Source of the DNA: Rufibacter latericius
GTDB lineage: Bacteria > Bacteroidota > Bacteroidia > Cytophagales > Hymenobacteraceae
Direction: 5' to 3'
Assembly (NCBI RefSeq): GCF_003721515.1
Contig: NZ_RJJD01000008.1
Span: forward strand, 248,001-312,000
Length of the DNA: 64,000 bases
Below the pieces are notes generated by a model. That model worked only from the letters and a program-made list of their open reading frames with translations. It had not been told where the DNA came from and did no database searches. Position numbers and translations under genes: made by a program. Positions 1 through 64,000 of the stretch are shown here, in pieces. The stretch's first letter is position 1; each line of letters opens with the position of its first letter.

Positions 1-1
1 C

Positions 2-2272
2 ACTTTGTCCCGGGTGGCTTTCGGGACGTATTCTGTCTCGGTGAGTTTTATTGGCTATGAGAGTTTCACCCGCACCGGAGTAACCGTTTCAGACAAAGAC
101 TCTGAGGTGGTTTTAGGCCGCATTGTGCTTAAACCCGTGCAGAACAAACTGAAGGAAGTAACCGTGGTAGGCGAGAAACCATTGGTAGAGGACAAAGTGG
201 ACCGCATGGTGTACAATGCCGAGCAGGACATCACCAACATTGGCGGCAATGCCTCAGACGTGCTCAAGAAAGTGCCTTCGCTTACGGTAGACCTAGACGG
301 GAACGTGCAGTTGCGCGGATCGGCTAACGTTCGGGTGCTCATCAACAACAAGCCCTCCAGCATCATGGCCAACAGCGTGGCAGACGCTTTAAAGCAGATT
401 CCGTCAGACATGATCAAAACTGTGGAGGTGATTACCAGCCCGTCGGCTAAGTATGACGCCGAGGGTACTGCCGGTATCATCAACATCATCACGAAGAAGA
501 ACACGATGTACGGCGTGAACGGAAGCGTGAGTACCTCAGTGGGTACGCGAAACTCCAACGGAAACGCCAACGTGAACGTGCGGCGCGGCAAAGTGGGCTT
601 TAATGCCAGCTTAGGTACCCACCAGCAATACAACGGCAAAAATGAAAGCGAACTGCACCGCATTACCAATCCGGATACTGAAGGAGAAAGCACCTTGAAC
701 CAATTGGGAGAATCTAAGCGCCGAGGCGGCGGAGTGTACGGGCAGATTGGGTTTGATGCCGATCTAGACTCCCTGAACACGGTGACGGGCGGTGTTAATG
801 TGTACCGCGGTTATGGCCGCAACCAGGGATTACAACACTCCCAAACCAGTAGAGCTAACACCTTCCAGGAAATTGAGAACGTAATGCGGGGAAGGAACAA
901 GAACGGATCGGTAGACCTGAACCTGGGCTACACCCACATCTTCAAACCACAACAAGAGCTTTCAGTACTGGCACAGTGGAACAAAGGGGCCAACACCAGC
1001 GCCACAGACCAGGACATTTTCCTGAACCAGAACTACGCCCTTGACACGCTCCTACGCAACACCAATGACGGTAGTAACCGCGAGATGACATTCCAGGTAG
1101 ATTACGTGCATCCGTTCCAAAACAAAACCCAATTGGAGATTGGCACCAAAGGCATCCTGCGCCACGCTGAAAGTGACGCCTTGTACCGCAGCATTCGGCT
1201 GTCCACGGAGGCTGAGCAGTTGCGGCCCAACCAGTTCACCTATGACCAGGATGTGTACTCCACCTATGCTTCGTACGGCTTCAAGTTCCTGAAAAACTAT
1301 AACGTGAAATCAGGCGCCCGTTTTGAGTACACCAACATTGATGGCCAATACATTCAACCGTACCAAGACCCGTTCACCGACAACTATTACAACTTCATCC
1401 CCAACATCCTTATCTCCCGCACTATCAAAAGCCAGACGTTCAGGGTAGGTTATACCCAACGGATTCAACGACCGCAGATCTGGTACCTGAACCCGTACGT
1501 GAACATCATTGATGCCAAGAACGTGTCGTTCGGGAACCCGGAACTGGAGCCCGAGTTGTCGCATTCGTATGAGTTTGGCTACAGCAATTACTTTAAGACC
1601 AGTTCCATTAACCTGTCTCTGTACTGGCGCCAAACCAACAACGCCATTGAGAGTTTCAGGAGAGTGGTGGGGGAGCCGGGCGCCCTGCAACCTTCAGATG
1701 AAGTTTTGTGGCAGCAGAAAGATGTGGCGTATACCACGTACTACAACATCGGGAAGAATGCGACTTACGGCTTGAGTTTCTCGGGGAATACCAAACCGGT
1801 GCCTAAATGGAACATTGGCGGAAGCTTCAACCTGAACTACATCAAGCTTCAGAGCAACGTAGCGGACCGAATCCAGAGCAATGCGGCCATGCAGTACAGC
1901 GTGAACGCGAACTCGGGGTATGACTTCGGGAAAGGATTGGCGGCGCAGTTCTTCGGGTCGTTTAGTTCGCCCCGGCCCAGCATTCAGGGAAAATTCTCGG
2001 GTTTTTATTATTCCAGCTTCAGTGTGCGTAAGGAGCTGTGGGAAAAGAAAGGCACCTTGAGTATTGGGGTAGACAATCCGTTCAGCAAGACCATTCAGTT
2101 CAAATCTGAGCTGGCCAATGATTACTTCCTGCAGAACAGCATCAACCAGAACTATAACCGAAGCGTGCGGGTGAGTTTCTCGTACCGTTTCGGGAAAATG
2201 GAGATGAACCAGAAACCGCGCCGCAGCAAGTCCATCCGCAACGATGACGCCAAAGGCGGAGAAAGTAACTAA
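2..2272 (+). CDS. TonB-dependent outer membrane receptor, 5' end cut off by the window
   Basis: Outer membrane beta-barrel family receptor that would import a substrate using TonB energy. The frame is open from base 2, so the signal peptide and most of the carboxypeptidase-like regulatory domain lie outside the window; by alignment with the paralogue that follows, roughly 100 residues are missing. Visible are the end of that domain (SFIGYESF), a plug region with QLRGSANV and SAKYDAEGTAGIINI, and a long Tyr/Asn/Gly-rich barrel ending in SFSYRFGK followed by a short basic tail. No SusD-like partner is adjacent, so a SusC/SusD glycan utilisation role is not supported. Substrate unknown. A terminator hairpin follows the stop. 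Confidence 0.88.
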   Translation, partial: TLSRVAFGTYSVSVSFIGYESFTRTGVTVSDKDSEVVLGRIVLKPVQNKLKEVTVVGEKPLVEDKVDRMVYNAEQDITNIGGNASDVLKKVPSLTVDLDGNVQLRGSANVRVLINNKPSSIMANSVADALKQIPSDMIKTVEVITSPSAKYDAEGTAGIINIITKKNTMYGVNGSVSTSVGTRNSNGNANVNVRRGKVGFNASLGTHQQYNGKNESELHRITNPDTEGESTLNQLGESKRRGGGVYGQIGFDADLDSLNTVTGGVNVYRGYGRNQGLQHSQTSRANTFQEIENVMRGRNKNGSVDLNLGYTHIFKPQQELSVLAQWNKGANTSATDQDIFLNQNYALDTLLRNTNDGSNREMTFQVDYVHPFQNKTQLEIGTKGILRHAESDALYRSIRLSTEAEQLRPNQFTYDQDVYSTYASYGFKFLKNYNVKSGARFEYTNIDGQYIQPYQDPFTDNYYNFIPNILISRTIKSQTFRVGYTQRIQRPQIWYLNPYVNIIDAKNVSFGNPELEPELSHSYEFGYSNYFKTSSINLSLYWRQTNNAIESFRRVVGEPGALQPSDEVLWQQKDVAYTTYYNIGKNATYGLSFSGNTKPVPKWNIGGSFNLNYIKLQSNVADRIQSNAAMQYSVNANSGYDFGKGLAAQFFGSFSSPRPSIQGKFSGFYYSSFSVRKELWEKKGTLSIGVDNPFSKTIQFKSELANDYFLQNSINQNYNRSVRVSFSYRFGKMEMNQKPRRSKSIRNDDAKGGESN

Positions 2273-2295
2273 GCCATCCATATCCCCCTTTCACC

Positions 2296-2328
2296 AGAAG
2301 CACTCTCAACGGGGTGCTTCTTTTTTTT
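2296..2328 (+). terminator. Rho-independent terminator after the first TonB receptor
   Basis: AGAAGCAC pairs with GTGCTTCT across a 10-nt loop and runs into a tract of nine T residues. Confidence 0.85.
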
Positions 2329-2706
2329 GCCCAATCGTAGCCGGGGTACATGTTTCGACCTAAGACCGTTTCTTCCTGGAGGGTTGCTTTCCGGAACTTG
2401 TGCTTCTAATCACAGCCCTTCATCGTTTCTGGCTTCTTTTGAAAAGATCGTCTTCAAAGTAAGTGCTGAAGATGATTTAGGCCTGATTTTCAAAAAATAG
2501 CATCAAAACAAAATTTTTTTAGAGTTCAGGCAACCGCTTCGGTTTGTCGCACATCTAATAGACAGTTGCGCGCATCAACTGCTTACCAATCCCTTAACCA
2601 GATGCCATTCTCCTTACCACCCGGCTACAGACCGTAGCTGCGGACAGGAAAAGTGCGTCCCTGTGAACCTGATGTGATACACCCTAGCTACTTCAAAAGA
2701 AATCCG
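2329..2706. other. Intergenic region between the two receptors
   Basis: About 380 bases without a credible gene. It holds one degenerate dispersed palindrome (2476-2509) and, just before the second receptor, small hairpins (GCTAC/GTAGC near 2622-2638; ACAGG/CCTGT near 2643-2664) that could be leader structure. No riboswitch consensus was recognised. Confidence 0.5.
2476..2509. repeat. Dispersed palindrome, degenerate copy
   Basis: The left half TTTAGGCCTGATTTTC is close to consensus and the right half is decayed (AGCATCAAAAC). Confidence 0.5.
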
Positions 2707-5163
2707 ATGCGTCTCTCAATCCTTGCTTCCCTGTTCTTTCTTTGTCTCATCATATCTTCGCCTTTGCAGGCTCAGTCCCAAAGCCTAGCCGGAAAAATCT
2801 CTGGCCAGGTACTGGACTCCCTTACCACAAAACCCGTGGCATTTGGCACCGTTACGCTCACCAGCACCGCCACCGGCAAACCCATAGATGGCACCATCAC
2901 CGATGAAAAAGGCAGCTTCAGCTTCTCCAAAGTAGCGTACGGAGCTTATTCAATTTCTGTAAGTTACCTGGGGTACGTTACCTCTTCTTTGCCTTCTTTC
3001 ACCATTTCAGCCGATAAACAGGAGATTATCCTACCCCATCTCAGCCTGAGATCAAATGTCACCAAACTGCAGGAAGTGACGGTGGTGGGCCAGAAAGCAT
3101 TGATAGAAGACAAAGGCGATCGCCTGGTGTACAACGCCGAGCAGGATATCAGCAACCAAGGCACCACCGCCTCAGAAGTGCTCCGGAAAGTGCCCTCAGT
3201 AACGGTGGATGGAGACGGCAACGTGCAGCTCAGAGGCAGCGCCAATTTCAAGGTGCTAATGGACGGCAAACCCTCCAGCATTCTGGCTAACAATTTAGCC
3301 GATGCCCTGAAACAGATTCCGGCGGACATCATCAAGAGCATAGAGGTGATTACCAGTCCGTCGGCGAAGTATGATGCCGAGGGTACAGCCGGCATCATCA
3401 ATATCACCACCAAAAAGAACAGCCTGCAAGGTGTGAACGGGAAAGCCAGCCTTTCTCTGGGCAACCGCTACCGAAACGTGAATGGCAGCCTCAACGTGAA
3501 GAAAGCCAAATTTGGCCTGAGCACCACCCTGAGCGGCTATGACAACAACCAGCGGAGACTCAATGTGGTGAACCGAACTAATGACGGAGAGCTTACCCTC
3601 CAGCAGGAAAGCCGTAATCTTTCCCTGAACCATGGCTTCTATGTCAAAGCAGAACTGACTTTTGACCCAGATACGTTGAACGCCTTCCATCTGGGCGTCT
3701 CTACCCGGCGCAACTACTTCTCGGGCTCTGGTTACCAAACCACCCTGAACCGGGGCGCAGGCTCTGACCAACTTCCGGTGGCATACTCAGACCTGAAAAA
3801 TCCCTGGAATGGCGGGGGCTATGACATGAACTTCGGGTATACCCGCACCTTTAAGCCCAAGCAGGAACTGACCTTTCTGGCTCAATTGAACCACAATGAG
3901 TCCAATGACCTCTATGACAACCTGCTCTACTCTCCCGAGGCCCCGTTAGTGCAACGCCAGAAAAACGACAACACCGCGCCCAGCGAGGAGAAAACCCTGC
4001 AACTGGATTACACCCAAACCTTTAAGAATGGCAGTAAGCTGGAATTGGGCGCCAAAGCCATTTTCCGGGATGCCAGCAGCCGCACCACCTACACCTATGC
4101 CTTCCCAACCCAAGCGGATTCCACCAACCTCAATAACTTTGACTATGACCAGGATGTAAAGGCGGCGTATGCCACTTATGGATTCCAGCTGAAGAAATTT
4201 GATGTGAACCTGGGCACCCGCTATGAGCACACCAACACCAAAGGCGTGTTTCTGAACTCCCAATGGGATGAAGCTGCCCAGGAAACCCAGTTAGTGCGGA
4301 GCACCTTCAAAGACGCTTACCAGAACGTGATTCCCAGCCTGAGCATTTCCCGCACCATTGACACCATCCACACCGTGCGGGTGAGTTACACCCAGCGCAT
4401 CCAGCGTCCGCAAATCTATTCTTTGAACCCTTTCCTGCAGCTGGAAGACTTTAACTTCGGGTACCGCGGCAACCCTACTTTGGATGCTGAATTGACCCAC
4501 GCATATGAGATCGGCTATAACACCTATTTCAAAACTACCTCTATTAACGCATCGGTGTTCCTGCGCCAGACAGACAATTCTATCCAACAGGTAGTAGCGC
4601 CCGAGCAGCTGGTGGTGAATGATCAGTTGCGGGAGGTCATGCTGATCACCCATGACAACATAGGCAAAAACAAGGTGTACGGCCTCAGCCTGTCGGGCGC
4701 TACCAAGCCCTTGGCCGCCTGGACCATCAGCCCTAGCCTGAACCTGAATTACGTGGTGTTAGAAGACAAAAGCCAGAAAAGAGAAGGGCTGCAATACAAC
4801 CTGAACCTGAGCACCAGTTATGAGTTTGGCAAAGGCCTTACCGCACAAGCTAACGCTGGTTACAATTCCAAGAGCAAAATGCTGCAGGTGAATATCGGGG
4901 AGAATTACTACGCCGGTTTCTCGGTACGCAAGAAAGTGATGAAGGACAAAGGCTCGGTTAGTTTCGGGGTAAATAATCCGTTCTCCAGTACCATTAACTT
5001 CAAGTACACCGTAGTTACGCCTGGTTACCAGCAAACGGCACAAAACATCAACTTCAACCGCACCTTCCGGATTGGCTTTGACTGGACCTTCGGGAAGATG
5101 CAGGCCAGCCAGAAACAAAAGAAAACCATAGAGAACGATGATGTCTTGAGCGGTGGGAAATAG
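2707..5163 (+). CDS. TonB-dependent outer membrane receptor, full length
   Basis: Complete 818-residue paralogue of the preceding receptor. The ATG at 2707 is preferred over an upstream in-frame start because it opens directly into a signal peptide (MRLSILASLFFLCLIISS, cleavage near LQAQ). Order: signal peptide, CarboxypepD_reg-like domain (about 27-110), plug (about 120-235, with QLRGSANF and SAKYDAEGTAGIINIT), then a beta-barrel ending FDWTFGK with a charged tail. The plug is very similar to that of the upstream gene while the barrels differ more, which is consistent with tandem duplication and divergence of substrate. A convergent palindrome/terminator separates it from the next gene. Confidence 0.92.
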   Translation: MRLSILASLFFLCLIISSPLQAQSQSLAGKISGQVLDSLTTKPVAFGTVTLTSTATGKPIDGTITDEKGSFSFSKVAYGAYSISVSYLGYVTSSLPSFTISADKQEIILPHLSLRSNVTKLQEVTVVGQKALIEDKGDRLVYNAEQDISNQGTTASEVLRKVPSVTVDGDGNVQLRGSANFKVLMDGKPSSILANNLADALKQIPADIIKSIEVITSPSAKYDAEGTAGIINITTKKNSLQGVNGKASLSLGNRYRNVNGSLNVKKAKFGLSTTLSGYDNNQRRLNVVNRTNDGELTLQQESRNLSLNHGFYVKAELTFDPDTLNAFHLGVSTRRNYFSGSGYQTTLNRGAGSDQLPVAYSDLKNPWNGGGYDMNFGYTRTFKPKQELTFLAQLNHNESNDLYDNLLYSPEAPLVQRQKNDNTAPSEEKTLQLDYTQTFKNGSKLELGAKAIFRDASSRTTYTYAFPTQADSTNLNNFDYDQDVKAAYATYGFQLKKFDVNLGTRYEHTNTKGVFLNSQWDEAAQETQLVRSTFKDAYQNVIPSLSISRTIDTIHTVRVSYTQRIQRPQIYSLNPFLQLEDFNFGYRGNPTLDAELTHAYEIGYNTYFKTTSINASVFLRQTDNSIQQVVAPEQLVVNDQLREVMLITHDNIGKNKVYGLSLSGATKPLAAWTISPSLNLNYVVLEDKSQKREGLQYNLNLSTSYEFGKGLTAQANAGYNSKSKMLQVNIGENYYAGFSVRKKVMKDKGSVSFGVNNPFSSTINFKYTVVTPGYQQTAQNINFNRTFRIGFDWTFGKMQASQKQKKTIENDDVLSGGK

Positions 5164-5175
5164 CCTTGGTATTCA

Positions 5176-5220
5176 CGCTGGTTTAGGGCCTGTTTTCAGA
5201 AAAAGGGTCCTAAACCAGCG
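5176..5220. repeat. Dispersed palindrome acting as a convergent terminator
   Basis: Arms CGCTGGTTTAGG and CCTAAACCAGCG pair perfectly over 12 bp around a core GCCTGTTTTC/GAAAAAGGG-like centre. It lies between convergent stop codons (5163 and 5224), so it may end transcription from both sides. Confidence 0.8.
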
Positions 5221-5223
5221 GCC

Positions 5224-5865
5224 TTATTCTGTTTCCCCTGCCTCCTGCTCAGCAGGGGAATGGAACCGGTTTCTGTCCTCCTCTAACCGCATAACGGCTT
5301 TCTGCACCTCATAGCAGGCCAGCATGTACAGCCTGAAAGGCTCTCCCCTTTTCAAGACCTCCAGCAAAGCCACAATCTCGGGTATATACACCTTCGCGAA
5401 ACTGAAGTCGTGCTGGATGATGTCGCGGGTGTTGTCAATAATGTCGGCGAGTTTGATGGTCTGGGCGCGGGAAGAGATTTGGGCCAGGCGCTCAACTTCC
5501 ATCTGTTTGCGGCGTTTGCGGTTGTGCCCCGGGGCATTCTGTTTGGTGAACTGATCGGTAAGGTCGATGACCATCTGCAGGACCTCGGCGGGTTTCACGA
5601 TGGTGCCCTGGCAAACTTCCTCCAGAAAGACCTGCAGCTGGGGTTCGGTTACCGGAGTATCTTCCAGTACATCGTGCAGGAGGGCGGCCATGACCATGCC
5701 ACTGGTGCCACTGTAGGCCATTACGGTTTGGGCCACCCGCTCCAGGTGCTTCACATAGGGTTCATTGTGGTATTTGCGGCGCTGCTCCCCGTGCGCATCT
5801 ACAGCGAACTGCCAGACCCTCTGCTCCAGCGCATTCAGAAATAAAGGACATTCCAGGTCTTCCAT
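5224..5865 (-). CDS. HD-domain protein of the RelA/SpoT-hydrolase (small alarmone hydrolase) type
   Basis: 213 residues, a stand-alone HD domain. Metal-site residues of the (p)ppGpp hydrolase fold are visible: H40 in YVKHLERVA, H64-D65 in ALLHDVLEDTP, and D141 in KLADIIDNTRDI, the counterpart of KLADRLHN in SpoT. There is no synthetase, TGS or ACT domain, so if active it would hydrolyse alarmones or related nucleotides only. Family assignment is from motifs; the substrate is inferred. It ends convergently with the TonB receptor across the palindrome, and appears to be transcribed alone. Confidence 0.75.
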   Translation of the reverse strand: MEDLECPLFLNALEQRVWQFAVDAHGEQRRKYHNEPYVKHLERVAQTVMAYSGTSGMVMAALLHDVLEDTPVTEPQLQVFLEEVCQGTIVKPAEVLQMVIDLTDQFTKQNAPGHNRKRRKQMEVERLAQISSRAQTIKLADIIDNTRDIIQHDFSFAKVYIPEIVALLEVLKRGEPFRLYMLACYEVQKAVMRLEEDRNRFHSPAEQEAGETE

Positions 5866-6206
5866 AAGAGAGCTGATGAGTGATTCTGAACCTATTCCCT
5901 ACCCTGACTATTAGGGGAGGCATTTTGATCCTGTTTTACGGAAACCAGGCAGAAAGCAGCTGACAGGTTCAAAATAGAGAATTTATTACCCGTGTCCTGT
6001 TCATAAATAAGCTTTGATTTTTGAAGCCCCCAACCCGTCCAAAGCCAACTCCATATTATTGATAATCAGGACACAACCTAAATATCGGTCCCTCAAAAAG
6101 AAAGTATCCCGAAGCAGGAGCATCAGATTGAATGTTCCGAATAAATGAGTACCTTAAGGTATAGTAAGTGCCTAATATTTAGAACGACCGGTTTATAAGT
6201 GAGGCA
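5866..6206. other. Divergent intergenic region
   Basis: About 340 bases between divergent genes; it must contain promoters for both. AT-rich stretches are present, but no -33/-7 pair could be picked with confidence. Confidence 0.4.
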
Positions 6207-7823
6207 ATGGCAAAGAAACTATCCTTTTTTACAGCCCTTTTGGCAGTAGTGCTCCTGATTGCGCAATCCTGTGCGAAGCATTATTTCCGGTCTACCTATC
6301 AGGATGCCAACGCTTTGCTCCACCATACCAAAAACCTTCAGACTAAGCCTTTCTTAAAAGCCCACCTCAGAAACGGGGACATCTGCATCCTGAAAGACAC
6401 CTGGGGAATAGATACCACGTTGAACACGCTTCAGGGCCACGGCACCAAATACGATTTCAACCGAAACGTACTCCAGGAAGGTGCCCTCTCCCTTCCCATG
6501 GATAGTGTTTCCATTTTTGAAACCAACACTAAACTACAAACCTCAGAAAAAGAGAGAATTGCGGCCCTAGCCATATTGACGGGCGTTGATATAGCGGTAG
6601 GCATTTTGTGCCTGGCCAACCCCAAAGCGTGTTTCGGGTCATGCCCTACTTTTTACCTGAAGGAGGAAGACAGTTTCCATTATGCAGATGCCGAGGGGTT
6701 CTCCAATGCCATCAGCCCGTCTCTGGAGTATTTTGATATTGATGCGCTAAACAACCCGGCTGTCTCTGGAGATACTTTCTCTCTTTACATGAGGAACGAA
6801 GCCCTGGAAACCCATTGCCTGCAGGAAGTAAAGCTCTTGGCGTATCCCAGGAAAGAAGGGGAACGCGTCTATCAATCCCCCACCAATGACTTTTATCTGT
6901 GTTATAACAAGTACGCTCTTTCCTTAGGTACCGGACCCGAAGGCAACATCACCTCGCTGCTCCAGCAGGAAGACCGGCAGGAGCGGTTTTCGTTAGCCGA
7001 TGAAGCGAATCTAAGCACCAAGGAAACCCTTTCCCTGACCTTTGACGGAGTGCAGAACCCAGAGAACCTGGGCTTAATCCTCCACTTCCGGCAAACCCTG
7101 ATGACCACGTATTTTATCTACAGTGCCATGGGGTATATGGGTGACGAGGTGGGTGACATCTTCGCTAAACTGGAGACCGGCTCTGACACAAAGGAGAAAC
7201 TGAAGGGCGGAATAAAAAAAGAATTAGGCGATGTAGAGGTCTACCTCTGGGAAGAACAGAAGAAAGTTTGGGTGTTGCAATCAGGGCTGAACGAGACGGG
7301 GCCCATTGCCATAAACCGGCAGTTTGTTCCGTTGCAAAACAGGTCCCGCAGCCCTACCATCAAGATGAAAATCGTCCTGAATAAAGGCTTGTGGCGCCTG
7401 GATTATGCGGCACTCACCAATATCAAAGAGCAGGTACAACCAGTAGTTCTTTCGCCAACCGGTATTCTCAAGGATGGGAAACCAGACGCTGCCGCTTTGA
7501 GAACCCTTAACCATTCTACCCAGCACTTGATCTCTATGCCAGGCAATGATTTCCAATTCAATTTTACTTTACCGTCCCCAGCAACCGACTATGAATTGTT
7601 CCTTTTCTCCAAAGGCTATTATCTGGAATGGATGCGGGAAAACTGGCTACAGGAGAAAGATCTGCTTAAGCTGAAACAGATGATAGACAAACCCAGGAAG
7701 TACCTGCAAGGAGAGGCAAAAAACTACAAACGCTATGAAAGCACCATGGAGAAACAGTTCTGGGAATCTAAGATCGATACCAAAACATTTTCAGCCTTTG
7801 AGCACCAGGCTCCTCTTCCCTAG
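6207..7823 (+). CDS. Lipoprotein of unknown function (CFGSCPTFY motif)
   Basis: 538 residues beginning with a lipoprotein signal (hydrophobic run ending IAQSC, lipidated Cys22). A hydrophobic stretch around residues 122-145 leads into CFGSCPTFY, whose paired cysteines look like a conserved motif. The rest is a mixed alpha/beta soluble protein with no enzyme signature that I recognise. It probably faces the periplasm or the outer membrane. The next gene overlaps its 3' end, so the two are likely co-transcribed. I cannot assign a function. Confidence 0.8.
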   Translation: MAKKLSFFTALLAVVLLIAQSCAKHYFRSTYQDANALLHHTKNLQTKPFLKAHLRNGDICILKDTWGIDTTLNTLQGHGTKYDFNRNVLQEGALSLPMDSVSIFETNTKLQTSEKERIAALAILTGVDIAVGILCLANPKACFGSCPTFYLKEEDSFHYADAEGFSNAISPSLEYFDIDALNNPAVSGDTFSLYMRNEALETHCLQEVKLLAYPRKEGERVYQSPTNDFYLCYNKYALSLGTGPEGNITSLLQQEDRQERFSLADEANLSTKETLSLTFDGVQNPENLGLILHFRQTLMTTYFIYSAMGYMGDEVGDIFAKLETGSDTKEKLKGGIKKELGDVEVYLWEEQKKVWVLQSGLNETGPIAINRQFVPLQNRSRSPTIKMKIVLNKGLWRLDYAALTNIKEQVQPVVLSPTGILKDGKPDAAALRTLNHSTQHLISMPGNDFQFNFTLPSPATDYELFLFSKGYYLEWMRENWLQEKDLLKLKQMIDKPRKYLQGEAKNYKRYESTMEKQFWESKIDTKTFSAFEHQAPLP

Positions 7824-8310
7824 CCTGCTTCTTATTTTCCTGGGGGCCTGTGGCTTCCCCAAATACTTACCATCTACAGATCAGATCGATGTGCATCAGT
7901 ATGGGTCCTACATCAAACTACAGCCCAAGCAGGGGGCCTTGATCAAGGGGGAATTGATAGCGGCAAGTGACAGCTCCCTCGTTCTTTTAACAGAACCTGC
8001 AGGCGAATGCTTGACCATCCATCAAAGCGCTATCAGACAATATAGAATTCAGTATGCGCAACCAAAAAGATATGGGTGGTCTATTCCGGTGTATACCTTA
8101 TTCACCCTGGCACACGGCTATTACGGCGCCTTCACCCTTCCCCTCAATCTTTTGGTCACTACCGCGGTGACGATAGGAGGCATCAATTCATTTTCTTACG
8201 AAGGCAAAGGAAAAACCCTGACCTTTTCGGGTTTAGACAAGTTCGCCCGATTTCCGCAGGGAATTCCGAGGGGACTCAAATTAGCAAACCTCAAACCAGC
8301 CCCAAAATAG
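7798..8310 (+). CDS. Small lipoprotein of unknown function
   Basis: About 170 residues. I choose the TTG at 7798 because it gives a compact lipoprotein signal (LLFPSLLLIFLGAC, lipidated Cys about residue 19) and a short 26-nt overlap with the upstream stop; an ATG at 7735 in the same frame would overlap by 89 nt. Two hydrophobic segments (YTLFTLAHGYYGAF and LLVTTAVTIGG) lie near residues 95-130. The middle part (GALIKGELIAASDSSLVLL) resembles a small beta-barrel fold, but this is a guess. Likely translationally coupled to the preceding lipoprotein. Confidence 0.7.
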   Translation: MSTRLLFPSLLLIFLGACGFPKYLPSTDQIDVHQYGSYIKLQPKQGALIKGELIAASDSSLVLLTEPAGECLTIHQSAIRQYRIQYAQPKRYGWSIPVYTLFTLAHGYYGAFTLPLNLLVTTAVTIGGINSFSYEGKGKTLTFSGLDKFARFPQGIPRGLKLANLKPAPK

Positions 8311-8362
8311 GTTTTCCACTTTTATAGGTAGGCCTACAGCCGATTAAATCCTCTGAAAAATG

Positions 8363-8410
8363 AAATCCGTTTAGGGCCTGTTTCTGCTAAAACAAGCTCT
8401 AAACGGATTT
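8363..8410. repeat. Dispersed palindrome acting as a convergent terminator
   Basis: AAATCCGTTTAG and CTAAACGGATTT are perfect 12-bp arms around GGCCTGTTTC...AAAACAAGCT. It sits between convergent genes ending at 8310 and 8438. The outer arm sequence differs from the copy at 5176, but complementarity is kept. Confidence 0.8.
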
Positions 8411-8437
8411 TGATTTTGTCTTTATCTAAAGCAACAT

Positions 8438-10294
8438 TTACCTGAGCTCACTCAACTCCTCCCGGAAGCCACCGCTAAGGATGGGGAACCGGAGCCAGCT
8501 GCGAGGGTCCACGTTGTAGTCATCCAGGTGGAAGGCCGGCGCGTAGCGCTCACGTTTCCATTGGTTGCGGCTCCAGAGCGAGTAGAACCGCTGGACGAAC
8601 TGCCGCAACTGCTCATCGGGGTAAGTGCCTTTCAGCTTCTCAAACACCTGCTGCGGCGATAACCGGTCATAGAAAGCCAGGCGCTCAATCTGGTTTAACA
8701 GCGGATACGGCATGAGGTCTTCTTCATCGGTCTGGGTGTTTTCCAGGGGCCGAAGCTCAGCGGAGGGTTGCAGGTTGTTTACGTACTGCAGGCCTTCATA
8801 GCCCAGTTGCTGCTGCGCCCACACCAGCCACTGCCTAATGAACGCTTTGTCTACGCCCGCAATAGGCGAGATACTTCCGGCCGTGTCACCGTCCATAGTG
8901 GCGTACCCTACCGAGGCCTCAGACCGGTTAGAGGTAGCCAACAGCAGGGAGTTATTCAGGTTGGCTAGCATCCAGATACCGGGGGCACGAACACGGGCCT
9001 GGATGTTCTGCAACGTAAGGTCATCGTGCTCCCAGGTAAGGCTCCGGCCGATGGCGTGCTCAATCTTGCCCCGATAACTTTTCACTTCCTCGTCAATAGT
9101 CCAGTTAAAGAAAACGGCCCCAATGGATTTCGCCAGTTCTTCCGCTGAACGGTAGGTGTCATCAGAGGAGTTGACGGTGCCTTGGTACGCCGTGATCAGC
9201 AACTTGCCCACCAGTAGGTTTCGGACCTCGTTTATAGGAAGCTGCTTGTAATCGGAAATTTCGTTGGGGGTAAGGCAGTTGGTTTTGCGGGCAAACTCCT
9301 CCAAATCAATTTCCTCCAGCGCCCGGCGTACCATTTCGGCCACGGCTACGGCGCATAAAGAAGAATCGGCGCCGCCGCTCAACGAGAGTACAAACCCACG
9401 GCTGCGGCTTTTGCGCAGATAATCAAAAAGGGCCAGCGAAATGGCCGAGATAAACTCCACGTTCTCGTCTACCGGCAAAAGGTCCATCTCCACTGGTGGA
9501 AGGGGCGTCTCAAAGGAAACCTCGGCACACTCAAAGTCCACGCTCTTGAAGGAAAGCAGCTGATTCCGCAACACCAGGTTTCCGTTCTGCGCGATGATGA
9601 TTTCGCCGTCGTAGATCATTTTGCCAGCCTCATTGCCGAGCAGGTTCACGTACAGATAGGTGCACTCAAACTGCCTTGACGCGTCTACCACCAGATGGTA
9701 GCGCACATCGGTTTTGCTCATGGCAAAGTGGCTGGCACTGGGGTTGATGATGAGTTGCACCCCTTTAGGCTTGTGCCGATAGGCCGGTCGGTTCTCGTTG
9801 CGCCACGCATCTTCGCAGATCTCGAAGGCGAACTTGATGCCCTGATGCTCATAGATGATGTCGCCTATTGGGTAGGTTTTCCCCATGGCCTCAAACTCCG
9901 CCACCGAATCCGGAATCCAGGAACTGAACCAGCGCGGCTCATAGTGCACGCCGTCATTAGCCAGGAACTGTTTGGCCGTGAAGCCCAGGATTTCTTTGTC
10001 TTTGATAACGCAGGCGCAGTTATAGGTTGTGTTGTTCAGCCGGATGGGAAGCCCCACGCAGACAATCACACCCTCGCACCATTCCTTTATCTCCAGTAAC
10101 CGCTCGAAGCACTCCACACTCACCCATTCACTTAAGAAAAGGTCTTCGCAGCCGTACCCGGGAATGCTCATCTCGGGCAGGCAGAGAATGTCTACATTTT
10201 GTTCTTTGGCCTGTTCAATGGCCGTTTTGATGTTTCGGAGATTGTTATCCCAATCCAGGGGGGTTTGGTTGAGGGCAGCGCCGGCAAGTTTCAT
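8438..10294 (-). CDS. nadE: Glutamine-dependent NAD+ synthetase
   Basis: Makes NAD+ from deamido-NAD+, ATP and glutamine in the cytoplasm. 618 residues from the ATG at 10294 (MKLAGAALNQTP, the usual start of the nitrilase domain); an upstream in-frame start at 10372 would add an unrelated leader. N-terminal carbon-nitrogen hydrolase domain with the catalytic Glu in CLPEMSIPGYG and the nucleophilic Cys in FEICEDAW; C-terminal synthetase with the P-loop LSLSGGADSS. The two-domain form removes the need for free ammonia. It is a single-gene unit. Confidence 0.95.
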   Translation of the reverse strand: MKLAGAALNQTPLDWDNNLRNIKTAIEQAKEQNVDILCLPEMSIPGYGCEDLFLSEWVSVECFERLLEIKEWCEGVIVCVGLPIRLNNTTYNCACVIKDKEILGFTAKQFLANDGVHYEPRWFSSWIPDSVAEFEAMGKTYPIGDIIYEHQGIKFAFEICEDAWRNENRPAYRHKPKGVQLIINPSASHFAMSKTDVRYHLVVDASRQFECTYLYVNLLGNEAGKMIYDGEIIIAQNGNLVLRNQLLSFKSVDFECAEVSFETPLPPVEMDLLPVDENVEFISAISLALFDYLRKSRSRGFVLSLSGGADSSLCAVAVAEMVRRALEEIDLEEFARKTNCLTPNEISDYKQLPINEVRNLLVGKLLITAYQGTVNSSDDTYRSAEELAKSIGAVFFNWTIDEEVKSYRGKIEHAIGRSLTWEHDDLTLQNIQARVRAPGIWMLANLNNSLLLATSNRSEASVGYATMDGDTAGSISPIAGVDKAFIRQWLVWAQQQLGYEGLQYVNNLQPSAELRPLENTQTDEEDLMPYPLLNQIERLAFYDRLSPQQVFEKLKGTYPDEQLRQFVQRFYSLWSRNQWKRERYAPAFHLDDYNVDPRSWLRFPILSGGFREELSELR

Positions 10295-10598
10295 AGGTAG
10301 GTTCGGTTTAGCCTTTTTAACGCAAGAACAGCCTTGCAAGTTAAAACACGCAAGTCTGGCTACGGAAAACACGCAGCCGCGCTCCCTGCAAAACTAAGAA
10401 CCTATCTGGTAGAACCAAGAAATGGAGTGAAACTGAATTAGGATACCTCCTGCCGAAAACAAGATTCAGGAAGCTTATCTTTTATCCGAACGGAAGAAAA
10501 GGATTAAGAAAGAGATCAAGTTTCCGAAAGTATCTGTGAAAGAAGCGAAAGGCTTTAAGGCCGATTTCTGGAAAAGAGCCCGAAATCAGAAAAGAGGA
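10295..10598. other. Intergenic region upstream of nadE
   Basis: About 300 bases. Only a weak palindrome remnant near 10551-10586 (GGCTTTAAGGCC ... GAAAAGAGCCCG) was noted. No clear terminator for rnc was found. Confidence 0.4.
10551..10586. repeat. Dispersed palindrome, weak remnant
   Basis: CTTTAAGGCCGATTTC followed by GGAAAAGAGCCCG keeps the TTTC...GAAAA centre, but the arms are decayed. Confidence 0.35.
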
Positions 10599-11351
10599 TC
10601 AGGAAAGGATAGAACCGGTGGACCGGAGTACTTCCATGCTTTTCTCAGCGGCAGCCTGCTCGGCTTTCTTCTTGGAAAGGCCGCTGCCGCTAGCGATGAT
10701 GTCATTGTCTACTACCACTGCGGCAGTAAACTCGGTGGTGGAGCCACTCTGCTTCTGCCCCACAATCTCAAACCGGATGCTGCGGTTTTGGCCCTGTGCC
10801 CACTCAATGAGTTTGCTTTTGAAATTGCTGGTGGTGGTGGTAAGTTGGTGCAGGTCAAAATGCGGTTTCACCAGCTTTTTCAGGATGAAGCTTTTGGTGT
10901 CTACGTAGCCTTTGTCCAGGTACACGGCGCCAACCAACGCTTCAAGGGCATTGCCGTTGATGAACTTATGGCGGGTAACCCCAGAGATGTTGTCTACCTT
11001 GATAAGAGAGTGCAAGCCCACCTTTACGGCCAGGCTGTTCAAAGACTCTCGGTTCACCATGCGAGACCGGATCTCCGTTAGGAAGCCTTCGTCTTTGTAG
11101 GGGTATTTCTTGAAAAGGTACTCTGCGATGACCGCGCCTAAAATAGCATCACCCAAAAATTCCAGCCGTTCGTTTGTTTCCTGGCTTCCCTGTAAATTCT
11201 GGCGCACAAACGAGGTATGTGTGAAAGCCAGTTGGTACAGGTGAAGATTGTCTGGCGCCATGCCCGTAATATGGGTGATGGCGTTTACAAAAGCTTTGTC
11301 TTTGTAAAAGAATCTATGGATTGCGCGAAAGACCGGTCTGATCGGGCTCAA
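10599..11351 (-). CDS. rnc: Ribonuclease III
   Basis: 250-residue double-strand-specific endoribonuclease for rRNA and mRNA processing. It has the RNase III signature NERLEFLGDAILGAV with catalytic acidic residues around position 65, a second acidic cluster at EALVGAVYLDKGY, and a C-terminal dsRNA-binding domain (SKLIEWAQGQ...KKAEQAAAEKSME). It lies only 2 nt downstream of fabF, the classic acpP-fabF-rnc arrangement, so all three are almost certainly one transcript. Confidence 0.95.
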   Translation of the reverse strand: MSPIRPVFRAIHRFFYKDKAFVNAITHITGMAPDNLHLYQLAFTHTSFVRQNLQGSQETNERLEFLGDAILGAVIAEYLFKKYPYKDEGFLTEIRSRMVNRESLNSLAVKVGLHSLIKVDNISGVTRHKFINGNALEALVGAVYLDKGYVDTKSFILKKLVKPHFDLHQLTTTTSNFKSKLIEWAQGQNRSIRFEIVGQKQSGSTTEFTAAVVVDNDIIASGSGLSKKKAEQAAAEKSMEVLRSTGSILS

Positions 11352-11353
11352 TG

Positions 11354-12604
11354 CTATTCAGTGAGTTTCTTGAAAATCACAGAGGTGTTGTGTCCGCCAA
11401 ATCCGAAGGTATTGCTAAGGGCAATGTTTACTTCGCGCTTCTGGGCCTCGTTAAAGGTAAAGTTCAGGCGAGGATCAATGGTATCATCATCGGTGAAGTG
11501 GTTGATGGTGGGCGGAACAATGCCGTTCTGGATCGCCAGAATAGCCGCTACTGCCTCCACACCGCCCGCACCACCCAGCAAATGCCCGGTCATACTCTTG
11601 GTAGAGCTGATGTTCAGGTTGTAGGCGTGCTCTCCAAATACTTTCTGGATCGCGGTCACCTCGGCTCCATCCCCAAGTGGTGTGCTGGTTCCGTGGGTAT
11701 TGATGTAATCTACCTGGTCTGGGGTAATACCTGCATCACGCAAGGCATTCTGCATGACCAGTACTACGCCTTCGCCGTTAGGGTCTGGTGCGGTAATATG
11801 GTACGCATCTGAAGACAGGCCACCGCCAATAACTTCGGCGTAAATCTTGGCGCCGCGGGCTTTAGCGTGCTCATAGCTTTCCAGCACCAGAGCGCCGGCA
11901 CCTTCACCCAACACAAAACCATCGCGGTCTTTGTCATACGGCCGGGAGGCCGTTAATGGGTCGTCGTTGCGCTCACTCATGGCTTTGAGGGCATTAAACC
12001 CGCCAATACCAGACTCCGTGATCGCTGCCTCAGAACCGCCGGTCACCACCACATCGGCCATGCCTAGCCTAATGTAGTTCAAAGCCGCCACAATAGAGTC
12101 TGAAGACGAAGCGCAAGCAGAGGTGGTCACAAAGTTAGGGCCTCTGAAACCGTACTTGATAGAGATATTGCCGGAGGAACTGTCGGCAATCATTTTAGGA
12201 ATAAAGAAAGGGTTGTACCGTGGGGTACCATCTCCTAAACCAAACTGGATGGACTCATCCTGGAAAGTCTTTAAACCGCCAATGCCAGAACCCCAGATCA
12301 CGCCTACGCGGTCTCTGTTCACATTTTCCAGAATACCTGAGTCAGCGATGGCTTCATTGCTGGCGATGAGGGCAAACTGGGTGAAGTAATCCATCTTTCT
12401 ACCTTCTTTTCTTTCAAAGTAGTCTTCTGGATTGTAGCCTTTGATCTCGCAGGCAAACTGGGTTTTAAACTTACCGGCATTAAAGCGAGTAATAGGCGCC
12501 GCGCCGCTTACCCCATTGGAAAGCCCCTGCCAGTATTCTGCCACGGTTTTACCAATTGGGGTGAGCGCGCCTAGGCCTGTTACAACAACTCTCTTAAGCT
12601 CCAT
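11354..12604 (-). CDS. fabF: Beta-ketoacyl-ACP synthase II
   Basis: 416-residue condensing enzyme of type II fatty acid synthesis, elongating acyl-ACP with malonyl-ACP. The Cys-His-His triad is visible: nucleophile in VTTSACASSSD, His in NTHGTSTPLGD and His in KSMTGHLLGGAGG. It starts MELKRVVVTGLGALTPIG, typical for FabF. Located between acpP (76-nt gap) and rnc (2-nt gap). Confidence 0.96.
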   Translation of the reverse strand: MELKRVVVTGLGALTPIGKTVAEYWQGLSNGVSGAAPITRFNAGKFKTQFACEIKGYNPEDYFERKEGRKMDYFTQFALIASNEAIADSGILENVNRDRVGVIWGSGIGGLKTFQDESIQFGLGDGTPRYNPFFIPKMIADSSSGNISIKYGFRGPNFVTTSACASSSDSIVAALNYIRLGMADVVVTGGSEAAITESGIGGFNALKAMSERNDDPLTASRPYDKDRDGFVLGEGAGALVLESYEHAKARGAKIYAEVIGGGLSSDAYHITAPDPNGEGVVLVMQNALRDAGITPDQVDYINTHGTSTPLGDGAEVTAIQKVFGEHAYNLNISSTKSMTGHLLGGAGGVEAVAAILAIQNGIVPPTINHFTDDDTIDPRLNFTFNEAQKREVNIALSNTFGFGGHNTSVIFKKLTE

Positions 12605-12680
12605 ACGCTGCTAGTAGAGGAAAAGAACCTATATTGATTAGGTAAAATTGGATCGATAGAAGAAAAAAGGGAGGAGGAGA

Positions 12681-12917
12681 TTACTTAGCGTGCTCTTCCA
12701 GGTAGCTGATCGCTTGGCCCACCGTTGCAATATTCTCAGCTTGATCGTCTGGAATAGACACATTGAATTCTTTCTCAAATTCCATGATCAATTCAACGGT
12801 ATCAAGAGAGTCGGCACCCAGGTCGTTTGTAAAGCTAGCCTCAGGCGTTACCTCAGATTCTTCAACGCCTAATTTGTCAATAATGATAGCTCTTACTTTT
12901 TCTGCGATTTCTGACAT
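12681..12917 (-). CDS. acpP: Acyl carrier protein
   Basis: 78-residue acidic carrier protein that holds growing acyl chains on a 4'-phosphopantetheine arm attached to the Ser of [12 protein letters not shown]. First gene of the acpP-fabF-rnc operon. Confidence 0.97.
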
Positions 12918-13094
12918 TTTTTTAGAAGTTTTTTAAAACACAGTGCAAAGAAATAGATTTGGGAACACAATGTCAAACAAAATACAAGAGATTGTTTTAT
13001 TGTGTCACTTTTCTAAAAACTTCACTTGAGTTTCCAATTCACTTCTTTAAATTGCCAGCCCAACTTTTTCACTTACCCAAGAGTACCGCAACCC

Positions 13095-13520
13095 ATGAAA
13101 TCTATCCGTCTAGACGTTGATTACGATTTTGATTTCGACTTATATGGAGTGGTCTCTTCCAGCAAGGAACACACTCTTGCCTGGGCACTGAACAAGTATT
13201 TCCGCATCAGGTTGGTGAAACAGGCAGATTTGTGCATTGACTACCTGAACAAAGGCCGGTTGATTATCTCCAACTACCTGCACCGTGCCGAGCACGGCTC
13301 CTTGCGTTTGTTCAGGAACCGCTCAGTGGGCACCAGCACCCTGCCCTCCCCTTTCCTGGTGCCAGATATCAAAGAATATGACTATGTAATTCAGGTGTCA
13401 GGCGGGCTCAGCCATCTTCAGCAAGAGCTTCTGCAGACCCTAAATGCCGTACCCCTAGTGCAGTACGTGCGCTCCTTTGACCCACATTGTTTACGTTATA
13501 AAGAAAACCTGCTTTTTTAG
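13095..13520 (+). CDS. IPExxxVDY-family protein
   Basis: 141-residue protein of a Bacteroidota-restricted family named for a motif that appears here as VPDIKEYDY. The ATG at 13095 is chosen because it starts with the conserved opening (MKSIRLDVDYDFDFDLYGVV); an upstream in-frame ATG at 13026 would add a non-conserved 23 residues. No catalytic motif is recognised. It lies 3 nt before pyk, and this pairing is commonly seen in the phylum, so a link to pyruvate kinase is plausible but unproven. Confidence 0.85.
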   Translation: MKSIRLDVDYDFDFDLYGVVSSSKEHTLAWALNKYFRIRLVKQADLCIDYLNKGRLIISNYLHRAEHGSLRLFRNRSVGTSTLPSPFLVPDIKEYDYVIQVSGGLSHLQQELLQTLNAVPLVQYVRSFDPHCLRYKENLLF

Positions 13521-13523
13521 CAA

Positions 13524-14954
13524 ATGGCTATTAATTTCAACAAAACCAAGATTATTGCAACGGTTGGCCCCGCCAGCAACACCCCTGAGCGCCTGCGCGC
13601 ACTTATTCAGGAAGGGGTAGACGTATTTCGCCTTAATTTTTCCCACGGCGCCCACCACGAGCACTTAAAGGTAATTGAACACGTTCGTGCCATCAACGCC
13701 CAAGAAGGTTTCAATATATGCTTGCTGCAAGATTTGCAGGGTCCTAAAATCAGGATCAATGACGTCCAGGATGGCGCCATTGAGATTGTGGAAGGGCAGC
13801 AGCTTACTTTTGTCTGTGACAAATCCATGGGTACCCCCCAGCGGTTGTCGCACAGCTACGCCCGCCTGGCCCAGGATGTTCGTCCCGGTGACGCCATCCT
13901 GATTGACGATGGTAAACTGGAGGTACGCGTACTCAGCACTGACGGCGTAAACGAAGTACTAACGGAAGTAGTGTATGGTGGCGTGGTGAAACCCCGTAAA
14001 GGCATGAACCTGCCAGACACCGTGGTGACCGCTCCATCGCTTACCGAAAAAGACATCCAGGACCTGCACTTTGGCCTGGACAACGATGTAGAATGGATCG
14101 CGCTTTCCTTTGTCCGCAAAGTGGAAGACATCCATGAGATCAAACGCATCATTGCGGAGCGTGGTAAAGACGCCAAGGTGGTAGCCAAGATTGAAAAGCC
14201 AGAAGCCATCCGCAACATTGACTCTATAATTGAAGCCACCGATGCCATCATGGTTGCCCGTGGTGACTTGGGTGTGGAAGTAGGCATGGAAGGCGTTCCG
14301 ATGCTGCAGAAGATGATTGTGGAGAAATGCAACCAGCAAGGCAAGCCCGTGATTGTGGCCACCCAGATGATGGAAAGCATGATCACCAATCCGCGTCCTA
14401 CCCGGGCTGAGACCAATGACGTAGCCAACGCCGTTATGGACGGTGCCGATACCCTGATGCTTTCTGCTGAGACCGCTGCCGGTGCTTATCCTATTGAGAC
14501 TATCCGCAGCATGACCCGCACCATCCAGTCGGTAGAAACTCAGGCGGCCGTTTTCCACCGCAACTTTGTGTTCAACAACCAGTCTCCCACTTTCTACAAC
14601 GACACCGTGGTAGCAAGTGCCGTGACCCTGGCCCGTGACACCGATGCCCGTGCGCTTATCTGCCTTACCAAGTCTGGCTACACTGCTATTCAGCTAGCGA
14701 AACACCGCCCTAAAGCAGACATCTTCGTTTTCACCGATAACCGCGTGTTGTTGAACACCCTGAACCTGGTATGGGGAATCAGGGGCTACTATTATGACCG
14801 TTTTGTGTCTACGGATGAGACCATCGCTGACCTGAAGGAAATTCTGGTAAAGGAAGGCCACCTGGAAACCGGCGACATTTTCATCAACATCGGCTCTATG
14901 CCGGTAATGGAGAAGAAACGCGCCAACATGATCAAGCTGAGTGTAGTACACTAA
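13524..14954 (+). CDS. pyk: Pyruvate kinase
   Basis: 476-residue glycolytic enzyme converting phosphoenolpyruvate and ADP to pyruvate and ATP. Motifs: TVGPASNTPE near the N-terminus, RLNFSHG, LQDLQGPKIR, the active-site stretch AKIEKPEAI followed by IMVARGDLGVE, and ATQMMESM. The C-terminal alpha/beta allosteric domain is present. Transcribed with the preceding IPExxxVDY gene and followed by a strong terminator. Confidence 0.96.
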   Translation: MAINFNKTKIIATVGPASNTPERLRALIQEGVDVFRLNFSHGAHHEHLKVIEHVRAINAQEGFNICLLQDLQGPKIRINDVQDGAIEIVEGQQLTFVCDKSMGTPQRLSHSYARLAQDVRPGDAILIDDGKLEVRVLSTDGVNEVLTEVVYGGVVKPRKGMNLPDTVVTAPSLTEKDIQDLHFGLDNDVEWIALSFVRKVEDIHEIKRIIAERGKDAKVVAKIEKPEAIRNIDSIIEATDAIMVARGDLGVEVGMEGVPMLQKMIVEKCNQQGKPVIVATQMMESMITNPRPTRAETNDVANAVMDGADTLMLSAETAAGAYPIETIRSMTRTIQSVETQAAVFHRNFVFNNQSPTFYNDTVVASAVTLARDTDARALICLTKSGYTAIQLAKHRPKADIFVFTDNRVLLNTLNLVWGIRGYYYDRFVSTDETIADLKEILVKEGHLETGDIFINIGSMPVMEKKRANMIKLSVVH

Positions 14955-14982
14955 GCGACTGCAACAGTAGCAGGCTACTTTT

Positions 14983-15031
14983 AAAAGCAAAAGGGCCAGT
15001 CTTCTTTCTGAGGACTGGCCCTTTTGCTTTT
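14983..15031 (+). terminator. Rho-independent terminator after pyk
   Basis: Long hairpin: AAAAGCAAAAGGGCCAGTC pairs with GACTGGCCCTTTTGCTTTT across TTCTTTCTGAG; the T-rich side follows in both directions. Confidence 0.9.
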
Positions 15032-15055
15032 GTATCCAGAAAATATGTAAGCTCC

Positions 15056-15093
15056 GCTTTAAGGCTGTTTTCCCAAAAGAGGACCTAAACCGC
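15056..15093. repeat. Dispersed palindrome between two terminators
   Basis: GCTTTAAGGCTGTTTTC and AAAAGAGGACCTAAACCGC flank a short centre. It sits between the pyk and rpsT terminators, so it is not needed for termination there. Confidence 0.65.
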
Positions 15094-15104
15094 TATACAA
15101 CACA

Positions 15105-15131
15105 AAAAGCCTTGCGGTTAGCAAGGCTTTT
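15105..15131 (-). terminator. Rho-independent terminator of rpsT
   Basis: AAAAGCCTTGC pairs with GCAAGGCTTTT around GGTTA; the T-rich tail reads on the minus strand. Confidence 0.85.
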
Positions 15132-15167
15132 GATGATTACCCAAGAATTAAATACTACCTAAAAGAA

Positions 15168-15428
15168 TTAAGCAGCAGCTAATGTATTTACAAATTTAGC
15201 CAGCTTTGATTTGTTGTTGGCCGCTTTGTTTTTGTGGATCACGTTCTTCTTAGCCAACTTGTCCAGCATACCAGATACCGTCTTAAACAGCTCTTGCGCC
15301 TCGGCTTTGTCGGTTGTGTTTCTTAAACGCTTTACAAAGGTACGGGTGGTTTTCGCCTGATAGCGATTCAGCAAGCGTTTCGCGTTGTTAGATCTGATTC
15401 TCTTTAATGCTGACTTATGGTTAGCCAT
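15168..15428 (-). CDS. rpsT: 30S ribosomal protein S20
   Basis: 86 residues, basic and alanine-rich ([20 protein letters not shown]), binding 16S rRNA early in small-subunit assembly. Monocistronic, with a good Bacteroidota promoter upstream and a terminator downstream. Confidence 0.96.
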
Positions 15429-15477
15429 GGTTGTGAATATAGATAAATGCTTTTGACTCTGATTCTAAATGAGTTTG

Positions 15478-15508
15478 CAAAACTACAAGGTTCCATCTAA
15501 ACTTCCAA
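15478..15508 (-). promoter_or_regulatory. Bacteroidota-type promoter for rpsT
   Basis: On the minus strand, TTG (15506-15508) is followed after 20 nt by TAGTTTTG (15478-15485), matching the -33 TTG / -7 TAnnTTTG consensus of the housekeeping sigma factor in this phylum. It lies about 50 nt before the rpsT start codon. Confidence 0.65.
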
Positions 15509-15875
15509 GCGACAGGCATAAATTTTCATTAATCCTCTGCTTTTCTGCAACTTCTGAGAGAAAGGCACCTCCTGGGTTTTGCCCTGCAAAGGTAACATTT
15601 CTTGAATTCCCGTTCTATCTTTACCATAAAAGTTTTCAACGTCACGACATGTTTCTCTTTTACTTCCTTTAGCCAGGCAAGTCAAATACAGCTCCACCCA
15701 GGCGGCAAGGATTCTCTTGGGTAGCGCTTAAAGTAGAATAGGCATTTTGTATTTTAATCTGACTTTATTTGCAAGAACTGATTTCTGAAATGCGTTCTAC
15801 GTTTAAAATCAGAAAAACAGGCCAGAAGCATATGCAAAAGCCCTCCTCTTGCGTCAACCAACTTACATCTACCTC
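15509..15875. other. Intergenic region between rpsT and the di-heme peroxidase cluster
   Basis: No gene, tRNA or clear structured RNA was recognised. The first part is pyrimidine-rich. Small in-frame openings here lack coding character. Confidence 0.4.
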
Positions 15876-16988
15876 ATGCTGATTTTCCGGAGGTTTGCTT
15901 TCTTAGGATTGAGTGCCATGGTTTTGCTGGTAGCGGGCTGTTCACAAGAGAGCTCCCCGATTGAAACAGAGCCTGAATACCTCGGACCCAAGCCTTACAA
16001 CCTGGAATTTCCCGGTAGATTTGGCGCTCCCAAAGCCATACCGGCAGATAATCCGCTTACCGAAGAGGGCGTTCAGCTAGGCCGCATGCTCTTTTATGAG
16101 AAAGCCCTTTCGGCGAACAATACCATGTCCTGCGGAAGCTGCCATAAACAGGAATTCGCTTTTACAGATGGGCAAGCGGTAAGCAAAGGAGTAGACGGCA
16201 TCGCCGGAACCCGAAGTGCTATGTCATTGGCGAACCTTCTGTGGGTGTCTAGGTTCAACTGGGACGGAGGGCCTACTTCTTTGGAAGAGCAGGCCATCAT
16301 TCCGTTGGAAAGCCCCATCGAGCTACACCAAAACCTCAGCCTGGCGGTCACCAAACTTCAGGGCACAGAGAAATACCCGGCGCTCTTTGAGAAAGCCCTC
16401 GGGAAGGGTCCTGTTACCAAAGAAAACCTGCTCAAGGCGCTGTCGCAGTTTACCCGCACCCTCATCTCCTCTAATTCTAAATTTGATCGCTACCAGGAAG
16501 GCAAAGAAAACCTCACCGTAGATGAACTGCTGGGCATGCGCCTTTTCCTGACCCATCCAGACCCGAACATCGGTTTACGGGGTGGTAATTGCGGCGATTG
16601 CCACGGCGGCACGCTCCAGACGTTTCACACCTTTCATAACAATGGGTTAGATGCCAACCCCATAGACGCGGGCCGATGGCTTATAACGGGGCTTGAAAGT
16701 GACCGGGGAAAGTTTAGGACGCCTTCTTTGCGGAACGTTGCCCTAACCGCTCCCTACATGCATGATGGCCGGTTCAAAACTCTGGAGGAGGTGCTGGACC
16801 ATTACAACGAGCACATTGACATGACCAACCCCAACCTTGACCCACTCATTGAGGAAGCCCGCAATGAATTTGGAGGCGCTAAATTGGGCTTAACCACTAC
16901 AGAAAAACGGCAGATAATTGCTTTCCTGCATACCCTCACAGACGAAACGTTCATCAAAGACCCACGCTTCTCAGACCCTCATAAATGA
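15876..16988 (+). CDS. Di-heme cytochrome c peroxidase / MauG-family lipoprotein
   Basis: 370 residues from the ATG at 15876; a TTG at 15849 in frame is less likely because the ATG leads straight into a lipoprotein signal ending LLVAGC (Cys22). Two c-type heme sites are visible, CGSCH at 86-90 and CGDCH at 239-243, plus the PYMHDG motif characteristic of bacterial CCP/MauG proteins. It acts in the periplasm, anchored by lipid. It lies upstream of mbnP-like and second peroxidase genes. It could be a peroxidase or an oxidase that modifies the neighbouring MbnP-like protein; sequence alone does not decide. Confidence 0.88.
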   Translation: MLIFRRFAFLGLSAMVLLVAGCSQESSPIETEPEYLGPKPYNLEFPGRFGAPKAIPADNPLTEEGVQLGRMLFYEKALSANNTMSCGSCHKQEFAFTDGQAVSKGVDGIAGTRSAMSLANLLWVSRFNWDGGPTSLEEQAIIPLESPIELHQNLSLAVTKLQGTEKYPALFEKALGKGPVTKENLLKALSQFTRTLISSNSKFDRYQEGKENLTVDELLGMRLFLTHPDPNIGLRGGNCGDCHGGTLQTFHTFHNNGLDANPIDAGRWLITGLESDRGKFRTPSLRNVALTAPYMHDGRFKTLEEVLDHYNEHIDMTNPNLDPLIEEARNEFGGAKLGLTTTEKRQIIAFLHTLTDETFIKDPRFSDPHK

Positions 16989-17052
16989 TAAGCGCAGAGT
17001 CACGATGTACCACTTTTAATCAAATCTCAGAATGGGCGCATTCTTTTACTTT

Positions 17053-17093
17053 CCGCTTTTGGAGCCGTTTTCTGAAAAGAGGCTCATAATCGG
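17053..17093. repeat. Dispersed palindrome between peroxidase and MbnP genes
   Basis: CCG...CGG outer pairs and GAGCC/GGCTC inner arms around GTTTTCTGAAAAGA. Located within an apparent cluster rather than at its end. Confidence 0.6.
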
Positions 17094-17134
17094 ATATTTC
17101 CTAAGTTGTATTCCCCCACTTATCAAGACTCTCT

Positions 17135-17887
17135 ATGGCTTCTTTTACCCATCTTTACCAAAGACTTACCTCTGTTTTCTTCCTTACCTTGGTTCTTTTC
17201 ACGTGGAGTTGCTCTGATGATGACGCGCCGGAAAGCCCTAGTACGGTCACCATCTCTTTCCAGCACACCTTTGATTCCCAGCCCTTGGTGCTGGGGCAGG
17301 AGTACACTAATACCCACGGCCATAAGGTTAGGTTCAACCAACTGCGGTACTACATCAGCAACGTGAAACTTACCCGAGCAGATGGCAGCGAGTATGCCGC
17401 CCCAAATAGCTATCATTTGATGGAAAAAATGGCTGATACCAGCAAGGAGAGTTTTGATTTACCTGAGGTTCCTGCCGGCAGGTACCGTTCCATCACCTTC
17501 AGCGTAGGCGTTGACCAAGCCCATAACCATTCAACAGACCAGGTAGGTGACCTGGACCCCAACCACCAGATGGCCTGGAACTGGGACACCGGATATAAGT
17601 TTCTGGTAGCCGAAGGTCAGTACTATAACCCCACGGAGGCCTCCTTCAAAAACTTCATTTACCACATTGGCCATGATGCCAACTACCGCACCATCACGCT
17701 TCCCCTACCCGATGACTGGAACCTGACGGGTCAAAACAAAACCCTGGAACTCATCACAAATACCAAAGTCCTGTTTGGCGGACCTAACGTGATTGACTTA
17801 AGCGCTATGGGCTTCTCAACGGTAATGGGCGGCGCACCCGCCGGGTTGGTGGCTGATAACATCCGTCAAATGTTCCGGCTTAAATAG
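17135..17887 (+). CDS. MbnP-like copper-binding lipoprotein
   Basis: 250 residues with a lipoprotein signal (LFTWSC, Cys26). It resembles the MbnP family: GHKVRFNQLRYYISNVKL, the His/Asp-rich GVDQAHNHSTD segment, and above all MAWNWDTGYKF with W148 and W150. In characterised MbnP proteins one Trp of this WxW pair is oxidised to kynurenine by the partner di-heme enzyme MbnH, giving a copper site. The gene is 3 nt upstream of a second di-heme protein, the expected partner arrangement. No methanobactin genes are nearby, so this is one of the stand-alone MbnP/MbnH modules. Confidence 0.82.
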   Translation: MASFTHLYQRLTSVFFLTLVLFTWSCSDDDAPESPSTVTISFQHTFDSQPLVLGQEYTNTHGHKVRFNQLRYYISNVKLTRADGSEYAAPNSYHLMEKMADTSKESFDLPEVPAGRYRSITFSVGVDQAHNHSTDQVGDLDPNHQMAWNWDTGYKFLVAEGQYYNPTEASFKNFIYHIGHDANYRTITLPLPDDWNLTGQNKTLELITNTKVLFGGPNVIDLSAMGFSTVMGGAPAGLVADNIRQMFRLK

Positions 17888-17890
17888 CCC

Positions 17891-18976
17891 ATGCGGTTGC
17901 ACCTGCCTCTTTCCCGGTTCAGAGCGAAGGTACTATTCCTATTGGGTAGCACTTTCGCTCTCAGCTGTGCCTCAGAGGAAACGGAACCTGTTACGCCTTC
18001 AGAATTCGTATTAACTGCCCCTGCCAACTTAGGAACAGCCGTACCTTTTCCGCAGCGCAATCCATTTACCCGCGAAGGCGTGTTGTTAGGCAAAAAGTTG
18101 TTTTATGACCCAATACTTTCCGGCAATAACCAAATCAGTTGTGCTTCTTGCCATCAGCCGGAAAAAGCTTTTTCTGATGGCAGGGCATTAACCACCGCAG
18201 GAGCCAGCCGAAAACCACTGCTTAGACACGCTCCCGCCCTGCAGAACCTAGCCTGGATGCAAGGCTGGTTCTGGGACGGAGGAGCCAAAGACCTGGAGTC
18301 TCTGGCGTTAGGTCCCTTAACGCATGAAGACGAGATGGCGCAGAATTTGAAGGAACTGGTGCTGGAACTTCAAAACCATGTAGAGTACCCAGCACAGTTT
18401 AAAGCCGCCTTTGGAACTGATTCCATCACATCGGCCCTCATAGCGCGGGCATTGGCTCAATTCCAGCGTACCCTCATCACCGGCAATTCAGCCTACGACC
18501 GGCATGTTCGAAAAGAGCCAAACGCCACTTTGAACAACCAGGAGTTACGCGGACTGGCTTTGGTGCGCCAGCAGTGTGCCCCCTGCCACGCCACTGATTC
18601 CTTCACGGACCAAAGCTACCGCAACAATGGCTTAGCGCAAACCTTCTCAGAGGAACACGAGCAAATCGCCTGGGGCCGAGGACGCATCACCCATCGGCCG
18701 GAAGATATTGGGAAATACAAGGTGCCCACGTTGCGTAACATCATGGTAACCGCTCCCTACATGCATGACGGTTGTTTTGAGACGCTACAACAGGTGCTGG
18801 ACCATTATACCCACGGCATAGTTCCTTCCCCTACCCTAGACCCAACGTTTCTACGGACAGATGGAACGTTGGGTCTCACGCTCACCCAAAAAGAGAAAGT
18901 TGATATTCTCTCCTTTTTGAACACATTAACTGATTGGGAGTTTCTACAGAATCCGGCTCACGCTCCTCTTCCCTGA
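17891..18976 (+). CDS. Di-heme protein of the CCP/MauG family, candidate MbnH
   Basis: 361 residues, lipoprotein signal ending FALSC (Cys26), heme-binding CASCH at 84-88 and CAPCH at 229-233, and PYMHDG towards the C-terminus. Only 3 nt separate it from the MbnP-like gene, so the pair is co-transcribed. By analogy with MbnH it may oxidise a tryptophan of its neighbour. An alternative is ordinary periplasmic peroxide removal. It differs from the upstream di-heme protein, so the cluster has two distinct di-heme enzymes around one candidate substrate. Confidence 0.85.
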   Translation: MRLHLPLSRFRAKVLFLLGSTFALSCASEETEPVTPSEFVLTAPANLGTAVPFPQRNPFTREGVLLGKKLFYDPILSGNNQISCASCHQPEKAFSDGRALTTAGASRKPLLRHAPALQNLAWMQGWFWDGGAKDLESLALGPLTHEDEMAQNLKELVLELQNHVEYPAQFKAAFGTDSITSALIARALAQFQRTLITGNSAYDRHVRKEPNATLNNQELRGLALVRQQCAPCHATDSFTDQSYRNNGLAQTFSEEHEQIAWGRGRITHRPEDIGKYKVPTLRNIMVTAPYMHDGCFETLQQVLDHYTHGIVPSPTLDPTFLRTDGTLGLTLTQKEKVDILSFLNTLTDWEFLQNPAHAPLP

Positions 18977-19104
18977 TGATAGGTTCAAGAAGGACAATTG
19001 GACTTTTTGTTTCAAGAGCAGACGCTTACCGCATATACACCACGGTTTTCACAGTTTCTAAACAAAGAAATAGTATCCTTTTGGAAACCAGAACCATTCG
19101 CGCA

Positions 19105-19132
19105 TTGTTTTACACTTGATTTCGTAAATTTA
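19105..19132 (+). promoter_or_regulatory. Possible promoter for bacilliredoxin
   Basis: TTG (19105-19107), 17 nt, then TAAATTTA (19125-19132), one mismatch from TAnnTTTG. Position is right for the start at 19171; spacing is short. Confidence 0.35.
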
Positions 19133-19170
19133 CGTCAGAAACAGAATTCACCTTAAAATCACCCATACCC

Positions 19171-19593
19171 ATGGCAATGTATCCTGAATATATGGTCGCC
19201 CCTATCCGGGAAGACCTTACTTCCGTTGGCTTTGAGCAACTGATGACGCCCGAAGAAGTGGAGTCCGTATTGACGCAGAAAGAAGGCACCGTATTGGTAG
19301 CCGTTAACTCTGTTTGTGGTTGCGCTGCCGCCAAAGCTCGCCCAGCCCTTAAAATGGCCGTGGCTAGCAGCGAGCAGAAGCCTTCTAAACTGGTAACCGT
19401 GTTTGCCGGCATGGAAACCGAAGCCGTTGCCAAAGTGCGTGAGTTCATGTTGCCTTATCCTCCGTCTTCTCCATCCATTGCGTTGTTCAAAGACGGCGAG
19501 TTGGTGCACGTGATTGAGCGTCACCACATCGAGGGAAATGACTTAACCCGCATCGTAGACAACCTGCAAGGAGCCTTTGAAGAGTACTGCTAA
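19171..19593 (+). CDS. Bacilliredoxin (BrxA/BrxB, YphP/YqiW family)
   Basis: 140 residues with the family active-site CGC in NSVCGCAAAKARPA. These thioredoxin-fold proteins remove bacillithiol from S-bacillithiolated proteins; many Bacteroidota carry the family, so a low-molecular-weight thiol-repair role in the cytoplasm is inferred. Monocistronic, followed at once by a strong terminator. Confidence 0.9.
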   Translation: MAMYPEYMVAPIREDLTSVGFEQLMTPEEVESVLTQKEGTVLVAVNSVCGCAAAKARPALKMAVASSEQKPSKLVTVFAGMETEAVAKVREFMLPYPPSSPSIALFKDGELVHVIERHHIEGNDLTRIVDNLQGAFEEYC

Positions 19594-19615
19594 TCTGCGG
19601 TAGTCTACAGCAATA

Positions 19616-19651
19616 ACAGAAGAGCCTGACTGATTAGTCAGGCTCTTCTGT
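19616..19651 (+). terminator. Rho-independent terminator after bacilliredoxin
   Basis: ACAGAAGAGCCTGACT pairs with AGTCAGGCTCTTCTGT, followed by TTTT. Confidence 0.9.
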
Positions 19652-19683
19652 TTTAAGGTTGTTTTCTGAAAACAACCTTAAAA
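19651..19683. repeat. Dispersed palindrome, perfect copy
   Basis: TTTTAAGGTTGTTTTC, one T, then its exact complement GAAAACAACCTTAAAA: 16-bp perfect arms. It abuts the preceding terminator directly. Confidence 0.9.
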
Positions 19684-19809
19684 AGCAAGACCTCACAGGT
19701 GCCCTCTACGGCAAGGATTTGCGTCCGTGCCTTGCTATACATGAACAGTAAGTCACGGAAGTAAATCCGCGTCATAGTACCATCATAAACTTAATATTGC
19801 TCTCTCTTC

Positions 19810-19828
19810 GTCATCCTGAAAGGATGAC
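19810..19828. repeat. Small perfect hairpin
   Basis: GTCATCC-TGAAA-GGATGAC. The word resembles intergenic repeats common in this family, but only one copy is seen here. Confidence 0.4.
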
Positions 19829-19929
19829 ATATACTATGGAAGTCGTTTATTTTGACAGGCAACCTCCAAAGACGCACCATTACTAAACGCGCCTTCACTA
19901 AAAACTAAGTGTTTACTGCTAACTGTTCG

Positions 19930-21213
19930 TTACAACACCTTAAACCGTTCAAAAGCGAGTCTTTCCAGTTCTTCCTGATGGGTAGGGTGTGCGATGCGGA
20001 TAAGTTCTTTGGCGCGTTGGCGAAGGTTCTTTCCGTATAAATCAGCTATGCCGAACTCCGTGACAATGTAGTGCACGTGGGCGCGGGTGGTGGTCACGCT
20101 GGCTCCTGCTTTGAGCACATTCACAATCTTGGACTCTCCTTTGTTGGTGATAGAAGGAAGCGCGATTATCGGCTTCCCTCCTTCAGACAAAGCCGCGCCC
20201 CGCATAAAGTCCATCTGACCGCCCACGCCCGAGAATTGGTACATGCCAATACTATCAGCGCAGACCTGGCCGGTGAGGTCTACCTCAATGGCGCTGTTGA
20301 TGGCGGTGGTTTTAGGGTTCTGCCGGATGATGGACGTGTCATTGGTGAACACCGTTTCCTTCATCACCACGGCAGGGTTGTCATGCAGAAAATCGAATAC
20401 TTTCTGGGAACCGTTCACGAAACAGGAGACAATCTTGTGCTTCAGGACTTTCTTCTTGGCACCTGTGATAATGCCTTTCTCCACCAACAGAATAATGCCG
20501 TCTGAGAACATCTCGGTATGAATGCCCAGGTCTTTGTGGTTGCCCAACTGCGCCAGCACTGCGTCTGGTATGCCGCCAATGCCCATTTGCAGCGTAGCTC
20601 CGTCTTCCACCAAAGAAGCCACCAATTGCCCAATCTGGGTTTCAACCTCTCCGGCAGGTTTGTTCTTGTGCTCTGGCAGCGGCTCATCTACTTGTACCTT
20701 CGCGTGGAATTTACTGATGTGCACCACCCCATCTCCGTGGGAACGTGGCACGCGCGGGTTCACTTCGGCAATCAATATTTTAGCGGTTTCCACTGCAGAT
20801 AGAGCCACATCTACCGATGATCCCAGGCTGCAGAAACCGTGGATATCTGGCGGAGAAACCTGCACCAAGGCTACATCCAGGGGTAGAATGTTGCGGCGGA
20901 ACAAAAGGGAAATCTCGCTCAGGAAAATGGGGATGTAATCGGCGGTGCCTTCATTGAGGGCTTGCCTGATGTTGCCCCCCACGAAGCAGGCGTTGGTCTT
21001 GAAGCTTTCGGCGTGCTCTGGGAAAGTGTAAGGCGCCGGGCCTTCGGTGTGCATGTGAATGAACTCCACGCCCAGAAGTTCCGGTCCGCGGGCAGAAACG
21101 GCATTCACCAGCCTGAGCGGGGTCATGGCGGCCCCATGCACAAAAACACGGTCTCCGGATTTAATCAGTTTAACGGCTTCCTCGGCGGTGGTATAGTCAG
21201 GTTGAAGTGACAT
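19930..21213 (-). CDS. Acetyl-CoA hydrolase/transferase family protein
   Basis: 427 residues from the ATG at 21213 (MSLQPDYTTAEEAVKLIKSGD); 15 more residues upstream in frame look non-conserved. Family I CoA-transferase fold (4-hydroxybutyrate or acetate CoA-transferase/succinyl-CoA:acetate transferase type), with GIGGIPDAVLAQLG and FSGVGGQMDF. It moves CoA between acyl groups and acetate or hydrolyses acetyl-CoA. The exact acyl donor cannot be read from sequence. Single gene. Confidence 0.88.
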   Translation of the reverse strand: MSLQPDYTTAEEAVKLIKSGDRVFVHGAAMTPLRLVNAVSARGPELLGVEFIHMHTEGPAPYTFPEHAESFKTNACFVGGNIRQALNEGTADYIPIFLSEISLLFRRNILPLDVALVQVSPPDIHGFCSLGSSVDVALSAVETAKILIAEVNPRVPRSHGDGVVHISKFHAKVQVDEPLPEHKNKPAGEVETQIGQLVASLVEDGATLQMGIGGIPDAVLAQLGNHKDLGIHTEMFSDGIILLVEKGIITGAKKKVLKHKIVSCFVNGSQKVFDFLHDNPAVVMKETVFTNDTSIIRQNPKTTAINSAIEVDLTGQVCADSIGMYQFSGVGGQMDFMRGAALSEGGKPIIALPSITNKGESKIVNVLKAGASVTTTRAHVHYIVTEFGIADLYGKNLRQRAKELIRIAHPTHQEELERLAFERFKVL

Positions 21214-21282
21214 GGATATCAGGTTTGATGAAATGGGTTTTACGGAAATCAGCCGCAAAGATCAATGTCACCGGTGCCCTCA

Positions 21283-21324
21283 AAAATGACGAAGGCCAGC
21301 GGTGCGGCTGGCCTTCGTCATTTT
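21283..21324 (-). terminator. Rho-independent terminator of purD
   Basis: AAAATGACGAAGGCCAGC pairs with GCTGGCCTTCGTCATTTT over 18 bp around GGTGCG. Confidence 0.9.
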
Positions 21325-21326
21325 AC

Positions 21327-21355
21327 CCTTGTTTTTCGGAAATCTGCCTTAAAAT
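21327..21355. repeat. Dispersed palindrome, degenerate copy beside a terminator
   Basis: CTTGTTTTTCGGAAATCTGCCTTAAAA-like sequence directly follows the purD terminator hairpin. Confidence 0.4.
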
Positions 21356-21401
21356 AGAAGTCGTCTGATCTATTCCTCTGAAGGCAGTTACTCTAATGTT
21401 T

Positions 21402-22706
21402 TTACAACTGCTCTGCCAAATAGCGTTTCAGGTCAAAACCAATGTCACACCGGAAATTACGGCCTTCCCACTGAATCTGAGCAGCAGCGGCGTTGGCTTT
21501 CTCCAAAGCTTCTTCCATATCGTGGCCTAGTCCGGTGACCGCAATCACCCTTCCGCCATCGGTCACGATTTTCCCGGATGAAGTTTGCTTGGTTCCGGCG
21601 TGGAAGCAAAGCGCGTTTTCAGGCAGTGCCGTTTGCAAGCCCTGGATTTCCTTGCCTTTCTCATAGTCCTCAGGATATCCGCCAGACACCAGGAAAATAG
21701 TAGTGGCCGACCGTGCGTCTACCTCCAGCTTAAACTGGCCCAATTCGTGGTCATGCAGGGCCTTGAAAAGCTCAAACAAGTCTGAGTTAATGCGGGGCAG
21801 AATGGCCTCGGTTTCTGGATCGCCTAAGCGCACGTTGTATTCAATCACGTACGGGTCGCCGTTGGTGTTCATCAACCCGATGAACAGGAACCCGGTGTAG
21901 GGAATTCCTTCCTGCTGCAAGCCCTGTAGGGTAGGTTCAATCACGCGGGAACGCACCTTGTTCATAAAAGCTTCATCGGCGAACGGAACAGGTGAAACGG
22001 CGCCCATGCCACCAGTGTTCAGGCCGGCATCACCTTCGCCGATACGCTTGTAGTCTTTAGCCTCGGGCAGGAGCACGTATTCCTTGCCGTCGGTGAGAAT
22101 GAAAGCCGAAAGCTCAATGCCTTGCAAGAACTCCTCTACTACCACTTTGCTGCCCGCGCTCCCGAATTTGTTGTTCTTCAGCATGCCTGTGATAGCCTCG
22201 GTGGCTTCGGCCACGTTTTGGGCAATCACTACGCCTTTCCCAGCAGCCAAGCCATCGGCTTTCAAGACCACCGGGTATGGATGGTTCTGCAGATACGTCA
22301 ATGCCTGGTCATAATCATCTGCGGTGAAGGTCTGGTAACGGGCCGTAGGGATGCCGTACTTGAGCATGAACTGCTTGGAGAAGTCTTTGCTGCCTTCCAG
22401 TTGGGCACCGGCTTTGCGCGGACCTACCACCAAGATATGCTGCAGGTACTCTCTTTCCGCGAAATAGTCGGCGATGCCTTCTACCAGCGCTGCCTCTTGG
22501 CCTACTACCAACATCATGATGTTAAAGTCGGTGGCGAATTTAGCCAGTTCCTCAAAATCAGTGATGGAGATGTCTACGTTGGTGGCAATCTGGGCGGTAC
22601 CGGCGTTTCCCGGAGCCACGAAAATTCTCTCACAGTAAGGGCTTTGGCTAATTTTCCAGGCCAGGGCGTGCTCGCGGCCACCCGCCCCAATGATCAGTAC
22701 GTTCAT
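21402..22706 (-). CDS. purD: Phosphoribosylamine-glycine ligase
   Basis: 434-residue ATP-grasp enzyme joining phosphoribosylamine and glycine, the second step of purine synthesis. Starts MNVLIIGAGGREHALAWKI; ATP-binding VVLKADGLAAGKGV and catalytic EYNVRLGDPETEA are visible. Monocistronic between two terminators. Confidence 0.96.
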   Translation of the reverse strand: MNVLIIGAGGREHALAWKISQSPYCERIFVAPGNAGTAQIATNVDISITDFEELAKFATDFNIMMLVVGQEAALVEGIADYFAEREYLQHILVVGPRKAGAQLEGSKDFSKQFMLKYGIPTARYQTFTADDYDQALTYLQNHPYPVVLKADGLAAGKGVVIAQNVAEATEAITGMLKNNKFGSAGSKVVVEEFLQGIELSAFILTDGKEYVLLPEAKDYKRIGEGDAGLNTGGMGAVSPVPFADEAFMNKVRSRVIEPTLQGLQQEGIPYTGFLFIGLMNTNGDPYVIEYNVRLGDPETEAILPRINSDLFELFKALHDHELGQFKLEVDARSATTIFLVSGGYPEDYEKGKEIQGLQTALPENALCFHAGTKQTSSGKIVTDGGRVIAVTGLGHDMEEALEKANAAAAQIQWEGRNFRCDIGFDLKRYLAEQL

Positions 22707-22767
22707 ACAAGCAAGGGTTTAAGCTCAAGCACGGGGCTCAAGCCAGTTTTATCGTTCAGGGGCTGCC

Positions 22768-22804
22768 GTTTTAAGGCTGCTTTCTATAAAACACCACCAA
22801 AATG
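22768..22804. repeat. Dispersed palindrome beside the recQ terminator
   Basis: GTTTTAAGGCTGCTTTC, TAT, then AAAACACCACCAAAATGG; right arm partly decayed. Confidence 0.55.
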
Positions 22805-22818
22805 GTGCCACATCATGG

Positions 22819-22856
22819 AAACAGAAAAGCAGATGTCTCCACCTGCTTTTCTGTTT
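22819..22856 (-). terminator. Rho-independent terminator of recQ
   Basis: AAACAGAAAAGCAG pairs with CTGCTTTTCTGTTT around ATGTCTCCAC. Confidence 0.85.
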
Positions 22857-22865
22857 TGGTTGAAT

Positions 22866-25043
22866 TTAGTTCGCGTATTTAGAGAGGAACTTGATCCGCA
22901 TGAGGCGGAGGTCATCCTCGGTGTAATCGTCGGTGCCAAGTTCTTTGATGGCGGTAGCCATGTTATCGGTGGTGGCACTCATGAAATAGTCAATCACGTC
23001 TTGTTGGCGGTCATCGTCCAGCACTCCGTCTATGTAGTAGTCTAAGTTCAGTTTGGTACCGGAATAGCAGATGTGCTCAATCTCCTCGATCAGTTCAGAC
23101 ATGGTCAGGCCTTTGGAGGATGCGATCTCTTCCAGGTCCATCTTCTTGTCAATTTGCTGAATCACGTAGATTTTGAGTTTGGACTTGTTCACCGTGGTTT
23201 TCACCACCACATCAGCAGCGGTGACAATGTCGTTTTCCTCCACGTATTTGGAAATCAGCTCCAAAAACGGCTTCCCGAATTTCTGCACCTTGCCCATGCC
23301 CACCCCTGCGATGTGCGCCAAGTCTTCTTTGGTGGTAGGGTACGTGGTGGCCATCTCCTTGATAGACGGGTCCTGGAACAGCACATACGGCGGAAGGTTC
23401 ATCTCTTTGGCCAGTTTCTTGCGCAGCGCCTTGAGCATGTCAAAGAGAACGGCATCATGCCCGGCAGCGGCCTGGGTTTCCTCTTTCTCTTCCTCTTGCT
23501 GCACTTCCTCGTCAAAGTTGTGGTCCTTGGCGAACTTGATGGCGTGCGGGCTTTGCAGGTATTTCTCGCCTTTCTCAGTGATCTTGAGCGTACCTACATT
23601 CTCAATGTCTTTCTCCAGGTAATCGAACAACAAGGCCTGACGGATGATGGAGTTCCAGAAAGTGGGTTCCTGCTCTTTGCCCACGCCAAACACCTCTAAC
23701 TGGTCATGGCTGTAGCTTTCCACGTACTGGTCTTTGAACCCGATGATTACGTTCACCAGGTGTTCTATCGCAAAACGCTGGTTCGTCTGAACAACGGCTT
23801 TCAAAGCGTAGGTTAATTCCTGCTCGGCCTCAAACTTTTCTTTAGGGTGCGTACAGTTGTCGCAGAAGCCGCAATCCTTGTCATACTGTTCCCCGAAGTA
23901 GTGCAACAGCTGGCGGCGGCGGCACACGGCTGAATCTGCATAAGAGGCCATTTCCTGCAGAAGCAACTTGGAGTTGTCGCGCTCGGTAACGGGCTTGTCT
24001 TTGCTGAATTTCTCCAGCTTCACAATGTCATCGTAGCTGTAGAACATGAGGCAGTTGCCTTCCAGTCCATCACGACCGCCGCGGCCGGTTTCCTGGTAGT
24101 AGCCTTCAATGGATTTAGGGGTGTCGTAGTGAATCACGAACCGAACATCGGGCTTGTCAATCCCCATGCCGAACGCGATCGTGGCTACAATTACATCCAC
24201 GTCTTCGTTCAGGAACGCGTCCTGGTTGGCCATGCGGATATTAGAATCCAACCCGGCGTGGTACGGCAACGCTTTAATGTCATTCACCTGCAGCAACTCA
24301 GCAATCTCTTCTACCTTTTTGCGGCTGAGGCAGTAGATGATCCCGCTTTTGCCTTTGTGCTTTTTGATGTACTGGATAAGCTGCTTTTTGGTGTTGTGCT
24401 TAGGTCTTACCTCGTAGTACAGATTTGTACGATTGAAAGAAGACTTGAACACCGAGGCATCGTCCATCTGCAGGTTTTTCTGGATGTCCAGCTGCACCTT
24501 GGGCGTGGCCGTGGCGGTCAACGCAATGATGGGAAGATTACCGATGTTGTCAATGATGCCTCTGATCTTGCGGTACTCGGGCCGGAAGTCATGGCCCCAC
24601 TCTGAGATACAGTGCGCCTCGTCAATGGCTACGAAGGCGATTTTGGCTTGTTTCAGAAAATCAAGGGTATCTTCTTTGGTAAGCGATTCTGGGGCTACGT
24701 ACAGCAGTTTCACCTCGCCGCTCACTGTTTCCTTTTTCACCTTGTTCATCTCCGCTTTTGAAAGCGTGGAGTTCAGGAACTGGGCATTTATCCCGAAAGC
24801 GTTCAACTGATCCACCTGGTTTTTCATCAGCGCGATAAGGGGCGAAATCACAATAGCCGTCCCTTCCATGGCCAAAGCAGGGAGCTGGTAGCAAAGTGAT
24901 TTCCCGGCACCAGTAGGCATGATCACGAAGGTGTTCTTGCCAGACATGATGTTTTCTATAATCGCCTCCTGGTTTCCCCTGAATTGACTATAGCCGAAAA
25001 CTTCCTTTAATTTGTTCTTTAATGATTCTTGTTTTACTAACAT
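22866..25043 (-). CDS. recQ: ATP-dependent DNA helicase RecQ
   Basis: 725-residue 3'-5' helicase of recombination and replication repair. Walker A MPTGAGKS at 42-49, DEAH in IDEAHCISEWGHDFRPEY, motif VI ETGRGGRDG, zinc cysteines in CRRRQLLHYFGEQ...CGFCDNC, a winged-helix RQC domain, and an HRDC domain around 540-620 (ALRKKLAKEMNLPPYVLFQD). A further C-terminal helical domain (EEIASSKGLTMSELIEEIE), a helix-turn-helix-like extension frequent in Bacteroidota RecQ, brings it above E. coli length. Confidence 0.96.
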   Translation of the reverse strand: MLVKQESLKNKLKEVFGYSQFRGNQEAIIENIMSGKNTFVIMPTGAGKSLCYQLPALAMEGTAIVISPLIALMKNQVDQLNAFGINAQFLNSTLSKAEMNKVKKETVSGEVKLLYVAPESLTKEDTLDFLKQAKIAFVAIDEAHCISEWGHDFRPEYRKIRGIIDNIGNLPIIALTATATPKVQLDIQKNLQMDDASVFKSSFNRTNLYYEVRPKHNTKKQLIQYIKKHKGKSGIIYCLSRKKVEEIAELLQVNDIKALPYHAGLDSNIRMANQDAFLNEDVDVIVATIAFGMGIDKPDVRFVIHYDTPKSIEGYYQETGRGGRDGLEGNCLMFYSYDDIVKLEKFSKDKPVTERDNSKLLLQEMASYADSAVCRRRQLLHYFGEQYDKDCGFCDNCTHPKEKFEAEQELTYALKAVVQTNQRFAIEHLVNVIIGFKDQYVESYSHDQLEVFGVGKEQEPTFWNSIIRQALLFDYLEKDIENVGTLKITEKGEKYLQSPHAIKFAKDHNFDEEVQQEEEKEETQAAAGHDAVLFDMLKALRKKLAKEMNLPPYVLFQDPSIKEMATTYPTTKEDLAHIAGVGMGKVQKFGKPFLELISKYVEENDIVTAADVVVKTTVNKSKLKIYVIQQIDKKMDLEEIASSKGLTMSELIEEIEHICYSGTKLNLDYYIDGVLDDDRQQDVIDYFMSATTDNMATAIKELGTDDYTEDDLRLMRIKFLSKYAN

Positions 25044-25101
25044 GTAATATGCTTGTTGTGAGAAACAAGGTTTGTACTTTCTTTTGTTGTCTTGTCTAAT
25101 A

Positions 25102-25134
25102 CAAATCTAACTTGAATATCACGAAAAATATCAA
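25102..25134 (-). promoter_or_regulatory. Candidate recQ promoter
   Basis: On the minus strand, TTG (25132-25134) then 22 nt then TAGATTTG (25102-25109). It overlaps the start codon of the divergent kdsD gene. Confidence 0.4.
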
Positions 25135-26080
25135 AAGCACCGCAAAAAAAGTGTTGCAGGAAGAAGCTGCCGCAATTCTTCAGCTAGCCGACTACATAGA
25201 CGACAGCTTTGAGGCGTGTGTGCAGGCAATTCTGGCCATCAGGGGCCGCGTGGTGGTCACTGGTATTGGAAAAAGCGCCAATATTGCCTCCAAAATAGTG
25301 GCTACGCTTAACTCTACCGGCACCCCTGCCCTTTTCATGCACGCCGCCGATGCCATCCACGGTGACCTGGGAATGATCCAGGCCGATGATTTCGTGATCT
25401 GCCTCTCCAAGAGCGGCAACACACCTGAAATAAAAGTATTGGTACCGCTCCTTAAACGCAAAGGGACCCCCCTGGCCGCTTTGGTATCCAACACAGATTC
25501 CTATCTGGCCCAACAAGCCGATTTTGTTTTGAACGCCACCATTGAGCGCGAAGCCTGCCCTAATAACCTGGCCCCTACCACCAGCACCACTGCCCACCTG
25601 GCTTTGGGTGATGCCTTAGCGGTCTGTCTCCTGGAATCCCGTAATTTCAGCAAAGAGGATTTTGGGGCCCTGCATCCCGGGGGTTCCCTGGGCAAGCGGC
25701 TTTACCTGAAAGTAGGCGACATTTACAGCCTGAACGCGGCGCCCCAGGTCAGCACCGATGCCACGCTGAAGGAGATCATCATTGAAATTTCTTCAAAACG
25801 GTTGGGGGCTACTGCAGTTCTGGATAATTCTGGTAACTTAACCGGTATAATCACCGATGGAGACTTACGCCGGATGCTCTCCAATTTTGAGAATTTAGCC
25901 GGTATCAAAGCTTCGGATATCATGACGCCCTCGCCCCTCACCATCGATTGCGGGGAATATGCCGTAGAAGCCTTAGTCACCATGCAGAAAAAAAATATTA
26001 CGCAACTCATCGTCACCAAAAATGGCACATTTGCCGGCTTTGTGCACCTGCATGATTTACTAAAAGAAGGATTAGTATAA
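25112..26080 (+). CDS. kdsD: KpsF/GutQ-family arabinose-5-phosphate isomerase
   Basis: 322 residues. SIS domain (GIGKSANIASKIVATLNSTG; CLSKSGNTPE) followed by two CBS domains. It interconverts ribulose-5-phosphate and arabinose-5-phosphate, the first step to Kdo for lipopolysaccharide. The start is a TTG, giving the family's usual opening (MNITKNIKSTAKKVL); no ATG fits. It is 1 nt from manC, so the two are an operon supplying sugar nucleotides or sugar phosphates for the envelope. Confidence 0.9.
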   Translation: MNITKNIKSTAKKVLQEEAAAILQLADYIDDSFEACVQAILAIRGRVVVTGIGKSANIASKIVATLNSTGTPALFMHAADAIHGDLGMIQADDFVICLSKSGNTPEIKVLVPLLKRKGTPLAALVSNTDSYLAQQADFVLNATIEREACPNNLAPTTSTTAHLALGDALAVCLLESRNFSKEDFGALHPGGSLGKRLYLKVGDIYSLNAAPQVSTDATLKEIIIEISSKRLGATAVLDNSGNLTGIITDGDLRRMLSNFENLAGIKASDIMTPSPLTIDCGEYAVEALVTMQKKNITQLIVTKNGTFAGFVHLHDLLKEGLV

Positions 26081-26081
26081 A

Positions 26082-27158
26082 ATGAACGACAATACCTATG
26101 TAGTAATCATGGCAGGAGGCATTGGGAGCCGCTTCTGGCCGTTCAGCAGAGTGAATCATCCCAAACAATTCCATGATGTACTGGGCATTGGCGAAAGCAT
26201 GCTCCAGACCACGGTCAAACGATTTGAAGGCATATGCCCGCCCGAGAACATCTTTGTGGTCACGCACCGCGATTATGCCAACCTGGTACGCGAGCATCTG
26301 CCTGACCTTTCAGAAAACCAGATCCTACAGGAACCAATCGGACGGAACACGGCGGCCTGTATTGCCTACGCCTGCTTTAAGATCGCGAAGCGAAGCCCTA
26401 ACGCCAACATTGTAATTGCGCCCGCAGACCACGTGATCCTGCGGGAAGATTCTTTCCGAAACTGCATAAAAGAAGCACTGGCTGCTACCGCTAAAAGCGA
26501 GATTCTGGTAACGCTGGGCATTAAGCCGACCCGTCCCCACACCGGCTACGGGTACATCCAATTCATTGCCGACGAGAACCTGCACCTCAAAAAGGTAAAA
26601 ACCTTTACTGAGAAACCTTCGCTGGAGATTGCCCAAATGTTTCTGGACAGCGGTGAATTTGTCTGGAATGCCGGCATCTTCATCTGGAATGCCCAGGCCA
26701 TTTTGAAAGCATTCCACCAGTACCTAGGCGACATGGCCGAGACCTTTGAGGAAGGCATTCCGGTGCTGGACACCGACCAGGAAGAACAGTTCATCAACCG
26801 GGCGTACTCGCACTGCCGTAACATCTCCATTGACTATGGCATCATGGAGAAAGCAGACAACGTTTTTGTGATCCTGGGTGATTTCGGGTGGTCTGACCTA
26901 GGCAGTTGGGACTCGCTCTACAGTTTGTCTGAGAAAACCCCTGAGGGCAACGTGATTGATGGCAACGTGCTGGCCTATGACGTCAGGAACTGTATCATCA
27001 AAGCCCCGCATGACCAATTGGTAGTAGTGCAGGGTCTGGAAGATTACATTGTGGCAGCCTATGACAACGTGTTCATGGTGTGCCGACGGGAAGATGAGCA
27101 AAAAGTTAAAGACTTCGTGGCCGATGCCAAAGCCATGAAAGGGCAGAACTATATTTAG
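26082..27158 (+). CDS. manC: Mannose-1-phosphate guanylyltransferase
   Basis: 358 residues. Makes GDP-mannose from mannose-1-phosphate and GTP. The signature MAGGIGSRFWPFSR opens the nucleotidyltransferase domain; FTEKPSLEIA and GEFVWNAGIFIW follow. It lacks the C-terminal mannose-6-phosphate isomerase domain of bifunctional enzymes. Second gene of the kdsD-manC pair; a terminator follows. Confidence 0.92.
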   Translation: MNDNTYVVIMAGGIGSRFWPFSRVNHPKQFHDVLGIGESMLQTTVKRFEGICPPENIFVVTHRDYANLVREHLPDLSENQILQEPIGRNTAACIAYACFKIAKRSPNANIVIAPADHVILREDSFRNCIKEALAATAKSEILVTLGIKPTRPHTGYGYIQFIADENLHLKKVKTFTEKPSLEIAQMFLDSGEFVWNAGIFIWNAQAILKAFHQYLGDMAETFEEGIPVLDTDQEEQFINRAYSHCRNISIDYGIMEKADNVFVILGDFGWSDLGSWDSLYSLSEKTPEGNVIDGNVLAYDVRNCIIKAPHDQLVVVQGLEDYIVAAYDNVFMVCRREDEQKVKDFVADAKAMKGQNYI

Positions 27159-27171
27159 AGATCAATCACTA

Positions 27172-27219
27172 CGCAAAAAGGCGGAGCATCCTGAGTTCAG
27201 GGTGCTCCGCCTTTTTGCG
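27172..27219 (+). terminator. Bidirectional terminator after manC
   Basis: CGCAAAAAGGCGGAGCA(T)CC pairs with GG(G)TGCTCCGCCTTTTTGCG. It also serves the convergent lipoprotein gene. Confidence 0.9.
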
Positions 27220-27232
27220 TGAAGGAAAAGCT

Positions 27233-27646
27233 CTAGTTGGTTTCAGACTGCCTTACCAAGTGGTACACATCGGTTACCTCTCCCGTTTTCCGGGTAAGGG
27301 TAATTCCTCCTTCCTGATTTGTGCTCAGCGCAAAGGCTCCGTCCAAAATGAGTGTCCAGTCAAACTCTGCCGTCATGAACGAAGCATTTTTAAAAGTCAC
27401 TTCCTGCCCATTTACCTGATAGGTTCCTTGCCCAATAGCCGGATATTTCAAGTGGTCACTGCTGCCAGAGAAAGAATTGCCGTCAAAGACTAAAGTGACA
27501 TTGGCTCTGGGGTAGTCTGCAATAGGGCTTGACCGCTGGAAAGTCCCGGTGTAAGTACCACTGGGCAGTACGGCGGGAGCATCTTCCTTGTCAAAGCAGG
27601 AAAACAGGAACAGCGATAGAAACAGAAGGAGTAAAGTATTTTTCAT
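27233..27646 (-). CDS. Small lipoprotein of unknown function
   Basis: 137 residues; signal MKNTLLLLFLSLFLFSC with lipidated Cys17. The body is beta-rich (GTYTGTFQRSS, GNSFSGSSD, GTYQVNGQEVTFKNASF), resembling small lipocalin-like or META-like lipoproteins of the phylum, but no family is certain. Transcribed alone, convergent with manC. Confidence 0.8.
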   Translation of the reverse strand: MKNTLLLLFLSLFLFSCFDKEDAPAVLPSGTYTGTFQRSSPIADYPRANVTLVFDGNSFSGSSDHLKYPAIGQGTYQVNGQEVTFKNASFMTAEFDWTLILDGAFALSTNQEGGITLTRKTGEVTDVYHLVRQSETN

Positions 27647-27744
27647 AGGGTAGCTTTTTACTCAAGACCCTGTTGGGGAACAAAAGGCTGCATTGGAGTC
27701 AGGAAATAAATATGCAATTTCTCCTCCAAAAGGCTTTCATGCAA

Positions 27745-27790
27745 ATAGCCTTTTAGGCCTGATTTCATGAAAAAAGACCCAAAAGGCTAT
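27745..27790. repeat. Dispersed palindrome, probable rlmB terminator
   Basis: ATAGCCTTTT and AAAAGGCTAT are perfect outer arms around AGGCCTGATTTCATGAAAAA. About 30 nt past the rlmB stop on the minus strand. Confidence 0.75.
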
Positions 27791-27820
27791 ACCTTAGAAA
27801 TATCATTCTCCAACAAAAAC

Positions 27821-28633
27821 CTATTCCGCTTTGCGCTGTCTCAGGGCTTCATAAAGAATAATGCCACTGGCCACCGACACGTTCAAGGATTGCACTTGAC
27901 CAATCATCGGGATTTTCACGCGCACATCGGCTCTTTTCAGGTATTCAGGAGAAATACCGTCTTCTTCGCTGCCCATGAGCACAGCTACAGGCCCGGTGAG
28001 GTCCACGGCAGCATCGGTGAGGATATCGTCGGCTTTCTCGGTACAGGCTACTACCCTGATGCCAGATTGCTTCAGGAAGTGCAGGGTATCTTTCAGGTTA
28101 TGCTCGCGGCAAACCGGGATTAGGTTCAGAGCACCGGCCGAGGTTTTCAGGGCATCGGCGTTGATCTGGGCAGCTCCGCGGCTGGGAATCACAATGGCGT
28201 CCACGCCCATACACTCGGCGTTCCGGGCAATGGCCCCGAAGTTCCGGACATCGGTAATCCGGTCCAGAACCAGCAGCAATGGATCTTTGCCTTTTTCAAA
28301 AAGAGAGGCTACAATCTCATCCAGGGGAGAATAAGAAATCGCGGACAGGTAGGCTACCGCACCCTGGTGGTTTTTACGGGTAAGTTGGTCCAGCTTCTCG
28401 TTCGGTACCAAAGAGATAGGAATCTGCGCCTCGCGGGCCAGTTCGGTGATCTCCTGGCTGATGCTGTGCTTGGCTCCTTTCAGCAGATAGATTTTCTCCA
28501 TGGTCTTACCGGCGTGCAGGGCTTCCAGGATCGGCCGAAGGCCGAACACCATCTCCATTTTATCTACCTTGGGTGGGCCGTAGAATTTTGGCTTTCCGCC
28601 ACCGTCTCTATCTCTGTAATTTCTGTTTTCCAT
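27821..28633 (-). CDS. rlmB: 23S rRNA (guanosine-2'-O-)-methyltransferase, SpoU/RlmB family
   Basis: 270 residues from the ATG at 28633 (MENRNYRDRDGGG); a further upstream in-frame start would add a non-conserved leader. N-terminal substrate-binding domain (VFGLRPILEALHAGK), then the SPOUT trefoil-knot methyltransferase with motifs NFGAIARNAECMG, LMGSEEDGIS and IPMIGQVQSLNVSVASGI. It methylates a G in helix 80 of 23S rRNA (G2251 in E. coli). Confidence 0.92.
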   Translation of the reverse strand: MENRNYRDRDGGGKPKFYGPPKVDKMEMVFGLRPILEALHAGKTMEKIYLLKGAKHSISQEITELAREAQIPISLVPNEKLDQLTRKNHQGAVAYLSAISYSPLDEIVASLFEKGKDPLLLVLDRITDVRNFGAIARNAECMGVDAIVIPSRGAAQINADALKTSAGALNLIPVCREHNLKDTLHFLKQSGIRVVACTEKADDILTDAAVDLTGPVAVLMGSEEDGISPEYLKRADVRVKIPMIGQVQSLNVSVASGIILYEALRQRKAE

Positions 28634-28803
28634 GGATGTTATGCGTTGATCTGCAGCCGCACTGCTTTTCTGAATTGCCTGCAAAGGTAGCCGTATTTCC
28701 GCAGAAATGTAACAGAAGCTATTTCTCGGGATTTCAGGCAAAAGAAGAACACTACCAAGATTGCCTTCTCCCTCCTTTCATACGGCTAAACCCTGGAACA
28801 AGC

Positions 28804-28849
28804 CTCCTGTTTTCAAGCCATTTTTCCGGAAACAACCTAAAAACGGGAG
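28804..28849. repeat. Dispersed palindrome beside a terminator
   Basis: CTCCTGTTTT and AAAACGGGAG pair with one G-T wobble around CAAGCCATTTTTCCGGAAACAA-like core (core quoted to its centre only). Confidence 0.65.
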
Positions 28850-28858
28850 ATACTTAAA

Positions 28859-28896
28859 AACAGAACGGCCGGTCATCTCTGACCGGCCGTTCTGTT
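28859..28896 (-). terminator. Rho-independent terminator of the DUF2723 gene
   Basis: AACAGAACGGCCGGTCA pairs with TGACCGGCCGTTCTGTT around TCTC. Confidence 0.9.
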
Positions 28897-28909
28897 CAAT
28901 TTAATACAG

Positions 28910-31900
28910 TTACTTGCCCATTTGGCCGTAGTACTGCATGAACTTCTGCTCAATTTCGGCTGATTTCTGGGTCATGCCTACCTGGCGCGACACCTGAATC
29001 AACTGCTGCATGATAAACAGGTTGATGCGGATCTCGGTCTCGAACATGGAGCTTTGGGTAAAGTAGTACCGCAGCGCGGCATCTGAACGGGCGGACATGG
29101 TGTTCACGATCTCCTGGGCGCGTTTCTGATCGCCTACCTCGTACAACGGCACCACGAACGGCGGAATGTAGTAGTCGTACGGGATGGATTTGTCTGGCAA
29201 CTGCGCGAAGCAGTAGTCCATGATCTTCTTGGCGGTGGCTTTGTCGCCGGCTTTCAGGTACTCCAGGGTCAGTTGGTAATACTTGTCGCGGGCGTTGGCC
29301 GGGAAACGTAGGTAGTTTTCGTCGTAGAAAATATCCGTGCGGTCCAGGTTGCGCCAAGAGAATTTGTTCATCATGTTGTCATACATGATGTCTTTGGCGA
29401 TGTAGCCCATCTGGTCGTTGCTTCTGCTTTGCACCGGAACCACTCTGTAAGCAAGTCCCTCTAACTGCAGGTAGTTGTCCAAGCCCATGAAGTCAGAGTT
29501 ATCGGCGGTGGTGGAGAAGTATACCGGTCGTTTCCAGTTGTTATTGGCAATCAAGTCCAGAATGGCCAAGTGCTTTTTCTCCAGACCACTCTTGTCAATG
29601 GTGAAGCGCATCTGGCTCACGACGGAGTCTCTGTAAGCAGGTGCTACGGCATTGTTCGCCAGCACCGCGTTTTTGTCCACGTTCAGGAAGAAGTTCTTCG
29701 TAGGAAAAGACAGGTACGTGCGTCCGGCACGGTCTCCAATCTGCAGGGCCTGGTGGTTCTGTTTCACCAACTGGATGTACTGCTGAAGGTCAATTCCGCT
29801 GGCTACTTCCGGACGCTCCACATAGGGCAGGTAGTCGTTGATTCCCTGGCGATAGTTCTCGTTTTCCAGACTCATGGGGAACGGCTCAGATTGGTAGGCC
29901 TGGCGTTTCATCTGATCCAGGTACCAATCGGTGTTCATGTAGCTCAACACGGCCACGCGTACATCGGTCCGGAAACCTTCCACTTCCTGGGCGTACCACA
30001 GCGGGAACGTATCGTTGTCTCCGTTGGTGAACAGGATAGCGTTAGGCGCCACCGAGCTCAGTAGGTTCTTCGCCGAGTCAACGGAATGGTAACGGTCTGA
30101 ACGGTCATGGTCGTCCCAGCCCTGGGCCGCCATCACCCCCGGGATCAGCAAACCTATCACAGAAGCAACTACGCCTGCCAGAATATCAGACTTCAACGTT
30201 CTGCGCAGGAAATCGGCGATAGCCAGAACGCCCAGGCCAATCCAGATACAGTACGCGTAGAAAGCCCCGGCGAAAGTGTAATCCCGTTCGCGCGGCTCAA
30301 TAGGCGGCTGGTTCAGGTACAGCACAATGGCAATACCGGTGAAGAAGAACAGAAGACCAACCACAAAGGCATCGCGCTGTTTTCTTCTCAATTGGTAAAT
30401 CAAGCCCAGAATCCCCAGCGCCAAGGGCAACATGAAGAAGTTGTTACGAGCTTTGCTTTCAGAGATGCGGTCAGGCAGGCCATCGTTGCCTTCCCATGGC
30501 CACAGCACACCAGATTGCTGGATGTCACCCTCGCGGCCCACAAAATTCCAGCCGAAGTACCGCCAGAACATGTGTCCCATCTGGTAATTGATCAAGAAGC
30601 TCATGTTCTGCCCAAAGGTGGGCTTCTGGCCTTCCTGAATATCTACCCACTTTTTGTATTGGGCAATATGCCCTGGCTGGCTGCTGTACAGACGCGGCAA
30701 CAGCACTTTGTCTTTGGAATCATACACCGGCTCCACCTTGCGGCCAACCTCAATGTATTTGTCTTCGCCCTTGATATACTGAGCAGCGCCTTCCTTCTGG
30801 TCAACAGGTTCGGCATTGAACTGCGGCCCGAACAGCAACGGACGGTCACCGTACTGCTCGCGCTTGAGGTAAGACACGAAGCTTACAATATTCTCAGGGT
30901 CGTTCTCATCAATGGTTGGGTCGTAGCCCGAGCGGATTGGGATGATCAGGTAAGAAGAGTACCCGATTAGCACGAAGATAAAACTCAACAGCGCGGTGTG
31001 CAGCGTCCGGTTTCCGGTTTTGATGGCGTAACGTACGGCCCACACGATGAGCCCGATGAACAGCGCCACAAAGAAGATCACGCCTGCGCCAAACGGCAAC
31101 CCGAAGCTGTTCACAAACAACACTTCAAAAGAACCGGCAATGGAAGGCAAGCCTGGGATGATTCCCACCAATACCACACCTAAAATCACGGCACTCACCA
31201 CCAGGGTGATAAGAGCGCCTTTATTCGTGTATTTTTTAAGCCGGAAAAAGAAAATGAAGGCCAAAGCAGGAATGGCTACCAGGTTCAGCAAATGGACGCC
31301 AATAGAAAGGCCCACCATGTAAGCGATCAAAATCAGCCATTTATCTGAAACGGCATCGTGCGCGCGGCTTTCCCAGCGCAACATGGCCCACACGACAAAA
31401 GCAGTAAAGAAAGAAGAGAAGGCATACACCTCTGCTTCTACCGCTGAGAACCAGAAAGAGTCTGAAAACGTGAAGGCAAGGGCTCCCACGGCAGCAGCGC
31501 CCATGATGGCAATGGTTTGGCCCAAGGTAGGCACCACGGTTTCTTCAGGGGCAGTAGCGGTGGCCATCGCGCCCAAAGTGCTGGGGCGCTGGGAAGGCAC
31601 CAGAAGTTTACGGGCCAGGATACTGATGGTCCAGAACAGGAACAGCACAGTAAAGGAACTGGAAAGGGCCGAGAGTAGATTCACCCACCAGGCTACCTGC
31701 GCCGGTTCACTTGCAAACAAAGAGAAAATACGGCCCAGCAACAGGTAAAAAGGAGCCCCGGGCGGGTGCGGCACTAAGAGCTTATAGGAACAGGCAATGA
31801 ATTCTCCGCTGTCCCAGAAACTGGCCGTTGGCTCTAGGGTAAGTACATACGCGATGGTGGCCACCGCAAATACCAGCCAACCCACCAGATTGTTGATCCG

Positions 31901-31915
31901 ATTGTATTGCAACAT
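28910..31915 (-). CDS. DUF2723 integral membrane protein, GT-C-type glycosyltransferase-like
   Basis: 1001 residues. The first half carries about twelve predicted membrane spans, starting with WLVFAVATIAYVLTLEPTASFWDSGEFIA, where the acidic residues after the first span resemble the catalytic loop of GT-C enzymes. The second half (from about 590) is soluble with TPR-like helices near the C-terminus. DUF2723 includes eukaryotic TMEM260, a protein O-mannosyltransferase, so transfer of a sugar from a lipid carrier to secreted proteins is a reasonable inference. Single gene with its own terminator; not linked to other glycosylation genes. Confidence 0.85.
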   Translation of the reverse strand: MLQYNRINNLVGWLVFAVATIAYVLTLEPTASFWDSGEFIACSYKLLVPHPPGAPFYLLLGRIFSLFASEPAQVAWWVNLLSALSSSFTVLFLFWTISILARKLLVPSQRPSTLGAMATATAPEETVVPTLGQTIAIMGAAAVGALAFTFSDSFWFSAVEAEVYAFSSFFTAFVVWAMLRWESRAHDAVSDKWLILIAYMVGLSIGVHLLNLVAIPALAFIFFFRLKKYTNKGALITLVVSAVILGVVLVGIIPGLPSIAGSFEVLFVNSFGLPFGAGVIFFVALFIGLIVWAVRYAIKTGNRTLHTALLSFIFVLIGYSSYLIIPIRSGYDPTIDENDPENIVSFVSYLKREQYGDRPLLFGPQFNAEPVDQKEGAAQYIKGEDKYIEVGRKVEPVYDSKDKVLLPRLYSSQPGHIAQYKKWVDIQEGQKPTFGQNMSFLINYQMGHMFWRYFGWNFVGREGDIQQSGVLWPWEGNDGLPDRISESKARNNFFMLPLALGILGLIYQLRRKQRDAFVVGLLFFFTGIAIVLYLNQPPIEPRERDYTFAGAFYAYCIWIGLGVLAIADFLRRTLKSDILAGVVASVIGLLIPGVMAAQGWDDHDRSDRYHSVDSAKNLLSSVAPNAILFTNGDNDTFPLWYAQEVEGFRTDVRVAVLSYMNTDWYLDQMKRQAYQSEPFPMSLENENYRQGINDYLPYVERPEVASGIDLQQYIQLVKQNHQALQIGDRAGRTYLSFPTKNFFLNVDKNAVLANNAVAPAYRDSVVSQMRFTIDKSGLEKKHLAILDLIANNNWKRPVYFSTTADNSDFMGLDNYLQLEGLAYRVVPVQSRSNDQMGYIAKDIMYDNMMNKFSWRNLDRTDIFYDENYLRFPANARDKYYQLTLEYLKAGDKATAKKIMDYCFAQLPDKSIPYDYYIPPFVVPLYEVGDQKRAQEIVNTMSARSDAALRYYFTQSSMFETEIRINLFIMQQLIQVSRQVGMTQKSAEIEQKFMQYYGQMGK

Positions 31916-31987
31916 GATGTGTTAAAGATTGAACCCTCGAAATTAGCAATTTTCTGAACGTCTAGCCTCTTGCCAACCCCAATAAAT

Positions 31988-32016
31988 AAAAAAAGAGCCA
32001 GCTTAGGCTGGCTCTT
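31988..32016 (-). terminator. Terminator of the T9SS-sorted protein gene
   Basis: AAGAGCCAGC pairs with GCTGGCTCTT around TTAG, with a T-run on the minus strand. Confidence 0.85.
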
Positions 32017-32038
32017 CTATAACTTACGCAGCGAAAGA

Positions 32039-32671
32039 TTATTGCTGCTGCAGAATCAGTCGTTTGGTTTCCACCATCTTTTCGTTCACCAGCAGGCTAT
32101 AGAAATAGATGCCGGCCGGCAAGGGAGAAAGGTCCACCACAATGGTCTCAGTAGTGGTAGGCTTGGCTACCGGAATCTCTTTATATACTTTCCCAATCGC
32201 GTTGGAGATTCTGATCTTATAGGTTTCATCACCCAGCGAGCTAAGCGAAATGCGGGTTACTCCTCTGGAGGGGTTGGGGTAAGCGTTCAGAGAAGGAATC
32301 AATTTAGGCTCCTTGGTTCCCTGCCCTCCGGTAAGGATTTTACTTGCACTGGCATATACCGCCGCCACCTGGCGCAGGCCTGGTTTGGTGGCCATCACAC
32401 CCGGACTTTTAGTCAGGTAATGCAAGGGAGAATATTTTTTTATGTTCGGGTTATAGGAAGAAAAATTAACAGCAGGCAATATCCCAAAATCTGTCACCGT
32501 TAAACTCGCAGACGTTCTCCAATTCTGGAAAACGGTATCAGATTTTGCAGAAGTAGCCGTATGGGTACCCAAAGGCAAACCGCCGGGAACCACGCCCAGA
32601 GTAGATGCTTTGCTGCCTAAAACTATGCCCAGGGTTAAAATCCCCAGGAAAACACGTGTAAAAATTTTCAT
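32039..32671 (-). CDS. Secreted protein with type IX secretion C-terminal sorting domain
   Basis: 210 residues from the ATG at 32671 (MKIFTRVFLGILTLGIVLGS, a signal peptide); an upstream in-frame start adds a hydrophilic leader and is unlikely. The last 80 residues form a T9SS type A sorting domain: AYPNPSRG, YKIRISNAIGKVY, LPAGIYFYSLLVNEKMVETKRLIL. The protein should pass the inner membrane by Sec and the outer membrane by T9SS. The part between is short and without a recognised domain, so its surface role is unknown. Confidence 0.88.
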   Translation of the reverse strand: MKIFTRVFLGILTLGIVLGSKASTLGVVPGGLPLGTHTATSAKSDTVFQNWRTSASLTVTDFGILPAVNFSSYNPNIKKYSPLHYLTKSPGVMATKPGLRQVAAVYASASKILTGGQGTKEPKLIPSLNAYPNPSRGVTRISLSSLGDETYKIRISNAIGKVYKEIPVAKPTTTETIVVDLSPLPAGIYFYSLLVNEKMVETKRLILQQQ

Positions 32672-32812
32672 ACCATATGTGCCAAGAAGTTGGTGTCTCC
32701 TTTCGGATTGGTTCAAATATAACAAGGGATCCTTAAACTACAAACAAAACAATAGGATTTTCTCTATCTATTTCTACAAATAAACCAATAAGCCCTTTTA
32801 AAGTTTCAAATT

Positions 32813-32848
32813 GTTTTAAGGCTATATTTCAAAAACTAGGCCAAAACC
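32813..32848. repeat. Dispersed palindrome at the birA 3' end
   Basis: GTTTTAAGGCTATATTTC then AAAAACTAGGCCAAAACC; it ends one base from the birA stop codon. Confidence 0.6.
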
Positions 32849-32849
32849 A

Positions 32850-33620
32850 TTAATCCTCTATCACAAATTTTATTTCCTGGAACTGGAAGAACTGCAATTT
32901 CTGTTCTATGAGTACTGCCAAACGTCCGGCAGCGTCTACACCGGTAATCTGCCCGGGCCGTATCTGTCCTCCCACCTCGAAAGAATGCCATTCCTGGTAG
33001 CGGTACAAGTGCTGTAGGTATTCCCTTTTTTGCGCCTCAACTGCTCCGCTGCGTAACATAAGGTATCTGCGCTCCATATTTTCCAGTAACTTGCTGATGA
33101 GCCTGGAAAGCGGAAGTTGCTGCCCGGTGAGTAAAGCCAGCGAAGTGGCGCGTGAATGAGCAAAGGTTACTTGGTTCACATTGAGCCCTATGCCTACCAC
33201 ACTGTGCTGAAGAAACCGGCCGCTCACGGAGTTCTCGATCAGAATGCCGCCTACTTTTTGGTTGTGGCAGTACAGATCATTGGGCCATTTGAGGGTAGCA
33301 CCGGCAGGCAGGTATTCCTGCACCAGGTCAAGTACTGCCAGTGAAACAGCAATGTTGAGCGAGAACTGGTGCTGGGCCTCTAAAAAGGTTGGCTTTAAAA
33401 TGACAGATAACGTAATGTTTTTGTCAGGTTCCACGTCCCAGGTATTGCCACGTTGGCCGCGCCCACCCGTTTGGGCACCAGCCACTATGACACAACCATC
33501 CGTGGCCCCATTTTTGTAAAGAAGCTCATGTGCCTCTGTGTTGGTAGAGGCACATTCTGGCAGAAAAATAAGTTGCTGGCCTATAAAAAGGGTATCTGGC
33601 GAAATTTTTTGCAAAGACAT
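32850..33620 (-). CDS. birA: Biotin-[acetyl-CoA-carboxylase] ligase
   Basis: 256 residues. Attaches biotin to the carboxyl carrier protein through biotinyl-AMP. The family motif is GGRGQRGNTWDV; LKWPNDLYCHNQKVGGILIE and GIGLNVN are also present. No N-terminal helix-turn-helix is present, so it is a ligase without the repressor domain of E. coli BirA. It diverges from rsfS with a short shared promoter region. Confidence 0.92.
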   Translation of the reverse strand: MSLQKISPDTLFIGQQLIFLPECASTNTEAHELLYKNGATDGCVIVAGAQTGGRGQRGNTWDVEPDKNITLSVILKPTFLEAQHQFSLNIAVSLAVLDLVQEYLPAGATLKWPNDLYCHNQKVGGILIENSVSGRFLQHSVVGIGLNVNQVTFAHSRATSLALLTGQQLPLSRLISKLLENMERRYLMLRSGAVEAQKREYLQHLYRYQEWHSFEVGGQIRPGQITGVDAAGRLAVLIEQKLQFFQFQEIKFVIED

Positions 33621-33623
33621 TCG

Positions 33624-33631
33624 TATTTTTG
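33624..33631 (+). promoter_or_regulatory. Possible -7 element for rsfS
   Basis: TATTTTTG matches TAnnTTTG 24 nt before the start; no convincing -33 TTG at standard spacing. Confidence 0.3.
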
Positions 33632-33636
33632 AAGAT

Positions 33637-33665
33637 CAAATTTATATTTCCCAAATGAAACACAA
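33637..33665 (-). promoter_or_regulatory. Candidate birA promoter
   Basis: Minus strand: TTG (33663-33665), 18 nt, TAAATTTG (33637-33644). Confidence 0.4.
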
Positions 33666-34053
33666 CACGATTCAGGACAATTCCGACATATTGGCAGAAC
33701 TGGTAGTAAAAGGCATGCAGGAAAGAAAAGCAGCCGATATTGTCGTTCTTAACCTGAAATCTTTGAAGAATGCCGTCTCTGACTACTTTATCATAAGCTC
33801 GGCTAGCTCAGACACCCAATTGGATGCCATTGCTACGTCTATTGAAGAAGAAGTTTTCAAACTTACCAAAGAACACCCTTGGCAGAGTGAAGGCCGCACC
33901 AACCGCGAGTGGGTGGTGCTTGACTACGTTGATGTAGTAGCCCATATCTTTCTTAAGGACAAACGTAATTTCTACGCACTGGAAGAACTCTGGGGCGATG
34001 CCGAGATTACGCACGTAGAGCCTACCGAGGGCTCTGCTACGGCTGTACGCTAA
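33655..34053 (+). CDS. rsfS: Ribosome silencing factor RsfS
   Basis: 132 residues from the ATG at 33655. RsfS binds ribosomal protein uL14 and blocks subunit joining when nutrients are low. Typical motifs: KAADIVVLNLKSLKNAVSDYFIISSASSDTQ and EWVVLDYVDVVAHIF. First gene of a run rsfS-ftsH-LUD-lpxH. Confidence 0.93.
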   Translation: MKHNTIQDNSDILAELVVKGMQERKAADIVVLNLKSLKNAVSDYFIISSASSDTQLDAIATSIEEEVFKLTKEHPWQSEGRTNREWVVLDYVDVVAHIFLKDKRNFYALEELWGDAEITHVEPTEGSATAVR

Positions 34054-34101
34054 ACAAAGCGCCAGCCCAGAGGTTTACCTTTTATTGAGAGAGAACAACC
34101 C

Positions 34102-36213
34102 ATGACAGAAAAACCAGAAAAAAAGAAAAAAAGGAAAATAATACCCACCACTCCGCCGCGCCCAACCATGCAGATTTGGGTTCTGGCCGCTTTAGTGATC
34201 TTTATTTTCGGACTTACATATTACAATAACCTCAACGCCACCATTGAAATCCGGCAGCCTCGTTTCGAGGAAATGCTGTTGGCGCAGGACGTGAAGAAAG
34301 TAGCGGTAGTGAACAACAACGTGGCTGAGGTAACCTTGAAAGAGGAAGCGCTCAAAAACGAGAAGTACCGTGCCGAGTTGGAAAGCCGCGGGGGAGGGTT
34401 CAGCATGAACACCCAGGGCGCTCAGTACCACTTCCCTATCATCACCGCTGAGAGCTTTAAGCAGGATTTAGATCAATTGCAGGCAAACCTTCCGCGCGAG
34501 CAACGGGTGCCTCTGGAGATTGAGAAACGTACCGGACTTCTGGAACTCCTGATGGGCTGGCCATTCTTCATCCTGCTCATGGTAGGTTTCTGGTTCCTGA
34601 TGCGCCGCATGGCCACCGGGGGAGCTGGCGGACAGATCTTCAACATCGGAAAATCGCGCGCCGCACTGTTTGACGCCGAGAACAAGGTGAAGATCACGTT
34701 CAAAGACGTAGCCGGCCTGGAGGAAGCCAAAGAAGAAATCCAGGAGATTGTCGAGTTCCTGAAAAACCCCACCAAGTTCACCATTCTGGGAGGTAAAATC
34801 CCGAAGGGTGCGTTGCTGGTAGGTCCTCCGGGTACCGGTAAAACCTTGTTGGCTAAAGCCGTTGCCGGCGAGGCCGAGGTTCCGTTCTTCTCCCTTTCTG
34901 GGTCAGACTTCGTGGAGATGTTCGTAGGGGTGGGTGCTGCCCGTGTGCGTGACCTGTTCAAGCAAGCGAAAGCCAAGGCCCCGTGTATCATCTTCATTGA
35001 CGAGATCGATGCGATTGGTCGTTCCAGAAGCCGCGGGCAGATGCCAGGCGGGAACGATGAGCGCGAGAACACCCTGAACTCCCTGTTGGTAGAGATGGAT
35101 GGTTTCGCGACAGACTCTGGAGTTATCATCCTGGCTGCCACCAACCGCCCAGACATTCTGGACTCTGCTTTGCTGCGCCCAGGACGTTTTGACCGCCAGA
35201 TCAGCATTGACAAACCAGACATCAACGGCCGTACCCATATCTTCGGGGTGCACTTAGGACCTTTGACGTTGGCCAGTGACGTGGATGCGAAGAAATTGGC
35301 AGCCCAGACTCCTGGTTTCGCCGGTGCTGAGATCGCCAACGTGTGTAACGAGGCGGCCTTGATCGCTGCCCGCCGGAACAAAAAGGCGATTGAAATGCAG
35401 GACTTCAACGATGCCATTGACCGTGTGATTGGTGGCTTGGAGAAGAAAAACAAAATCATCTCTCCGCAGGAAAAGAAAATCGTGGCCTACCACGAAGCCG
35501 GCCACGCCATTGCGGGTTGGTTCCTGGAGCACTGTGATCCGTTGGTGAAAGTAAGTATCGTTCCACGTGGTGTTGCCGCGTTAGGGTATGCCCAGTACTT
35601 GCCGAAAGAGCAGTTCCTGTACAACACAGAGCAGTTGGTAGACGAGATGTGTATGGCCCTGGGTGGCCGTGCAGCTGAGCAGATCGTGTTCGGGAAAATC
35701 TCTACCGGTGCCTTGAGTGACCTGGAACGAATTACCAAAATGGCCTACAGCATTGTGACCATGTACGGCATGAATGACCGCATCGGGAACCTGTCGTTTT
35801 ATGACTCCAAGCAGCCAGACAACACGTTTACGAAGCCTTATTCAGAAACTACCGCTGAAACGATTGACTCTGAAGTAAGAGTGCTGGTAGGCGATGCCTA
35901 TAACCGTACCCTTCAGTTACTTTCTGACAGACGTAACGAGTTGGAAATGGTGGCGCAGGAACTGTTAGAGAAGGAAATCCTTTTCCAGCATGATCTGGAG
36001 CGTTTGGTTGGCCCAAGACCTTTCGAGGGCTTAACTAACTACCAGGCTCATACTGCCGGTACAGACCGTAGCAAAACCCAGAGTGAAGTGGCCGGTGAAA
36101 ACCATATCATCACCCCATCTGGTGCGCAGCAAAACCAGGAAGACACGCCTACGGCTGCAGAGCCTACTGGTGCACCGTCTTCCAGCGGAGAAGGCACTAC
36201 ATTCAATTCGTAG
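34102..36213 (+). CDS. ftsH: ATP-dependent zinc metalloprotease FtsH
   Basis: 703 residues. Membrane-anchored AAA+ protease for quality control of membrane and short-lived proteins. Two membrane spans (about 22-40 and 143-160) flank a periplasmic domain; Walker A GPPGTGKT at 241-248, Walker [24 protein letters not shown], and the zinc site HEAGH at 464-468. The C-terminal 55 residues are Ser/Thr/Gln-rich and disordered. It follows rsfS by about 50 nt, an arrangement common in Bacteroidota. Confidence 0.97.
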
Positions 36214-36242
36214 CCCTTTTCTGAAAAGTAGGCCCTAAACGG
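36211..36242. repeat. Dispersed palindrome touching the ftsH stop codon
   Basis: The ftsH TAG (36211-36213) opens the element; CCCTTTTC-TGAAAAGTAGGCCCTAAACGG follows, with the left half shortened. It fills the short gap before the next gene of the same run. Confidence 0.65.
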
Positions 36243-36251
36243 AAATACAAC

Positions 36252-36902
36252 ATGTACGAAGCCAAATCCAAAGAGATTGTGCTCCGCAAGGTAAGAGAGG
36301 CGCTGGCTAAGTCAGCGCCTTTTCTGCCTCCTACCCCAGACTTCTCTACCTCGGTCTACGGCCCCTTGCTGGAAGACCTTTCGGTGCTTTTCGCCGAAAC
36401 CTTCATCCGGAACAGCGGTACCTTTGTGTACTGCGAGAACGAGGAAGACTTCTTTGACCAGCTCTTTGAGTTCAAGAAAGAGCGCGGCATAGAGAACATG
36501 TACGTGTGGGAACCAGCCCTGAAGAAAATCCTGCACGCCGGCGGCATCAATTTCAACGGCACCGAGGAGGAATTCATCGGCAATGCCCAGGCATCGCTCA
36601 CTACCTGCGAAGCCCTGGTGGCGCGTACCGGCAGCATCCTGGTTTCCTCCGCAAACGCCAGTGGCCGGAGACTTTCTGTGTATCCGGCCATGCACTTGGT
36701 GGTAGCCAAATTGTCGCAGCTGGTACCAGACATCAAACAGGCTTTACAGTTTGTGCAGGGCAAGTACGGCAACCGATTGCCGTCTATGCTATCTTTGGTC
36801 AGTGGCCCCAGTCGTACCGCCGACATTGAGAAAACCTTAGTCATGGGTGCCCACGGCCCCAAAGAACTTATCCTTTTCCTCGTTGATGATCACACCGATT
36901 GA
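36252..36902 (+). CDS. LUD-domain protein (LutC/YkgG family)
   Basis: 216 residues. LutC-type LUD fold, with TCEALVARTGSILVSS and YPAMHLVVAKLSQLVPDI. In Firmicutes LutC acts with the iron-sulfur proteins LutA/LutB in lactate oxidation, but neither is here, so the role is uncertain. Its 3' end overlaps lpxH by 17 nt, showing co-transcription between ftsH and lpxH. Confidence 0.85.
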   Translation: MYEAKSKEIVLRKVREALAKSAPFLPPTPDFSTSVYGPLLEDLSVLFAETFIRNSGTFVYCENEEDFFDQLFEFKKERGIENMYVWEPALKKILHAGGINFNGTEEEFIGNAQASLTTCEALVARTGSILVSSANASGRRLSVYPAMHLVVAKLSQLVPDIKQALQFVQGKYGNRLPSMLSLVSGPSRTADIEKTLVMGAHGPKELILFLVDDHTD

Positions 36903-37665
36903 CCACCTGCCGCCTGGTAAAAAAGTCTACTTTGCTTCAGATTTCCATTTAGGGGTACCTTCCCCCGAGCAGAGCCTGGCGCGCGAGAAAAAAATTGTGC
37001 GGTGGCTGGATCAGATCAAAGCAGATGCGCAGGCCATTTTCCTGGTAGGCGATATCTTTGATTTCTGGTTTGAGTACAAGCATGCCATTCCGAGGGGGTT
37101 TATCCGGTTACAAGGCAAACTCGCCGAGATCGCGGACAGTGGCATTCCTATCTACCTTTTCACGGGAAACCATGACATGTGGATGTTTGACTACTTCCCC
37201 AAGGAGCTCAACATCCCCGTGCTTCGGAAACCCGTCTCCGTTCAAATCGGACCCCATTCCTTTTTTATTGGCCACGGTGACGGCCTCGGCCCGAAAGACT
37301 ACACGTATAAGGTCCTGAAGAAAGTCTTCGCTAATCCGGTAAGCCAGTGGTTTTTCGCCCGTATTCACCCCAACATGGGCATTGGATTGGCAAGTTTCTG
37401 GTCACGCCGAAGCCGCATCCAGAACACCAAGGTTGACGAAGTATTCAAGGGCGATGACGAGTGGTTGGTACATTACTGCCAACGGGTGGAAGAACGGCAG
37501 CACCATGATTTTTACGTCTTCGGGCACCGCCATTTACCCTTGGATCTGCCTATTGGGGAGCGAAGCCGTTACCTGAACCTAGGAGAATGGGTCAATTTTT
37601 GCTCCTATGCGGTATATGATGGTCAGGAACTCACCCTTACGTATTTTGAGAAAGAGCCTGCTTAG
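36886..37665 (+). CDS. lpxH: UDP-2,3-diacylglucosamine diphosphatase
   Basis: 259 residues from the ATG at 36886, inside the 3' end of the LUD gene. Calcineurin-like phosphoesterase that releases UMP to form lipid X in lipid A synthesis. Metal-binding motifs: SDFHLG, GDIFDFWFEYK, GNHDMW, HGDG and GHRH. It is peripheral on the inner membrane. Confidence 0.9.
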   Translation: MITPIDHLPPGKKVYFASDFHLGVPSPEQSLAREKKIVRWLDQIKADAQAIFLVGDIFDFWFEYKHAIPRGFIRLQGKLAEIADSGIPIYLFTGNHDMWMFDYFPKELNIPVLRKPVSVQIGPHSFFIGHGDGLGPKDYTYKVLKKVFANPVSQWFFARIHPNMGIGLASFWSRRSRIQNTKVDEVFKGDDEWLVHYCQRVEERQHHDFYVFGHRHLPLDLPIGERSRYLNLGEWVNFCSYAVYDGQELTLTYFEKEPA

Positions 37666-38485
37666 TTTCTGGTTAGGGCTGCTAGCTTGGCTGTTTTTGG
37701 TTCCTGTCACGTTGCAGGCCCAGACTCCGGCGTGGACACTTGCCTTTCGGCTACCGGCCAAAGGGAATACCCTGCTTTCCATTGACCGTTTTGACCGAGT
37801 TTACCTGTCAGATGCCCGGCAGAACATCATTCAATTAGACACCCTAGGAAGGGCTGTCAATACCTTTTCGCCGCCCATACAAGGCCGCGTAGCCATGGCG
37901 GAAGCCTGGAGTCCGGCCAAGATTACCGTCTTCTATGATGACCGCCAGCGGGTACAACTTCTAGATCGTTTCCTGACGCCTTTGGGCCTCGCCGATTTAC
38001 GGGATTACACCGATGGAACCATCCGGGCTGCCACGCTTGCCGCTGATGACCGGCTCTGGCTTTTTGACGAGACCACTTTCCGATTGCTTAAGGTAGATAC
38101 CCGCATCAACCGGGTAGTCTTTGAAAACCCGCTGGAACTGCTGCTGGATCGCCGCCAGCACGACATCACCTTCCTGCGAGAATACCAAAGCAAGCTGTAC
38201 ATGGTAGACCGCACCTCGGGCATCTACGTCTTTGACAATATGGGTAATTACCAAAAGAAGATTCCTCTGCCAAATCTAACTTACGTGGGCTTTGCAGGCG
38301 ACGAGCTCTACTACCTATCTCAGAACCAACTGCATTTCCAGCACCTCTACTCGTTTCAGACCCGCACGATAGCCTTACCCGAACAGCCCCTTCCCTACCG
38401 ACAAGTACTGGTGGGAGACAGATTCCTCTACCTGCTCACCTCTGATTCCCTCTTCGCCTACAGAAGAAAGCCCGGCTCCTTTTAA
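37607..38485 (+). CDS. Secreted beta-propeller-like protein of unknown function
   Basis: Up to 292 residues. It starts inside lpxH: ATG at 37607 (59-nt overlap), further ATGs at 37616 and 37619, or a TTG at 37646 that gives a compact signal peptide ending LQAQ; the exact start is open. The mature part has repeated short strands (RFDRVYLSDARQNIIQLDT, DDRLWLFDETTFRLLKVDT, DNMGNYQKKIPLP), like an NHL- or WD-type propeller. The stop codon lies inside a dispersed palindrome. Location periplasm or outer membrane; no function assigned. Confidence 0.78.
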   Translation: MRYMMVRNSPLRILRKSLLSFWLGLLAWLFLVPVTLQAQTPAWTLAFRLPAKGNTLLSIDRFDRVYLSDARQNIIQLDTLGRAVNTFSPPIQGRVAMAEAWSPAKITVFYDDRQRVQLLDRFLTPLGLADLRDYTDGTIRAATLAADDRLWLFDETTFRLLKVDTRINRVVFENPLELLLDRRQHDITFLREYQSKLYMVDRTSGIYVFDNMGNYQKKIPLPNLTYVGFAGDELYYLSQNQLHFQHLYSFQTRTIALPEQPLPYRQVLVGDRFLYLLTSDSLFAYRRKPGSF

Positions 38486-38518
38486 GCTTGTTTCCGGAAA
38501 TTGGGCTTAAAGAAGGAA
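38477..38518. repeat. Dispersed palindrome containing a stop codon
   Basis: TCCTTTTAAGCTTGTTTCC, then GGAAATTGGGCTTAAAGAAGGA. The upstream gene's TAA (38483-38485) is within the left arm. Confidence 0.7.
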
Positions 38519-38766
38519 CCACTGTCTTTAAAAATTAGAAAGTTGAAGCCTTCGGTGAGACAACAATGCGCCTCACTGCTTTGCAATCTGCAGGTCATAG
38601 TGGGTCCAAGTCGCAGACTTGAACCATGAGAGAAGAAAAAGAAGATTAAGAACCAATACTGCTGCTATACAACGCCCCAGTTGAAAGAACCCTATTCCAG
38701 TCTTTCGGGTGAGCGCCTAGGCAGGTTCCGTTGCCGCCAGGCATTGCGACTGCAAGGAGCAAAGGA

Positions 38767-38828
38767 AGCTGGCACAGCGCGAACCCGGAAGACGGGGCCC
38801 CGCGGCCGTGAGCGCACGGAGCCCAGCT
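38767..38828. ncRNA. Candidate structured RNA or repeat, strand unknown
   Basis: A closing stem AGCTGG (38767-38772) with CCAGCT (38823-38828) encloses two perfect hairpins: CCCG-GAAGA-CGGG (38784-38796) and CCGT-GAGCGC-ACGG (38806-38819). The GC content is far above the flanks. No known RNA family was recognised; it could also be a mobile intergenic repeat. Confidence 0.3.
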
Positions 38829-38930
38829 ATGGAACAAGAAAGCTTATGCACCCACGCAAACTCCGGGCCTTCGCCAGCACAAGCCAACTGCATGCACAAA
38901 CCATCCCTCTAAATATCAAAAGAGCATCTA

Positions 38931-38965
38931 TTTTAAGCCTATTTCTCTCAAATCATCCTTAAAAC
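38931..38965. repeat. Dispersed palindrome at the SMR gene 3' side
   Basis: TTTTAAGCCTATTTCTC then TCAAATCATCCTTAAAAC; 18 nt from the SMR stop. Confidence 0.55.
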
Positions 38966-38982
38966 AGAAACAACTTCCTCCC

Positions 38983-39318
38983 TTATTCCTTCGCTAAAAA
39001 CTTCAACCCCAGTACCCCAGCAATAATCAACCCGATGCAAATCAGGCGCACGGCATCTTTGGGCTCGTTAAACAGGAACATTCCCAGGACCACCGTTCCT
39101 ACTGCCCCAATTCCAGTCCAGGAAGCGTAGGCGGTACCCACCGGCAAGGTGCGCATGGCTTGGGCCAACAAGACAAAGCTGAGAATCATGATCACCACGG
39201 TGATGACGGTAGGCCAGAGTTTGGTAAACCCTTCGGTATATTTCAACCCAATGGCCCAGCCAATTTCACACAGACCCGCCACTACCAAAAAAGCCCAAGC
39301 AGTATTCATAGATTTCAT
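38983..39318 (-). CDS. Small multidrug resistance family exporter, SugE/Gdx type
   Basis: 111 residues from the ATG at 39318 (another ATG at 39309). Four membrane spans; the essential Glu is in GLCEIGWAIGLKYTEGF, and PVGTAYASWTGIGAVGTVVLG is typical of the SugE/Gdx branch, which exports guanidinium and some quaternary ammonium ions with proton antiport. Works as an antiparallel dimer in the inner membrane. No guanidine riboswitch was recognised upstream. Confidence 0.9.
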   Translation of the reverse strand: MKSMNTAWAFLVVAGLCEIGWAIGLKYTEGFTKLWPTVITVVIMILSFVLLAQAMRTLPVGTAYASWTGIGAVGTVVLGMFLFNEPKDAVRLICIGLIIAGVLGLKFLAKE

Positions 39319-39777
39319 AAAAGACAAAAAGACAATAGAAAAGAAACAGTATAAATAGGTAAGTACTTAGTCCATAGATAGCACAGGTTCAGGAGGTTAA
39401 TTTCCGCCTTGGTCAGGATTCCCTTGCTTGCTTGTGCCCAAAACTTCTATTTGCAAACTTAGCGAAAGTAATGCCTTACCACAGGTTCTTACGGCAACTT
39501 TTAATGACGCGTTGGAACCCAAGATTTTAATGAGACGGTCAGGCGGCATTGGGAAACCGCTAAAGGAAAGAATTGAATAAATAAAGGAACCACCAACGGC
39601 AGCACCTATTTCTCTCTTAAGGGCAAACAACAGAAGGGGTAAGTGCCGCCGTAAGGTGTTTTAAGATAGTTTCTATAAAAATAAGGGTATTAGATTTTTA
39701 TCAACTTTTCAATTATGAGTAGAGCGCATTCCATCTTATCTTTCACCACGGTAAAGCGCCTACTGGCTTTTTGAACT
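39319..39777. other. Divergent intergenic region before the sensor kinase
   Basis: About 460 bases between divergent genes. A weak palindrome remnant lies at 39659-39690. A 77-codon minus-strand opening (39397-39630) lacks any family resemblance and is not called. Confidence 0.4.
39659..39690. repeat. Dispersed palindrome, weak remnant
   Basis: TTTTAAGATAGTTTCTATAA then AAATAAGGG; only the left half and centre remain. Confidence 0.3.
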
Positions 39778-40890
39778 ATGCTGCTCTCTACCGAGTTTTT
39801 GGACAGGCTGTTTGTGCAGTCGCCCTTTATGAAGAAAAAATTTCAATTCAAGCATAAGCACTTGTTGCGCTATCTGGGCAACACGGGCATCGCTTTCCTT
39901 ATATTCTGGACGTTCTTTTTTATCCATCGTACCGGGTTGCGGGACTTTGAGGCCACCGACGTTTTCCGGTTGCTCTACAATGCCCTCATGGTGAACGTGG
40001 TGCTGGAAGGAACGCGCCGCATTGCCAAACGCCTAAGCCGGAAGTATGACTGGCGCGAGTACGGGCTACGCCGCTTTATCTATGAATGGGTGGCGGTGCA
40101 GGTCTATATTTTGCTGGTGATGGTGCTGTTTGAGATCATGCCTCGGTTAATGTTAGGGCAGATCGCCTATGATTTCGGAGACCCCAATGCCATGCGCAAC
40201 ATCAAGGAAGTGTTTGTGTTTGGCAGCATCATCCTGCTGTTCGTGCACTTTATCCGGTCAGGGATCTATTTCTACAACCAGTGGCACCGCTACCTCATGC
40301 AGTCTGAGAAGCTGAAGAAGGAAACCATTAAAGTGCAGTTTGAATCCCTGAAGCAGCAGGTAAACCCGCACTTTTTGTTTAACAGCCTGAACGCGCTTTC
40401 TTCGCTTATCTACAAAGACCAGGATCTGGCGGCCAAGTTCGTGGAGCAGCTATCCAAAGTGTACCGTTACGTACTGGAGAACAAAGACAAAGAGTTGGTG
40501 ACCCTGCACACCGAGCTAGACTTCATTTACTCCTACCTATTCCTGCTTAAGATCCGGTTCAGGGAGAACCTGCAGGTGAACATGGATGTGCCAGATCACC
40601 TCCTGAACCACCAGGTAGCTCCCCTGACCATGCAGTTGCTCATGGAAAACGCCATCAAGCACAACATTGTGAGCCGCGACGAGCCTCTGTTCATTGACGT
40701 GTTTGTGGAAGGCGATTACATCATCATCAAGAACAACCTGCAGTTGCGCGAAAGCCGCGAAGAGTCTACCGGAGTGGGTTTGAAGAACATCATCAACCGC
40801 TACAAATTCATCACCGATAAAAAAGTGGATGTAGAAGTAACCGCCCACGATTTCATTGCTAAATTACCGCTTCTAAACAACGCTGCCTGA
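39778..40890 (+). CDS. LytS-type sensor histidine kinase
   Basis: Up to 370 residues; an internal ATG at 39829 (MKKKFQFKHKH) is an equally good start. Four membrane spans without a large sensor domain, then the His_kinase domain with phospho-acceptor His in LKQQVNPHFLFNSLNAL and an ATPase domain (N-box LLMENAIKHNI, G-box GVGLKNIINRY). Its stop overlaps the start of the LytTR regulator, so the two form a signalling pair. The stimulus is unknown. Confidence 0.92.
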   Translation: MLLSTEFLDRLFVQSPFMKKKFQFKHKHLLRYLGNTGIAFLIFWTFFFIHRTGLRDFEATDVFRLLYNALMVNVVLEGTRRIAKRLSRKYDWREYGLRRFIYEWVAVQVYILLVMVLFEIMPRLMLGQIAYDFGDPNAMRNIKEVFVFGSIILLFVHFIRSGIYFYNQWHRYLMQSEKLKKETIKVQFESLKQQVNPHFLFNSLNALSSLIYKDQDLAAKFVEQLSKVYRYVLENKDKELVTLHTELDFIYSYLFLLKIRFRENLQVNMDVPDHLLNHQVAPLTMQLLMENAIKHNIVSRDEPLFIDVFVEGDYIIIKNNLQLRESREESTGVGLKNIINRYKFITDKKVDVEVTAHDFIAKLPLLNNAA

Positions 40891-41669
40891 TGAACATCCT
40901 CCTGATCGAAGACGAATACCTGGCCTCCGAGAAACTGGAAGCCCAATTGCTGCGCTACGACCCCAGCATCCGGGTGGTGGGCACCATAGATTCCATCCGG
41001 AATGCGGTGAAATGGTTTGAGGCAAACCCCGCGCCTGACCTGGCCTTCTTGGACATCCATTTGTCTGACGGGAACAGTTTTGAGATCTTCCAGAAGGTAG
41101 AGGTAAAATGCCCCATCATCTTCACCACGGCGTATGACGAGTACGCAGTAAAGGCGTTCAAGGTGAACAGCATTGACTACCTGCTCAAGCCCATCAGCAA
41201 CGAGGACCTGGCCGCGGCTATGGACAAGTTCAAGGCCCTGCGCAAAAGTCAGCCGGCCACCCCCGGCCTGGACATGCAGCAGATCATGGCCCTGCTGAAC
41301 AAGAACTCCTCCCCAGTTGACACACCCAATTATAAAACCCGTTTTCTGGTGAAAACCGGTCAGAAAATACGGTCCGTCTCTACTGATGAGATCGCCTATT
41401 TTTACGCTGAGGACAAGATCGTTTTCCTCATCACCACCGCCGGACAGCGCTTCATCACCGACTATACCCTGGATACCCTGCAGGAATTGCTGGACCCTGA
41501 GCACTTCAGCCGGTTAAACCGTCAGTTCATAGCCCACATCCACTCCATAGACGAAATCCATCCGTACCTGAAAGGCCGCCTGAAAGTGTACGTGAAACCC
41601 GTCACCGACAAGGAAATCATCATCAGCAACGAGCGCGCCGCAGCCTTCAAAGAGTGGTTAGGCAAATAA
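40890..41669 (+). CDS. LytTR-family response regulator
   Basis: 259 residues. Receiver domain with acceptor D55 in LAFLDIHLSDG and conserved K in LLKPI, then a LytTR DNA-binding domain (about 150-255; FLVKTGQKIRSV, LNRQFIAHIHSIDEIHP). It shares a TGATG overlap with the kinase gene. Targets unknown; a convergent palindrome/terminator follows. Confidence 0.93.
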   Translation: MNILLIEDEYLASEKLEAQLLRYDPSIRVVGTIDSIRNAVKWFEANPAPDLAFLDIHLSDGNSFEIFQKVEVKCPIIFTTAYDEYAVKAFKVNSIDYLLKPISNEDLAAAMDKFKALRKSQPATPGLDMQQIMALLNKNSSPVDTPNYKTRFLVKTGQKIRSVSTDEIAYFYAEDKIVFLITTAGQRFITDYTLDTLQELLDPEHFSRLNRQFIAHIHSIDEIHPYLKGRLKVYVKPVTDKEIIISNERAAAFKEWLGK

Positions 41670-41673
41670 TCTC

Positions 41674-41709
41674 CTTTTAGGCCTGCTTTCGGGAAAACAG
41701 GCCTAAAAG
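41674..41709. repeat. Dispersed palindrome as convergent terminator
   Basis: CTTTTAGGCCTG and CAGGCCTAAAAG are perfect 12-bp arms around CTTTCGGGAAAA. Between convergent stops at 41669 and 41717; closest to the family consensus. Confidence 0.85.
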
Positions 41710-41716
41710 CCTCCCC

Positions 41717-42208
41717 TTATTTCTGGGTGAATTCTTTCAGCATCCAGATAGTACAGGCGAAATGGCCCGAGTTGCCCAACGCATGCGGCAAGGGCTTGAA
41801 GCCCGCCTTTTCATACATACTAACCGCCTTGCCTAATTCTGGGAAGGACTCTAGGTACAGTTGTTTATAGCCCAGTTCCTGCGCTAATTTCAGGTTCATT
41901 TCCAGTAACTGGTATCCTATGCCTTTGCCCCGTGTCTCAGCGGCCAGGTAGAATTTCACCAGCTCGGCACATCCTTCCGGCAAACCTGGCGTGGGGTACA
42001 CGCCGCAGCCTCCTAGGATTTCGCCGTTTTCCTCGGCCACCAGGTACGCACTTTCCGGGGTCTGGAACAGTTGGTACAGGGCATCGGTGGTGGGGTCTGT
42101 GTAGACTGTGCCCGGTTTGTCAATCTTAAACTCCCGGAAAACTTTTCTGATAAGTTCGGCCAAGGCCAGGTTGTCTTTCTCTTCTATCGCTCTGATGGAA
42201 ATGCTCAT
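41717..42208 (-). CDS. GNAT-family N-acetyltransferase
   Basis: 163 residues from the ATG at 42208 (MSISIRAIEEKDNLALAELI); 31 further in-frame residues upstream look non-coding. Acetyl-CoA loop in ETRGKGIGYQLLEMNL and a late motif ESFPELGKAVSMYEKAGFKPLPHALGNSGH. Substrate unknown. Confidence 0.88.
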   Translation of the reverse strand: MSISIRAIEEKDNLALAELIRKVFREFKIDKPGTVYTDPTTDALYQLFQTPESAYLVAEENGEILGGCGVYPTPGLPEGCAELVKFYLAAETRGKGIGYQLLEMNLKLAQELGYKQLYLESFPELGKAVSMYEKAGFKPLPHALGNSGHFACTIWMLKEFTQK

Positions 42209-42333
42209 AAGGGTAAGCTGACGCTCAGCGGAAATCAAGGTGTAAAATGACCAAGTCAACGCTTGGCTGGCCACAAAAGTAGAAACATTTCTTTTAGGCA
42301 AATCCGTAAGGCCATCCTGTTGTTTATCGCCTC

Positions 42334-42375
42334 CCTGGTTCGAAGGCCTTTTCCTGAAAACGGGCTTTAAACCGG
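42334..42375. repeat. Dispersed palindrome
   Basis: CCTGGTTCGAAGGCCTTTTCC then TGAAAACGGGCTTTAAACCGG (arms TGGTT/AACC-like). One of few copies not near a 3' end. Confidence 0.6.
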
Positions 42376-42504
42376 CTTTGCTTCCCCTCCTGCTTCTTTT
42401 TCTGATAGCCGCTCATCTTTAGGCCTTCAAAGGGAACATTGCACAATCTTCGGGCAAGAAAAAACCTTTTAATCGGCTACCTTCTATTATTCAGTTGGTT
42501 CTAC

Positions 42505-42519
42505 CCTCAACAGTTGAGG
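42505..42519. promoter_or_regulatory. Perfect inverted repeat, possible operator
   Basis: CCTCAAC-A-GTTGAGG, 7-bp perfect arms about 210 nt upstream of the dehydrogenase. Confidence 0.35.
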
Positions 42520-42560
42520 ACAGGTCTTAGGTTTTTAGAACTTCTCTAGGGAACACCGTA

Positions 42561-42574
42561 TAAATACGTATTTA
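42561..42574. promoter_or_regulatory. 14-bp perfect palindrome, possible operator
   Basis: TAAATACGTATTTA, about 155 nt before the dehydrogenase start and just after GGGAACACCGTA. Confidence 0.4.
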
Positions 42575-42714
42575 CCCCTGAACAAAGAACTTACTGAAAC
42601 TTTCAGGTGCTCAGGAAGTAAAAAAACTCTGTGGTATTAAATCTTTTCAGAACAGGAAATAAAAAAGTACTTCTTGAATTGAAATCCCACGTAAACGATG
42701 TCTCACTCTAACCC

Positions 42715-42728
42715 CAAGGAGAATTCTT
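42715..42728 (+). promoter_or_regulatory. Strong Shine-Dalgarno before the alcohol dehydrogenase
   Basis: CCAAGGAGAATTCTT precedes ATG 42729 at good spacing. Such SD sites are unusual in this phylum; the same AAGGAGA-TT word precedes the low-complexity protein at 51096. Confidence 0.6.
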
Positions 42729-43883
42729 ATGCTAGCCATGAATTACCGAGGACCTTTGCGGGTCCGTGCCAGTCAAAAACCCATGCCCAAGATAGAACAT
42801 CCGCAAGACGCCATTGTACGGGTAACCCGTTCCTGCATCTGCGGGTCTGATCTTCACTTATACAACGGCTCTGTGCCAGATACCCGCGTGGGCATGACCT
42901 TTGGGCATGAATTTACCGGAATAGTAGAAGAAGTTGGTCCTGAGGTAACCAAAGTGAAAGTAGGCGACCACGTATTGGTGCCCTTCAACATAGCCTGCGG
43001 TCAGTGCGCGTTCTGTAAGCAGGAACTGTACGGCAACTGCCATGAATCTAACCCACAAGCCACCGCAGTAGGCGGTATCTACGGATACTCGCACACCGCC
43101 GGGGGCTACAACGGAGGCCAGGCCGAATACGCCCGTGTGCCTTACGCCAACGTAGGCCCTACCGTAATCCCAGAAGGCATGGACCCTGATGACGCCGTAC
43201 TGCTCACCGACGTGGTACCTACCGGTTACCAGGCCGCCGAGATGGCTGGGATCCAGACCGGCGACACAGTGGTGGTCTTTGGCGCTGGCCCGGTAGGAAT
43301 CATGGCCGCCAAATGCGCCTGGCTCTTTGGCGCCGGCCGCGTAATTGTGATTGACCAGGTAGACTACCGGCTGGAATTTGTGAGGAACTACGCCCAGTGC
43401 GAGGCTTACAATTTCAATGAGATTGGTGACCCGGTGGTGTTCATCAAAAAGGAAACCGACTGGATGGGCGCAGATTGCTGCATTGATGCCGTAGGTGCCG
43501 AGGCCGCAGGAAATGCCATGCAAACCATCACCGGTAGAAAGCTATTATTACAGGCAGGTTCTGCCACAGCGGTGCACTGGGCCATCAACTCGGTGAAAAA
43601 AGGCGGCATTATCTCCATTGTGGGGGTTTATGGCCCTACCGATAACCTGATTCCTATCGGGAACGTGCTGAACAAAGGGCTTACCATACGGGCAAACCAA
43701 GCCTCTGTGAAACGTTTATTGCCTAGGTTGATTGAGCACGTGCAGAACGGGGTCTTGAATCCGAAGGCCATTATCACGCACCGCATTCCCCTTGAGGAGG
43801 TTTCTGATGCGTACCGTATCTTCTCTGAGAAACTGGACAACTGCATCAAACCTATCCTTATTTCACCATCAGCCGGACTGTAA
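42729..43883 (+). CDS. Zinc-dependent alcohol dehydrogenase (MDR superfamily)
   Basis: 384 residues. Catalytic zinc residues in SCICGSDLHLYNG and FGHEFTG; structural zinc lobe CGQCAFCKQELYGNC; Rossmann motif VFGAGPVGIMAAK for NAD(P). Closest in pattern to the formaldehyde/threonine-type dehydrogenase group. Likely oxidises small alcohols or aldehyde adducts, but the substrate is not fixed by sequence. Co-transcribed with the next gene 12 nt downstream. Strong SD and palindromic upstream sites suggest inducible expression. Confidence 0.9.
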   Translation: MLAMNYRGPLRVRASQKPMPKIEHPQDAIVRVTRSCICGSDLHLYNGSVPDTRVGMTFGHEFTGIVEEVGPEVTKVKVGDHVLVPFNIACGQCAFCKQELYGNCHESNPQATAVGGIYGYSHTAGGYNGGQAEYARVPYANVGPTVIPEGMDPDDAVLLTDVVPTGYQAAEMAGIQTGDTVVVFGAGPVGIMAAKCAWLFGAGRVIVIDQVDYRLEFVRNYAQCEAYNFNEIGDPVVFIKKETDWMGADCCIDAVGAEAAGNAMQTITGRKLLLQAGSATAVHWAINSVKKGGIISIVGVYGPTDNLIPIGNVLNKGLTIRANQASVKRLLPRLIEHVQNGVLNPKAIITHRIPLEEVSDAYRIFSEKLDNCIKPILISPSAGL

Positions 43884-43895
43884 CGAAAAAAGACC

Positions 43896-44396
43896 ATGGA
43901 AAATACCGCAAGAGACTATTCGCATATAAAAGGATGGGGCATTGACGCCGATCCTAAAAACGATCCCACGTACCCAATGAAGAGGCGCACCAACGAGGAG
44001 CACAAGGGGTATACTTGGGACCGTCCTACCTTACAACCCAGAACCGTTGAGGTCCTGCACTCCAACGAACGCCCCGATGTAACAGCCGTGTTTGGTACTT
44101 CCACCCCACCTTCGGGCCTGAGTGGCATGATCCGCCGGATGGCCTTCAAGAAAAGTGAGAACGATTATGGCCATTGGCTGCCTTTGATCCTGGCAGACCG
44201 CATCAACGTGGTGGAAGGAATCATAGAGGACCTCAAGAGCGGCCATGTGCCTAACATCTTCGCCGAGAAAGGCTACAAAGCCGAGTGGAAACACAACCGC
44301 GGAGGGCTTCTTAGAAAAGCCGCCGTTGCCGCCATCATCAGTTACGGCGTGGTTTCCTATTTCCGGGCGAAAAAGAAACGGAAGCACAACTACTAA
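43896..44396 (+). CDS. Small protein with C-terminal membrane segment, unknown function
   Basis: 166 residues. A charged N-terminal half (WGIDADPKNDPTYPMKRR) precedes LKKSEND-like helices and a C-terminal hydrophobic span (LLRKAAVAAIISYGVVSYF) with a basic tail RAKKKRKHNY. The layout suggests a tail-anchored cytoplasmic protein. Follows the alcohol dehydrogenase by 12 nt and ends at a terminator, so the two form an operon. No family recognised. Confidence 0.8.
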   Translation: MENTARDYSHIKGWGIDADPKNDPTYPMKRRTNEEHKGYTWDRPTLQPRTVEVLHSNERPDVTAVFGTSTPPSGLSGMIRRMAFKKSENDYGHWLPLILADRINVVEGIIEDLKSGHVPNIFAEKGYKAEWKHNRGGLLRKAAVAAIISYGVVSYFRAKKKRKHNY

Positions 44397-44422
44397 TCAC
44401 GCTTTTTATTGATCATTTACAG

Positions 44423-44459
44423 AAATCCCCGGCAGATGTGAAATTCTGCCGGGGATTTT
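44423..44459 (+). terminator. Terminator of the dehydrogenase operon
   Basis: AAATCCCCGGCAGA pairs with TCTGCCGGGGATTT around TGTGAAAT, then TTCC. Confidence 0.85.
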
Positions 44460-44547
44460 CCTTTAAGTCTTTCAACAAGTTTCCCCTCAGGTTTGGGAAA
44501 ACACCCAGAAAAAGGGTTAAAATGGTAGCAGGAGTTTACAACCTATT

Positions 44548-45453
44548 TTACTGTTCCTCAAAAAAGTCTTGATCTAATTGCTTTACCTCATATACAGACT
44601 TGATCTGAATGCCTACATTAAATTCATGCATCAAATCAACCAATTTTAAGCCATCAATTAAAATGATTTTGTGGTGGGCATCACGTGCCTTTTGCTCAGC
44701 ACCTTTATCAAAAAGAGAAGTTGTTACGAAAACACCTTTATTGGTATCGCCACCCATTGCCCCAATAAAGTTTCTAATGTCTTTTTCTCTAACCTTATTT
44801 TCAGTAAATCTTTTCGCTTGAATGTAGATTTTATCTAAACCCAGCTTGTCTTCATTTATAATGCCATCAATACCACCGTCAGATGATTTTGATGTTTCTA
44901 TGAAATCACCATATCCCATTTTTTTCAGTAATTTTAAAATTACTTTTTCAAAATAGTAAGGGTCAATTGATTTAAGTTTTTCTAACAGTTCATTCTTAAC
45001 CTCGCTTTCAATTTGCGAAAAGCCAGAATCTATTAGATCCTGTGGTGAGGAACTTTTGACTTCTTTTAAGTTCGCTATATTCGCTATACTTGAATCCTTC
45101 TTTGATTTTTCTTCTGAATAGAAATTGAACAGGCTTGAATCATCCTCCATCTCCTTAAGAGTAATGTTGAATTTCTGATTCGCACCTTTATCTGTGATTT
45201 TTACGAAGCCTCTTATAGGGTAAAAAATATACCCTCCTTTTTTAAGATAAGATTTCCCCCAAGCAATTCTATTGTTTATAAGTAACTCTCCAGACTTAGT
45301 TTTTTCGTTTAATAGCTCTCCCGGTAAATGAGAGTAGAATTTCTGTATTACTAAATTTTGAAGTTCACGAGTATGGATAGTTTCACCATTGCTTAAGACT
45401 TGTAAGATTGGATTGAATGTTTCATGAAACTTTGGTATCTCTATATTTTTCAT
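44548..45453 (-). CDS. Mrr-type restriction endonuclease
   Basis: 301 residues. N-terminal winged-helix Mrr domain (ILQVLSNGETIHTRELQNLV, INNRIAWGKSYLKKGGY) and C-terminal Mrr_cat nuclease of the PD-(D/E)xK fold: GYGDFIETSKSSDGGIDGII supplies the acidic residue, IYIQAKRF the QxK. Type IV enzymes of this kind cut modified foreign DNA. No methyltransferase is adjacent, as expected for type IV. The gene is clearly more AT-rich than its neighbours, with many AAA/TTT/ATT codons, which suggests recent acquisition. Confidence 0.88.
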   Translation of the reverse strand: MKNIEIPKFHETFNPILQVLSNGETIHTRELQNLVIQKFYSHLPGELLNEKTKSGELLINNRIAWGKSYLKKGGYIFYPIRGFVKITDKGANQKFNITLKEMEDDSSLFNFYSEEKSKKDSSIANIANLKEVKSSSPQDLIDSGFSQIESEVKNELLEKLKSIDPYYFEKVILKLLKKMGYGDFIETSKSSDGGIDGIINEDKLGLDKIYIQAKRFTENKVREKDIRNFIGAMGGDTNKGVFVTTSLFDKGAEQKARDAHHKIILIDGLKLVDLMHEFNVGIQIKSVYEVKQLDQDFFEEQ

Positions 45454-45608
45454 TTAAACTTTTGATTTGAACCTAACTACAGAATCGCACATCTAAACTT
45501 ACTTTTTATAGTTGATATTACAGCATTCATCCATTCTTGCTCCGTCAGCAAACTATCAAGCTGCTTTAATTTTCTGCCTTCCTTCCAAAAACTGCCCCAA
45601 AACCAAAC

Positions 45609-46463
45609 TTATAACTTCATCAGCATTTCATATTGGCCTAACAGTTCAGGCATTTGGCGTGCCTTTAAAAACTGTACCATCTGCTCTGCCTGGGCATCAA
45701 CATTAACCACGGCTATTAACGGGGAAGAAGTCAAAGAAACCATTTGTTGCAGCAGGCCTTGACCTATCCCTTTTCTGCGCCAGGCAGGTGCCACAGCTAA
45801 TTGAGAGACGGCCCCGGTCATGGGGTAAATGATGCCATACCCTACGCATTGCTCCTGAAGCCAGGCTTCCACTATCTGCACATCGGCAAGGGTCTGGTCC
45901 ACGGCGGCAGGGTTTTGGTGCCAACTGGGTTCCACATCCCAAAAGGTTTGGTAAAGAGACCAGTTAGGTGCGGTTACCTGTCGGAAGGAGACATTCCCTG
46001 GTGAATGGGAATGCCATTGCAGGTCTGCCTTGCTGTGGCGGAAAACATGAAAGGTTCGGGTGATGGTAAAGCCCAGCTCTTGATAAATCCTTAAGGCCCG
46101 CTTGTTCTCCTGTATCACCTCCAGGAGACACTGTTCCACCCCATTCTCTTTTAGAACGGGCAATGAGAAAGCGTACATTTTGGGAGTGAGGCCTTGGCCA
46201 CGCGCCTCGGTCAAGACGCCGGTACCACTGTTGTAGGCGGTCTTCTTGCCGTGCCAATCTCCAATGTTCTGAAAGATGAAACCAACCGGTTTTCCTTGGT
46301 CTAAAGCCAGCGGAGACAATGCTAAATAGGTTCCGTCACGGCGTAATTTCAGAGCCATGACCTCCGGGGAGAGCGCAAAAGGCTGGATGTAATCAGAAAA
46401 GGCGGCATTGAAGAGCGTGCACAGCTGGTCAACTGTCAGGGATTCGGCAAAGGAGAAGGTCAT
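45609..46463 (-). CDS. Protein with two GNAT acetyltransferase domains
   Basis: 284 residues. First GNAT domain about 1-140 (TEARGQGLTPKMYAFSLPVLKENG; NKRALRIYQELGF), second about 150-284 with an acetyl-CoA loop PAWRRKGIGQGLLQQM. Tandem GNATs often modify small metabolites or protein amino groups; substrate not known. Normal base composition, unlike the adjacent Mrr gene. Confidence 0.85.
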   Translation of the reverse strand: MTFSFAESLTVDQLCTLFNAAFSDYIQPFALSPEVMALKLRRDGTYLALSPLALDQGKPVGFIFQNIGDWHGKKTAYNSGTGVLTEARGQGLTPKMYAFSLPVLKENGVEQCLLEVIQENKRALRIYQELGFTITRTFHVFRHSKADLQWHSHSPGNVSFRQVTAPNWSLYQTFWDVEPSWHQNPAAVDQTLADVQIVEAWLQEQCVGYGIIYPMTGAVSQLAVAPAWRRKGIGQGLLQQMVSLTSSPLIAVVNVDAQAEQMVQFLKARQMPELLGQYEMLMKL

Positions 46464-46953
46464 AAGGGCAAGGAATCTGGACGAGAAGCCTAAGTAACAA
46501 AATCAGGCTTCTAAGTCAAAATTCGGGGAGCGTTCTTCGCGTGCTTTTCAGGCCAGGGCGGGTTTGTGTTTTCTGAAGGTGGTTATCAGAACTAACCACA
46601 TCAACAAAACTGTTTGGAGAACAGTAGAATAAAACAGGCAGAAATGCTGTTTGTTTGGGTTTTCAGATATTTTAAGCGGCTTTTTGTGAAAATAACCCTA
46701 AAACGCCTTGTGGATAACCCAAGAAAACGTGCCTGCCTATTCAATTTAAGTTATTATATTTGTTAATTAGGCTCTCAGTATTTGCCGCAGAAAGGCTTTA
46801 GAATGGCCTGTATTCCAAATTCCGCCTGAAGTAAGACATTCAAGATCAGGAGGATAATTCAAAGTAATTTAGAGGAATACAGACGTAGCTTTCAGGTAGG
46901 TGGAGTTTTAATTTTTTGAAAACAAGAATTATCTATATAAAGGAAATTGACCT
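46464..46953. other. Divergent intergenic region before ricT
   Basis: About 490 bases. Holds a palindrome copy (46669-46707) and TATATTTG (46755-46762), which matches a -7 element but lacks a well-spaced TTG. Confidence 0.4.
46669..46707. repeat. Dispersed palindrome
   Basis: ATTTTAAGCGGCTTTTTG then TGAAAATAACCCTAAAACGCC. Confidence 0.6.
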
Positions 46954-48645
46954 GTGGGATGTAGTTCATGTTCTAGTGGCGGCTGCGGCACCAAAACCAC
47001 CTCTGCCGATGGCACTGAGGTAGTAGCGGGCTGTAAAAGCAACGGCGGTTGCAGCACGGGAGGCTGTAACCGATTAAATGTATTTGATTGGCTCTCAGAC
47101 ATGGAAATTCCTGTGTCGTTTAAAGAGTTTGATATAGTAGAAATCCGCTTCAAAGGCGGACGCAAAGAGTTTTTCCGGAACGTGAACCGGCTGCCGCTCA
47201 TCACCGGCGATGCCGTAGTAGTAGACGTACCCAACGGGCATCACATTGGCCACGTGTCTTTGAAAGGCGAATTGGTGCGCCTGCAGATGAACAAGAAGAA
47301 AGTTCAGAACAACGACGAGATCCGGACCATCTACCGCGTGGCTACAGAGAAAGACATGGAGAAGTTCAACCTCGCCCGCGAGCAGGAACCCACCACCATG
47401 TACCGCGCCCGCGCCATTGTACAGGAACTGAAGCTTAAGATGAAGCTCTCAGACGTAGAATACCAAGCCGATAAAACCAAAGCCACCTTCTTCTATTCCG
47501 CCGATGACCGCGTGGATTTCAGGGAACTGATCAAGAAACTGGCCGAGGAATTCAAGGTCAGGATTGAGATGCGCCAGATCAGCCTGCGGCACGAAGCCGG
47601 GCGTTTGGGCGGCATTGGGTCCTGCGGCCGCGAACTGTGCTGCTCTACCTGGCTCACCGATTTCCGGAGCGTGTCCACTACCGCAGCACGGTACCAGAAC
47701 CTTTCTCTGAACCCCAGCAAGCTGTCTGGCCAGTGCGGGCGCCTCAAGTGCTGCCTTAACTATGAGTTGGAAACGTACATGGATGCCCTCAAGGATATTC
47801 CTAACGTAAACCGTCCGCTTCAGACCAAAGCCGGCGACGCCTTCCTCCAGAAGACCGATATTTTCCGACGCATCATGTGGTTCGGCTACCGGGGCGACAG
47901 CAATTGGTTTCCGGTGACCGTAGAGCGCGTGCACGAAGTTCTGAAAATGAACGCCGCCGGCGAGATGCCCGAGAACCTGGCCGAGGAAGTGAAAAAGCAA
48001 TTGCCAGAAGTGGTAGACTTTGTAGAGTCCCTGGAAGGAAACCTTGACCGTCTGGACGAGCAATACAAAGCCAAGAAAAAGCGCAACAAGAAAAAGAACA
48101 AGAACGGGGGCAACGCTGCTGCTCCATCTGCCACGGAGGTTCTGGCCCAGGCCGCTCCTACCCCAGAGGTGCGCAGAGACCGTCCGTCAGGAAGAGCGGT
48201 GGAGGGCGAAGCAAAACCCCGTCCGGAACGGAACGGGAACAAGCCGCGGGGCAACGAGAACAGACCGCCAAGGCCAGAGCGTGACCAACAGGCAAAAGGC
48301 CAGCAGCCGCAAAACAAGCCTCGCCCAGAACGTGACCCTAACCGCCCAGAGCGCGATCCAAATCGTCCGGAGCGGGAACGTGACCCTAATCGGCCGCCTA
48401 GAGAAGGCAACCAAGGCAATCGTCCGCCACGGGGAGAACGTCCGCAGGGGCAGCGTGCACCTCAACCGAATAGACCGCAACCGGTGGCCCAAGCAGCGGC
48501 TCCGGCTGGTGGAGCTTCGCCAGAAGGAGCAGAAGCCGGGCCGAGGCCAGAAGGCGAACAGCGCAGCAGACGTAACCGCAACCGAAACAACCGGAACCGC
48601 AAACCGGGTAACCCAGAAGGCGGAGCGCCAAAAGCAGAAGCATGA
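46954..48645 (+). CDS. ricT: RicT (YaaT, PSP1-domain) iron-sulfur protein with an Arg/Pro-rich tail
   Basis: 563 residues from a GTG. N-terminal cysteine cluster (GCSSCSSGGCG, CKSNGGCSTGGC) may bind Fe-S. The PSP1/YaaT core (about 45-330) has GSCGRELCCSTWL and SGQCGRLKCCLNYE. In B. subtilis RicT forms the Ric complex that affects RNA processing by RNase Y. After residue 370 the protein becomes a disordered Lys/Arg/Pro/Asn-rich tail with repeats of the type RPERDPN, ending RRNRNRNNRNRK. The stop overlaps gldH by 4 nt (ATGA). Confidence 0.9.
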   Translation: MGCSSCSSGGCGTKTTSADGTEVVAGCKSNGGCSTGGCNRLNVFDWLSDMEIPVSFKEFDIVEIRFKGGRKEFFRNVNRLPLITGDAVVVDVPNGHHIGHVSLKGELVRLQMNKKKVQNNDEIRTIYRVATEKDMEKFNLAREQEPTTMYRARAIVQELKLKMKLSDVEYQADKTKATFFYSADDRVDFRELIKKLAEEFKVRIEMRQISLRHEAGRLGGIGSCGRELCCSTWLTDFRSVSTTAARYQNLSLNPSKLSGQCGRLKCCLNYELETYMDALKDIPNVNRPLQTKAGDAFLQKTDIFRRIMWFGYRGDSNWFPVTVERVHEVLKMNAAGEMPENLAEEVKKQLPEVVDFVESLEGNLDRLDEQYKAKKKRNKKKNKNGGNAAAPSATEVLAQAAPTPEVRRDRPSGRAVEGEAKPRPERNGNKPRGNENRPPRPERDQQAKGQQPQNKPRPERDPNRPERDPNRPERERDPNRPPREGNQGNRPPRGERPQGQRAPQPNRPQPVAQAAAPAGGASPEGAEAGPRPEGEQRSRRNRNRNNRNRKPGNPEGGAPKAEA

Positions 48646-49127
48646 TGAGAAAGAGTTTCCGCCTTTTTGTGTCGTTGCTGAGTTTGGGCTTGTTTCTGGC
48701 CAGTTGTGACGCTAACCGCGTTTTTGAGGAAAACCAGGACATTCCGGACAACCAGTGGCCGGTGAAGCTGGCCCCGGACTTCAGTTTTGAGATTACTGAC
48801 ACTACGCAGCAGTACAACGTTTTTTTCAACGTGCGCAATGCCCTGCATTACCCTTTTTACAACCTGTATCTGCGCCATTACCTGGTAGGGCCAGATGGGA
48901 AACAGGTCAATTCCATGCTGCACGAGATGTTCCTCATGGACCCCAAAACCGGCGAACCCCGGGGAAACGGCACCGGCGATATCTTTGACCATCGGTTTAG
49001 GGCGCTGAAAAACATCCGTTTCCGGCAGGCTGGTACCTACAAACTAAGGGTAAACCAGTACATGCGCCAGGACCCTCTGCCGGGTATCATGTCGGTGGGG
49101 GTACGGGTAGAAAAAGCGGCTCCTTAA
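48642..49127 (+). CDS. gldH: Gliding-motility lipoprotein GldH
   Basis: 161 residues with a lipoprotein signal (LLSLGLFLASC, Cys22 counting the first of two Met) followed by DANRVFEENQDIPDNQWP, typical of GldH. GldH belongs to the set of Gld proteins linked to gliding and type IX secretion and is lipid-anchored. Translationally coupled to ricT, a pairing common in the phylum. Does not itself prove that the cells glide. Confidence 0.92.
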   Translation: MMRKSFRLFVSLLSLGLFLASCDANRVFEENQDIPDNQWPVKLAPDFSFEITDTTQQYNVFFNVRNALHYPFYNLYLRHYLVGPDGKQVNSMLHEMFLMDPKTGEPRGNGTGDIFDHRFRALKNIRFRQAGTYKLRVNQYMRQDPLPGIMSVGVRVEKAAP

Positions 49128-49151
49128 CTTCTCCAGACTTTAAAATTTTAC

Positions 49152-49203
49152 AAGTCGTTTCTGGCCTGATTTTCGCAAATCAAGTTAGAAACGACTTTTT
49201 TTT
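49152..49203. repeat. Dispersed palindrome as the gldH terminator
   Basis: AAGTCGTTTCT and AGAAACGACTT are perfect arms around GGCCTGATTTTCGCAAATCA; a T-run follows on the plus strand. Confidence 0.85.
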
Positions 49204-49299
49204 GTTGGGTACCTCCACGGGGGTTGGACCCGTATTTTTACTGGTGCAACTCTATCCGCAAAAAACAGTATGTGAACGAACTGAATTGTTCCCTAACCT

Positions 49300-50436
49300 A
49301 TGAAAATCGCCCTTGAGCTGCTTGGCTGTCTTGCTATTTTAGCTTCCTTGCTTACCCTTGTGAAAAGCACCTACTGGTGGATCAGAATTCTTGACTTTCC
49401 GCGGGTACAGGTGGCGGTGCTGGGTACGCTGGTGCTGGCCGCGTATGGCTGGCATTTTGGGTTTGAGTTGCTCAGCCAGAAGATATTTGCAGGGTTGCTG
49501 GTGCTGGCCATTGTCAACGAATTGGTACATGTGTACAAATTCACGCCTATGGTGCGGGTGCAGGCCCTTCGGTCAAAAATAAAGGCCCCTAAGAACTCGT
49601 TCGGCATCATGATTTCCAACGTGCGCATGTCCAACACGCGCTATGAGCGGTTTTTGAAAGTGGTTAGGGAAAACGATCCAGACTTGCTGCTCATCAACGA
49701 ACCCAACCAGCGCTGGGCCGATGCCATTTCTGAACTGCACGACATCTACCCCTATGACATCAAAGCCCCTCTGGAGAATACCTATGGCATGATGTTCCTG
49801 AGCAAGTTCAAGCTCAGCCATACCGAAGTCAGATACCTTGTGGAAGAAGGAATTCCTTCCTTTTACATGGTGATAGAGTTGCCCACCGGCCGCAAATTTG
49901 ACCTGTTCACCGTTCATCCGCAGCCGCCGCACCTTAACAAAGACACCGACACCCGCGAGGCCGAGTTGCTTACCGTGGCCAAGATGGCGAAAGACTCTCC
50001 CTATGCCAGTATTGTGATTGGCGATTTGAATGATGTGGCCTGGTCCTACACCACCAACCTTTTCCGGAAGATCAGCGGTCTGCTTGATCCCCGCATCGGG
50101 CGCGGATTCTTTAACACGTACAATGCCTTCGTGCCTTTCTTCCGGTACTCACTGGACCATATCTTCTATGACCCGGCTTTCCGGCTGATCAGGATCAAGC
50201 GACTTCCGTTCTTCGGGTCAGACCACTTCCCCATGTTTATCCGGTTGAACTATGAACCCTTGGAAGCCGATGAGCACGATGTTCCAGAACCCGATAAAGA
50301 AGAGATAGAAGACGCCCAGGAACTTCTGGACAAACTGGACGTGGATGTTCCTTTATCTGACGTGACTGTTCCGGCCAAAACCAAACCTATCACCCTTCAG
50401 GGCGAAACCAACGAGAAATCCTCAAAACAGGCCTAA
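49300..50436 (+). CDS. Membrane-anchored endonuclease/exonuclease/phosphatase-family protein
   Basis: 378 residues. Three N-terminal hydrophobic spans (about 1-85), then an EEP catalytic domain (about 100-320) with NEPNQRW, VIGDLNDVAWS and the terminal GSDHFP motif. The C-terminal 55 residues are acidic and disordered. EEP proteins cleave phosphodiesters in nucleic acids or lipids; with the catalytic domain after the spans, topology decides whether it acts outside or inside. Single gene. The stop codon lies in GGCCTAAAG, a half-copy of the dispersed palindrome. Confidence 0.85.
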   Translation: MKIALELLGCLAILASLLTLVKSTYWWIRILDFPRVQVAVLGTLVLAAYGWHFGFELLSQKIFAGLLVLAIVNELVHVYKFTPMVRVQALRSKIKAPKNSFGIMISNVRMSNTRYERFLKVVRENDPDLLLINEPNQRWADAISELHDIYPYDIKAPLENTYGMMFLSKFKLSHTEVRYLVEEGIPSFYMVIELPTGRKFDLFTVHPQPPHLNKDTDTREAELLTVAKMAKDSPYASIVIGDLNDVAWSYTTNLFRKISGLLDPRIGRGFFNTYNAFVPFFRYSLDHIFYDPAFRLIRIKRLPFFGSDHFPMFIRLNYEPLEADEHDVPEPDKEEIEDAQELLDKLDVDVPLSDVTVPAKTKPITLQGETNEKSSKQA

Positions 50437-50783
50437 AGTAAAACCGCCGTGCTTCGTTCCTCCTTTAGGGGCAAGATTGAAAAACGTTGCTAGAAACGGG
50501 AACTGAACAATTCCTTACCAAGCTTTCTTTGCCTTTACTAACCTGTTGAAGGTTTGATTGTGCCTTCGTCAGAAAAGAAGAAGTGCACAAACTCCCGAGA
50601 CTTCTACTCTTTGTATGGTTCGTTGCAGAAGAATTTCAGCTTATCACTTCAGGTTATTTTAGATAAAATGCGCTGTGCCTCTCCTCCACTTGTTCTGAGA
50701 GGTCTAGCAAGTTCCCGAATACCTGGCCCAGAGATCCCCCCGAAGGAAGCCTCCCCTATCTTCTGAATAGAGTTTTGGCACAG

Positions 50784-50827
50784 ACCTGTTTTAGGGCCTT
50801 TTTCAGGAAGACGGCTTTAAAGCAGGT
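50784..50827. repeat. Dispersed palindrome
   Basis: ACCTGTTTTAGGGCCTTTTTC then GGAAGACGGCTTTAAAGCAGGT; outer ACCTG/CAGGT pair. Confidence 0.7.
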
Positions 50828-51012
50828 GATGGGCTTTTTGCCTCTTTTTCAATAATCCATCCCAAAAAACACACCGAGAAATCATTTTCATAATTTTATC
50901 TTCAGAATTAACGCAACTTTTAAGGTTATTCTTCTATTGAATCTTCTAGAATTAAAAAATTGCAATGGATGAGTTAACCATGCAAACACCCGTTCGTATA
51001 GTATAAACACTT

Positions 51013-51047
51013 GCCTCAGAACTGAGTACCTTTCCCGGGTCTGAGGC
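51013..51047 (+). promoter_or_regulatory. Leader hairpin of the low-complexity gene
   Basis: GCCTCAGA pairs perfectly with TCTGAGGC across 19 nt, about 50 nt before the start codon. It could stabilise the mRNA or control translation; it has no T-run, so is not a terminator. Confidence 0.5.
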
Positions 51048-51081
51048 TAGTGGTTACAATACACCATTCAAACTAAAAACA

Positions 51082-51095
51082 AAGGAGATTTAACC
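51082..51095 (+). promoter_or_regulatory. Strong Shine-Dalgarno
   Basis: AAAGGAGATTTAACC precedes ATG 51096 with near-ideal spacing, implying high translation. The word is shared with the dehydrogenase at 42729. Confidence 0.6.
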
Positions 51096-53189
51096 ATGAA
51101 AGACAATCAAAAAGAGCAGCAAAACGACAACCAGGGCTCTTCTGCTTCCGGCTCAGGCGGTAGCATGGGAACCAATGCTTCTACCTCGTCATCATCAGGT
51201 GCTATGGGCAAAAGCTCCACTTCAGATGCCTCTCTTGGATCTTCTGGTTCACAGGGTGGCTCTGGCGCGCAGGGTTCTGCTGGTTCAACCTCTGGCATGA
51301 CGGGCGGAACAGGCTCTGGTTCAAGTTCCAGCGCAGGCATGGGCAGCACCAGCTCTCCTACAGCCTCCGGCGGCTCTTCTTCCACTTCTAAAACAGGCAC
51401 ATCGGCCTCTACAACTGATACTACTTCAGGTAAGAAATCCAGCGGAAGCAAATCTTCTGCTTCTACCTCTTCCACTCCAAAAGCCAGCTCTAAATCTGGT
51501 TCGTCTACAACCTCTAAATCAGGCAGCTCAGGCAAGTCTAGCAAATCAGGGTCAGGGTCAGATAACGCTTCTGGCTCAGCAGCCTCTATGGGCAGTGGCA
51601 TGGGCTACGGCGGGTCACAGGGCGGAGATTACGGCAACCAGGGCAGCTCCTCTATGAGCGGCATCAGCGGAGGCGGTAACTTCAACGGCGACCAGGGAGG
51701 TTACGGCTCTCAAGGCGGAGGTAACTATGGCGGCCAGGGCGGACAAGGTGGTTATGGCGGGTCACAAGGAAACAGCGGCAGCTTTGGCGGCGGCAATTCC
51801 TGGAACAACCATGATGACCAACACAACCGTTATGGCGGACAAGGAGGCGGAAACTACGGAAACCAAGGTGGTTCTAACTACGGCCAAGGCGGCTACGGAG
51901 CCCAGGGCAACCAAGGAGGTTCTAACTATGGCCAAGGCGGTTACGGCGGGTCAATGGGCCACTCAGGTTCACAAGGCGGCGGTAACTACGGCCAAGGTGG
52001 ATACGGTGGCGGTTCTGGCATGGGCAGCAACCCTTACGGCATGAGTTCACAAGGCGGCTACGCCGGAAACTCTTCCCGTTCAGAGTCTGACCGCGGTGGA
52101 TATTCAAACTACGGGGGCTCTGGTTACTACGGAAACCAAATGGGCTACGGCACTGAGAGCGGCTACGGCATGCACGGTGGCGGAGGCCAGGGCAGCGACC
52201 ACGGCGGATACAGCCAGGGCTACAGCAATCAGCAAGGCGGCTCTTATGGCTCTATGGGTTCAAGAGGCGGTTCTTACAGTGAGGAATACGGGTCACGCAG
52301 TGGTTCTTCCCGCGGACAAGGTTACGACGGAAACTCTGATTATGATGGCGGCTACAGCCAGGGCGGAAACGCCTACAGCACCCAATATGGTGGTGGCTCA
52401 GGGTCAGGCCGAGGCGGCAGCAACTATGGTTCACATGACATGGGTTCTCGTGGCGGTTACGGCGGCTCAATGGGCAATGACATGGGCTCTCGTGGTGGCT
52501 ACGGTTCATCACAAGGCGGAAACCAGGATTGGCAAGGCGGCGGAAGCTCACGTGGCGGCCGTGGCAATGACAACAGCGGGTATGGCTCCATGAGCGGCGG
52601 TGGACAGGGCGGCTACAGCACCCACAACGCACAAGGTGGCGACTTCGGATCGCGTACTTCTCAGGGAGGCGGATACGGCCAGGGTGGTGGCAACTACGGT
52701 GGCTCTTCCTATGGGGCAGGCTCCGGCTCACAAGGCGGAAATTTCGGTGGCTCTTCTTATGGCTCACAAGGCGGAGGCTTCGGTGGATCTAACTACGGCT
52801 CTATGGGCAATGACATGGGTTCCCGCGGCGGCTACGGCTCTTCTGGGTCAAACAGAGGCGGCAGTGACCACGGTCATGGCGGTGCCTCTACCGGCGGTGG
52901 CTACGGCGACCAAAGCCGTGACTACGGCATGGGCGGATATGGCCAAGGTGGTAGCAGCTACGGCGGCTCCAGCGGATACGGCTCTTCTTCATCCGGAGGA
53001 ATGGGCTCGCGTGGCGGCTATGGCGGCACCCAAGGCGGACAGTCTAGCTTCGGTGGCGGCGGATCTGGCTACGAAAACCGTTCCCAGTATGGTGGCTCAA
53101 ACCAGGGCCAAGATGACCAACGCTCCGGCGGAAGCAGCAACCGCTCTTCGCGCGGTGGTTCTTCTTCCAGAGAAAGAGATGACCATTAA
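51096..53189 (+). CDS. Gly/Ser/Tyr/RGG low-complexity protein, FUS-like
   Basis: 697 residues, almost entirely low complexity and predicted disordered. Residues 1-155 are Ser/Gly/Thr with lysines (KKSSGSKSSAS, STTSKSGSSGKSSK); 160-690 are Gly/Tyr/Gln/Asn-rich with GGYGQGG, NYGGQGG and SSYGS words, four copies of MGSRGGYG, and RGG tracts in the second half; the end is SSRGGSSSRERDDH. No cysteine, and almost no Ile, Leu or Val. No signal peptide, so cytoplasmic. The composition mimics eukaryotic prion-like FET and hnRNP domains, suggesting RNA binding, condensate formation or desiccation protection; this is inference. A terminator follows at once. Confidence 0.85.
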   Translation: MKDNQKEQQNDNQGSSASGSGGSMGTNASTSSSSGAMGKSSTSDASLGSSGSQGGSGAQGSAGSTSGMTGGTGSGSSSSAGMGSTSSPTASGGSSSTSKTGTSASTTDTTSGKKSSGSKSSASTSSTPKASSKSGSSTTSKSGSSGKSSKSGSGSDNASGSAASMGSGMGYGGSQGGDYGNQGSSSMSGISGGGNFNGDQGGYGSQGGGNYGGQGGQGGYGGSQGNSGSFGGGNSWNNHDDQHNRYGGQGGGNYGNQGGSNYGQGGYGAQGNQGGSNYGQGGYGGSMGHSGSQGGGNYGQGGYGGGSGMGSNPYGMSSQGGYAGNSSRSESDRGGYSNYGGSGYYGNQMGYGTESGYGMHGGGGQGSDHGGYSQGYSNQQGGSYGSMGSRGGSYSEEYGSRSGSSRGQGYDGNSDYDGGYSQGGNAYSTQYGGGSGSGRGGSNYGSHDMGSRGGYGGSMGNDMGSRGGYGSSQGGNQDWQGGGSSRGGRGNDNSGYGSMSGGGQGGYSTHNAQGGDFGSRTSQGGGYGQGGGNYGGSSYGAGSGSQGGNFGGSSYGSQGGGFGGSNYGSMGNDMGSRGGYGSSGSNRGGSDHGHGGASTGGGYGDQSRDYGMGGYGQGGSSYGGSSGYGSSSSGGMGSRGGYGGTQGGQSSFGGGGSGYENRSQYGGSNQGQDDQRSGGSSNRSSRGGSSSRERDDH

Positions 53190-53210
53190 TTCTAATTAAT
53201 AGGTTCTACT

Positions 53211-53244
53211 AAAAAGGCTCCGTTGGTTTCAACGGAGCCTTTTT
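53211..53244 (+). terminator. Terminator of the low-complexity gene
   Basis: AAAAAGGCTCCGTT pairs with AACGGAGCCTTTTT around GGTTTC. Confidence 0.9.
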
Positions 53245-53603
53245 ATTGCATAACATCCTAGATAAGGTTTAATTGATTGATTTAAAATTCAACTACTGAC
53301 TTTCTATTCCGCCTGCGTTGACTTTGTTCTGCTTCTTTAGATTCTCTGGCAAGTGAGGTTGTAAGGGAACGGTAGGTTGGGTGGTACCCTTAAAGTCAAA
53401 CCAAGCGAAAAAATTATTGCAGGAGGAAACACTCTTCTATATAAGCTGCGCTCAATGCCTCAAACTCTCGTTTGGCCAATCCTCAAGGGAAGAATCTGCA
53501 GCGGAAAAGCTATTCTGCTTAAAACTGAGAACCCGTTTAAGGGCTGTTTCTATAAAAACGGCCCTTAAACGGGTTTCATTTAGTCGTTGATCTTCCTTCT
53601 AGA
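53245..53603. other. Convergent intergenic region
   Basis: About 360 bases with no gene; only the palindrome at 53530-53575 stands out. Confidence 0.5.
53530..53575. repeat. Dispersed palindrome, strong copy
   Basis: AACCCGTTTAAGGGC and GCCCTTAAACGGGTT are perfect 15-bp arms around TGTTTCTATAAAAACG. Serves as terminator for the minus-strand reductase gene. Confidence 0.85.
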
Positions 53604-54473
53604 CTAGAAGCACTCCCGAAACGTGTGGGCGAACTCCTCGAAGGTGAAGGGTGACCGACCGATGATTTCCTGCACATCGTTGGTCACGCCTGAAGTGTAG
53701 CCAGCGCGGGTAAGGGCACTCAGTTCCATAAGGCTATCCACCATCCAGGCGGGTAGTCCTTGCTGTTGCATGCCGTTTCGGGCGGCTTCTTCTGGAACGT
53801 CCATGTATTGGATGGTTCGGCCGGTGGCTTTGGAAAGTGCTTCGGCCACCTCGTATCCTGAAAGGGCTTGCAGGCCGGTGAGCGAGTATTCTTTCCCGGC
53901 GTGTTCCTCGGGGTTCATCAAGATTCTGGCTGCCACTTCGCCAATGTCCCGCACGTCTATATAACCCGCGCGGCCATCTCCCTGGGGCAGGTAAAAGGCA
54001 TTGTTTTGTTTGATGCTGGGGGCGTGCTGGTTCACATAGTTCTGCATGAAACCACCTGGCCGAAGGATGGTGTATTTCATGCCGGTGCTTTTCAGGTAAT
54101 CCTCAGCCTCCCGGTGCCATCTACCTAATTGAATGCCCGGCACGGCCTCGGCGCCGAGGGCGGAGAGGCGCACCACATGTTCTACTCCGGTAGTTTTGGC
54201 GGCATCAATCAGTTTCCGGGCCATTTCCACCTGATCAGCAGAGAAAGGCGTGATCAGAAAAGCGGTTTTTACCCCCGTGAAAGCCACGGCCAAACTTTCT
54301 GGCCTATCAAAGTTGATCTCCACCAATTCAACTCCCGGCAGGCGTTTCAGGCTATCTCCCTTGATAAGGGATCGTACCCCCGCCCGTACATCGGTCCCTA
54401 ACAAAGAGAGTGCTTTTACGGTGGCAGAACCAACGGTACCGGTAGCGCCGGTTACTAGAATGATGTTAGACAT
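53604..54473 (-). CDS. NmrA-like NAD(P)-binding oxidoreductase
   Basis: 289 residues from the ATG at 54473 (MSNIILVTGATGTVGSATVKAL, Rossmann motif GATGTVG); 24 more in-frame residues upstream are not conserved in type. Atypical SDR of the NmrA/quinone-oxidoreductase-2-like group, with LSALGAEAVPG and YTILRPGGFMQNY. The usual Tyr-x-x-x-Lys pair is absent, as in NmrA-like members, so it may sense or reduce with NAD(P)H. Substrate unknown; single gene. Confidence 0.88.
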   Translation of the reverse strand: MSNIILVTGATGTVGSATVKALSLLGTDVRAGVRSLIKGDSLKRLPGVELVEINFDRPESLAVAFTGVKTAFLITPFSADQVEMARKLIDAAKTTGVEHVVRLSALGAEAVPGIQLGRWHREAEDYLKSTGMKYTILRPGGFMQNYVNQHAPSIKQNNAFYLPQGDGRAGYIDVRDIGEVAARILMNPEEHAGKEYSLTGLQALSGYEVAEALSKATGRTIQYMDVPEEAARNGMQQQGLPAWMVDSLMELSALTRAGYTSGVTNDVQEIIGRSPFTFEEFAHTFRECF

Positions 54474-54558
54474 GTTGTTCAAGTTAAGACGGTGGATGGT
54501 TGTTTTCCTCTTGCTTTCCATTCCTAAAACGGAAAAGGGAGCCACGCGTTTTCCGGCA

Positions 54559-54584
54559 GGTTTAAGGAAAACAGCCTAAAAAGG
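54559..54584. repeat. Dispersed palindrome, partial
   Basis: GTTTAAGGAAAACAGCCTAAAAAGG: right half kept, left half shortened. Confidence 0.45.
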
Positions 54585-54691
54585 AACTCGGTTCTATGAC
54601 GCAGGAAAGCAATCTGGCTAAAAAGGAAAAGGCAACCAATGCCGCCTTTCCCTACTCTTCAATGTTATAATTGTTTTGAGTGGCTTTTCTA

Positions 54692-54727
54692 GTTTCAGGC
54701 TTCTTTTCTGAAAACAGGCCCTAAACC
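54692..54727. repeat. Dispersed palindrome at the lipoprotein 3' end
   Basis: GTTTCAGGCTTCTTTTC, T, GAAAACAGGCCCTAAACC; it ends at the base before the stop codon of the minus-strand gene. Confidence 0.75.
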
Positions 54728-55654
54728 TTACTTCTTCAGACTGAGCATGAACAGCCTGCCGGCTTCGTTGGAGATCATCATGTCTGTATCGTTGACGAAC
54801 ACGAGGCCCTCGGCCTGGCCTACTTTGCCCAGCGGAATCTGCTCTTTCTTTCCTTTGAAAACGTTCTCGGGGCTATCGGCTTCAAACAGGTACGCCCAGC
54901 CTTCGCCCAACAGAGCAATGTGGCGGCCATCAGGAGAGACATCGGCGGCGGTGATTTTAGTACTGATCTGGACGCTATCCAGTGGGGTTACCGTCTGCAC
55001 GGCTCCGGGCTGGTTGGCCACTTTGTAGACTTTCACCCAATCGCCTTTGCCCCGGTTTTTGGTAAACAGGTAAAAAGCGTTGTTCTGCATCAGAAAGCCT
55101 TCCACGTCAAAATTCAGGTTTGCTTTAGCGGGCGGAAACTCGGTTTGGTCGGCGTACTTGAAGGGGATGCTGGCCACCACTTTCTTCGCCTTTTCGTCTA
55201 CTTTCAGAATCTGCAGGTCCTGGCGGGTGTTCTCGTTGTTGCCCATGTCGCCTATGTACAAGAAGCCATCATTTCCGCGGGTTACGTCTTCCCAGTCATT
55301 GTTTTTGGCGCCCTGCACGTTCATGGTCTCCAGTAACTCGCCAGATTGATTGACTTTGTACAGAACGGCCTCATTCCCCGCGTCGGGGTGAGTCCAAAAA
55401 TTCCCGTCCTCTGAGGCTTCCAGGCCAGAGCTTTCGGGCACGGCCTTCTTGCCCATTTTGCTCATCTCCAGCAGGTCATAGTTGTTGTTCACAGCAAAGC
55501 CCTCTGAGGCCGGGTTCTTGTCTTTCTTCTTTTTGCCTTCTTTTTTGGGGGAGGTCTCTGCGGTAGTCTCTTCTGATTTCGCTGATCCAGAGTCACACGC
55601 AACAGCAACGAGCAGGCACAGCCCGGCGGTGATCTCCAATAACTTATCTTTCAT
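54728..55654 (-). CDS. Lipoprotein with a beta-propeller-like domain
   Basis: 308 residues from the ATG at 55654, which overlaps the upstream helicase stop by 4 nt (ATGA). Lipoprotein signal ending LLVAVAC, then a Lys/Glu-rich linker (KKEGKKKKDKNPAS), then repeated strands (SSGLEASEDGNFWTHPD, GNDGFLYIGDMGNN, DVSPDGRHIALLGEGWAYLFE) like SdiA-regulated or esterase-like propellers. It sits outside the cytoplasm, which makes the tight coupling to a cytoplasmic helicase odd. Function unknown. Confidence 0.8.
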   Translation of the reverse strand: MKDKLLEITAGLCLLVAVACDSGSAKSEETTAETSPKKEGKKKKDKNPASEGFAVNNNYDLLEMSKMGKKAVPESSGLEASEDGNFWTHPDAGNEAVLYKVNQSGELLETMNVQGAKNNDWEDVTRGNDGFLYIGDMGNNENTRQDLQILKVDEKAKKVVASIPFKYADQTEFPPAKANLNFDVEGFLMQNNAFYLFTKNRGKGDWVKVYKVANQPGAVQTVTPLDSVQISTKITAADVSPDGRHIALLGEGWAYLFEADSPENVFKGKKEQIPLGKVGQAEGLVFVNDTDMMISNEAGRLFMLSLKK

Positions 55655-58600
55655 GGTATTTGGTACAGTTGTGTTAATTTCTGCCAAACCTGTTCAGGCT
55701 GGTTCCAGAACTGACGACTGTACACCGCCCCATATTTCCAACCCCGCGCTTTCAGGCGCAAGGGCACATCGGCGTGCGATGCTTTGGCAGAGGGTCTCCG
55801 GAAGTACAAATCGTCGTCGGTTAATACTACGGCCTCGTACCTATTGCCGTTGCGGAAAGTAAGGTCAGCGAAGGGAAGTTCCAGCAATAAGTGCGTATTT
55901 GTACCATTTTCGCCAAACTGGGCTAAAAGCGCCGGGTACAGCAGCAACGCAGATGGGATGTTGGCCGGCGGCGATGGCTGGGGCGTAAACCCGTTCTCGC
56001 TCACCTGCCGGGCAAAGGCCAGGTACTCGCGCAACAGCTTGGGGCCAGGGTGTTTCACGTTCTCAGTGGGGAACTGCTCGGGCCACAGGCTGGTGACCAC
56101 GTACACCCGTTTGATGGCGCGCGTGATGGCTACGTTCAGGCGGTTCTCGCCTTTGGCAGCGTTCAGACTCCCGAACATGGCCCGCACCACACCCGTGGCA
56201 TCCGGCGCGTACCCGATGGAGAAGATGATGTACTGCCGCTCATCGCCCTGAATGTTTTCGATGTTCTTGATGATGAGTTCCTCGGGCAAGGTCATATTCC
56301 GGGCCGAGGCCGCTTCTTCCAATAAGTCCTGCACCAATTGCTGCTGCGGGAAGTTGAAGGTGATGACCCCGATGTTGGTCTCCCCTTTGCCCATCAGCTC
56401 AAAGACCAGATCCCGCACGCGCTCAGCCTCTACTTGGTTGGTTTGGTTTTCCCAGACGCCGTCTACTTTCAGGTACTGCAGGGCGGGCTCAGAAGTGTTC
56501 ATGGCCTCCAGTTTGGGGATGAGTTGGAGTTTCTGCCGATAGAAATTCTGGTTGGAGAACTGGATCAGCTCGGGGTACTGGCTGCGGTAATGCTCAGAAA
56601 GCAGGGTCTGCGGCAGGTGCAGGGCACTCAGTTGCAACAAAGACTCCACCAACAATTCCTCGGTCTCCTCTTCGTCTTTCCCGAAACGCACACGGTACAG
56701 ATCTGATGGTCCCAGTTGCTGTTCATCACCGGCAATAACCGCCTGCTGCGCTCGGATCATGGCCGGAATGCCCACCTCGGCGAAACACTGCGAAGCCTCA
56801 TCGAAAATCACCAGATCAAAAATGCGCTCCAACGGAAACAACGCCGACACGGTCTCGGGCGAAGCCAGCCAGCAGGGCAACAGCTGCCTGATTTCCTCCC
56901 CGAACTCGGCGCTGAGTTTGCGCAACGGAAACAGCATGCGCTTTTTGCTTACCTGGGTGAGCAGACGGCGGTACGTGACGGGGTTGCCCAGGCGGTTGTA
57001 CTCCATGTTCTGGTAGGTCTGTTCGCGCAGGTTGAGCAAGATGATCTGGCGGCTGAGTTCGGCTTTCTGCTTGATCTTTTCCTGCAGCTCGGTTTCCAGC
57101 CGTTCCAGTTCGCCGGTACTCACAATGGTAAGCACGGGATGCCTGCTTTCCAGTTGCTGCACCCAGGCTAGGAGTACACTGTTCTCCAAGGCCTGTAACT
57201 GGGCTTCTACGCTTTGTGGCACAGTGGCGCGTAATTCCTCCAGCCAGGCCCGGAGCTCAGGGGAAAGCGTGTGCACCAGTTCATCGAAAAGGACCATGCG
57301 TTCAAAGTGCTCGGCCAGGCTTTGCTGCATTTGCTGGGCGGTGGCAGGGTTGGTAGCAATGGTTTCAATCTGAGAGGGAGTCAGCCACTTTTCCCAATCC
57401 AGCAACTGTTCCTGGAGCTGTTTCAGTTTTGGCAGCGTTTGCGCGAAAACGGCCCTGAAACGCTCCGTTGGCATTTGCAGCAGGGCATCGGGCAGTACGT
57501 CATAGGCGAGGAGCCGTTGCAGGGTTTTCCGCTGCTCCCAAGCGATTTGTAATGCGTTCAGTTCTTGGGTGGCTTCGTTCTGAAAGAAATCCGAGGGAAT
57601 CTGTAGGGTAGGTTCCAGGGTTTGCAGGTTCTGCCATTGGGCTTGCAGGGTTTGCCACTGTTTCAGGGCGGTACGCAAGTGCTCTACGGCGGTATCTGGG
57701 TTGGTCAGGTTCTTACTTTCGGCGAAGGCGGCCAGTTTCTTTTTATCAGAGGAAAAAGTCCACTGGATCTTGCTCAAGAAACCGCTGTGGGCTTGGTCAT
57801 ACGCGGCCAATAATTGGATGACCTGCTGGGCCTCTGCGTGCGTGAGTTTTACCTGAGTTGTGGCCGTGGCTTGCTGCAATTGGGTTAGTTGCGCCTCGCG
57901 TTGGCGGTACTCCTGATTTTGGGCCAAGTTTCCGAAAAACAGCCGCGAAACAGCCGGATTGGTGAGAGAGTCCTGCAGGGTTGAAAGGGCTGGAAGTTCC
58001 TGCATCAAGGCTTTCAAAGCATCCCACACGTCTTCCTGCCCGGGCAGCAGTTCCTGTACTTGGTTGGCCACTTCGCTTACCGCACCCGGAACTTGGGAAA
58101 GCAGTTGGGTGAATTTCTGGCGCTCAGCCCAGGTATGAAGATGGAAAGAACGACGATCGTTCCACGGGAAATCAGGGTTCTGCAGCAGCACGGCGTCTTG
58201 CAGGTAATGCAGCAGGCGCGGGCGCCACTCTTGCCAGGTTGTAGCGGTGAATTGAAGATATATATTTTCAGCAGGCAAATGCGGCGCGCGGGGACTACTT
58301 CTCAGGTACAGTTCCTTCACCGACCAACCGCAGGTCTCAGTGTCAAACAAGGCTTCTTTGAGGCTGTTCAGGCGGTCTGAGATCTGGTTGATGCGACGGC
58401 TGGTTTCCAGGAACTGCCGCTCGGCCTGGATGTTGCCCAAGGCCACGTTCTGCCGCTGGTACTCCTCTACCTGCTCAATCTGCTGCCGAATTTTAGAAAA
58501 TACCGCCGGGCGGTCCAGGTTGAGGTCGTGCACCAGGGCAGAGAATTGATCCAGGCCGGTGGTAGACAGGCGCTGGTACACCACGTCAAGGGCGGCGCGT

Positions 58601-59640
58601 TTCTGGCACACCACCAACACACTTTTGCCCCGCGCCAAATAGTCTGAGACCAGGTTACAGATGAGTTGTGACTTGCCCGTACCCGGAGGTCCTTGCACCA
58701 CCACGCTCTGGCCTGATTTCACTTGCCGCAAGGCCGCTTCTTGAGAGGCATCGGCGTCAAAGGCGGTGAAGAGTTGCTGCTCTAGTTGGGCCTGGGCCGA
58801 AGTGACCTCGGTTTGCGGCAAAAGTAGTTCTTCTAGAGACTCGGCGGGCGGATTCTCCAGAAGGTCATCATAGTCGGCGAGTTGGTAAGAACCAGCTTGC
58901 GGAAAAATGCCCAGGACGGCTTCGGGTTGCAGTTTCAGTTGGCCCGGTTTCCGAGTTTTCTCCAGGTCTTCGCGTTTATAGGCCTTGAAAGGCTGCAAAG
59001 CGTCTTTCAGCAGTTCCTGGTTGAAGTTGATCTCCACGTTGCTTTCTTTCAGGAGCTCGTAGAGTTTGGTCCGGAACTGAAGGTCATCGGAAGGAAACTC
59101 ATCGAAATCCTCTTCCATCAAGGCTTCATCGGGCACCACGTTGAGGTAGTGCGCGTAGGCCAGCAAGAAACTTTTATTGAAGAAAGCGGGCGTATCCTCG
59201 GGCCGAACCAACTGCCACTGGCGTTTTTCGTTCACGCGCAGTTCCACCGGAAAGAAAATCAAGGGACAGCGCACCAGCGTACCATCAGGGAAAGCGCCTT
59301 CCACGAAGGGCCAGCCCACAAACAGTTCCTTTGCGCCGCGCTCTTCCCAGATCATGTGCGCCCGCCGCTGAATGGTTTTGAGGCTTTTGGTGAGCGGCGC
59401 CAGGGTGGCATCGCGGGCATCGGCGACGGGGCACAGGGTCATGTTCTGCTTTCCGGCCAGCAGGTCTTTCACGTAATCATAAGCCGGGCTTTTATGGGCG
59501 AAGTCCAGGGCCTGAAGGTCCAGGTGCAGACTGGCGGAGGGCTTAAGCAACACCAACGATCGGTTAGAGCCACTGAGGTTAAGGAGCCGTCGCTGGTACT
59601 GTTTGAGCAGGTGAGGAAGAGACGTTGCAGGGTTGGTCAT
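55651..59640 (-). CDS. Large SF1 helicase (AAA_11/AAA_12) with nuclease-like C-terminus
   Basis: 1329 residues. N-terminal DUF4011-like region (LLNLSGSNRSLVLLKPS), Walker A QGPPGTGKS near 315, a long central coiled-coil-rich insertion (about 380-850), Walker B FDEASQCFAE near 945, helicase motifs SEHYRSQYPELI and NVAITRAIKRVYVVTS, and a last domain (about 1240-1329) whose ARGWKYGAVYSRQFW resembles the end of Vsr/MTES_1575-type nucleases; the usual acidic cluster is only partly kept, so nuclease activity is doubtful. This architecture occurs in DNA repair and anti-phage proteins. Overlaps the lipoprotein gene downstream. Confidence 0.85.
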   Translation of the reverse strand: MTNPATSLPHLLKQYQRRLLNLSGSNRSLVLLKPSASLHLDLQALDFAHKSPAYDYVKDLLAGKQNMTLCPVADARDATLAPLTKSLKTIQRRAHMIWEERGAKELFVGWPFVEGAFPDGTLVRCPLIFFPVELRVNEKRQWQLVRPEDTPAFFNKSFLLAYAHYLNVVPDEALMEEDFDEFPSDDLQFRTKLYELLKESNVEINFNQELLKDALQPFKAYKREDLEKTRKPGQLKLQPEAVLGIFPQAGSYQLADYDDLLENPPAESLEELLLPQTEVTSAQAQLEQQLFTAFDADASQEAALRQVKSGQSVVVQGPPGTGKSQLICNLVSDYLARGKSVLVVCQKRAALDVVYQRLSTTGLDQFSALVHDLNLDRPAVFSKIRQQIEQVEEYQRQNVALGNIQAERQFLETSRRINQISDRLNSLKEALFDTETCGWSVKELYLRSSPRAPHLPAENIYLQFTATTWQEWRPRLLHYLQDAVLLQNPDFPWNDRRSFHLHTWAERQKFTQLLSQVPGAVSEVANQVQELLPGQEDVWDALKALMQELPALSTLQDSLTNPAVSRLFFGNLAQNQEYRQREAQLTQLQQATATTQVKLTHAEAQQVIQLLAAYDQAHSGFLSKIQWTFSSDKKKLAAFAESKNLTNPDTAVEHLRTALKQWQTLQAQWQNLQTLEPTLQIPSDFFQNEATQELNALQIAWEQRKTLQRLLAYDVLPDALLQMPTERFRAVFAQTLPKLKQLQEQLLDWEKWLTPSQIETIATNPATAQQMQQSLAEHFERMVLFDELVHTLSPELRAWLEELRATVPQSVEAQLQALENSVLLAWVQQLESRHPVLTIVSTGELERLETELQEKIKQKAELSRQIILLNLREQTYQNMEYNRLGNPVTYRRLLTQVSKKRMLFPLRKLSAEFGEEIRQLLPCWLASPETVSALFPLERIFDLVIFDEASQCFAEVGIPAMIRAQQAVIAGDEQQLGPSDLYRVRFGKDEEETEELLVESLLQLSALHLPQTLLSEHYRSQYPELIQFSNQNFYRQKLQLIPKLEAMNTSEPALQYLKVDGVWENQTNQVEAERVRDLVFELMGKGETNIGVITFNFPQQQLVQDLLEEAASARNMTLPEELIIKNIENIQGDERQYIIFSIGYAPDATGVVRAMFGSLNAAKGENRLNVAITRAIKRVYVVTSLWPEQFPTENVKHPGPKLLREYLAFARQVSENGFTPQPSPPANIPSALLLYPALLAQFGENGTNTHLLLELPFADLTFRNGNRYEAVVLTDDDLYFRRPSAKASHADVPLRLKARGWKYGAVYSRQFWNQPEQVWQKLTQLYQIP
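57434..57464. repeat. Possible palindrome remnant inside the helicase gene
   Basis: AGCGTTT/AAACGCT arms around GCGCGAAAACGGCCCTG; the right half matches the family. In frame, in the central insertion. Confidence 0.3.
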
Positions 59641-59740
59641 CTGGTGATTTCAGGAAACAGGAACGATGGTTGATCGAATGCGCCACGCACATTCTTTGGA
59701 ATAAACTGTTTTGGAAAGGAAACGGTTACTTTCTGCCTTT

Positions 59741-59764
59741 GGTACACCTGCGCTAAGGTGTACC
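59741..59764. repeat. Perfect hairpin
   Basis: GGTACACC-TGCGCTAA-GGTGTACC, 8-bp perfect stem. Confidence 0.5.
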
Positions 59765-59861
59765 CGCCCCGGAAATTAAGGAATGTAGGCTGTATTACAA
59801 ATCTGGGGAGAAGGTGTGTTGCCGCGGGCCGTGTTCCCAAGAACGGTAATGAGAAAATGCA

Positions 59862-59927
59862 GGGCAATCCCTGGTGGATGCCTTATTTCGGGAGCAAACG
59901 TATGAGGGCAACCACCAGGGATTGCCC
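59862..59927. repeat. Large inverted repeat of the GGGGCAATCC type
   Basis: GGGCAATCCCTGGTGG (59862-59877) and CCACCAGGGATTGCCC (59912-59927) are exact complements. The right half can form its own hairpin (GGGCAA/TTGCCC). Similar GGGGCRAYCC words recur in many Bacteroidota intergenic regions. Confidence 0.7.
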
Positions 59928-59948
59928 CTACAATTGAAATGTAAAACC

Positions 59949-59984
59949 GTTTTAGATCTGATTTTAAGAAAACGGCCCTAAAAC
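59949..59984. repeat. Dispersed palindrome at the kinase 3' end
   Basis: GTTTTAGATCTGATTTTAA then GAAAACGGCCCTAAAAC; it ends at the base before the stop codon. Confidence 0.75.
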
Positions 59985-62900
59985 CTAAATGGCAGGTTCA
60001 GGCAGTGACAGTGGGAGAGAGATACTGACGGTGGTGCCCTGGCCTGGGGCCGAGTCTATCTCAATGGTTCCGTTGAGCAGTTTCACGCGATCATGGATGG
60101 ATTTCAGGCCCAGGCCTTTGTTGTGTAACTGCCCGGGCACAAACCCTTTCCCGTTGTCTTCAGCCTCCAGGACTAAAGCGCCTCTTTGCTCGCGCAGGAG
60201 AAGGCCCGCCTGGGTAGCATCGGCATGTTTCACTATGTTGTTGGCCAGTTCCTGCGCAATGCGGTAAACCGCCAGTTCCATGTGTTTTTCCAGGGGCGTG
60301 TGCAGATTGAAAACCCAGCACTTGATTTTCAGCTGCTTACTGGACAAGGTAGAGCAGACATCTTTGAGGGCCGCCGCCAACCCAAGGTCAGACAAGGGCG
60401 TGGGAATGAGTTCATGCGACAGCGAACGGGTCTGCTGAATGGCTTTTTCCAGGATTGCGTCTGTTTTGGAGGTGTTTTCCAGAAGTTGCTTGTTTTGCAG
60501 GATGTACTCATCCTGGATTACCTGGCCCAGATTCAGTTTGGCGGCGTACAATAACTGCGCGATGCCGTTGTGCAACCCCTCAGCGATGCGGCGTCTTTCC
60601 TCTTCCTGCGTGTTGAGGATAGCCACCAAAAGCTCTTTTTGCTGACCCAGCCGAATGGCCAGGTTCTCTTCCTCCAGGCGCTGCATTTCGGTGATGTCCC
60701 AGTTCACGCCCAATACTTTGGCTGGTTTTCCGTCTGAGCCGGTCACCACAATGCCTTTCATTTTCTGCTTTCTTATCCCCTGATGGGTTCTTACGCGTAC
60801 AGTTTCCTCAAAGGGATGCGGGTTTTGCAGCAGTGCTTCTATTATCCGTTGGCCAATAGGTTTGTCTTCCTCCACCACAGCCACCAGGAAATTCTGGGAC
60901 CAGGAGCCTTGGTTCCTATCTACCTCCAGCAGGCGGGAAAGCCCTTCTGACCAGGTAATTTCGCCAGAGGCGATGTCATACTCCCAACTGCCCATGCCTA
61001 CCATCTCTTCGGCCTGCTGAAGAATGTTCAGGTGCTTCCTAATCTCTTCTTCGGCTTTCTTTATGTGGGTGATGTCATGCGCAATTACCAGTACGCTTTC
61101 TACCCTGCCCTCTGGCTTTCCCTCGGGCACTAATCGGGACAGGAGGCTAATTTTTCCTTGGGACGTAAGCAACGTACAGGTGTGGTCCTGGGGCTGTCCC
61201 GTAGAAAACACCTCTTCCAGACTCTGGCGGAATGGCAGGGTTACTTCAGGCGGCAAGCCCATCTCCTGGTTGGTTCTACCCAACCCAACCCCTGGCACCA
61301 GACCCAACTTAGCCTCGAAATTAGGATTACAATACACCAACCGGCAGTCTTCTCCCCAGCGGGAAATAAGGCTGGGCATGTTTTCCACCAGCAGCTGAAA
61401 CTGGTCCTGTTGCTTTTTTATCTCCAAACGGGCTTTCACGCGATCGGTGATGTCAAAATACAGGACGATGACGCCCGTGGGCGATGGCGTAACATTATAG
61501 AAATACCACTTGTCTTCCTCAGGGCTGTGAACGCGCTGCAGCACCTGCTCCCGCTTTTGTACCGCCGATAAGATTACCTGTGCCATCTCTGTGTCTTGGT
61601 TTTGGGGGAGAACCTCAAAGTAGCTTTTGCCCAGCACCTCCTCCTCCCTCTTAAACCAGGCCTCCAGGGCTTTGCGGTTGGCGAATTTGAACCGAAGCTG
61701 TTCATCCAACTCAAAGCACACCTCATTAATGGTGTTCAGGATGAGGTCGGTTCTGATCTGGTCGGTGATGTCATAGACGGTGCCCAGGAATTTGAGGGGC
61801 TCGCCCTGCGCGTCACAGACAATGCGGCCTTTCCCTTCAATGTATCGCATTTGCCCGTTGGGCCAGTAAATGCGCCGGATGTACTGGTACGGGTGCCGGT
61901 TTTTCAGGGCGTCCTCCAGGAGTTTATTGATGAGGGGAACGTCGTCGGGATGGGTGATGCTGTTTACCCAATCCGGGGTGGGTTCTACGGAGTTGGGTTC
62001 GTGCCCCAGCAACCGGTACATTTCATCAGAGAACCTAACCGCACGGGTGGCCACATCTGCCTCGTAACTACCGGTATGGCCCACGGCTTCGGCTTGGCGC
62101 AACAAGGCTTCGCTGGCTTCCAGCTTTTCCTGGGCCAGCATCTGTTCGGTAATGTCCTGCACGGTGCCATGCACCCGCTGTTCCTGGCCTCCGGCATCAA
62201 AGTACACGGTAGCCCGGGTATGCACTACCCTGGTCTGCTGATCGGCCCGCAAGATGCGGTAAGTTAGGTCGAAGCCGCCTTTGCTCTGGTAGAACCGCCG
62301 CATGGCTTCCTCGAAACGGGTTTTATCTGCGGGGTGCACCACCCCGGAGAACTTCTCAAAGGTGGCTTGTTCGCTTTGGGGCTCTAATCCGAAAATTCGG
62401 TACAATTCATCTGACCAGTACAGTTCCTGGGCCTGCAAAACCGACTCAAAGCTCCCGATGTGCCCAATGGCCTGAGCCTCTTTCAACCGACGGTCTTCTT
62501 CCTGCAGCTTCTGCTGCACTTCGTAGGCCTGCTCCAACCCTTCCTGTAAGGCATTCCGCTCCCGCAGGAGGCTTTTCACCCCCGCCTGGCTTTTGACCGA
62601 TGCCGTGACATCAATTATTTTATTGATGATAAAGAGAACTTCGCCTTCCTCATTCAGCACCGGAGTGTTGATGGCACTCCAGTATTTCTCTTCGAAGCCG
62701 CCGCCCAGTTCCAATGGTTTGGGCACGTCATAGTGTTGGGTGGTTATCTGATGCGGCTTTTTAGTTTCCAGCACTTGTTGGAAAGAGGCCTGCAGGTTCT
62801 CAACTGAGTTGGCGAGCGGAGTGTCTGGGTTAGCGGGGAAAGCATCGAAAACATATTTTCCCAACAGGTCTTCCCGCCTGCTGAGCGTTGCGGTCAGGTA

Positions 62901-63029
62901 CGCCTCTGTTACCATTTGAATCCTGAGATCAGGCGACAGAATAAGGTACAGGTCTGGCGCTGCCTCCAGAATTTGACACAAAGCAGATGGCTCCCTGATG
63001 CTGTTGACCCGTTCTTGTGTCCGCCTCAT
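59985..63029 (-). CDS. Multi-PAS sensor histidine kinase (HisKA_3 type)
   Basis: 1014 residues without membrane spans. Six PAS-like domains in order (about 15-150, 185-310, 320-430, 435-545, 550-670, 675-790), several ending in the GTVQDITEQ/GTVYDITDQ PAC motif; then a HisKA_3 dimerisation domain with phospho-His820 in RRIAEGLHNGIAQLLYAAKLN, and an ATPase domain (ELANNIVKHADAT, DNGKGF, GLGLKSIHDRVKLLNG). The NarX-like kinase core predicts a LuxR-type response regulator, none of which is in the window. A cytoplasmic signal such as redox or a ligand is likely. Confidence 0.92.
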   Translation of the reverse strand: MRRTQERVNSIREPSALCQILEAAPDLYLILSPDLRIQMVTEAYLTATLSRREDLLGKYVFDAFPANPDTPLANSVENLQASFQQVLETKKPHQITTQHYDVPKPLELGGGFEEKYWSAINTPVLNEEGEVLFIINKIIDVTASVKSQAGVKSLLRERNALQEGLEQAYEVQQKLQEEDRRLKEAQAIGHIGSFESVLQAQELYWSDELYRIFGLEPQSEQATFEKFSGVVHPADKTRFEEAMRRFYQSKGGFDLTYRILRADQQTRVVHTRATVYFDAGGQEQRVHGTVQDITEQMLAQEKLEASEALLRQAEAVGHTGSYEADVATRAVRFSDEMYRLLGHEPNSVEPTPDWVNSITHPDDVPLINKLLEDALKNRHPYQYIRRIYWPNGQMRYIEGKGRIVCDAQGEPLKFLGTVYDITDQIRTDLILNTINEVCFELDEQLRFKFANRKALEAWFKREEEVLGKSYFEVLPQNQDTEMAQVILSAVQKREQVLQRVHSPEEDKWYFYNVTPSPTGVIVLYFDITDRVKARLEIKKQQDQFQLLVENMPSLISRWGEDCRLVYCNPNFEAKLGLVPGVGLGRTNQEMGLPPEVTLPFRQSLEEVFSTGQPQDHTCTLLTSQGKISLLSRLVPEGKPEGRVESVLVIAHDITHIKKAEEEIRKHLNILQQAEEMVGMGSWEYDIASGEITWSEGLSRLLEVDRNQGSWSQNFLVAVVEEDKPIGQRIIEALLQNPHPFEETVRVRTHQGIRKQKMKGIVVTGSDGKPAKVLGVNWDITEMQRLEEENLAIRLGQQKELLVAILNTQEEERRRIAEGLHNGIAQLLYAAKLNLGQVIQDEYILQNKQLLENTSKTDAILEKAIQQTRSLSHELIPTPLSDLGLAAALKDVCSTLSSKQLKIKCWVFNLHTPLEKHMELAVYRIAQELANNIVKHADATQAGLLLREQRGALVLEAEDNGKGFVPGQLHNKGLGLKSIHDRVKLLNGTIEIDSAPGQGTTVSISLPLSLPEPAI

Positions 63030-63472
63030 AAAACTATCTCTCCTTTTATTGCCATGCCGTTTTCAGACCGATGGGCTCTCCAGTACAACGGTTTGTTCCG
63101 GACCATGCCTCTACTTAAAATAAGAGGCGCGCTTTGTTTCCCTCCCGTGTTCAGGGAAATGTGCAAAGGCCACCGCTTTGAAAACTACCCCAGGTACTAT
63201 TACCCGCTCCTTTGAAAGTACGATTAGTTTTGAAAAACCAAGTAGTTCAACCCAGTTGTACGTCCAAATTTGGCTTTTCGAGTCATAATTCAGTATTAAT
63301 ACGACACTACTTCTACCTACCTGATACTTTTTGTTTTCTGCCTGTTTTCGAAAAATCAGCTTTAAAACCAGAGGCAGATGAAAAACAAGGCTCTAATGAA
63401 AAGCGGTTGAAAGTGGTTTTGCCCTGAAAAATTCTGGAAATAAATGGAGTTAATGGCGGGCTGTCTGAATCG
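63030..63472. other. Intergenic region before the kinase
   Basis: About 440 bases with no gene; a palindrome copy lies at 63333-63368. No promoter could be chosen. Confidence 0.4.
63333..63368. repeat. Dispersed palindrome
   Basis: GTTTTCTGCCTGTTTTC then GAAAAATCAGCTTTAAAAC. Confidence 0.6.
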
Positions 63473-64000
63473 TTACCGGATACTCAGATAAGGTTGCATC
63501 TTCTGGAATTTGGCTTCGTCCAGTATCTTGATTTTGCGCAGTTCCTCCACACTTGGATAAAGTCCGTGCTGAGTACGGTAATTGACGATGGCCTTCGCCA
63601 GATTGAACCCGATGTACGGATGCTGCCGAAGTTCCTCAAACGAAGCGGTGTTCAGGTTGATTCGCTTGGGCTCATACGCCTTGGCCACGAATCCGTATTT
63701 TCTTACGCTGTCCACCACCTCTGGCGCCAACCCATACACCTCCGCCACCTGCTCCACCGAATGAAACCCACCCATCTTGTCCCGGAAACTCACAATTCGC
63801 GCTGAAAGTTTGCTCCCGATGCCCTTTATCTGTTTCAGTTCAGTTGTATCAGCGGTGTTCAGGTCAAAAGGCTGCAGTTCCCATCGTTTGCGCGGGGACT
63901 CGGTTTTAGGCCTGTTTTCCGGATAAGGGCTTAAAAACGGCCGGTCCTTGGCGTAGGTGCGCGCGTACCCCGGACTTTCATCGGGCAGATTGATATAGGG
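63473..64000 (-). CDS. ComEA-like helix-hairpin-helix protein, 5' end outside the window
   Basis: 175 residues visible; the frame is open to the window edge, so the gene is truncated at its start. Two HhH units: LNTADTTELKQIKGIGSKLSARIVSF, quoted in part as LKQIKGIGSKLSARIV, and INLNTASFEELRQHPYIG with FNLAKAIVNYR. Such repeats bind double-stranded DNA non-specifically, as in ComEA of DNA uptake. The Pro/Arg/Lys-rich linker before the first unit (PFLSPYPENRPKTESPRK) is encoded by a copy of the dispersed palindrome. Secretion cannot be judged without the N-terminus. Confidence 0.85.
   Translation of the reverse strand, partial: PYINLPDESPGYARTYAKDRPFLSPYPENRPKTESPRKRWELQPFDLNTADTTELKQIKGIGSKLSARIVSFRDKMGGFHSVEQVAEVYGLAPEVVDSVRKYGFVAKAYEPKRINLNTASFEELRQHPYIGFNLAKAIVNYRTQHGLYPSVEELRKIKILDEAKFQKMQPYLSIR
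63901..63940. repeat. Dispersed palindrome inside a coding sequence
   Basis: CGGTTTTAGGCCTGTTTTCC then GGATAAGGGCTTAAAAACGG. Nearly full-length family member, read in frame as part of a linker in the HhH protein. Confidence 0.75.

Follow-up and report, generated by a model that had tools for sequence, protein, structure and literature searches.

What is the palindrome of about 36 bases that recurs in the intergenic gaps of Rufibacter latericius? In the first-pass annotation of the window, the whole stretch of 64,000 nucleotides analysed, three options were listed, namely REP-like elements moved by a RAYT transposase, MITEs, and a family-specific signal for termination or RNA decay. A protein site on double-stranded DNA fits the evidence better than any of these, and we lean towards the view that the copies serve a putative symmetric DNA-binding protein at the ends of transcription units, with an architectural job as its likely role.

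Copies, placement and architecture of the dyad

Window copies were scored with a symmetric weight matrix and the reversed window served as control: 36 copies reach at least 20 bits and 33 reach 22 bits, against none in the reversed window, while the sequence TTTTAGGCCTGTTTTC with up to three mismatches matches 23 times (0.86 expected; at most 3 in 100 shuffles). The dispersed palindrome is real and has more copies than had been noted, and each of the nine ranges first picked as best holds one, of 29–43 bits. Placement was counted on gene calls from our own simple caller; 30 of the 36 window copies are intergenic and in 21 of these 30 the centre lies no further than 100 nt from the 3' end of a gene, in agreement with the earlier remark that most lie there. 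In 464 kb of the home genome, 220 sites of at least 22 bits are present versus 2 in the reversed control, and 197 of them are intergenic, in a sequence that is 20% intergenic, the other 23 being full sites within genes; chance numbers or a lack of intergenic bias, named beforehand as the outcomes that would count against the repeat, were not found. The resulting density of about one site per 2.1 kb extrapolates to about 2,700 per home genome, in line with the earlier estimate of one per 2.4 kb and more than 1,000 per genome. Copies peak 20–60 nt past stop codons and few lie just ahead of starts. Tight operon gaps had been described as empty except after ftsH, and in fact only one of the 50 gaps shorter than 40 bp in the 464 kb has a site, which by its coordinates (36206) is this very gap; the identity of FtsH was confirmed by Pfam, and the adjacent gene is presumably LUD.

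No strand is assigned to any window site. The intergenic copies include 2475..2508 (31.1 bits), 5923..5956 (28.4 bits) and 17057..17089 (32.1 bits); further sites lie at 38931..38964 (31.6 bits), 42338..42371 (26.7 bits), 45571..45602 (26.9 bits), 46670..46703 (33.2 bits), 50789..50822 (28.4 bits), 54549..54582 (31.9 bits), 54693..54725 (37.5 bits), 59950..59983 (37.4 bits) and 63334..63367 (36.6 bits), and weak ones at 19108..19141 (21.1 bits), 44480..44512 (20.2 bits) and 50834..50868 (23.0 bits). Good copies are also found inside called genes, as at 57917..57950 (31.4 bits), which shares a 1329-aa ORF with 57427..57460 (26.4 bits), and at 63904..63937 (33.9 bits), one arm of which is a perfect consensus. 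Weak dyads in coding or called genes are those at 23234..23266 (23.5 bits; at least 16 bits in only one, G010, of 15 other species), 41331..41366 (24.7 bits; at least 16 bits in 0 of 15 other species) and 55045..55077 (20.1 bits).

The site is a mirror-symmetric dyad of about 36 bases, yyG-TTTt-nRGSCTG-tTTTc followed after 1–2 bp by its mirror image. The original description of the copies stands for the palindrome and needs correction in its detail: the middle is degenerate, only the anchors TTT...TTT/AAA...AAA are nearly invariant, and long outer pairing is confined to 28 of 237 copies. The arms are 1–2 bp apart in 212 of 216 sites, and per-position tables reveal a symmetric preference for yyG on both flanks. 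The consensus differs by species in the manner of dialects; the central step, for example, is TG/CA in 53 of 77 sites of G012 and 50 of 80 of G006, less often in G000 (40/163) and G001 (16/62), and is hardly preferred in G015 (9/48). Solitary half-sites are in no excess over the reversed control (120 versus 132 at 12 bits or more, 48 versus 48 at 14 bits or more), so that the full dyad is the unit.

Pairing between the arms was compared with that of partner-swapped arms in 191 + 28 of the 237 copies, 18 intermediate copies being left out. In the 191 copies pairing equals that of swapped arms (0.421 versus 0.426, z -0.5), and since the arms do not covary there, base pairing is not the main constraint. 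A dyad of near-fixed spacing, with constrained anchors and, in most copies, degenerate columns that vary independently between the arms, has the properties of a symmetric protein site on double-stranded DNA. The information content in five species is 29–56 bits, a figure inflated by score selection, where roughly 11 bits would do to locate the sites; the content of ordinary protein sites is usually lower. Rfam covariance models run against the window gave 9 matches with E values of 5 or less, none of which reached the gathering score.

Distribution and constraint across the genus

Exact-anchor matches number 531–1710 per genome in all 16 Rufibacter-group genomes (control 6–21); the 84 genomes searched from five further genera of the same family give 0–39 each (control 0–36). 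The site is thus restricted to the genus Rufibacter among the genomes searched; the idea of a dispersed, lineage-specific element holds, and it is genus-wide.

Positions were compared over 23 gaps of a 40-kb syntenic block in up to 16 species. A site is present in at least 80% of species in 8 gaps, in none in 11 and in a mixture in 4; among the 11, three are shorter than 10 bp and one spans a gene, and several gaps of 70–460 bp are free of the site in every species. In several gaps the offset from the site to the gene 3' end is kept to a few nucleotides. In particular, the gap of the site at 10553..10586 (31.9 bits) holds one in 15 of 16 species at a median of 9 nt from the gene end, that of 32814..32846 (29.7 bits) in 14 of 16 at 2–3 nt, and that of the best dyad, 41675..41708 (43.3 bits), in 13 of 14 at 3–6 nt (interquartile). 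Fifteen of 16 species have a site also in the gaps of 22769..22802 (33.2 bits), 27751..27784 (37.1 bits), 28810..28843 (31.5 bits) and 38480..38512 (31.8 bits), the last of which overlaps a gene end. The site at 19651..19683 (41.2 bits; 15 of 15 species) lies directly past a terminator-like inverted repeat (19615-19652), and that at 21321..21354 (33.0 bits; 11 of 15) abuts an inverted repeat (21283-21324); 15057..15089 (31.6 bits; 10 of 16) falls between convergent genes, after pyruvate kinase.

At the base level, between-species identity reaches 95.1% in the anchors (n 1136), as compared with 87.6% in TTT/AAA triplets (n 7173) and 82.2% in noncoding DNA, both taken from outside the sites. The middle bases are only 73.7% identical and diverge faster than that noncoding DNA. 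The one short gap aligned is that after ftsH, whose site at 36206..36239 (23.2 bits) overlaps the stop codon and is present in 12 of 16 species; here the site changes by substitution, the gap measuring 36–40 bp with the site and 38–40 bp in three of the four species without it (31 bp in the fourth, G004). Vertical inheritance of the sites is the best reading of these data.

A putative protein at transcription-unit ends

The preferred reading, drawn from sequence comparison, is that a binder was acquired, or given a new target, in the Rufibacter lineage before its species diverged. The putative protein would be symmetric, probably dimeric or tetrameric, and would recognise half-sites of about 18–22 bp, each with two T-tracts 12 bp apart and a G/C-rich middle, two of which face each other across 1–2 bp. 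The roughly 2,700 copies extrapolated for the home genome would be kept mostly at transcription-unit ends, a few tens of nucleotides past the stop, with start codons and the interiors of operons avoided. Their role is likely architectural: bound by the protein, they would form a boundary between adjacent transcription units which organises the nucleoid and may limit the spill-over of supercoils or read-through. More tentatively, the dyads, bound by a lineage-specific protein, could be a dedicated two-way insulation against supercoiling and read-through from neighbours, with protein and sites changing specificity together in each species; this seems possible rather than probable.

MatP-matS, Noc and SlmA employ tens of short palindromic double-stranded DNA sites that are dispersed and bound by dimers. 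The Rufibacter dyads resemble them as palindromic DNA sites spread over the chromosome, and differ in their number (about 2,700), their length of at least 36 bp, their position at transcription-unit ends and in that the binder is putative; a bacterial system that tags transcription-unit ends in such numbers is not known to us. HU/IHF-family counts are 1–2 per genus genome, like those of relatives, and HU-HIG counts do not set the genus apart either, so these counts yield no candidate binder.

Several observations were counted against the protein site: the 29–56 bits where about 11 are needed, identical cores in one species (G012), real copies within genes, terminator-like hairpins that are no rarer than in sister genera, and slight arm pairing, which in samples of 15–25 sites from each of 16 species exceeds expectation slightly in 10, matches it in 2 and falls short of it in 4, with all departures at most 0.07. 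In addition, a 17-kb ribosomal protein cluster without sites is unremarkable, random placement in the same gaps giving a mean of 16.8 kb, and a site directly follows none of the four tRNA loci checked.

A motif of at least 36 bp that a whole genus keeps at a great many orthologous gene ends, and that the related genera searched lack, amounts to a natural experiment: something recent would bind or copy it, with a specificity that shifts between species as positions stay. Finding the binder would show whether bacteria separate transcription units by DNA-binding proteins, or else reveal a new sequence drive; in either case, culturable bacteria would offer a direct test of genome-wide coevolution between a protein and its thousands of sites.

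Drive, mobility and RNA as alternatives

The main rival is molecular drive, in which motif-bearing DNA would be preferentially taken up, copied or converted, as with uptake sequences or through a conversion mechanism, with no benefit to each locus, the 3' ends being simply where the motif does least harm. The excess information, the species dialects and the fast divergence of the middle bases speak for it, together with 13 identical 32-base cores among 81 sites of G012 (81 identical pairs versus 0.7 expected), whose outer flanks are no more alike than those of other pairs (0.312 versus 0.302). A ComEC-type competence protein is present in all 16 genus genomes, but outside the genus 18 of 19 relatives have it too; moreover, PF00437 (PilB/PilT-type ATPase) exceeds its family cut-off in none of the 16, solitary half-sites show no excess, and several of the longer gaps stay site-free in every species; we hold this reading to be rather improbable. 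Known uptake systems combine a short motif with a type IV pilus, and the sequences concerned (Neisseria DUS, Haemophilus USS) occur about once per 1–2 kb, with dialects, surplus information and frequent inverse pairs near gene ends. The Rufibacter site shares their density, dialects, surplus information and inverse gene-end pairing; in contrast to an uptake sequence, which is over-represented as a solitary motif, in genes as well, it is enriched only as a full dyad, is rare in coding DNA and comes with no PF00437 ATPase above the cut-off. Another lineage-associated palindrome of high frequency is HIP1 of cyanobacteria, linked to DNA methyltransferases (PMC4390886); HIP1 has 8 bp, whereas the Rufibacter site spans 36–46 bp with a degenerate middle and is rare in coding DNA.

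Less probable still is that a REP- or MITE-like mobile palindrome spread long ago in an ancestor and has been decaying since, with occasional fresh bursts as in G012. REPs are palindromes of 20–40 bp, present in many copies, that are found mainly downstream of coding regions and in gaps separating unidirectional or convergent genes, with a GTAG or CGTC tetranucleotide at one hairpin end (PMC3733652), and the intergenic, 3'-end-biased placement recalls them. In the per-position tables of the Rufibacter site, however, neither GTAG nor CGTC appears as a tag on one side; most copies show no hairpin covariation, and positions are orthologous between species. Y1 transposase matches occur in 15 of 16 genus genomes, but G006 has none at E 0.001 and yet 851 pattern matches, so a RAYT is not needed. 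Around five Y1 loci of 3.3 kb each, 1–4 sites of at least 16 bits per locus and no site arrays were found; in two loci (L148, L150) the gene, taken as the locus centre, is flanked by one site to its left and one to its right, and atypical flanking structures are described for TnpA-REP subclass 2.6, which is mostly from Bacteroidetes (PMC6006769). The home genome shows no copy-of-copy structure, with 9 pairs that differ by at most 4 versus 8.3 expected, and clonal structure is absent in G000 and G015; weaker excesses of identical pairs appear in G006 (3 versus 0.2) and G001 (2 versus 0.0). The anchors are constrained and not decaying, and the ftsH gap loses its site with little or no change in length, the 31 bp of G004 apart. 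The REP/RAYT option is not supported by these results, and a MITE origin finds little support in most copies, orthologous positions being shared by as many as 15 of 16 species, although G012 does have clonal copies. By contrast, a REP-like family, CCGTCTGCTTTAGCTGACGG, was seen in a sister-genus genome (G021), as near-identical copies most of which have a one-sided cattg-type flank.

The least probable reading is a 3' UTR RNA element whose transcript hairpin would terminate transcription or protect the mRNA end: the sites sit just past stop codons and hairpins are commoner at 3' ends with a site, yet the arms of most copies do not covary, the outer TTTT...AAAA polarity is the reverse of an intrinsic terminator, and in-gene copies, such as the one in NAD synthase that scores at least 16 bits in 8 of 16 species, argue against a hard RNA polymerase stop. 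Terminator-like hairpins occur at 58 of 136 3' ends with a site and 25 of 100 without (p 0.006), but 22 of the 58 overlap the site and 17 lie beyond it; on 31 of 229 sides such a hairpin separates the gene end from the site. As such hairpins are no rarer in the genus than in sister genera, the sites did not replace terminators. The G+C-rich hairpin with T-run of an intrinsic terminator is likewise not the general form. The proposed termination or RNA-decay signal finds no support in the 191 copies and has support in a minority: 28 of 237 copies are centred in long outer stems (1.6 expected), are often A-rich before and T-rich after, and have inner arms that covary (0.714 versus 0.514, z 7.8). 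Outer stems in the window are seen at 5182..5214 (33.5 bits; longer outer stem of 6 bp), 8370..8403 (31.7 bits; long outer stem of 14 positions), 53536..53569 (35.3 bits) and 49158..49191 (29.0 bits), where the stem is followed by a T-run.

Copy number and anatomy of the dyad

The dispersed palindrome is a mirror-symmetric dyad of about 36 bases, in which the half-site yyG-TTTt-nRGSCTG-tTTTc is followed, after 1-2 bp, by its mirror image. A copy was found in all nine coordinate ranges in which the first-pass annotation had claimed a palindrome, and TTTTAGGCCTGTTTTC, with at most 3 mismatches, has 23 matches in the window against 0.86 expected. Sites were scored with a weight matrix consisting of a symmetric half-site and a variable centre, trained on the very sites counted, with the reversed sequence scored by the same matrix as a control; the window contains 36 sites of at least 20 bits and 33 of at least 22 bits (reversed window, 0 at 20 bits), and the window together with the next 400 kb of the same contig contains 220 sites of at least 22 bits versus 2 in the reversed sequence. 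Since these 464 kb are 8% of the genome, about 2,700 sites per genome can be extrapolated. In the whole genome of R. latericius the 15-base arm with at most 1 mismatch was found 169 times (control 1) and the exact anchors TTT-N9-TTT-N4-AAA-N9-AAA 1040 times (control 21), while the 84 exact-anchor matches of the 464-kb sample scale to 1026 genome-wide; these whole-genome counts are in line with the estimate.

The best-conserved positions of the 16-base arm are 0-2 and 12-14 (TTT and TTT, the anchors), the middle is degenerate with a preference for GGCCTG, and yyG is favoured in the flank. Of 216 sites, 163 have a 2-bp spacer between the arms and 49 a 1-bp spacer; the central step is mostly TG/CA in the Rufibacter genomes G012 (53/77) and G006 (50/80), less commonly so in R. 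latericius (40/163) and R. ruber (16/62), and near chance in G015 (9/48). Solitary half-sites show no excess over the reversed control, so the whole dyad is the unit. The middle differs by species, being TTTTCGGGCTCATTTC in G012, TTTTTGGCCTGTTTTC in G006 and G013 and TTTaGGGGCTGTTTTT in G004, and the inner arm of G012 has CTCATTTC in place of CTGTTTTC.

Distribution among genomes and inheritance of sites

When 100 genomes of the family were scanned with the exact anchors, all 16 members of the genus had 531-1710 matches (control 6-21). The 84 genomes from five other genera had 0-39 (control 0-36), and two of these, G018 (38 vs 18) and G023 (39 vs 17), reach about twice the control. The genus name is inferred for the 16 genomes, with six names: R. 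ruber (G001), R. psychrotolerans (G002), R. sediminis (G010), Sabulibacter ruber (G011) and Rufibacter sp. (G009 and G014). With two mismatches allowed, a scan of 118 relatives gave 228-1591 matches in these 16 genomes; the remaining 102 had 0-4, the same range as their control. None of 394 other genomes of the class approaches the counts of the genus, the maximum being 91 vs a control of 55 (G213); the anchor-only pattern shows a mild forward excess in this genome and in two more outside the family scan, G438 (65 vs 18) and G432 (27 vs 7). An exact search with the core in named genomes returned 98 stretches, and among the 80 listed 73 are from Rufibacter or Sabulibacter and 7 are single matches elsewhere. 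No comparable dyad was found in samples of two sister-genus genomes (140 kb of G018 and 120 kb of G057), and a search of open-licence literature found no paper describing this motif from Rufibacter or Hymenobacteraceae.

Within the genus, the fewest exact-anchor matches are in G008 (531) and G015 (653) and the most in R. ruber (1710), a threefold range of density. A different dispersed palindrome, CCGTCTGCTTTAGCTGACGG, occurs in G021, outside the genus, with 9 near-identical intergenic copies in 140 kb (C8:100001-240000, loci L202-L208), the majority flanked on one side by a cattg-type sequence; it looks like an ordinary REP family of a sister genus, unrelated to the dyad.

A 40-kb block around the pyruvate kinase and ftsH genes, fetched from 15 other species, was used for synteny. 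Of its 23 gaps, 8 are occupied in 80% or more of the species, 11 lack a site in every species and 4 are mixed; three of the 11 empty gaps are shorter than 10 bp, one spans a gene and the rest measure about 70-460 bp, several being divergent. In several occupied gaps the offset from the gene 3' end stays within a few nucleotides while the gap length varies several-fold. After ftsH, three of the four species lacking the site have a gap of 38-40 bp, compared with 36-40 bp in species possessing it, and the fourth has 31 bp; because the length is the same in three of four, this site would have been gained or lost mainly by substitution. In pairwise comparisons across the genus, 62 of 70 alignable sites had a counterpart in the second species, with the lowest value for the pair R. 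psychrotolerans and S. ruber (6/10).

The identity between species, over 8 species pairs that share species and hence are not independent, is 95.1% at the anchors (n 1136), 87.6% at TTT/AAA triplets elsewhere in noncoding DNA, 82.2% in noncoding DNA outside sites and 73.7% at the middle bases. A first pairwise comparison had given 73-87% for flanks and 66-87% for the middle; the triplets outside sites (87.6%) are a fairer control, which shrinks the contrast of the anchors. On these alignments, the anchors are under constraint, and the middle turns over rapidly.

Placement relative to genes

At the threshold of 22 bits, 197 of the 220 sites in the 464 kb are intergenic, a count that is approximate because the simple codon-usage caller employed misses small genes such as ribosomal ones. 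Convergent gaps are the densest, with 4.0 sites per kb, followed by tandem (2.0) and divergent ones (1.5); none of nine divergent gaps of 40-150 bp contains a site, and a single one occurs among 50 gaps shorter than 40 bp. Site frequency is highest 20-60 nt downstream of stop codons and low immediately upstream of starts, in agreement with the first-pass annotation, which had placed the copies mostly in intergenic positions near gene 3' ends and almost never between tightly spaced genes. The longest site-free interval, 17 kb, covers a ribosomal protein and rpoA cluster recognized by eye from translations; with random placement in the available gaps the longest such interval averages 16.8 kb. 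No site directly follows any of the four tRNA loci checked.

Sites inside genes number at least 20 at 22 bits or more in the 464 kb, and coding DNA sampled across 16 species (441 kb) contains 9, at four gene positions, versus 0 in the control. The NAD synthase gene (window 8438-10372) has a dyad near 9219 that scores at least 16 bits in 8 of 16 species, being weak in the window (15.7 bits) and reaching 37 bits in R. ruber.

A 78-aa gene at window 12681-12917 shows 96-100% identity across the 16 species and has an A/T-rich stretch at its upstream end scoring 15-19 bits in 13 of 16; since this stretch is almost unchanged across species, it is probably part of a promoter and not a dyad. No Rfam match was obtained in the two loci that cover a 7.9-kb interval in which no complete gene was called. 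In G012, a stretch of about 20 kb in which hardly any genes were called (C1, ~1,066,600-1,087,000, mainly loci L185-L186) contains repeated units whose ends resemble, by eye, integron attC sites, several units having two dyads 73-75 bp apart; this region is possibly a chromosomal cassette array.

Candidate explanations and arm pairing

A protein site with an architectural or boundary role is somewhat favoured as the reading of the dyad. We infer the binding, the oligomer and the function of the putative dyad protein as follows: a lineage-specific protein would bind as a symmetric oligomer, each half contacting two T-tracts spaced slightly more than one turn apart and the G/C-rich groove between them, and the centre being perhaps kinked; sites would be tolerated and kept where promoters and translation stay undisturbed, immediately beyond the ends of transcription units, and the bound complex could there separate neighbouring units or organise the nucleoid. 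If the boundary function is true, the dyad would be of a new kind. An expansion of HU/IHF or HU-HIG proteins was rejected as the source of the reader since genus and relatives do not differ clearly, G012 alone having an extra HU-HIG.

The information content in five species is 29-56 bits, a figure inflated by the score-based choice of sites, versus about 11 bits needed at such density. In R. latericius and G015 the copies look as if each had been drawn independently according to the column frequencies; G012, by contrast, has 13 identical cores among 81, whose outer flanks are unrelated, and slight excesses exist in G006 and R. ruber. Such identical cores reflect either strong selection acting on part of the sites or some process of copying or drive, and they are the chief observation that the protein-site reading leaves unexplained on its own. 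Drive, which they would fit, is unlikely, and its form by pilus-type uptake is rejected, the PF00437 ATPase being above cut-off in 0 of 16 genomes of the genus; ComEC is present there, as in relatives.

A decaying mobile element is decidedly improbable. As a phenomenon the dyad can be grouped with extragenic or highly iterated palindromes, although it does not pass the tests that define REP elements. The REP-like option linked to RAYT transposases, raised by the first-pass annotation, is not supported: the dyad has no tag, a Y1 transposase is not required (G006 has 851 pattern matches and no Y1 match), and no arrays occur at the five Y1 loci read, two of which have one site on each side.

An RNA element, another option of that annotation, is a very unlikely account of the dyad and survives for a minority of copies. 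Selection on pairing in RNA or single-stranded DNA should make the two arms covary at their degenerate middle bases. The test took in 191 and 28 of 237 copies: in the 191 without an outer stem the middle bases pair at 0.421 versus 0.426 with arms swapped between sites (z -0.5), whereas the 28 centred in a long outer stem (1.6 expected) pair at 0.714 versus 0.514 (z 7.8). Most copies are not RNA hairpins, and there are thus two layers, a general double-stranded DNA dyad and, for a minority of sites, a surrounding hairpin. In samples of 15-25 sites from 16 species, 10 species pair slightly more than expected, 2 exactly as expected and 4 less, always within 0.07, which is what a mixture of non-pairing and long-stem copies would give. 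The long-stem copies are often A-rich on the left and T-rich on the right, like bidirectional terminators, and the Rfam scan of the window gave no match above the gathering score.

Replacement of intrinsic terminators was rejected, since terminator-like hairpins are not depleted: they occur at 13-41% of tested 3' ends in five Rufibacter samples versus 14-26% in three samples of sister genera. Terminator-like inverted repeats adjoin dyads at window 14983-15031, 19615-19652, 21283-21324 and 28859-28896, and for two dyads, at 19651 and 21321, the end of the inverted repeat meets or overlaps their outer TTTT.
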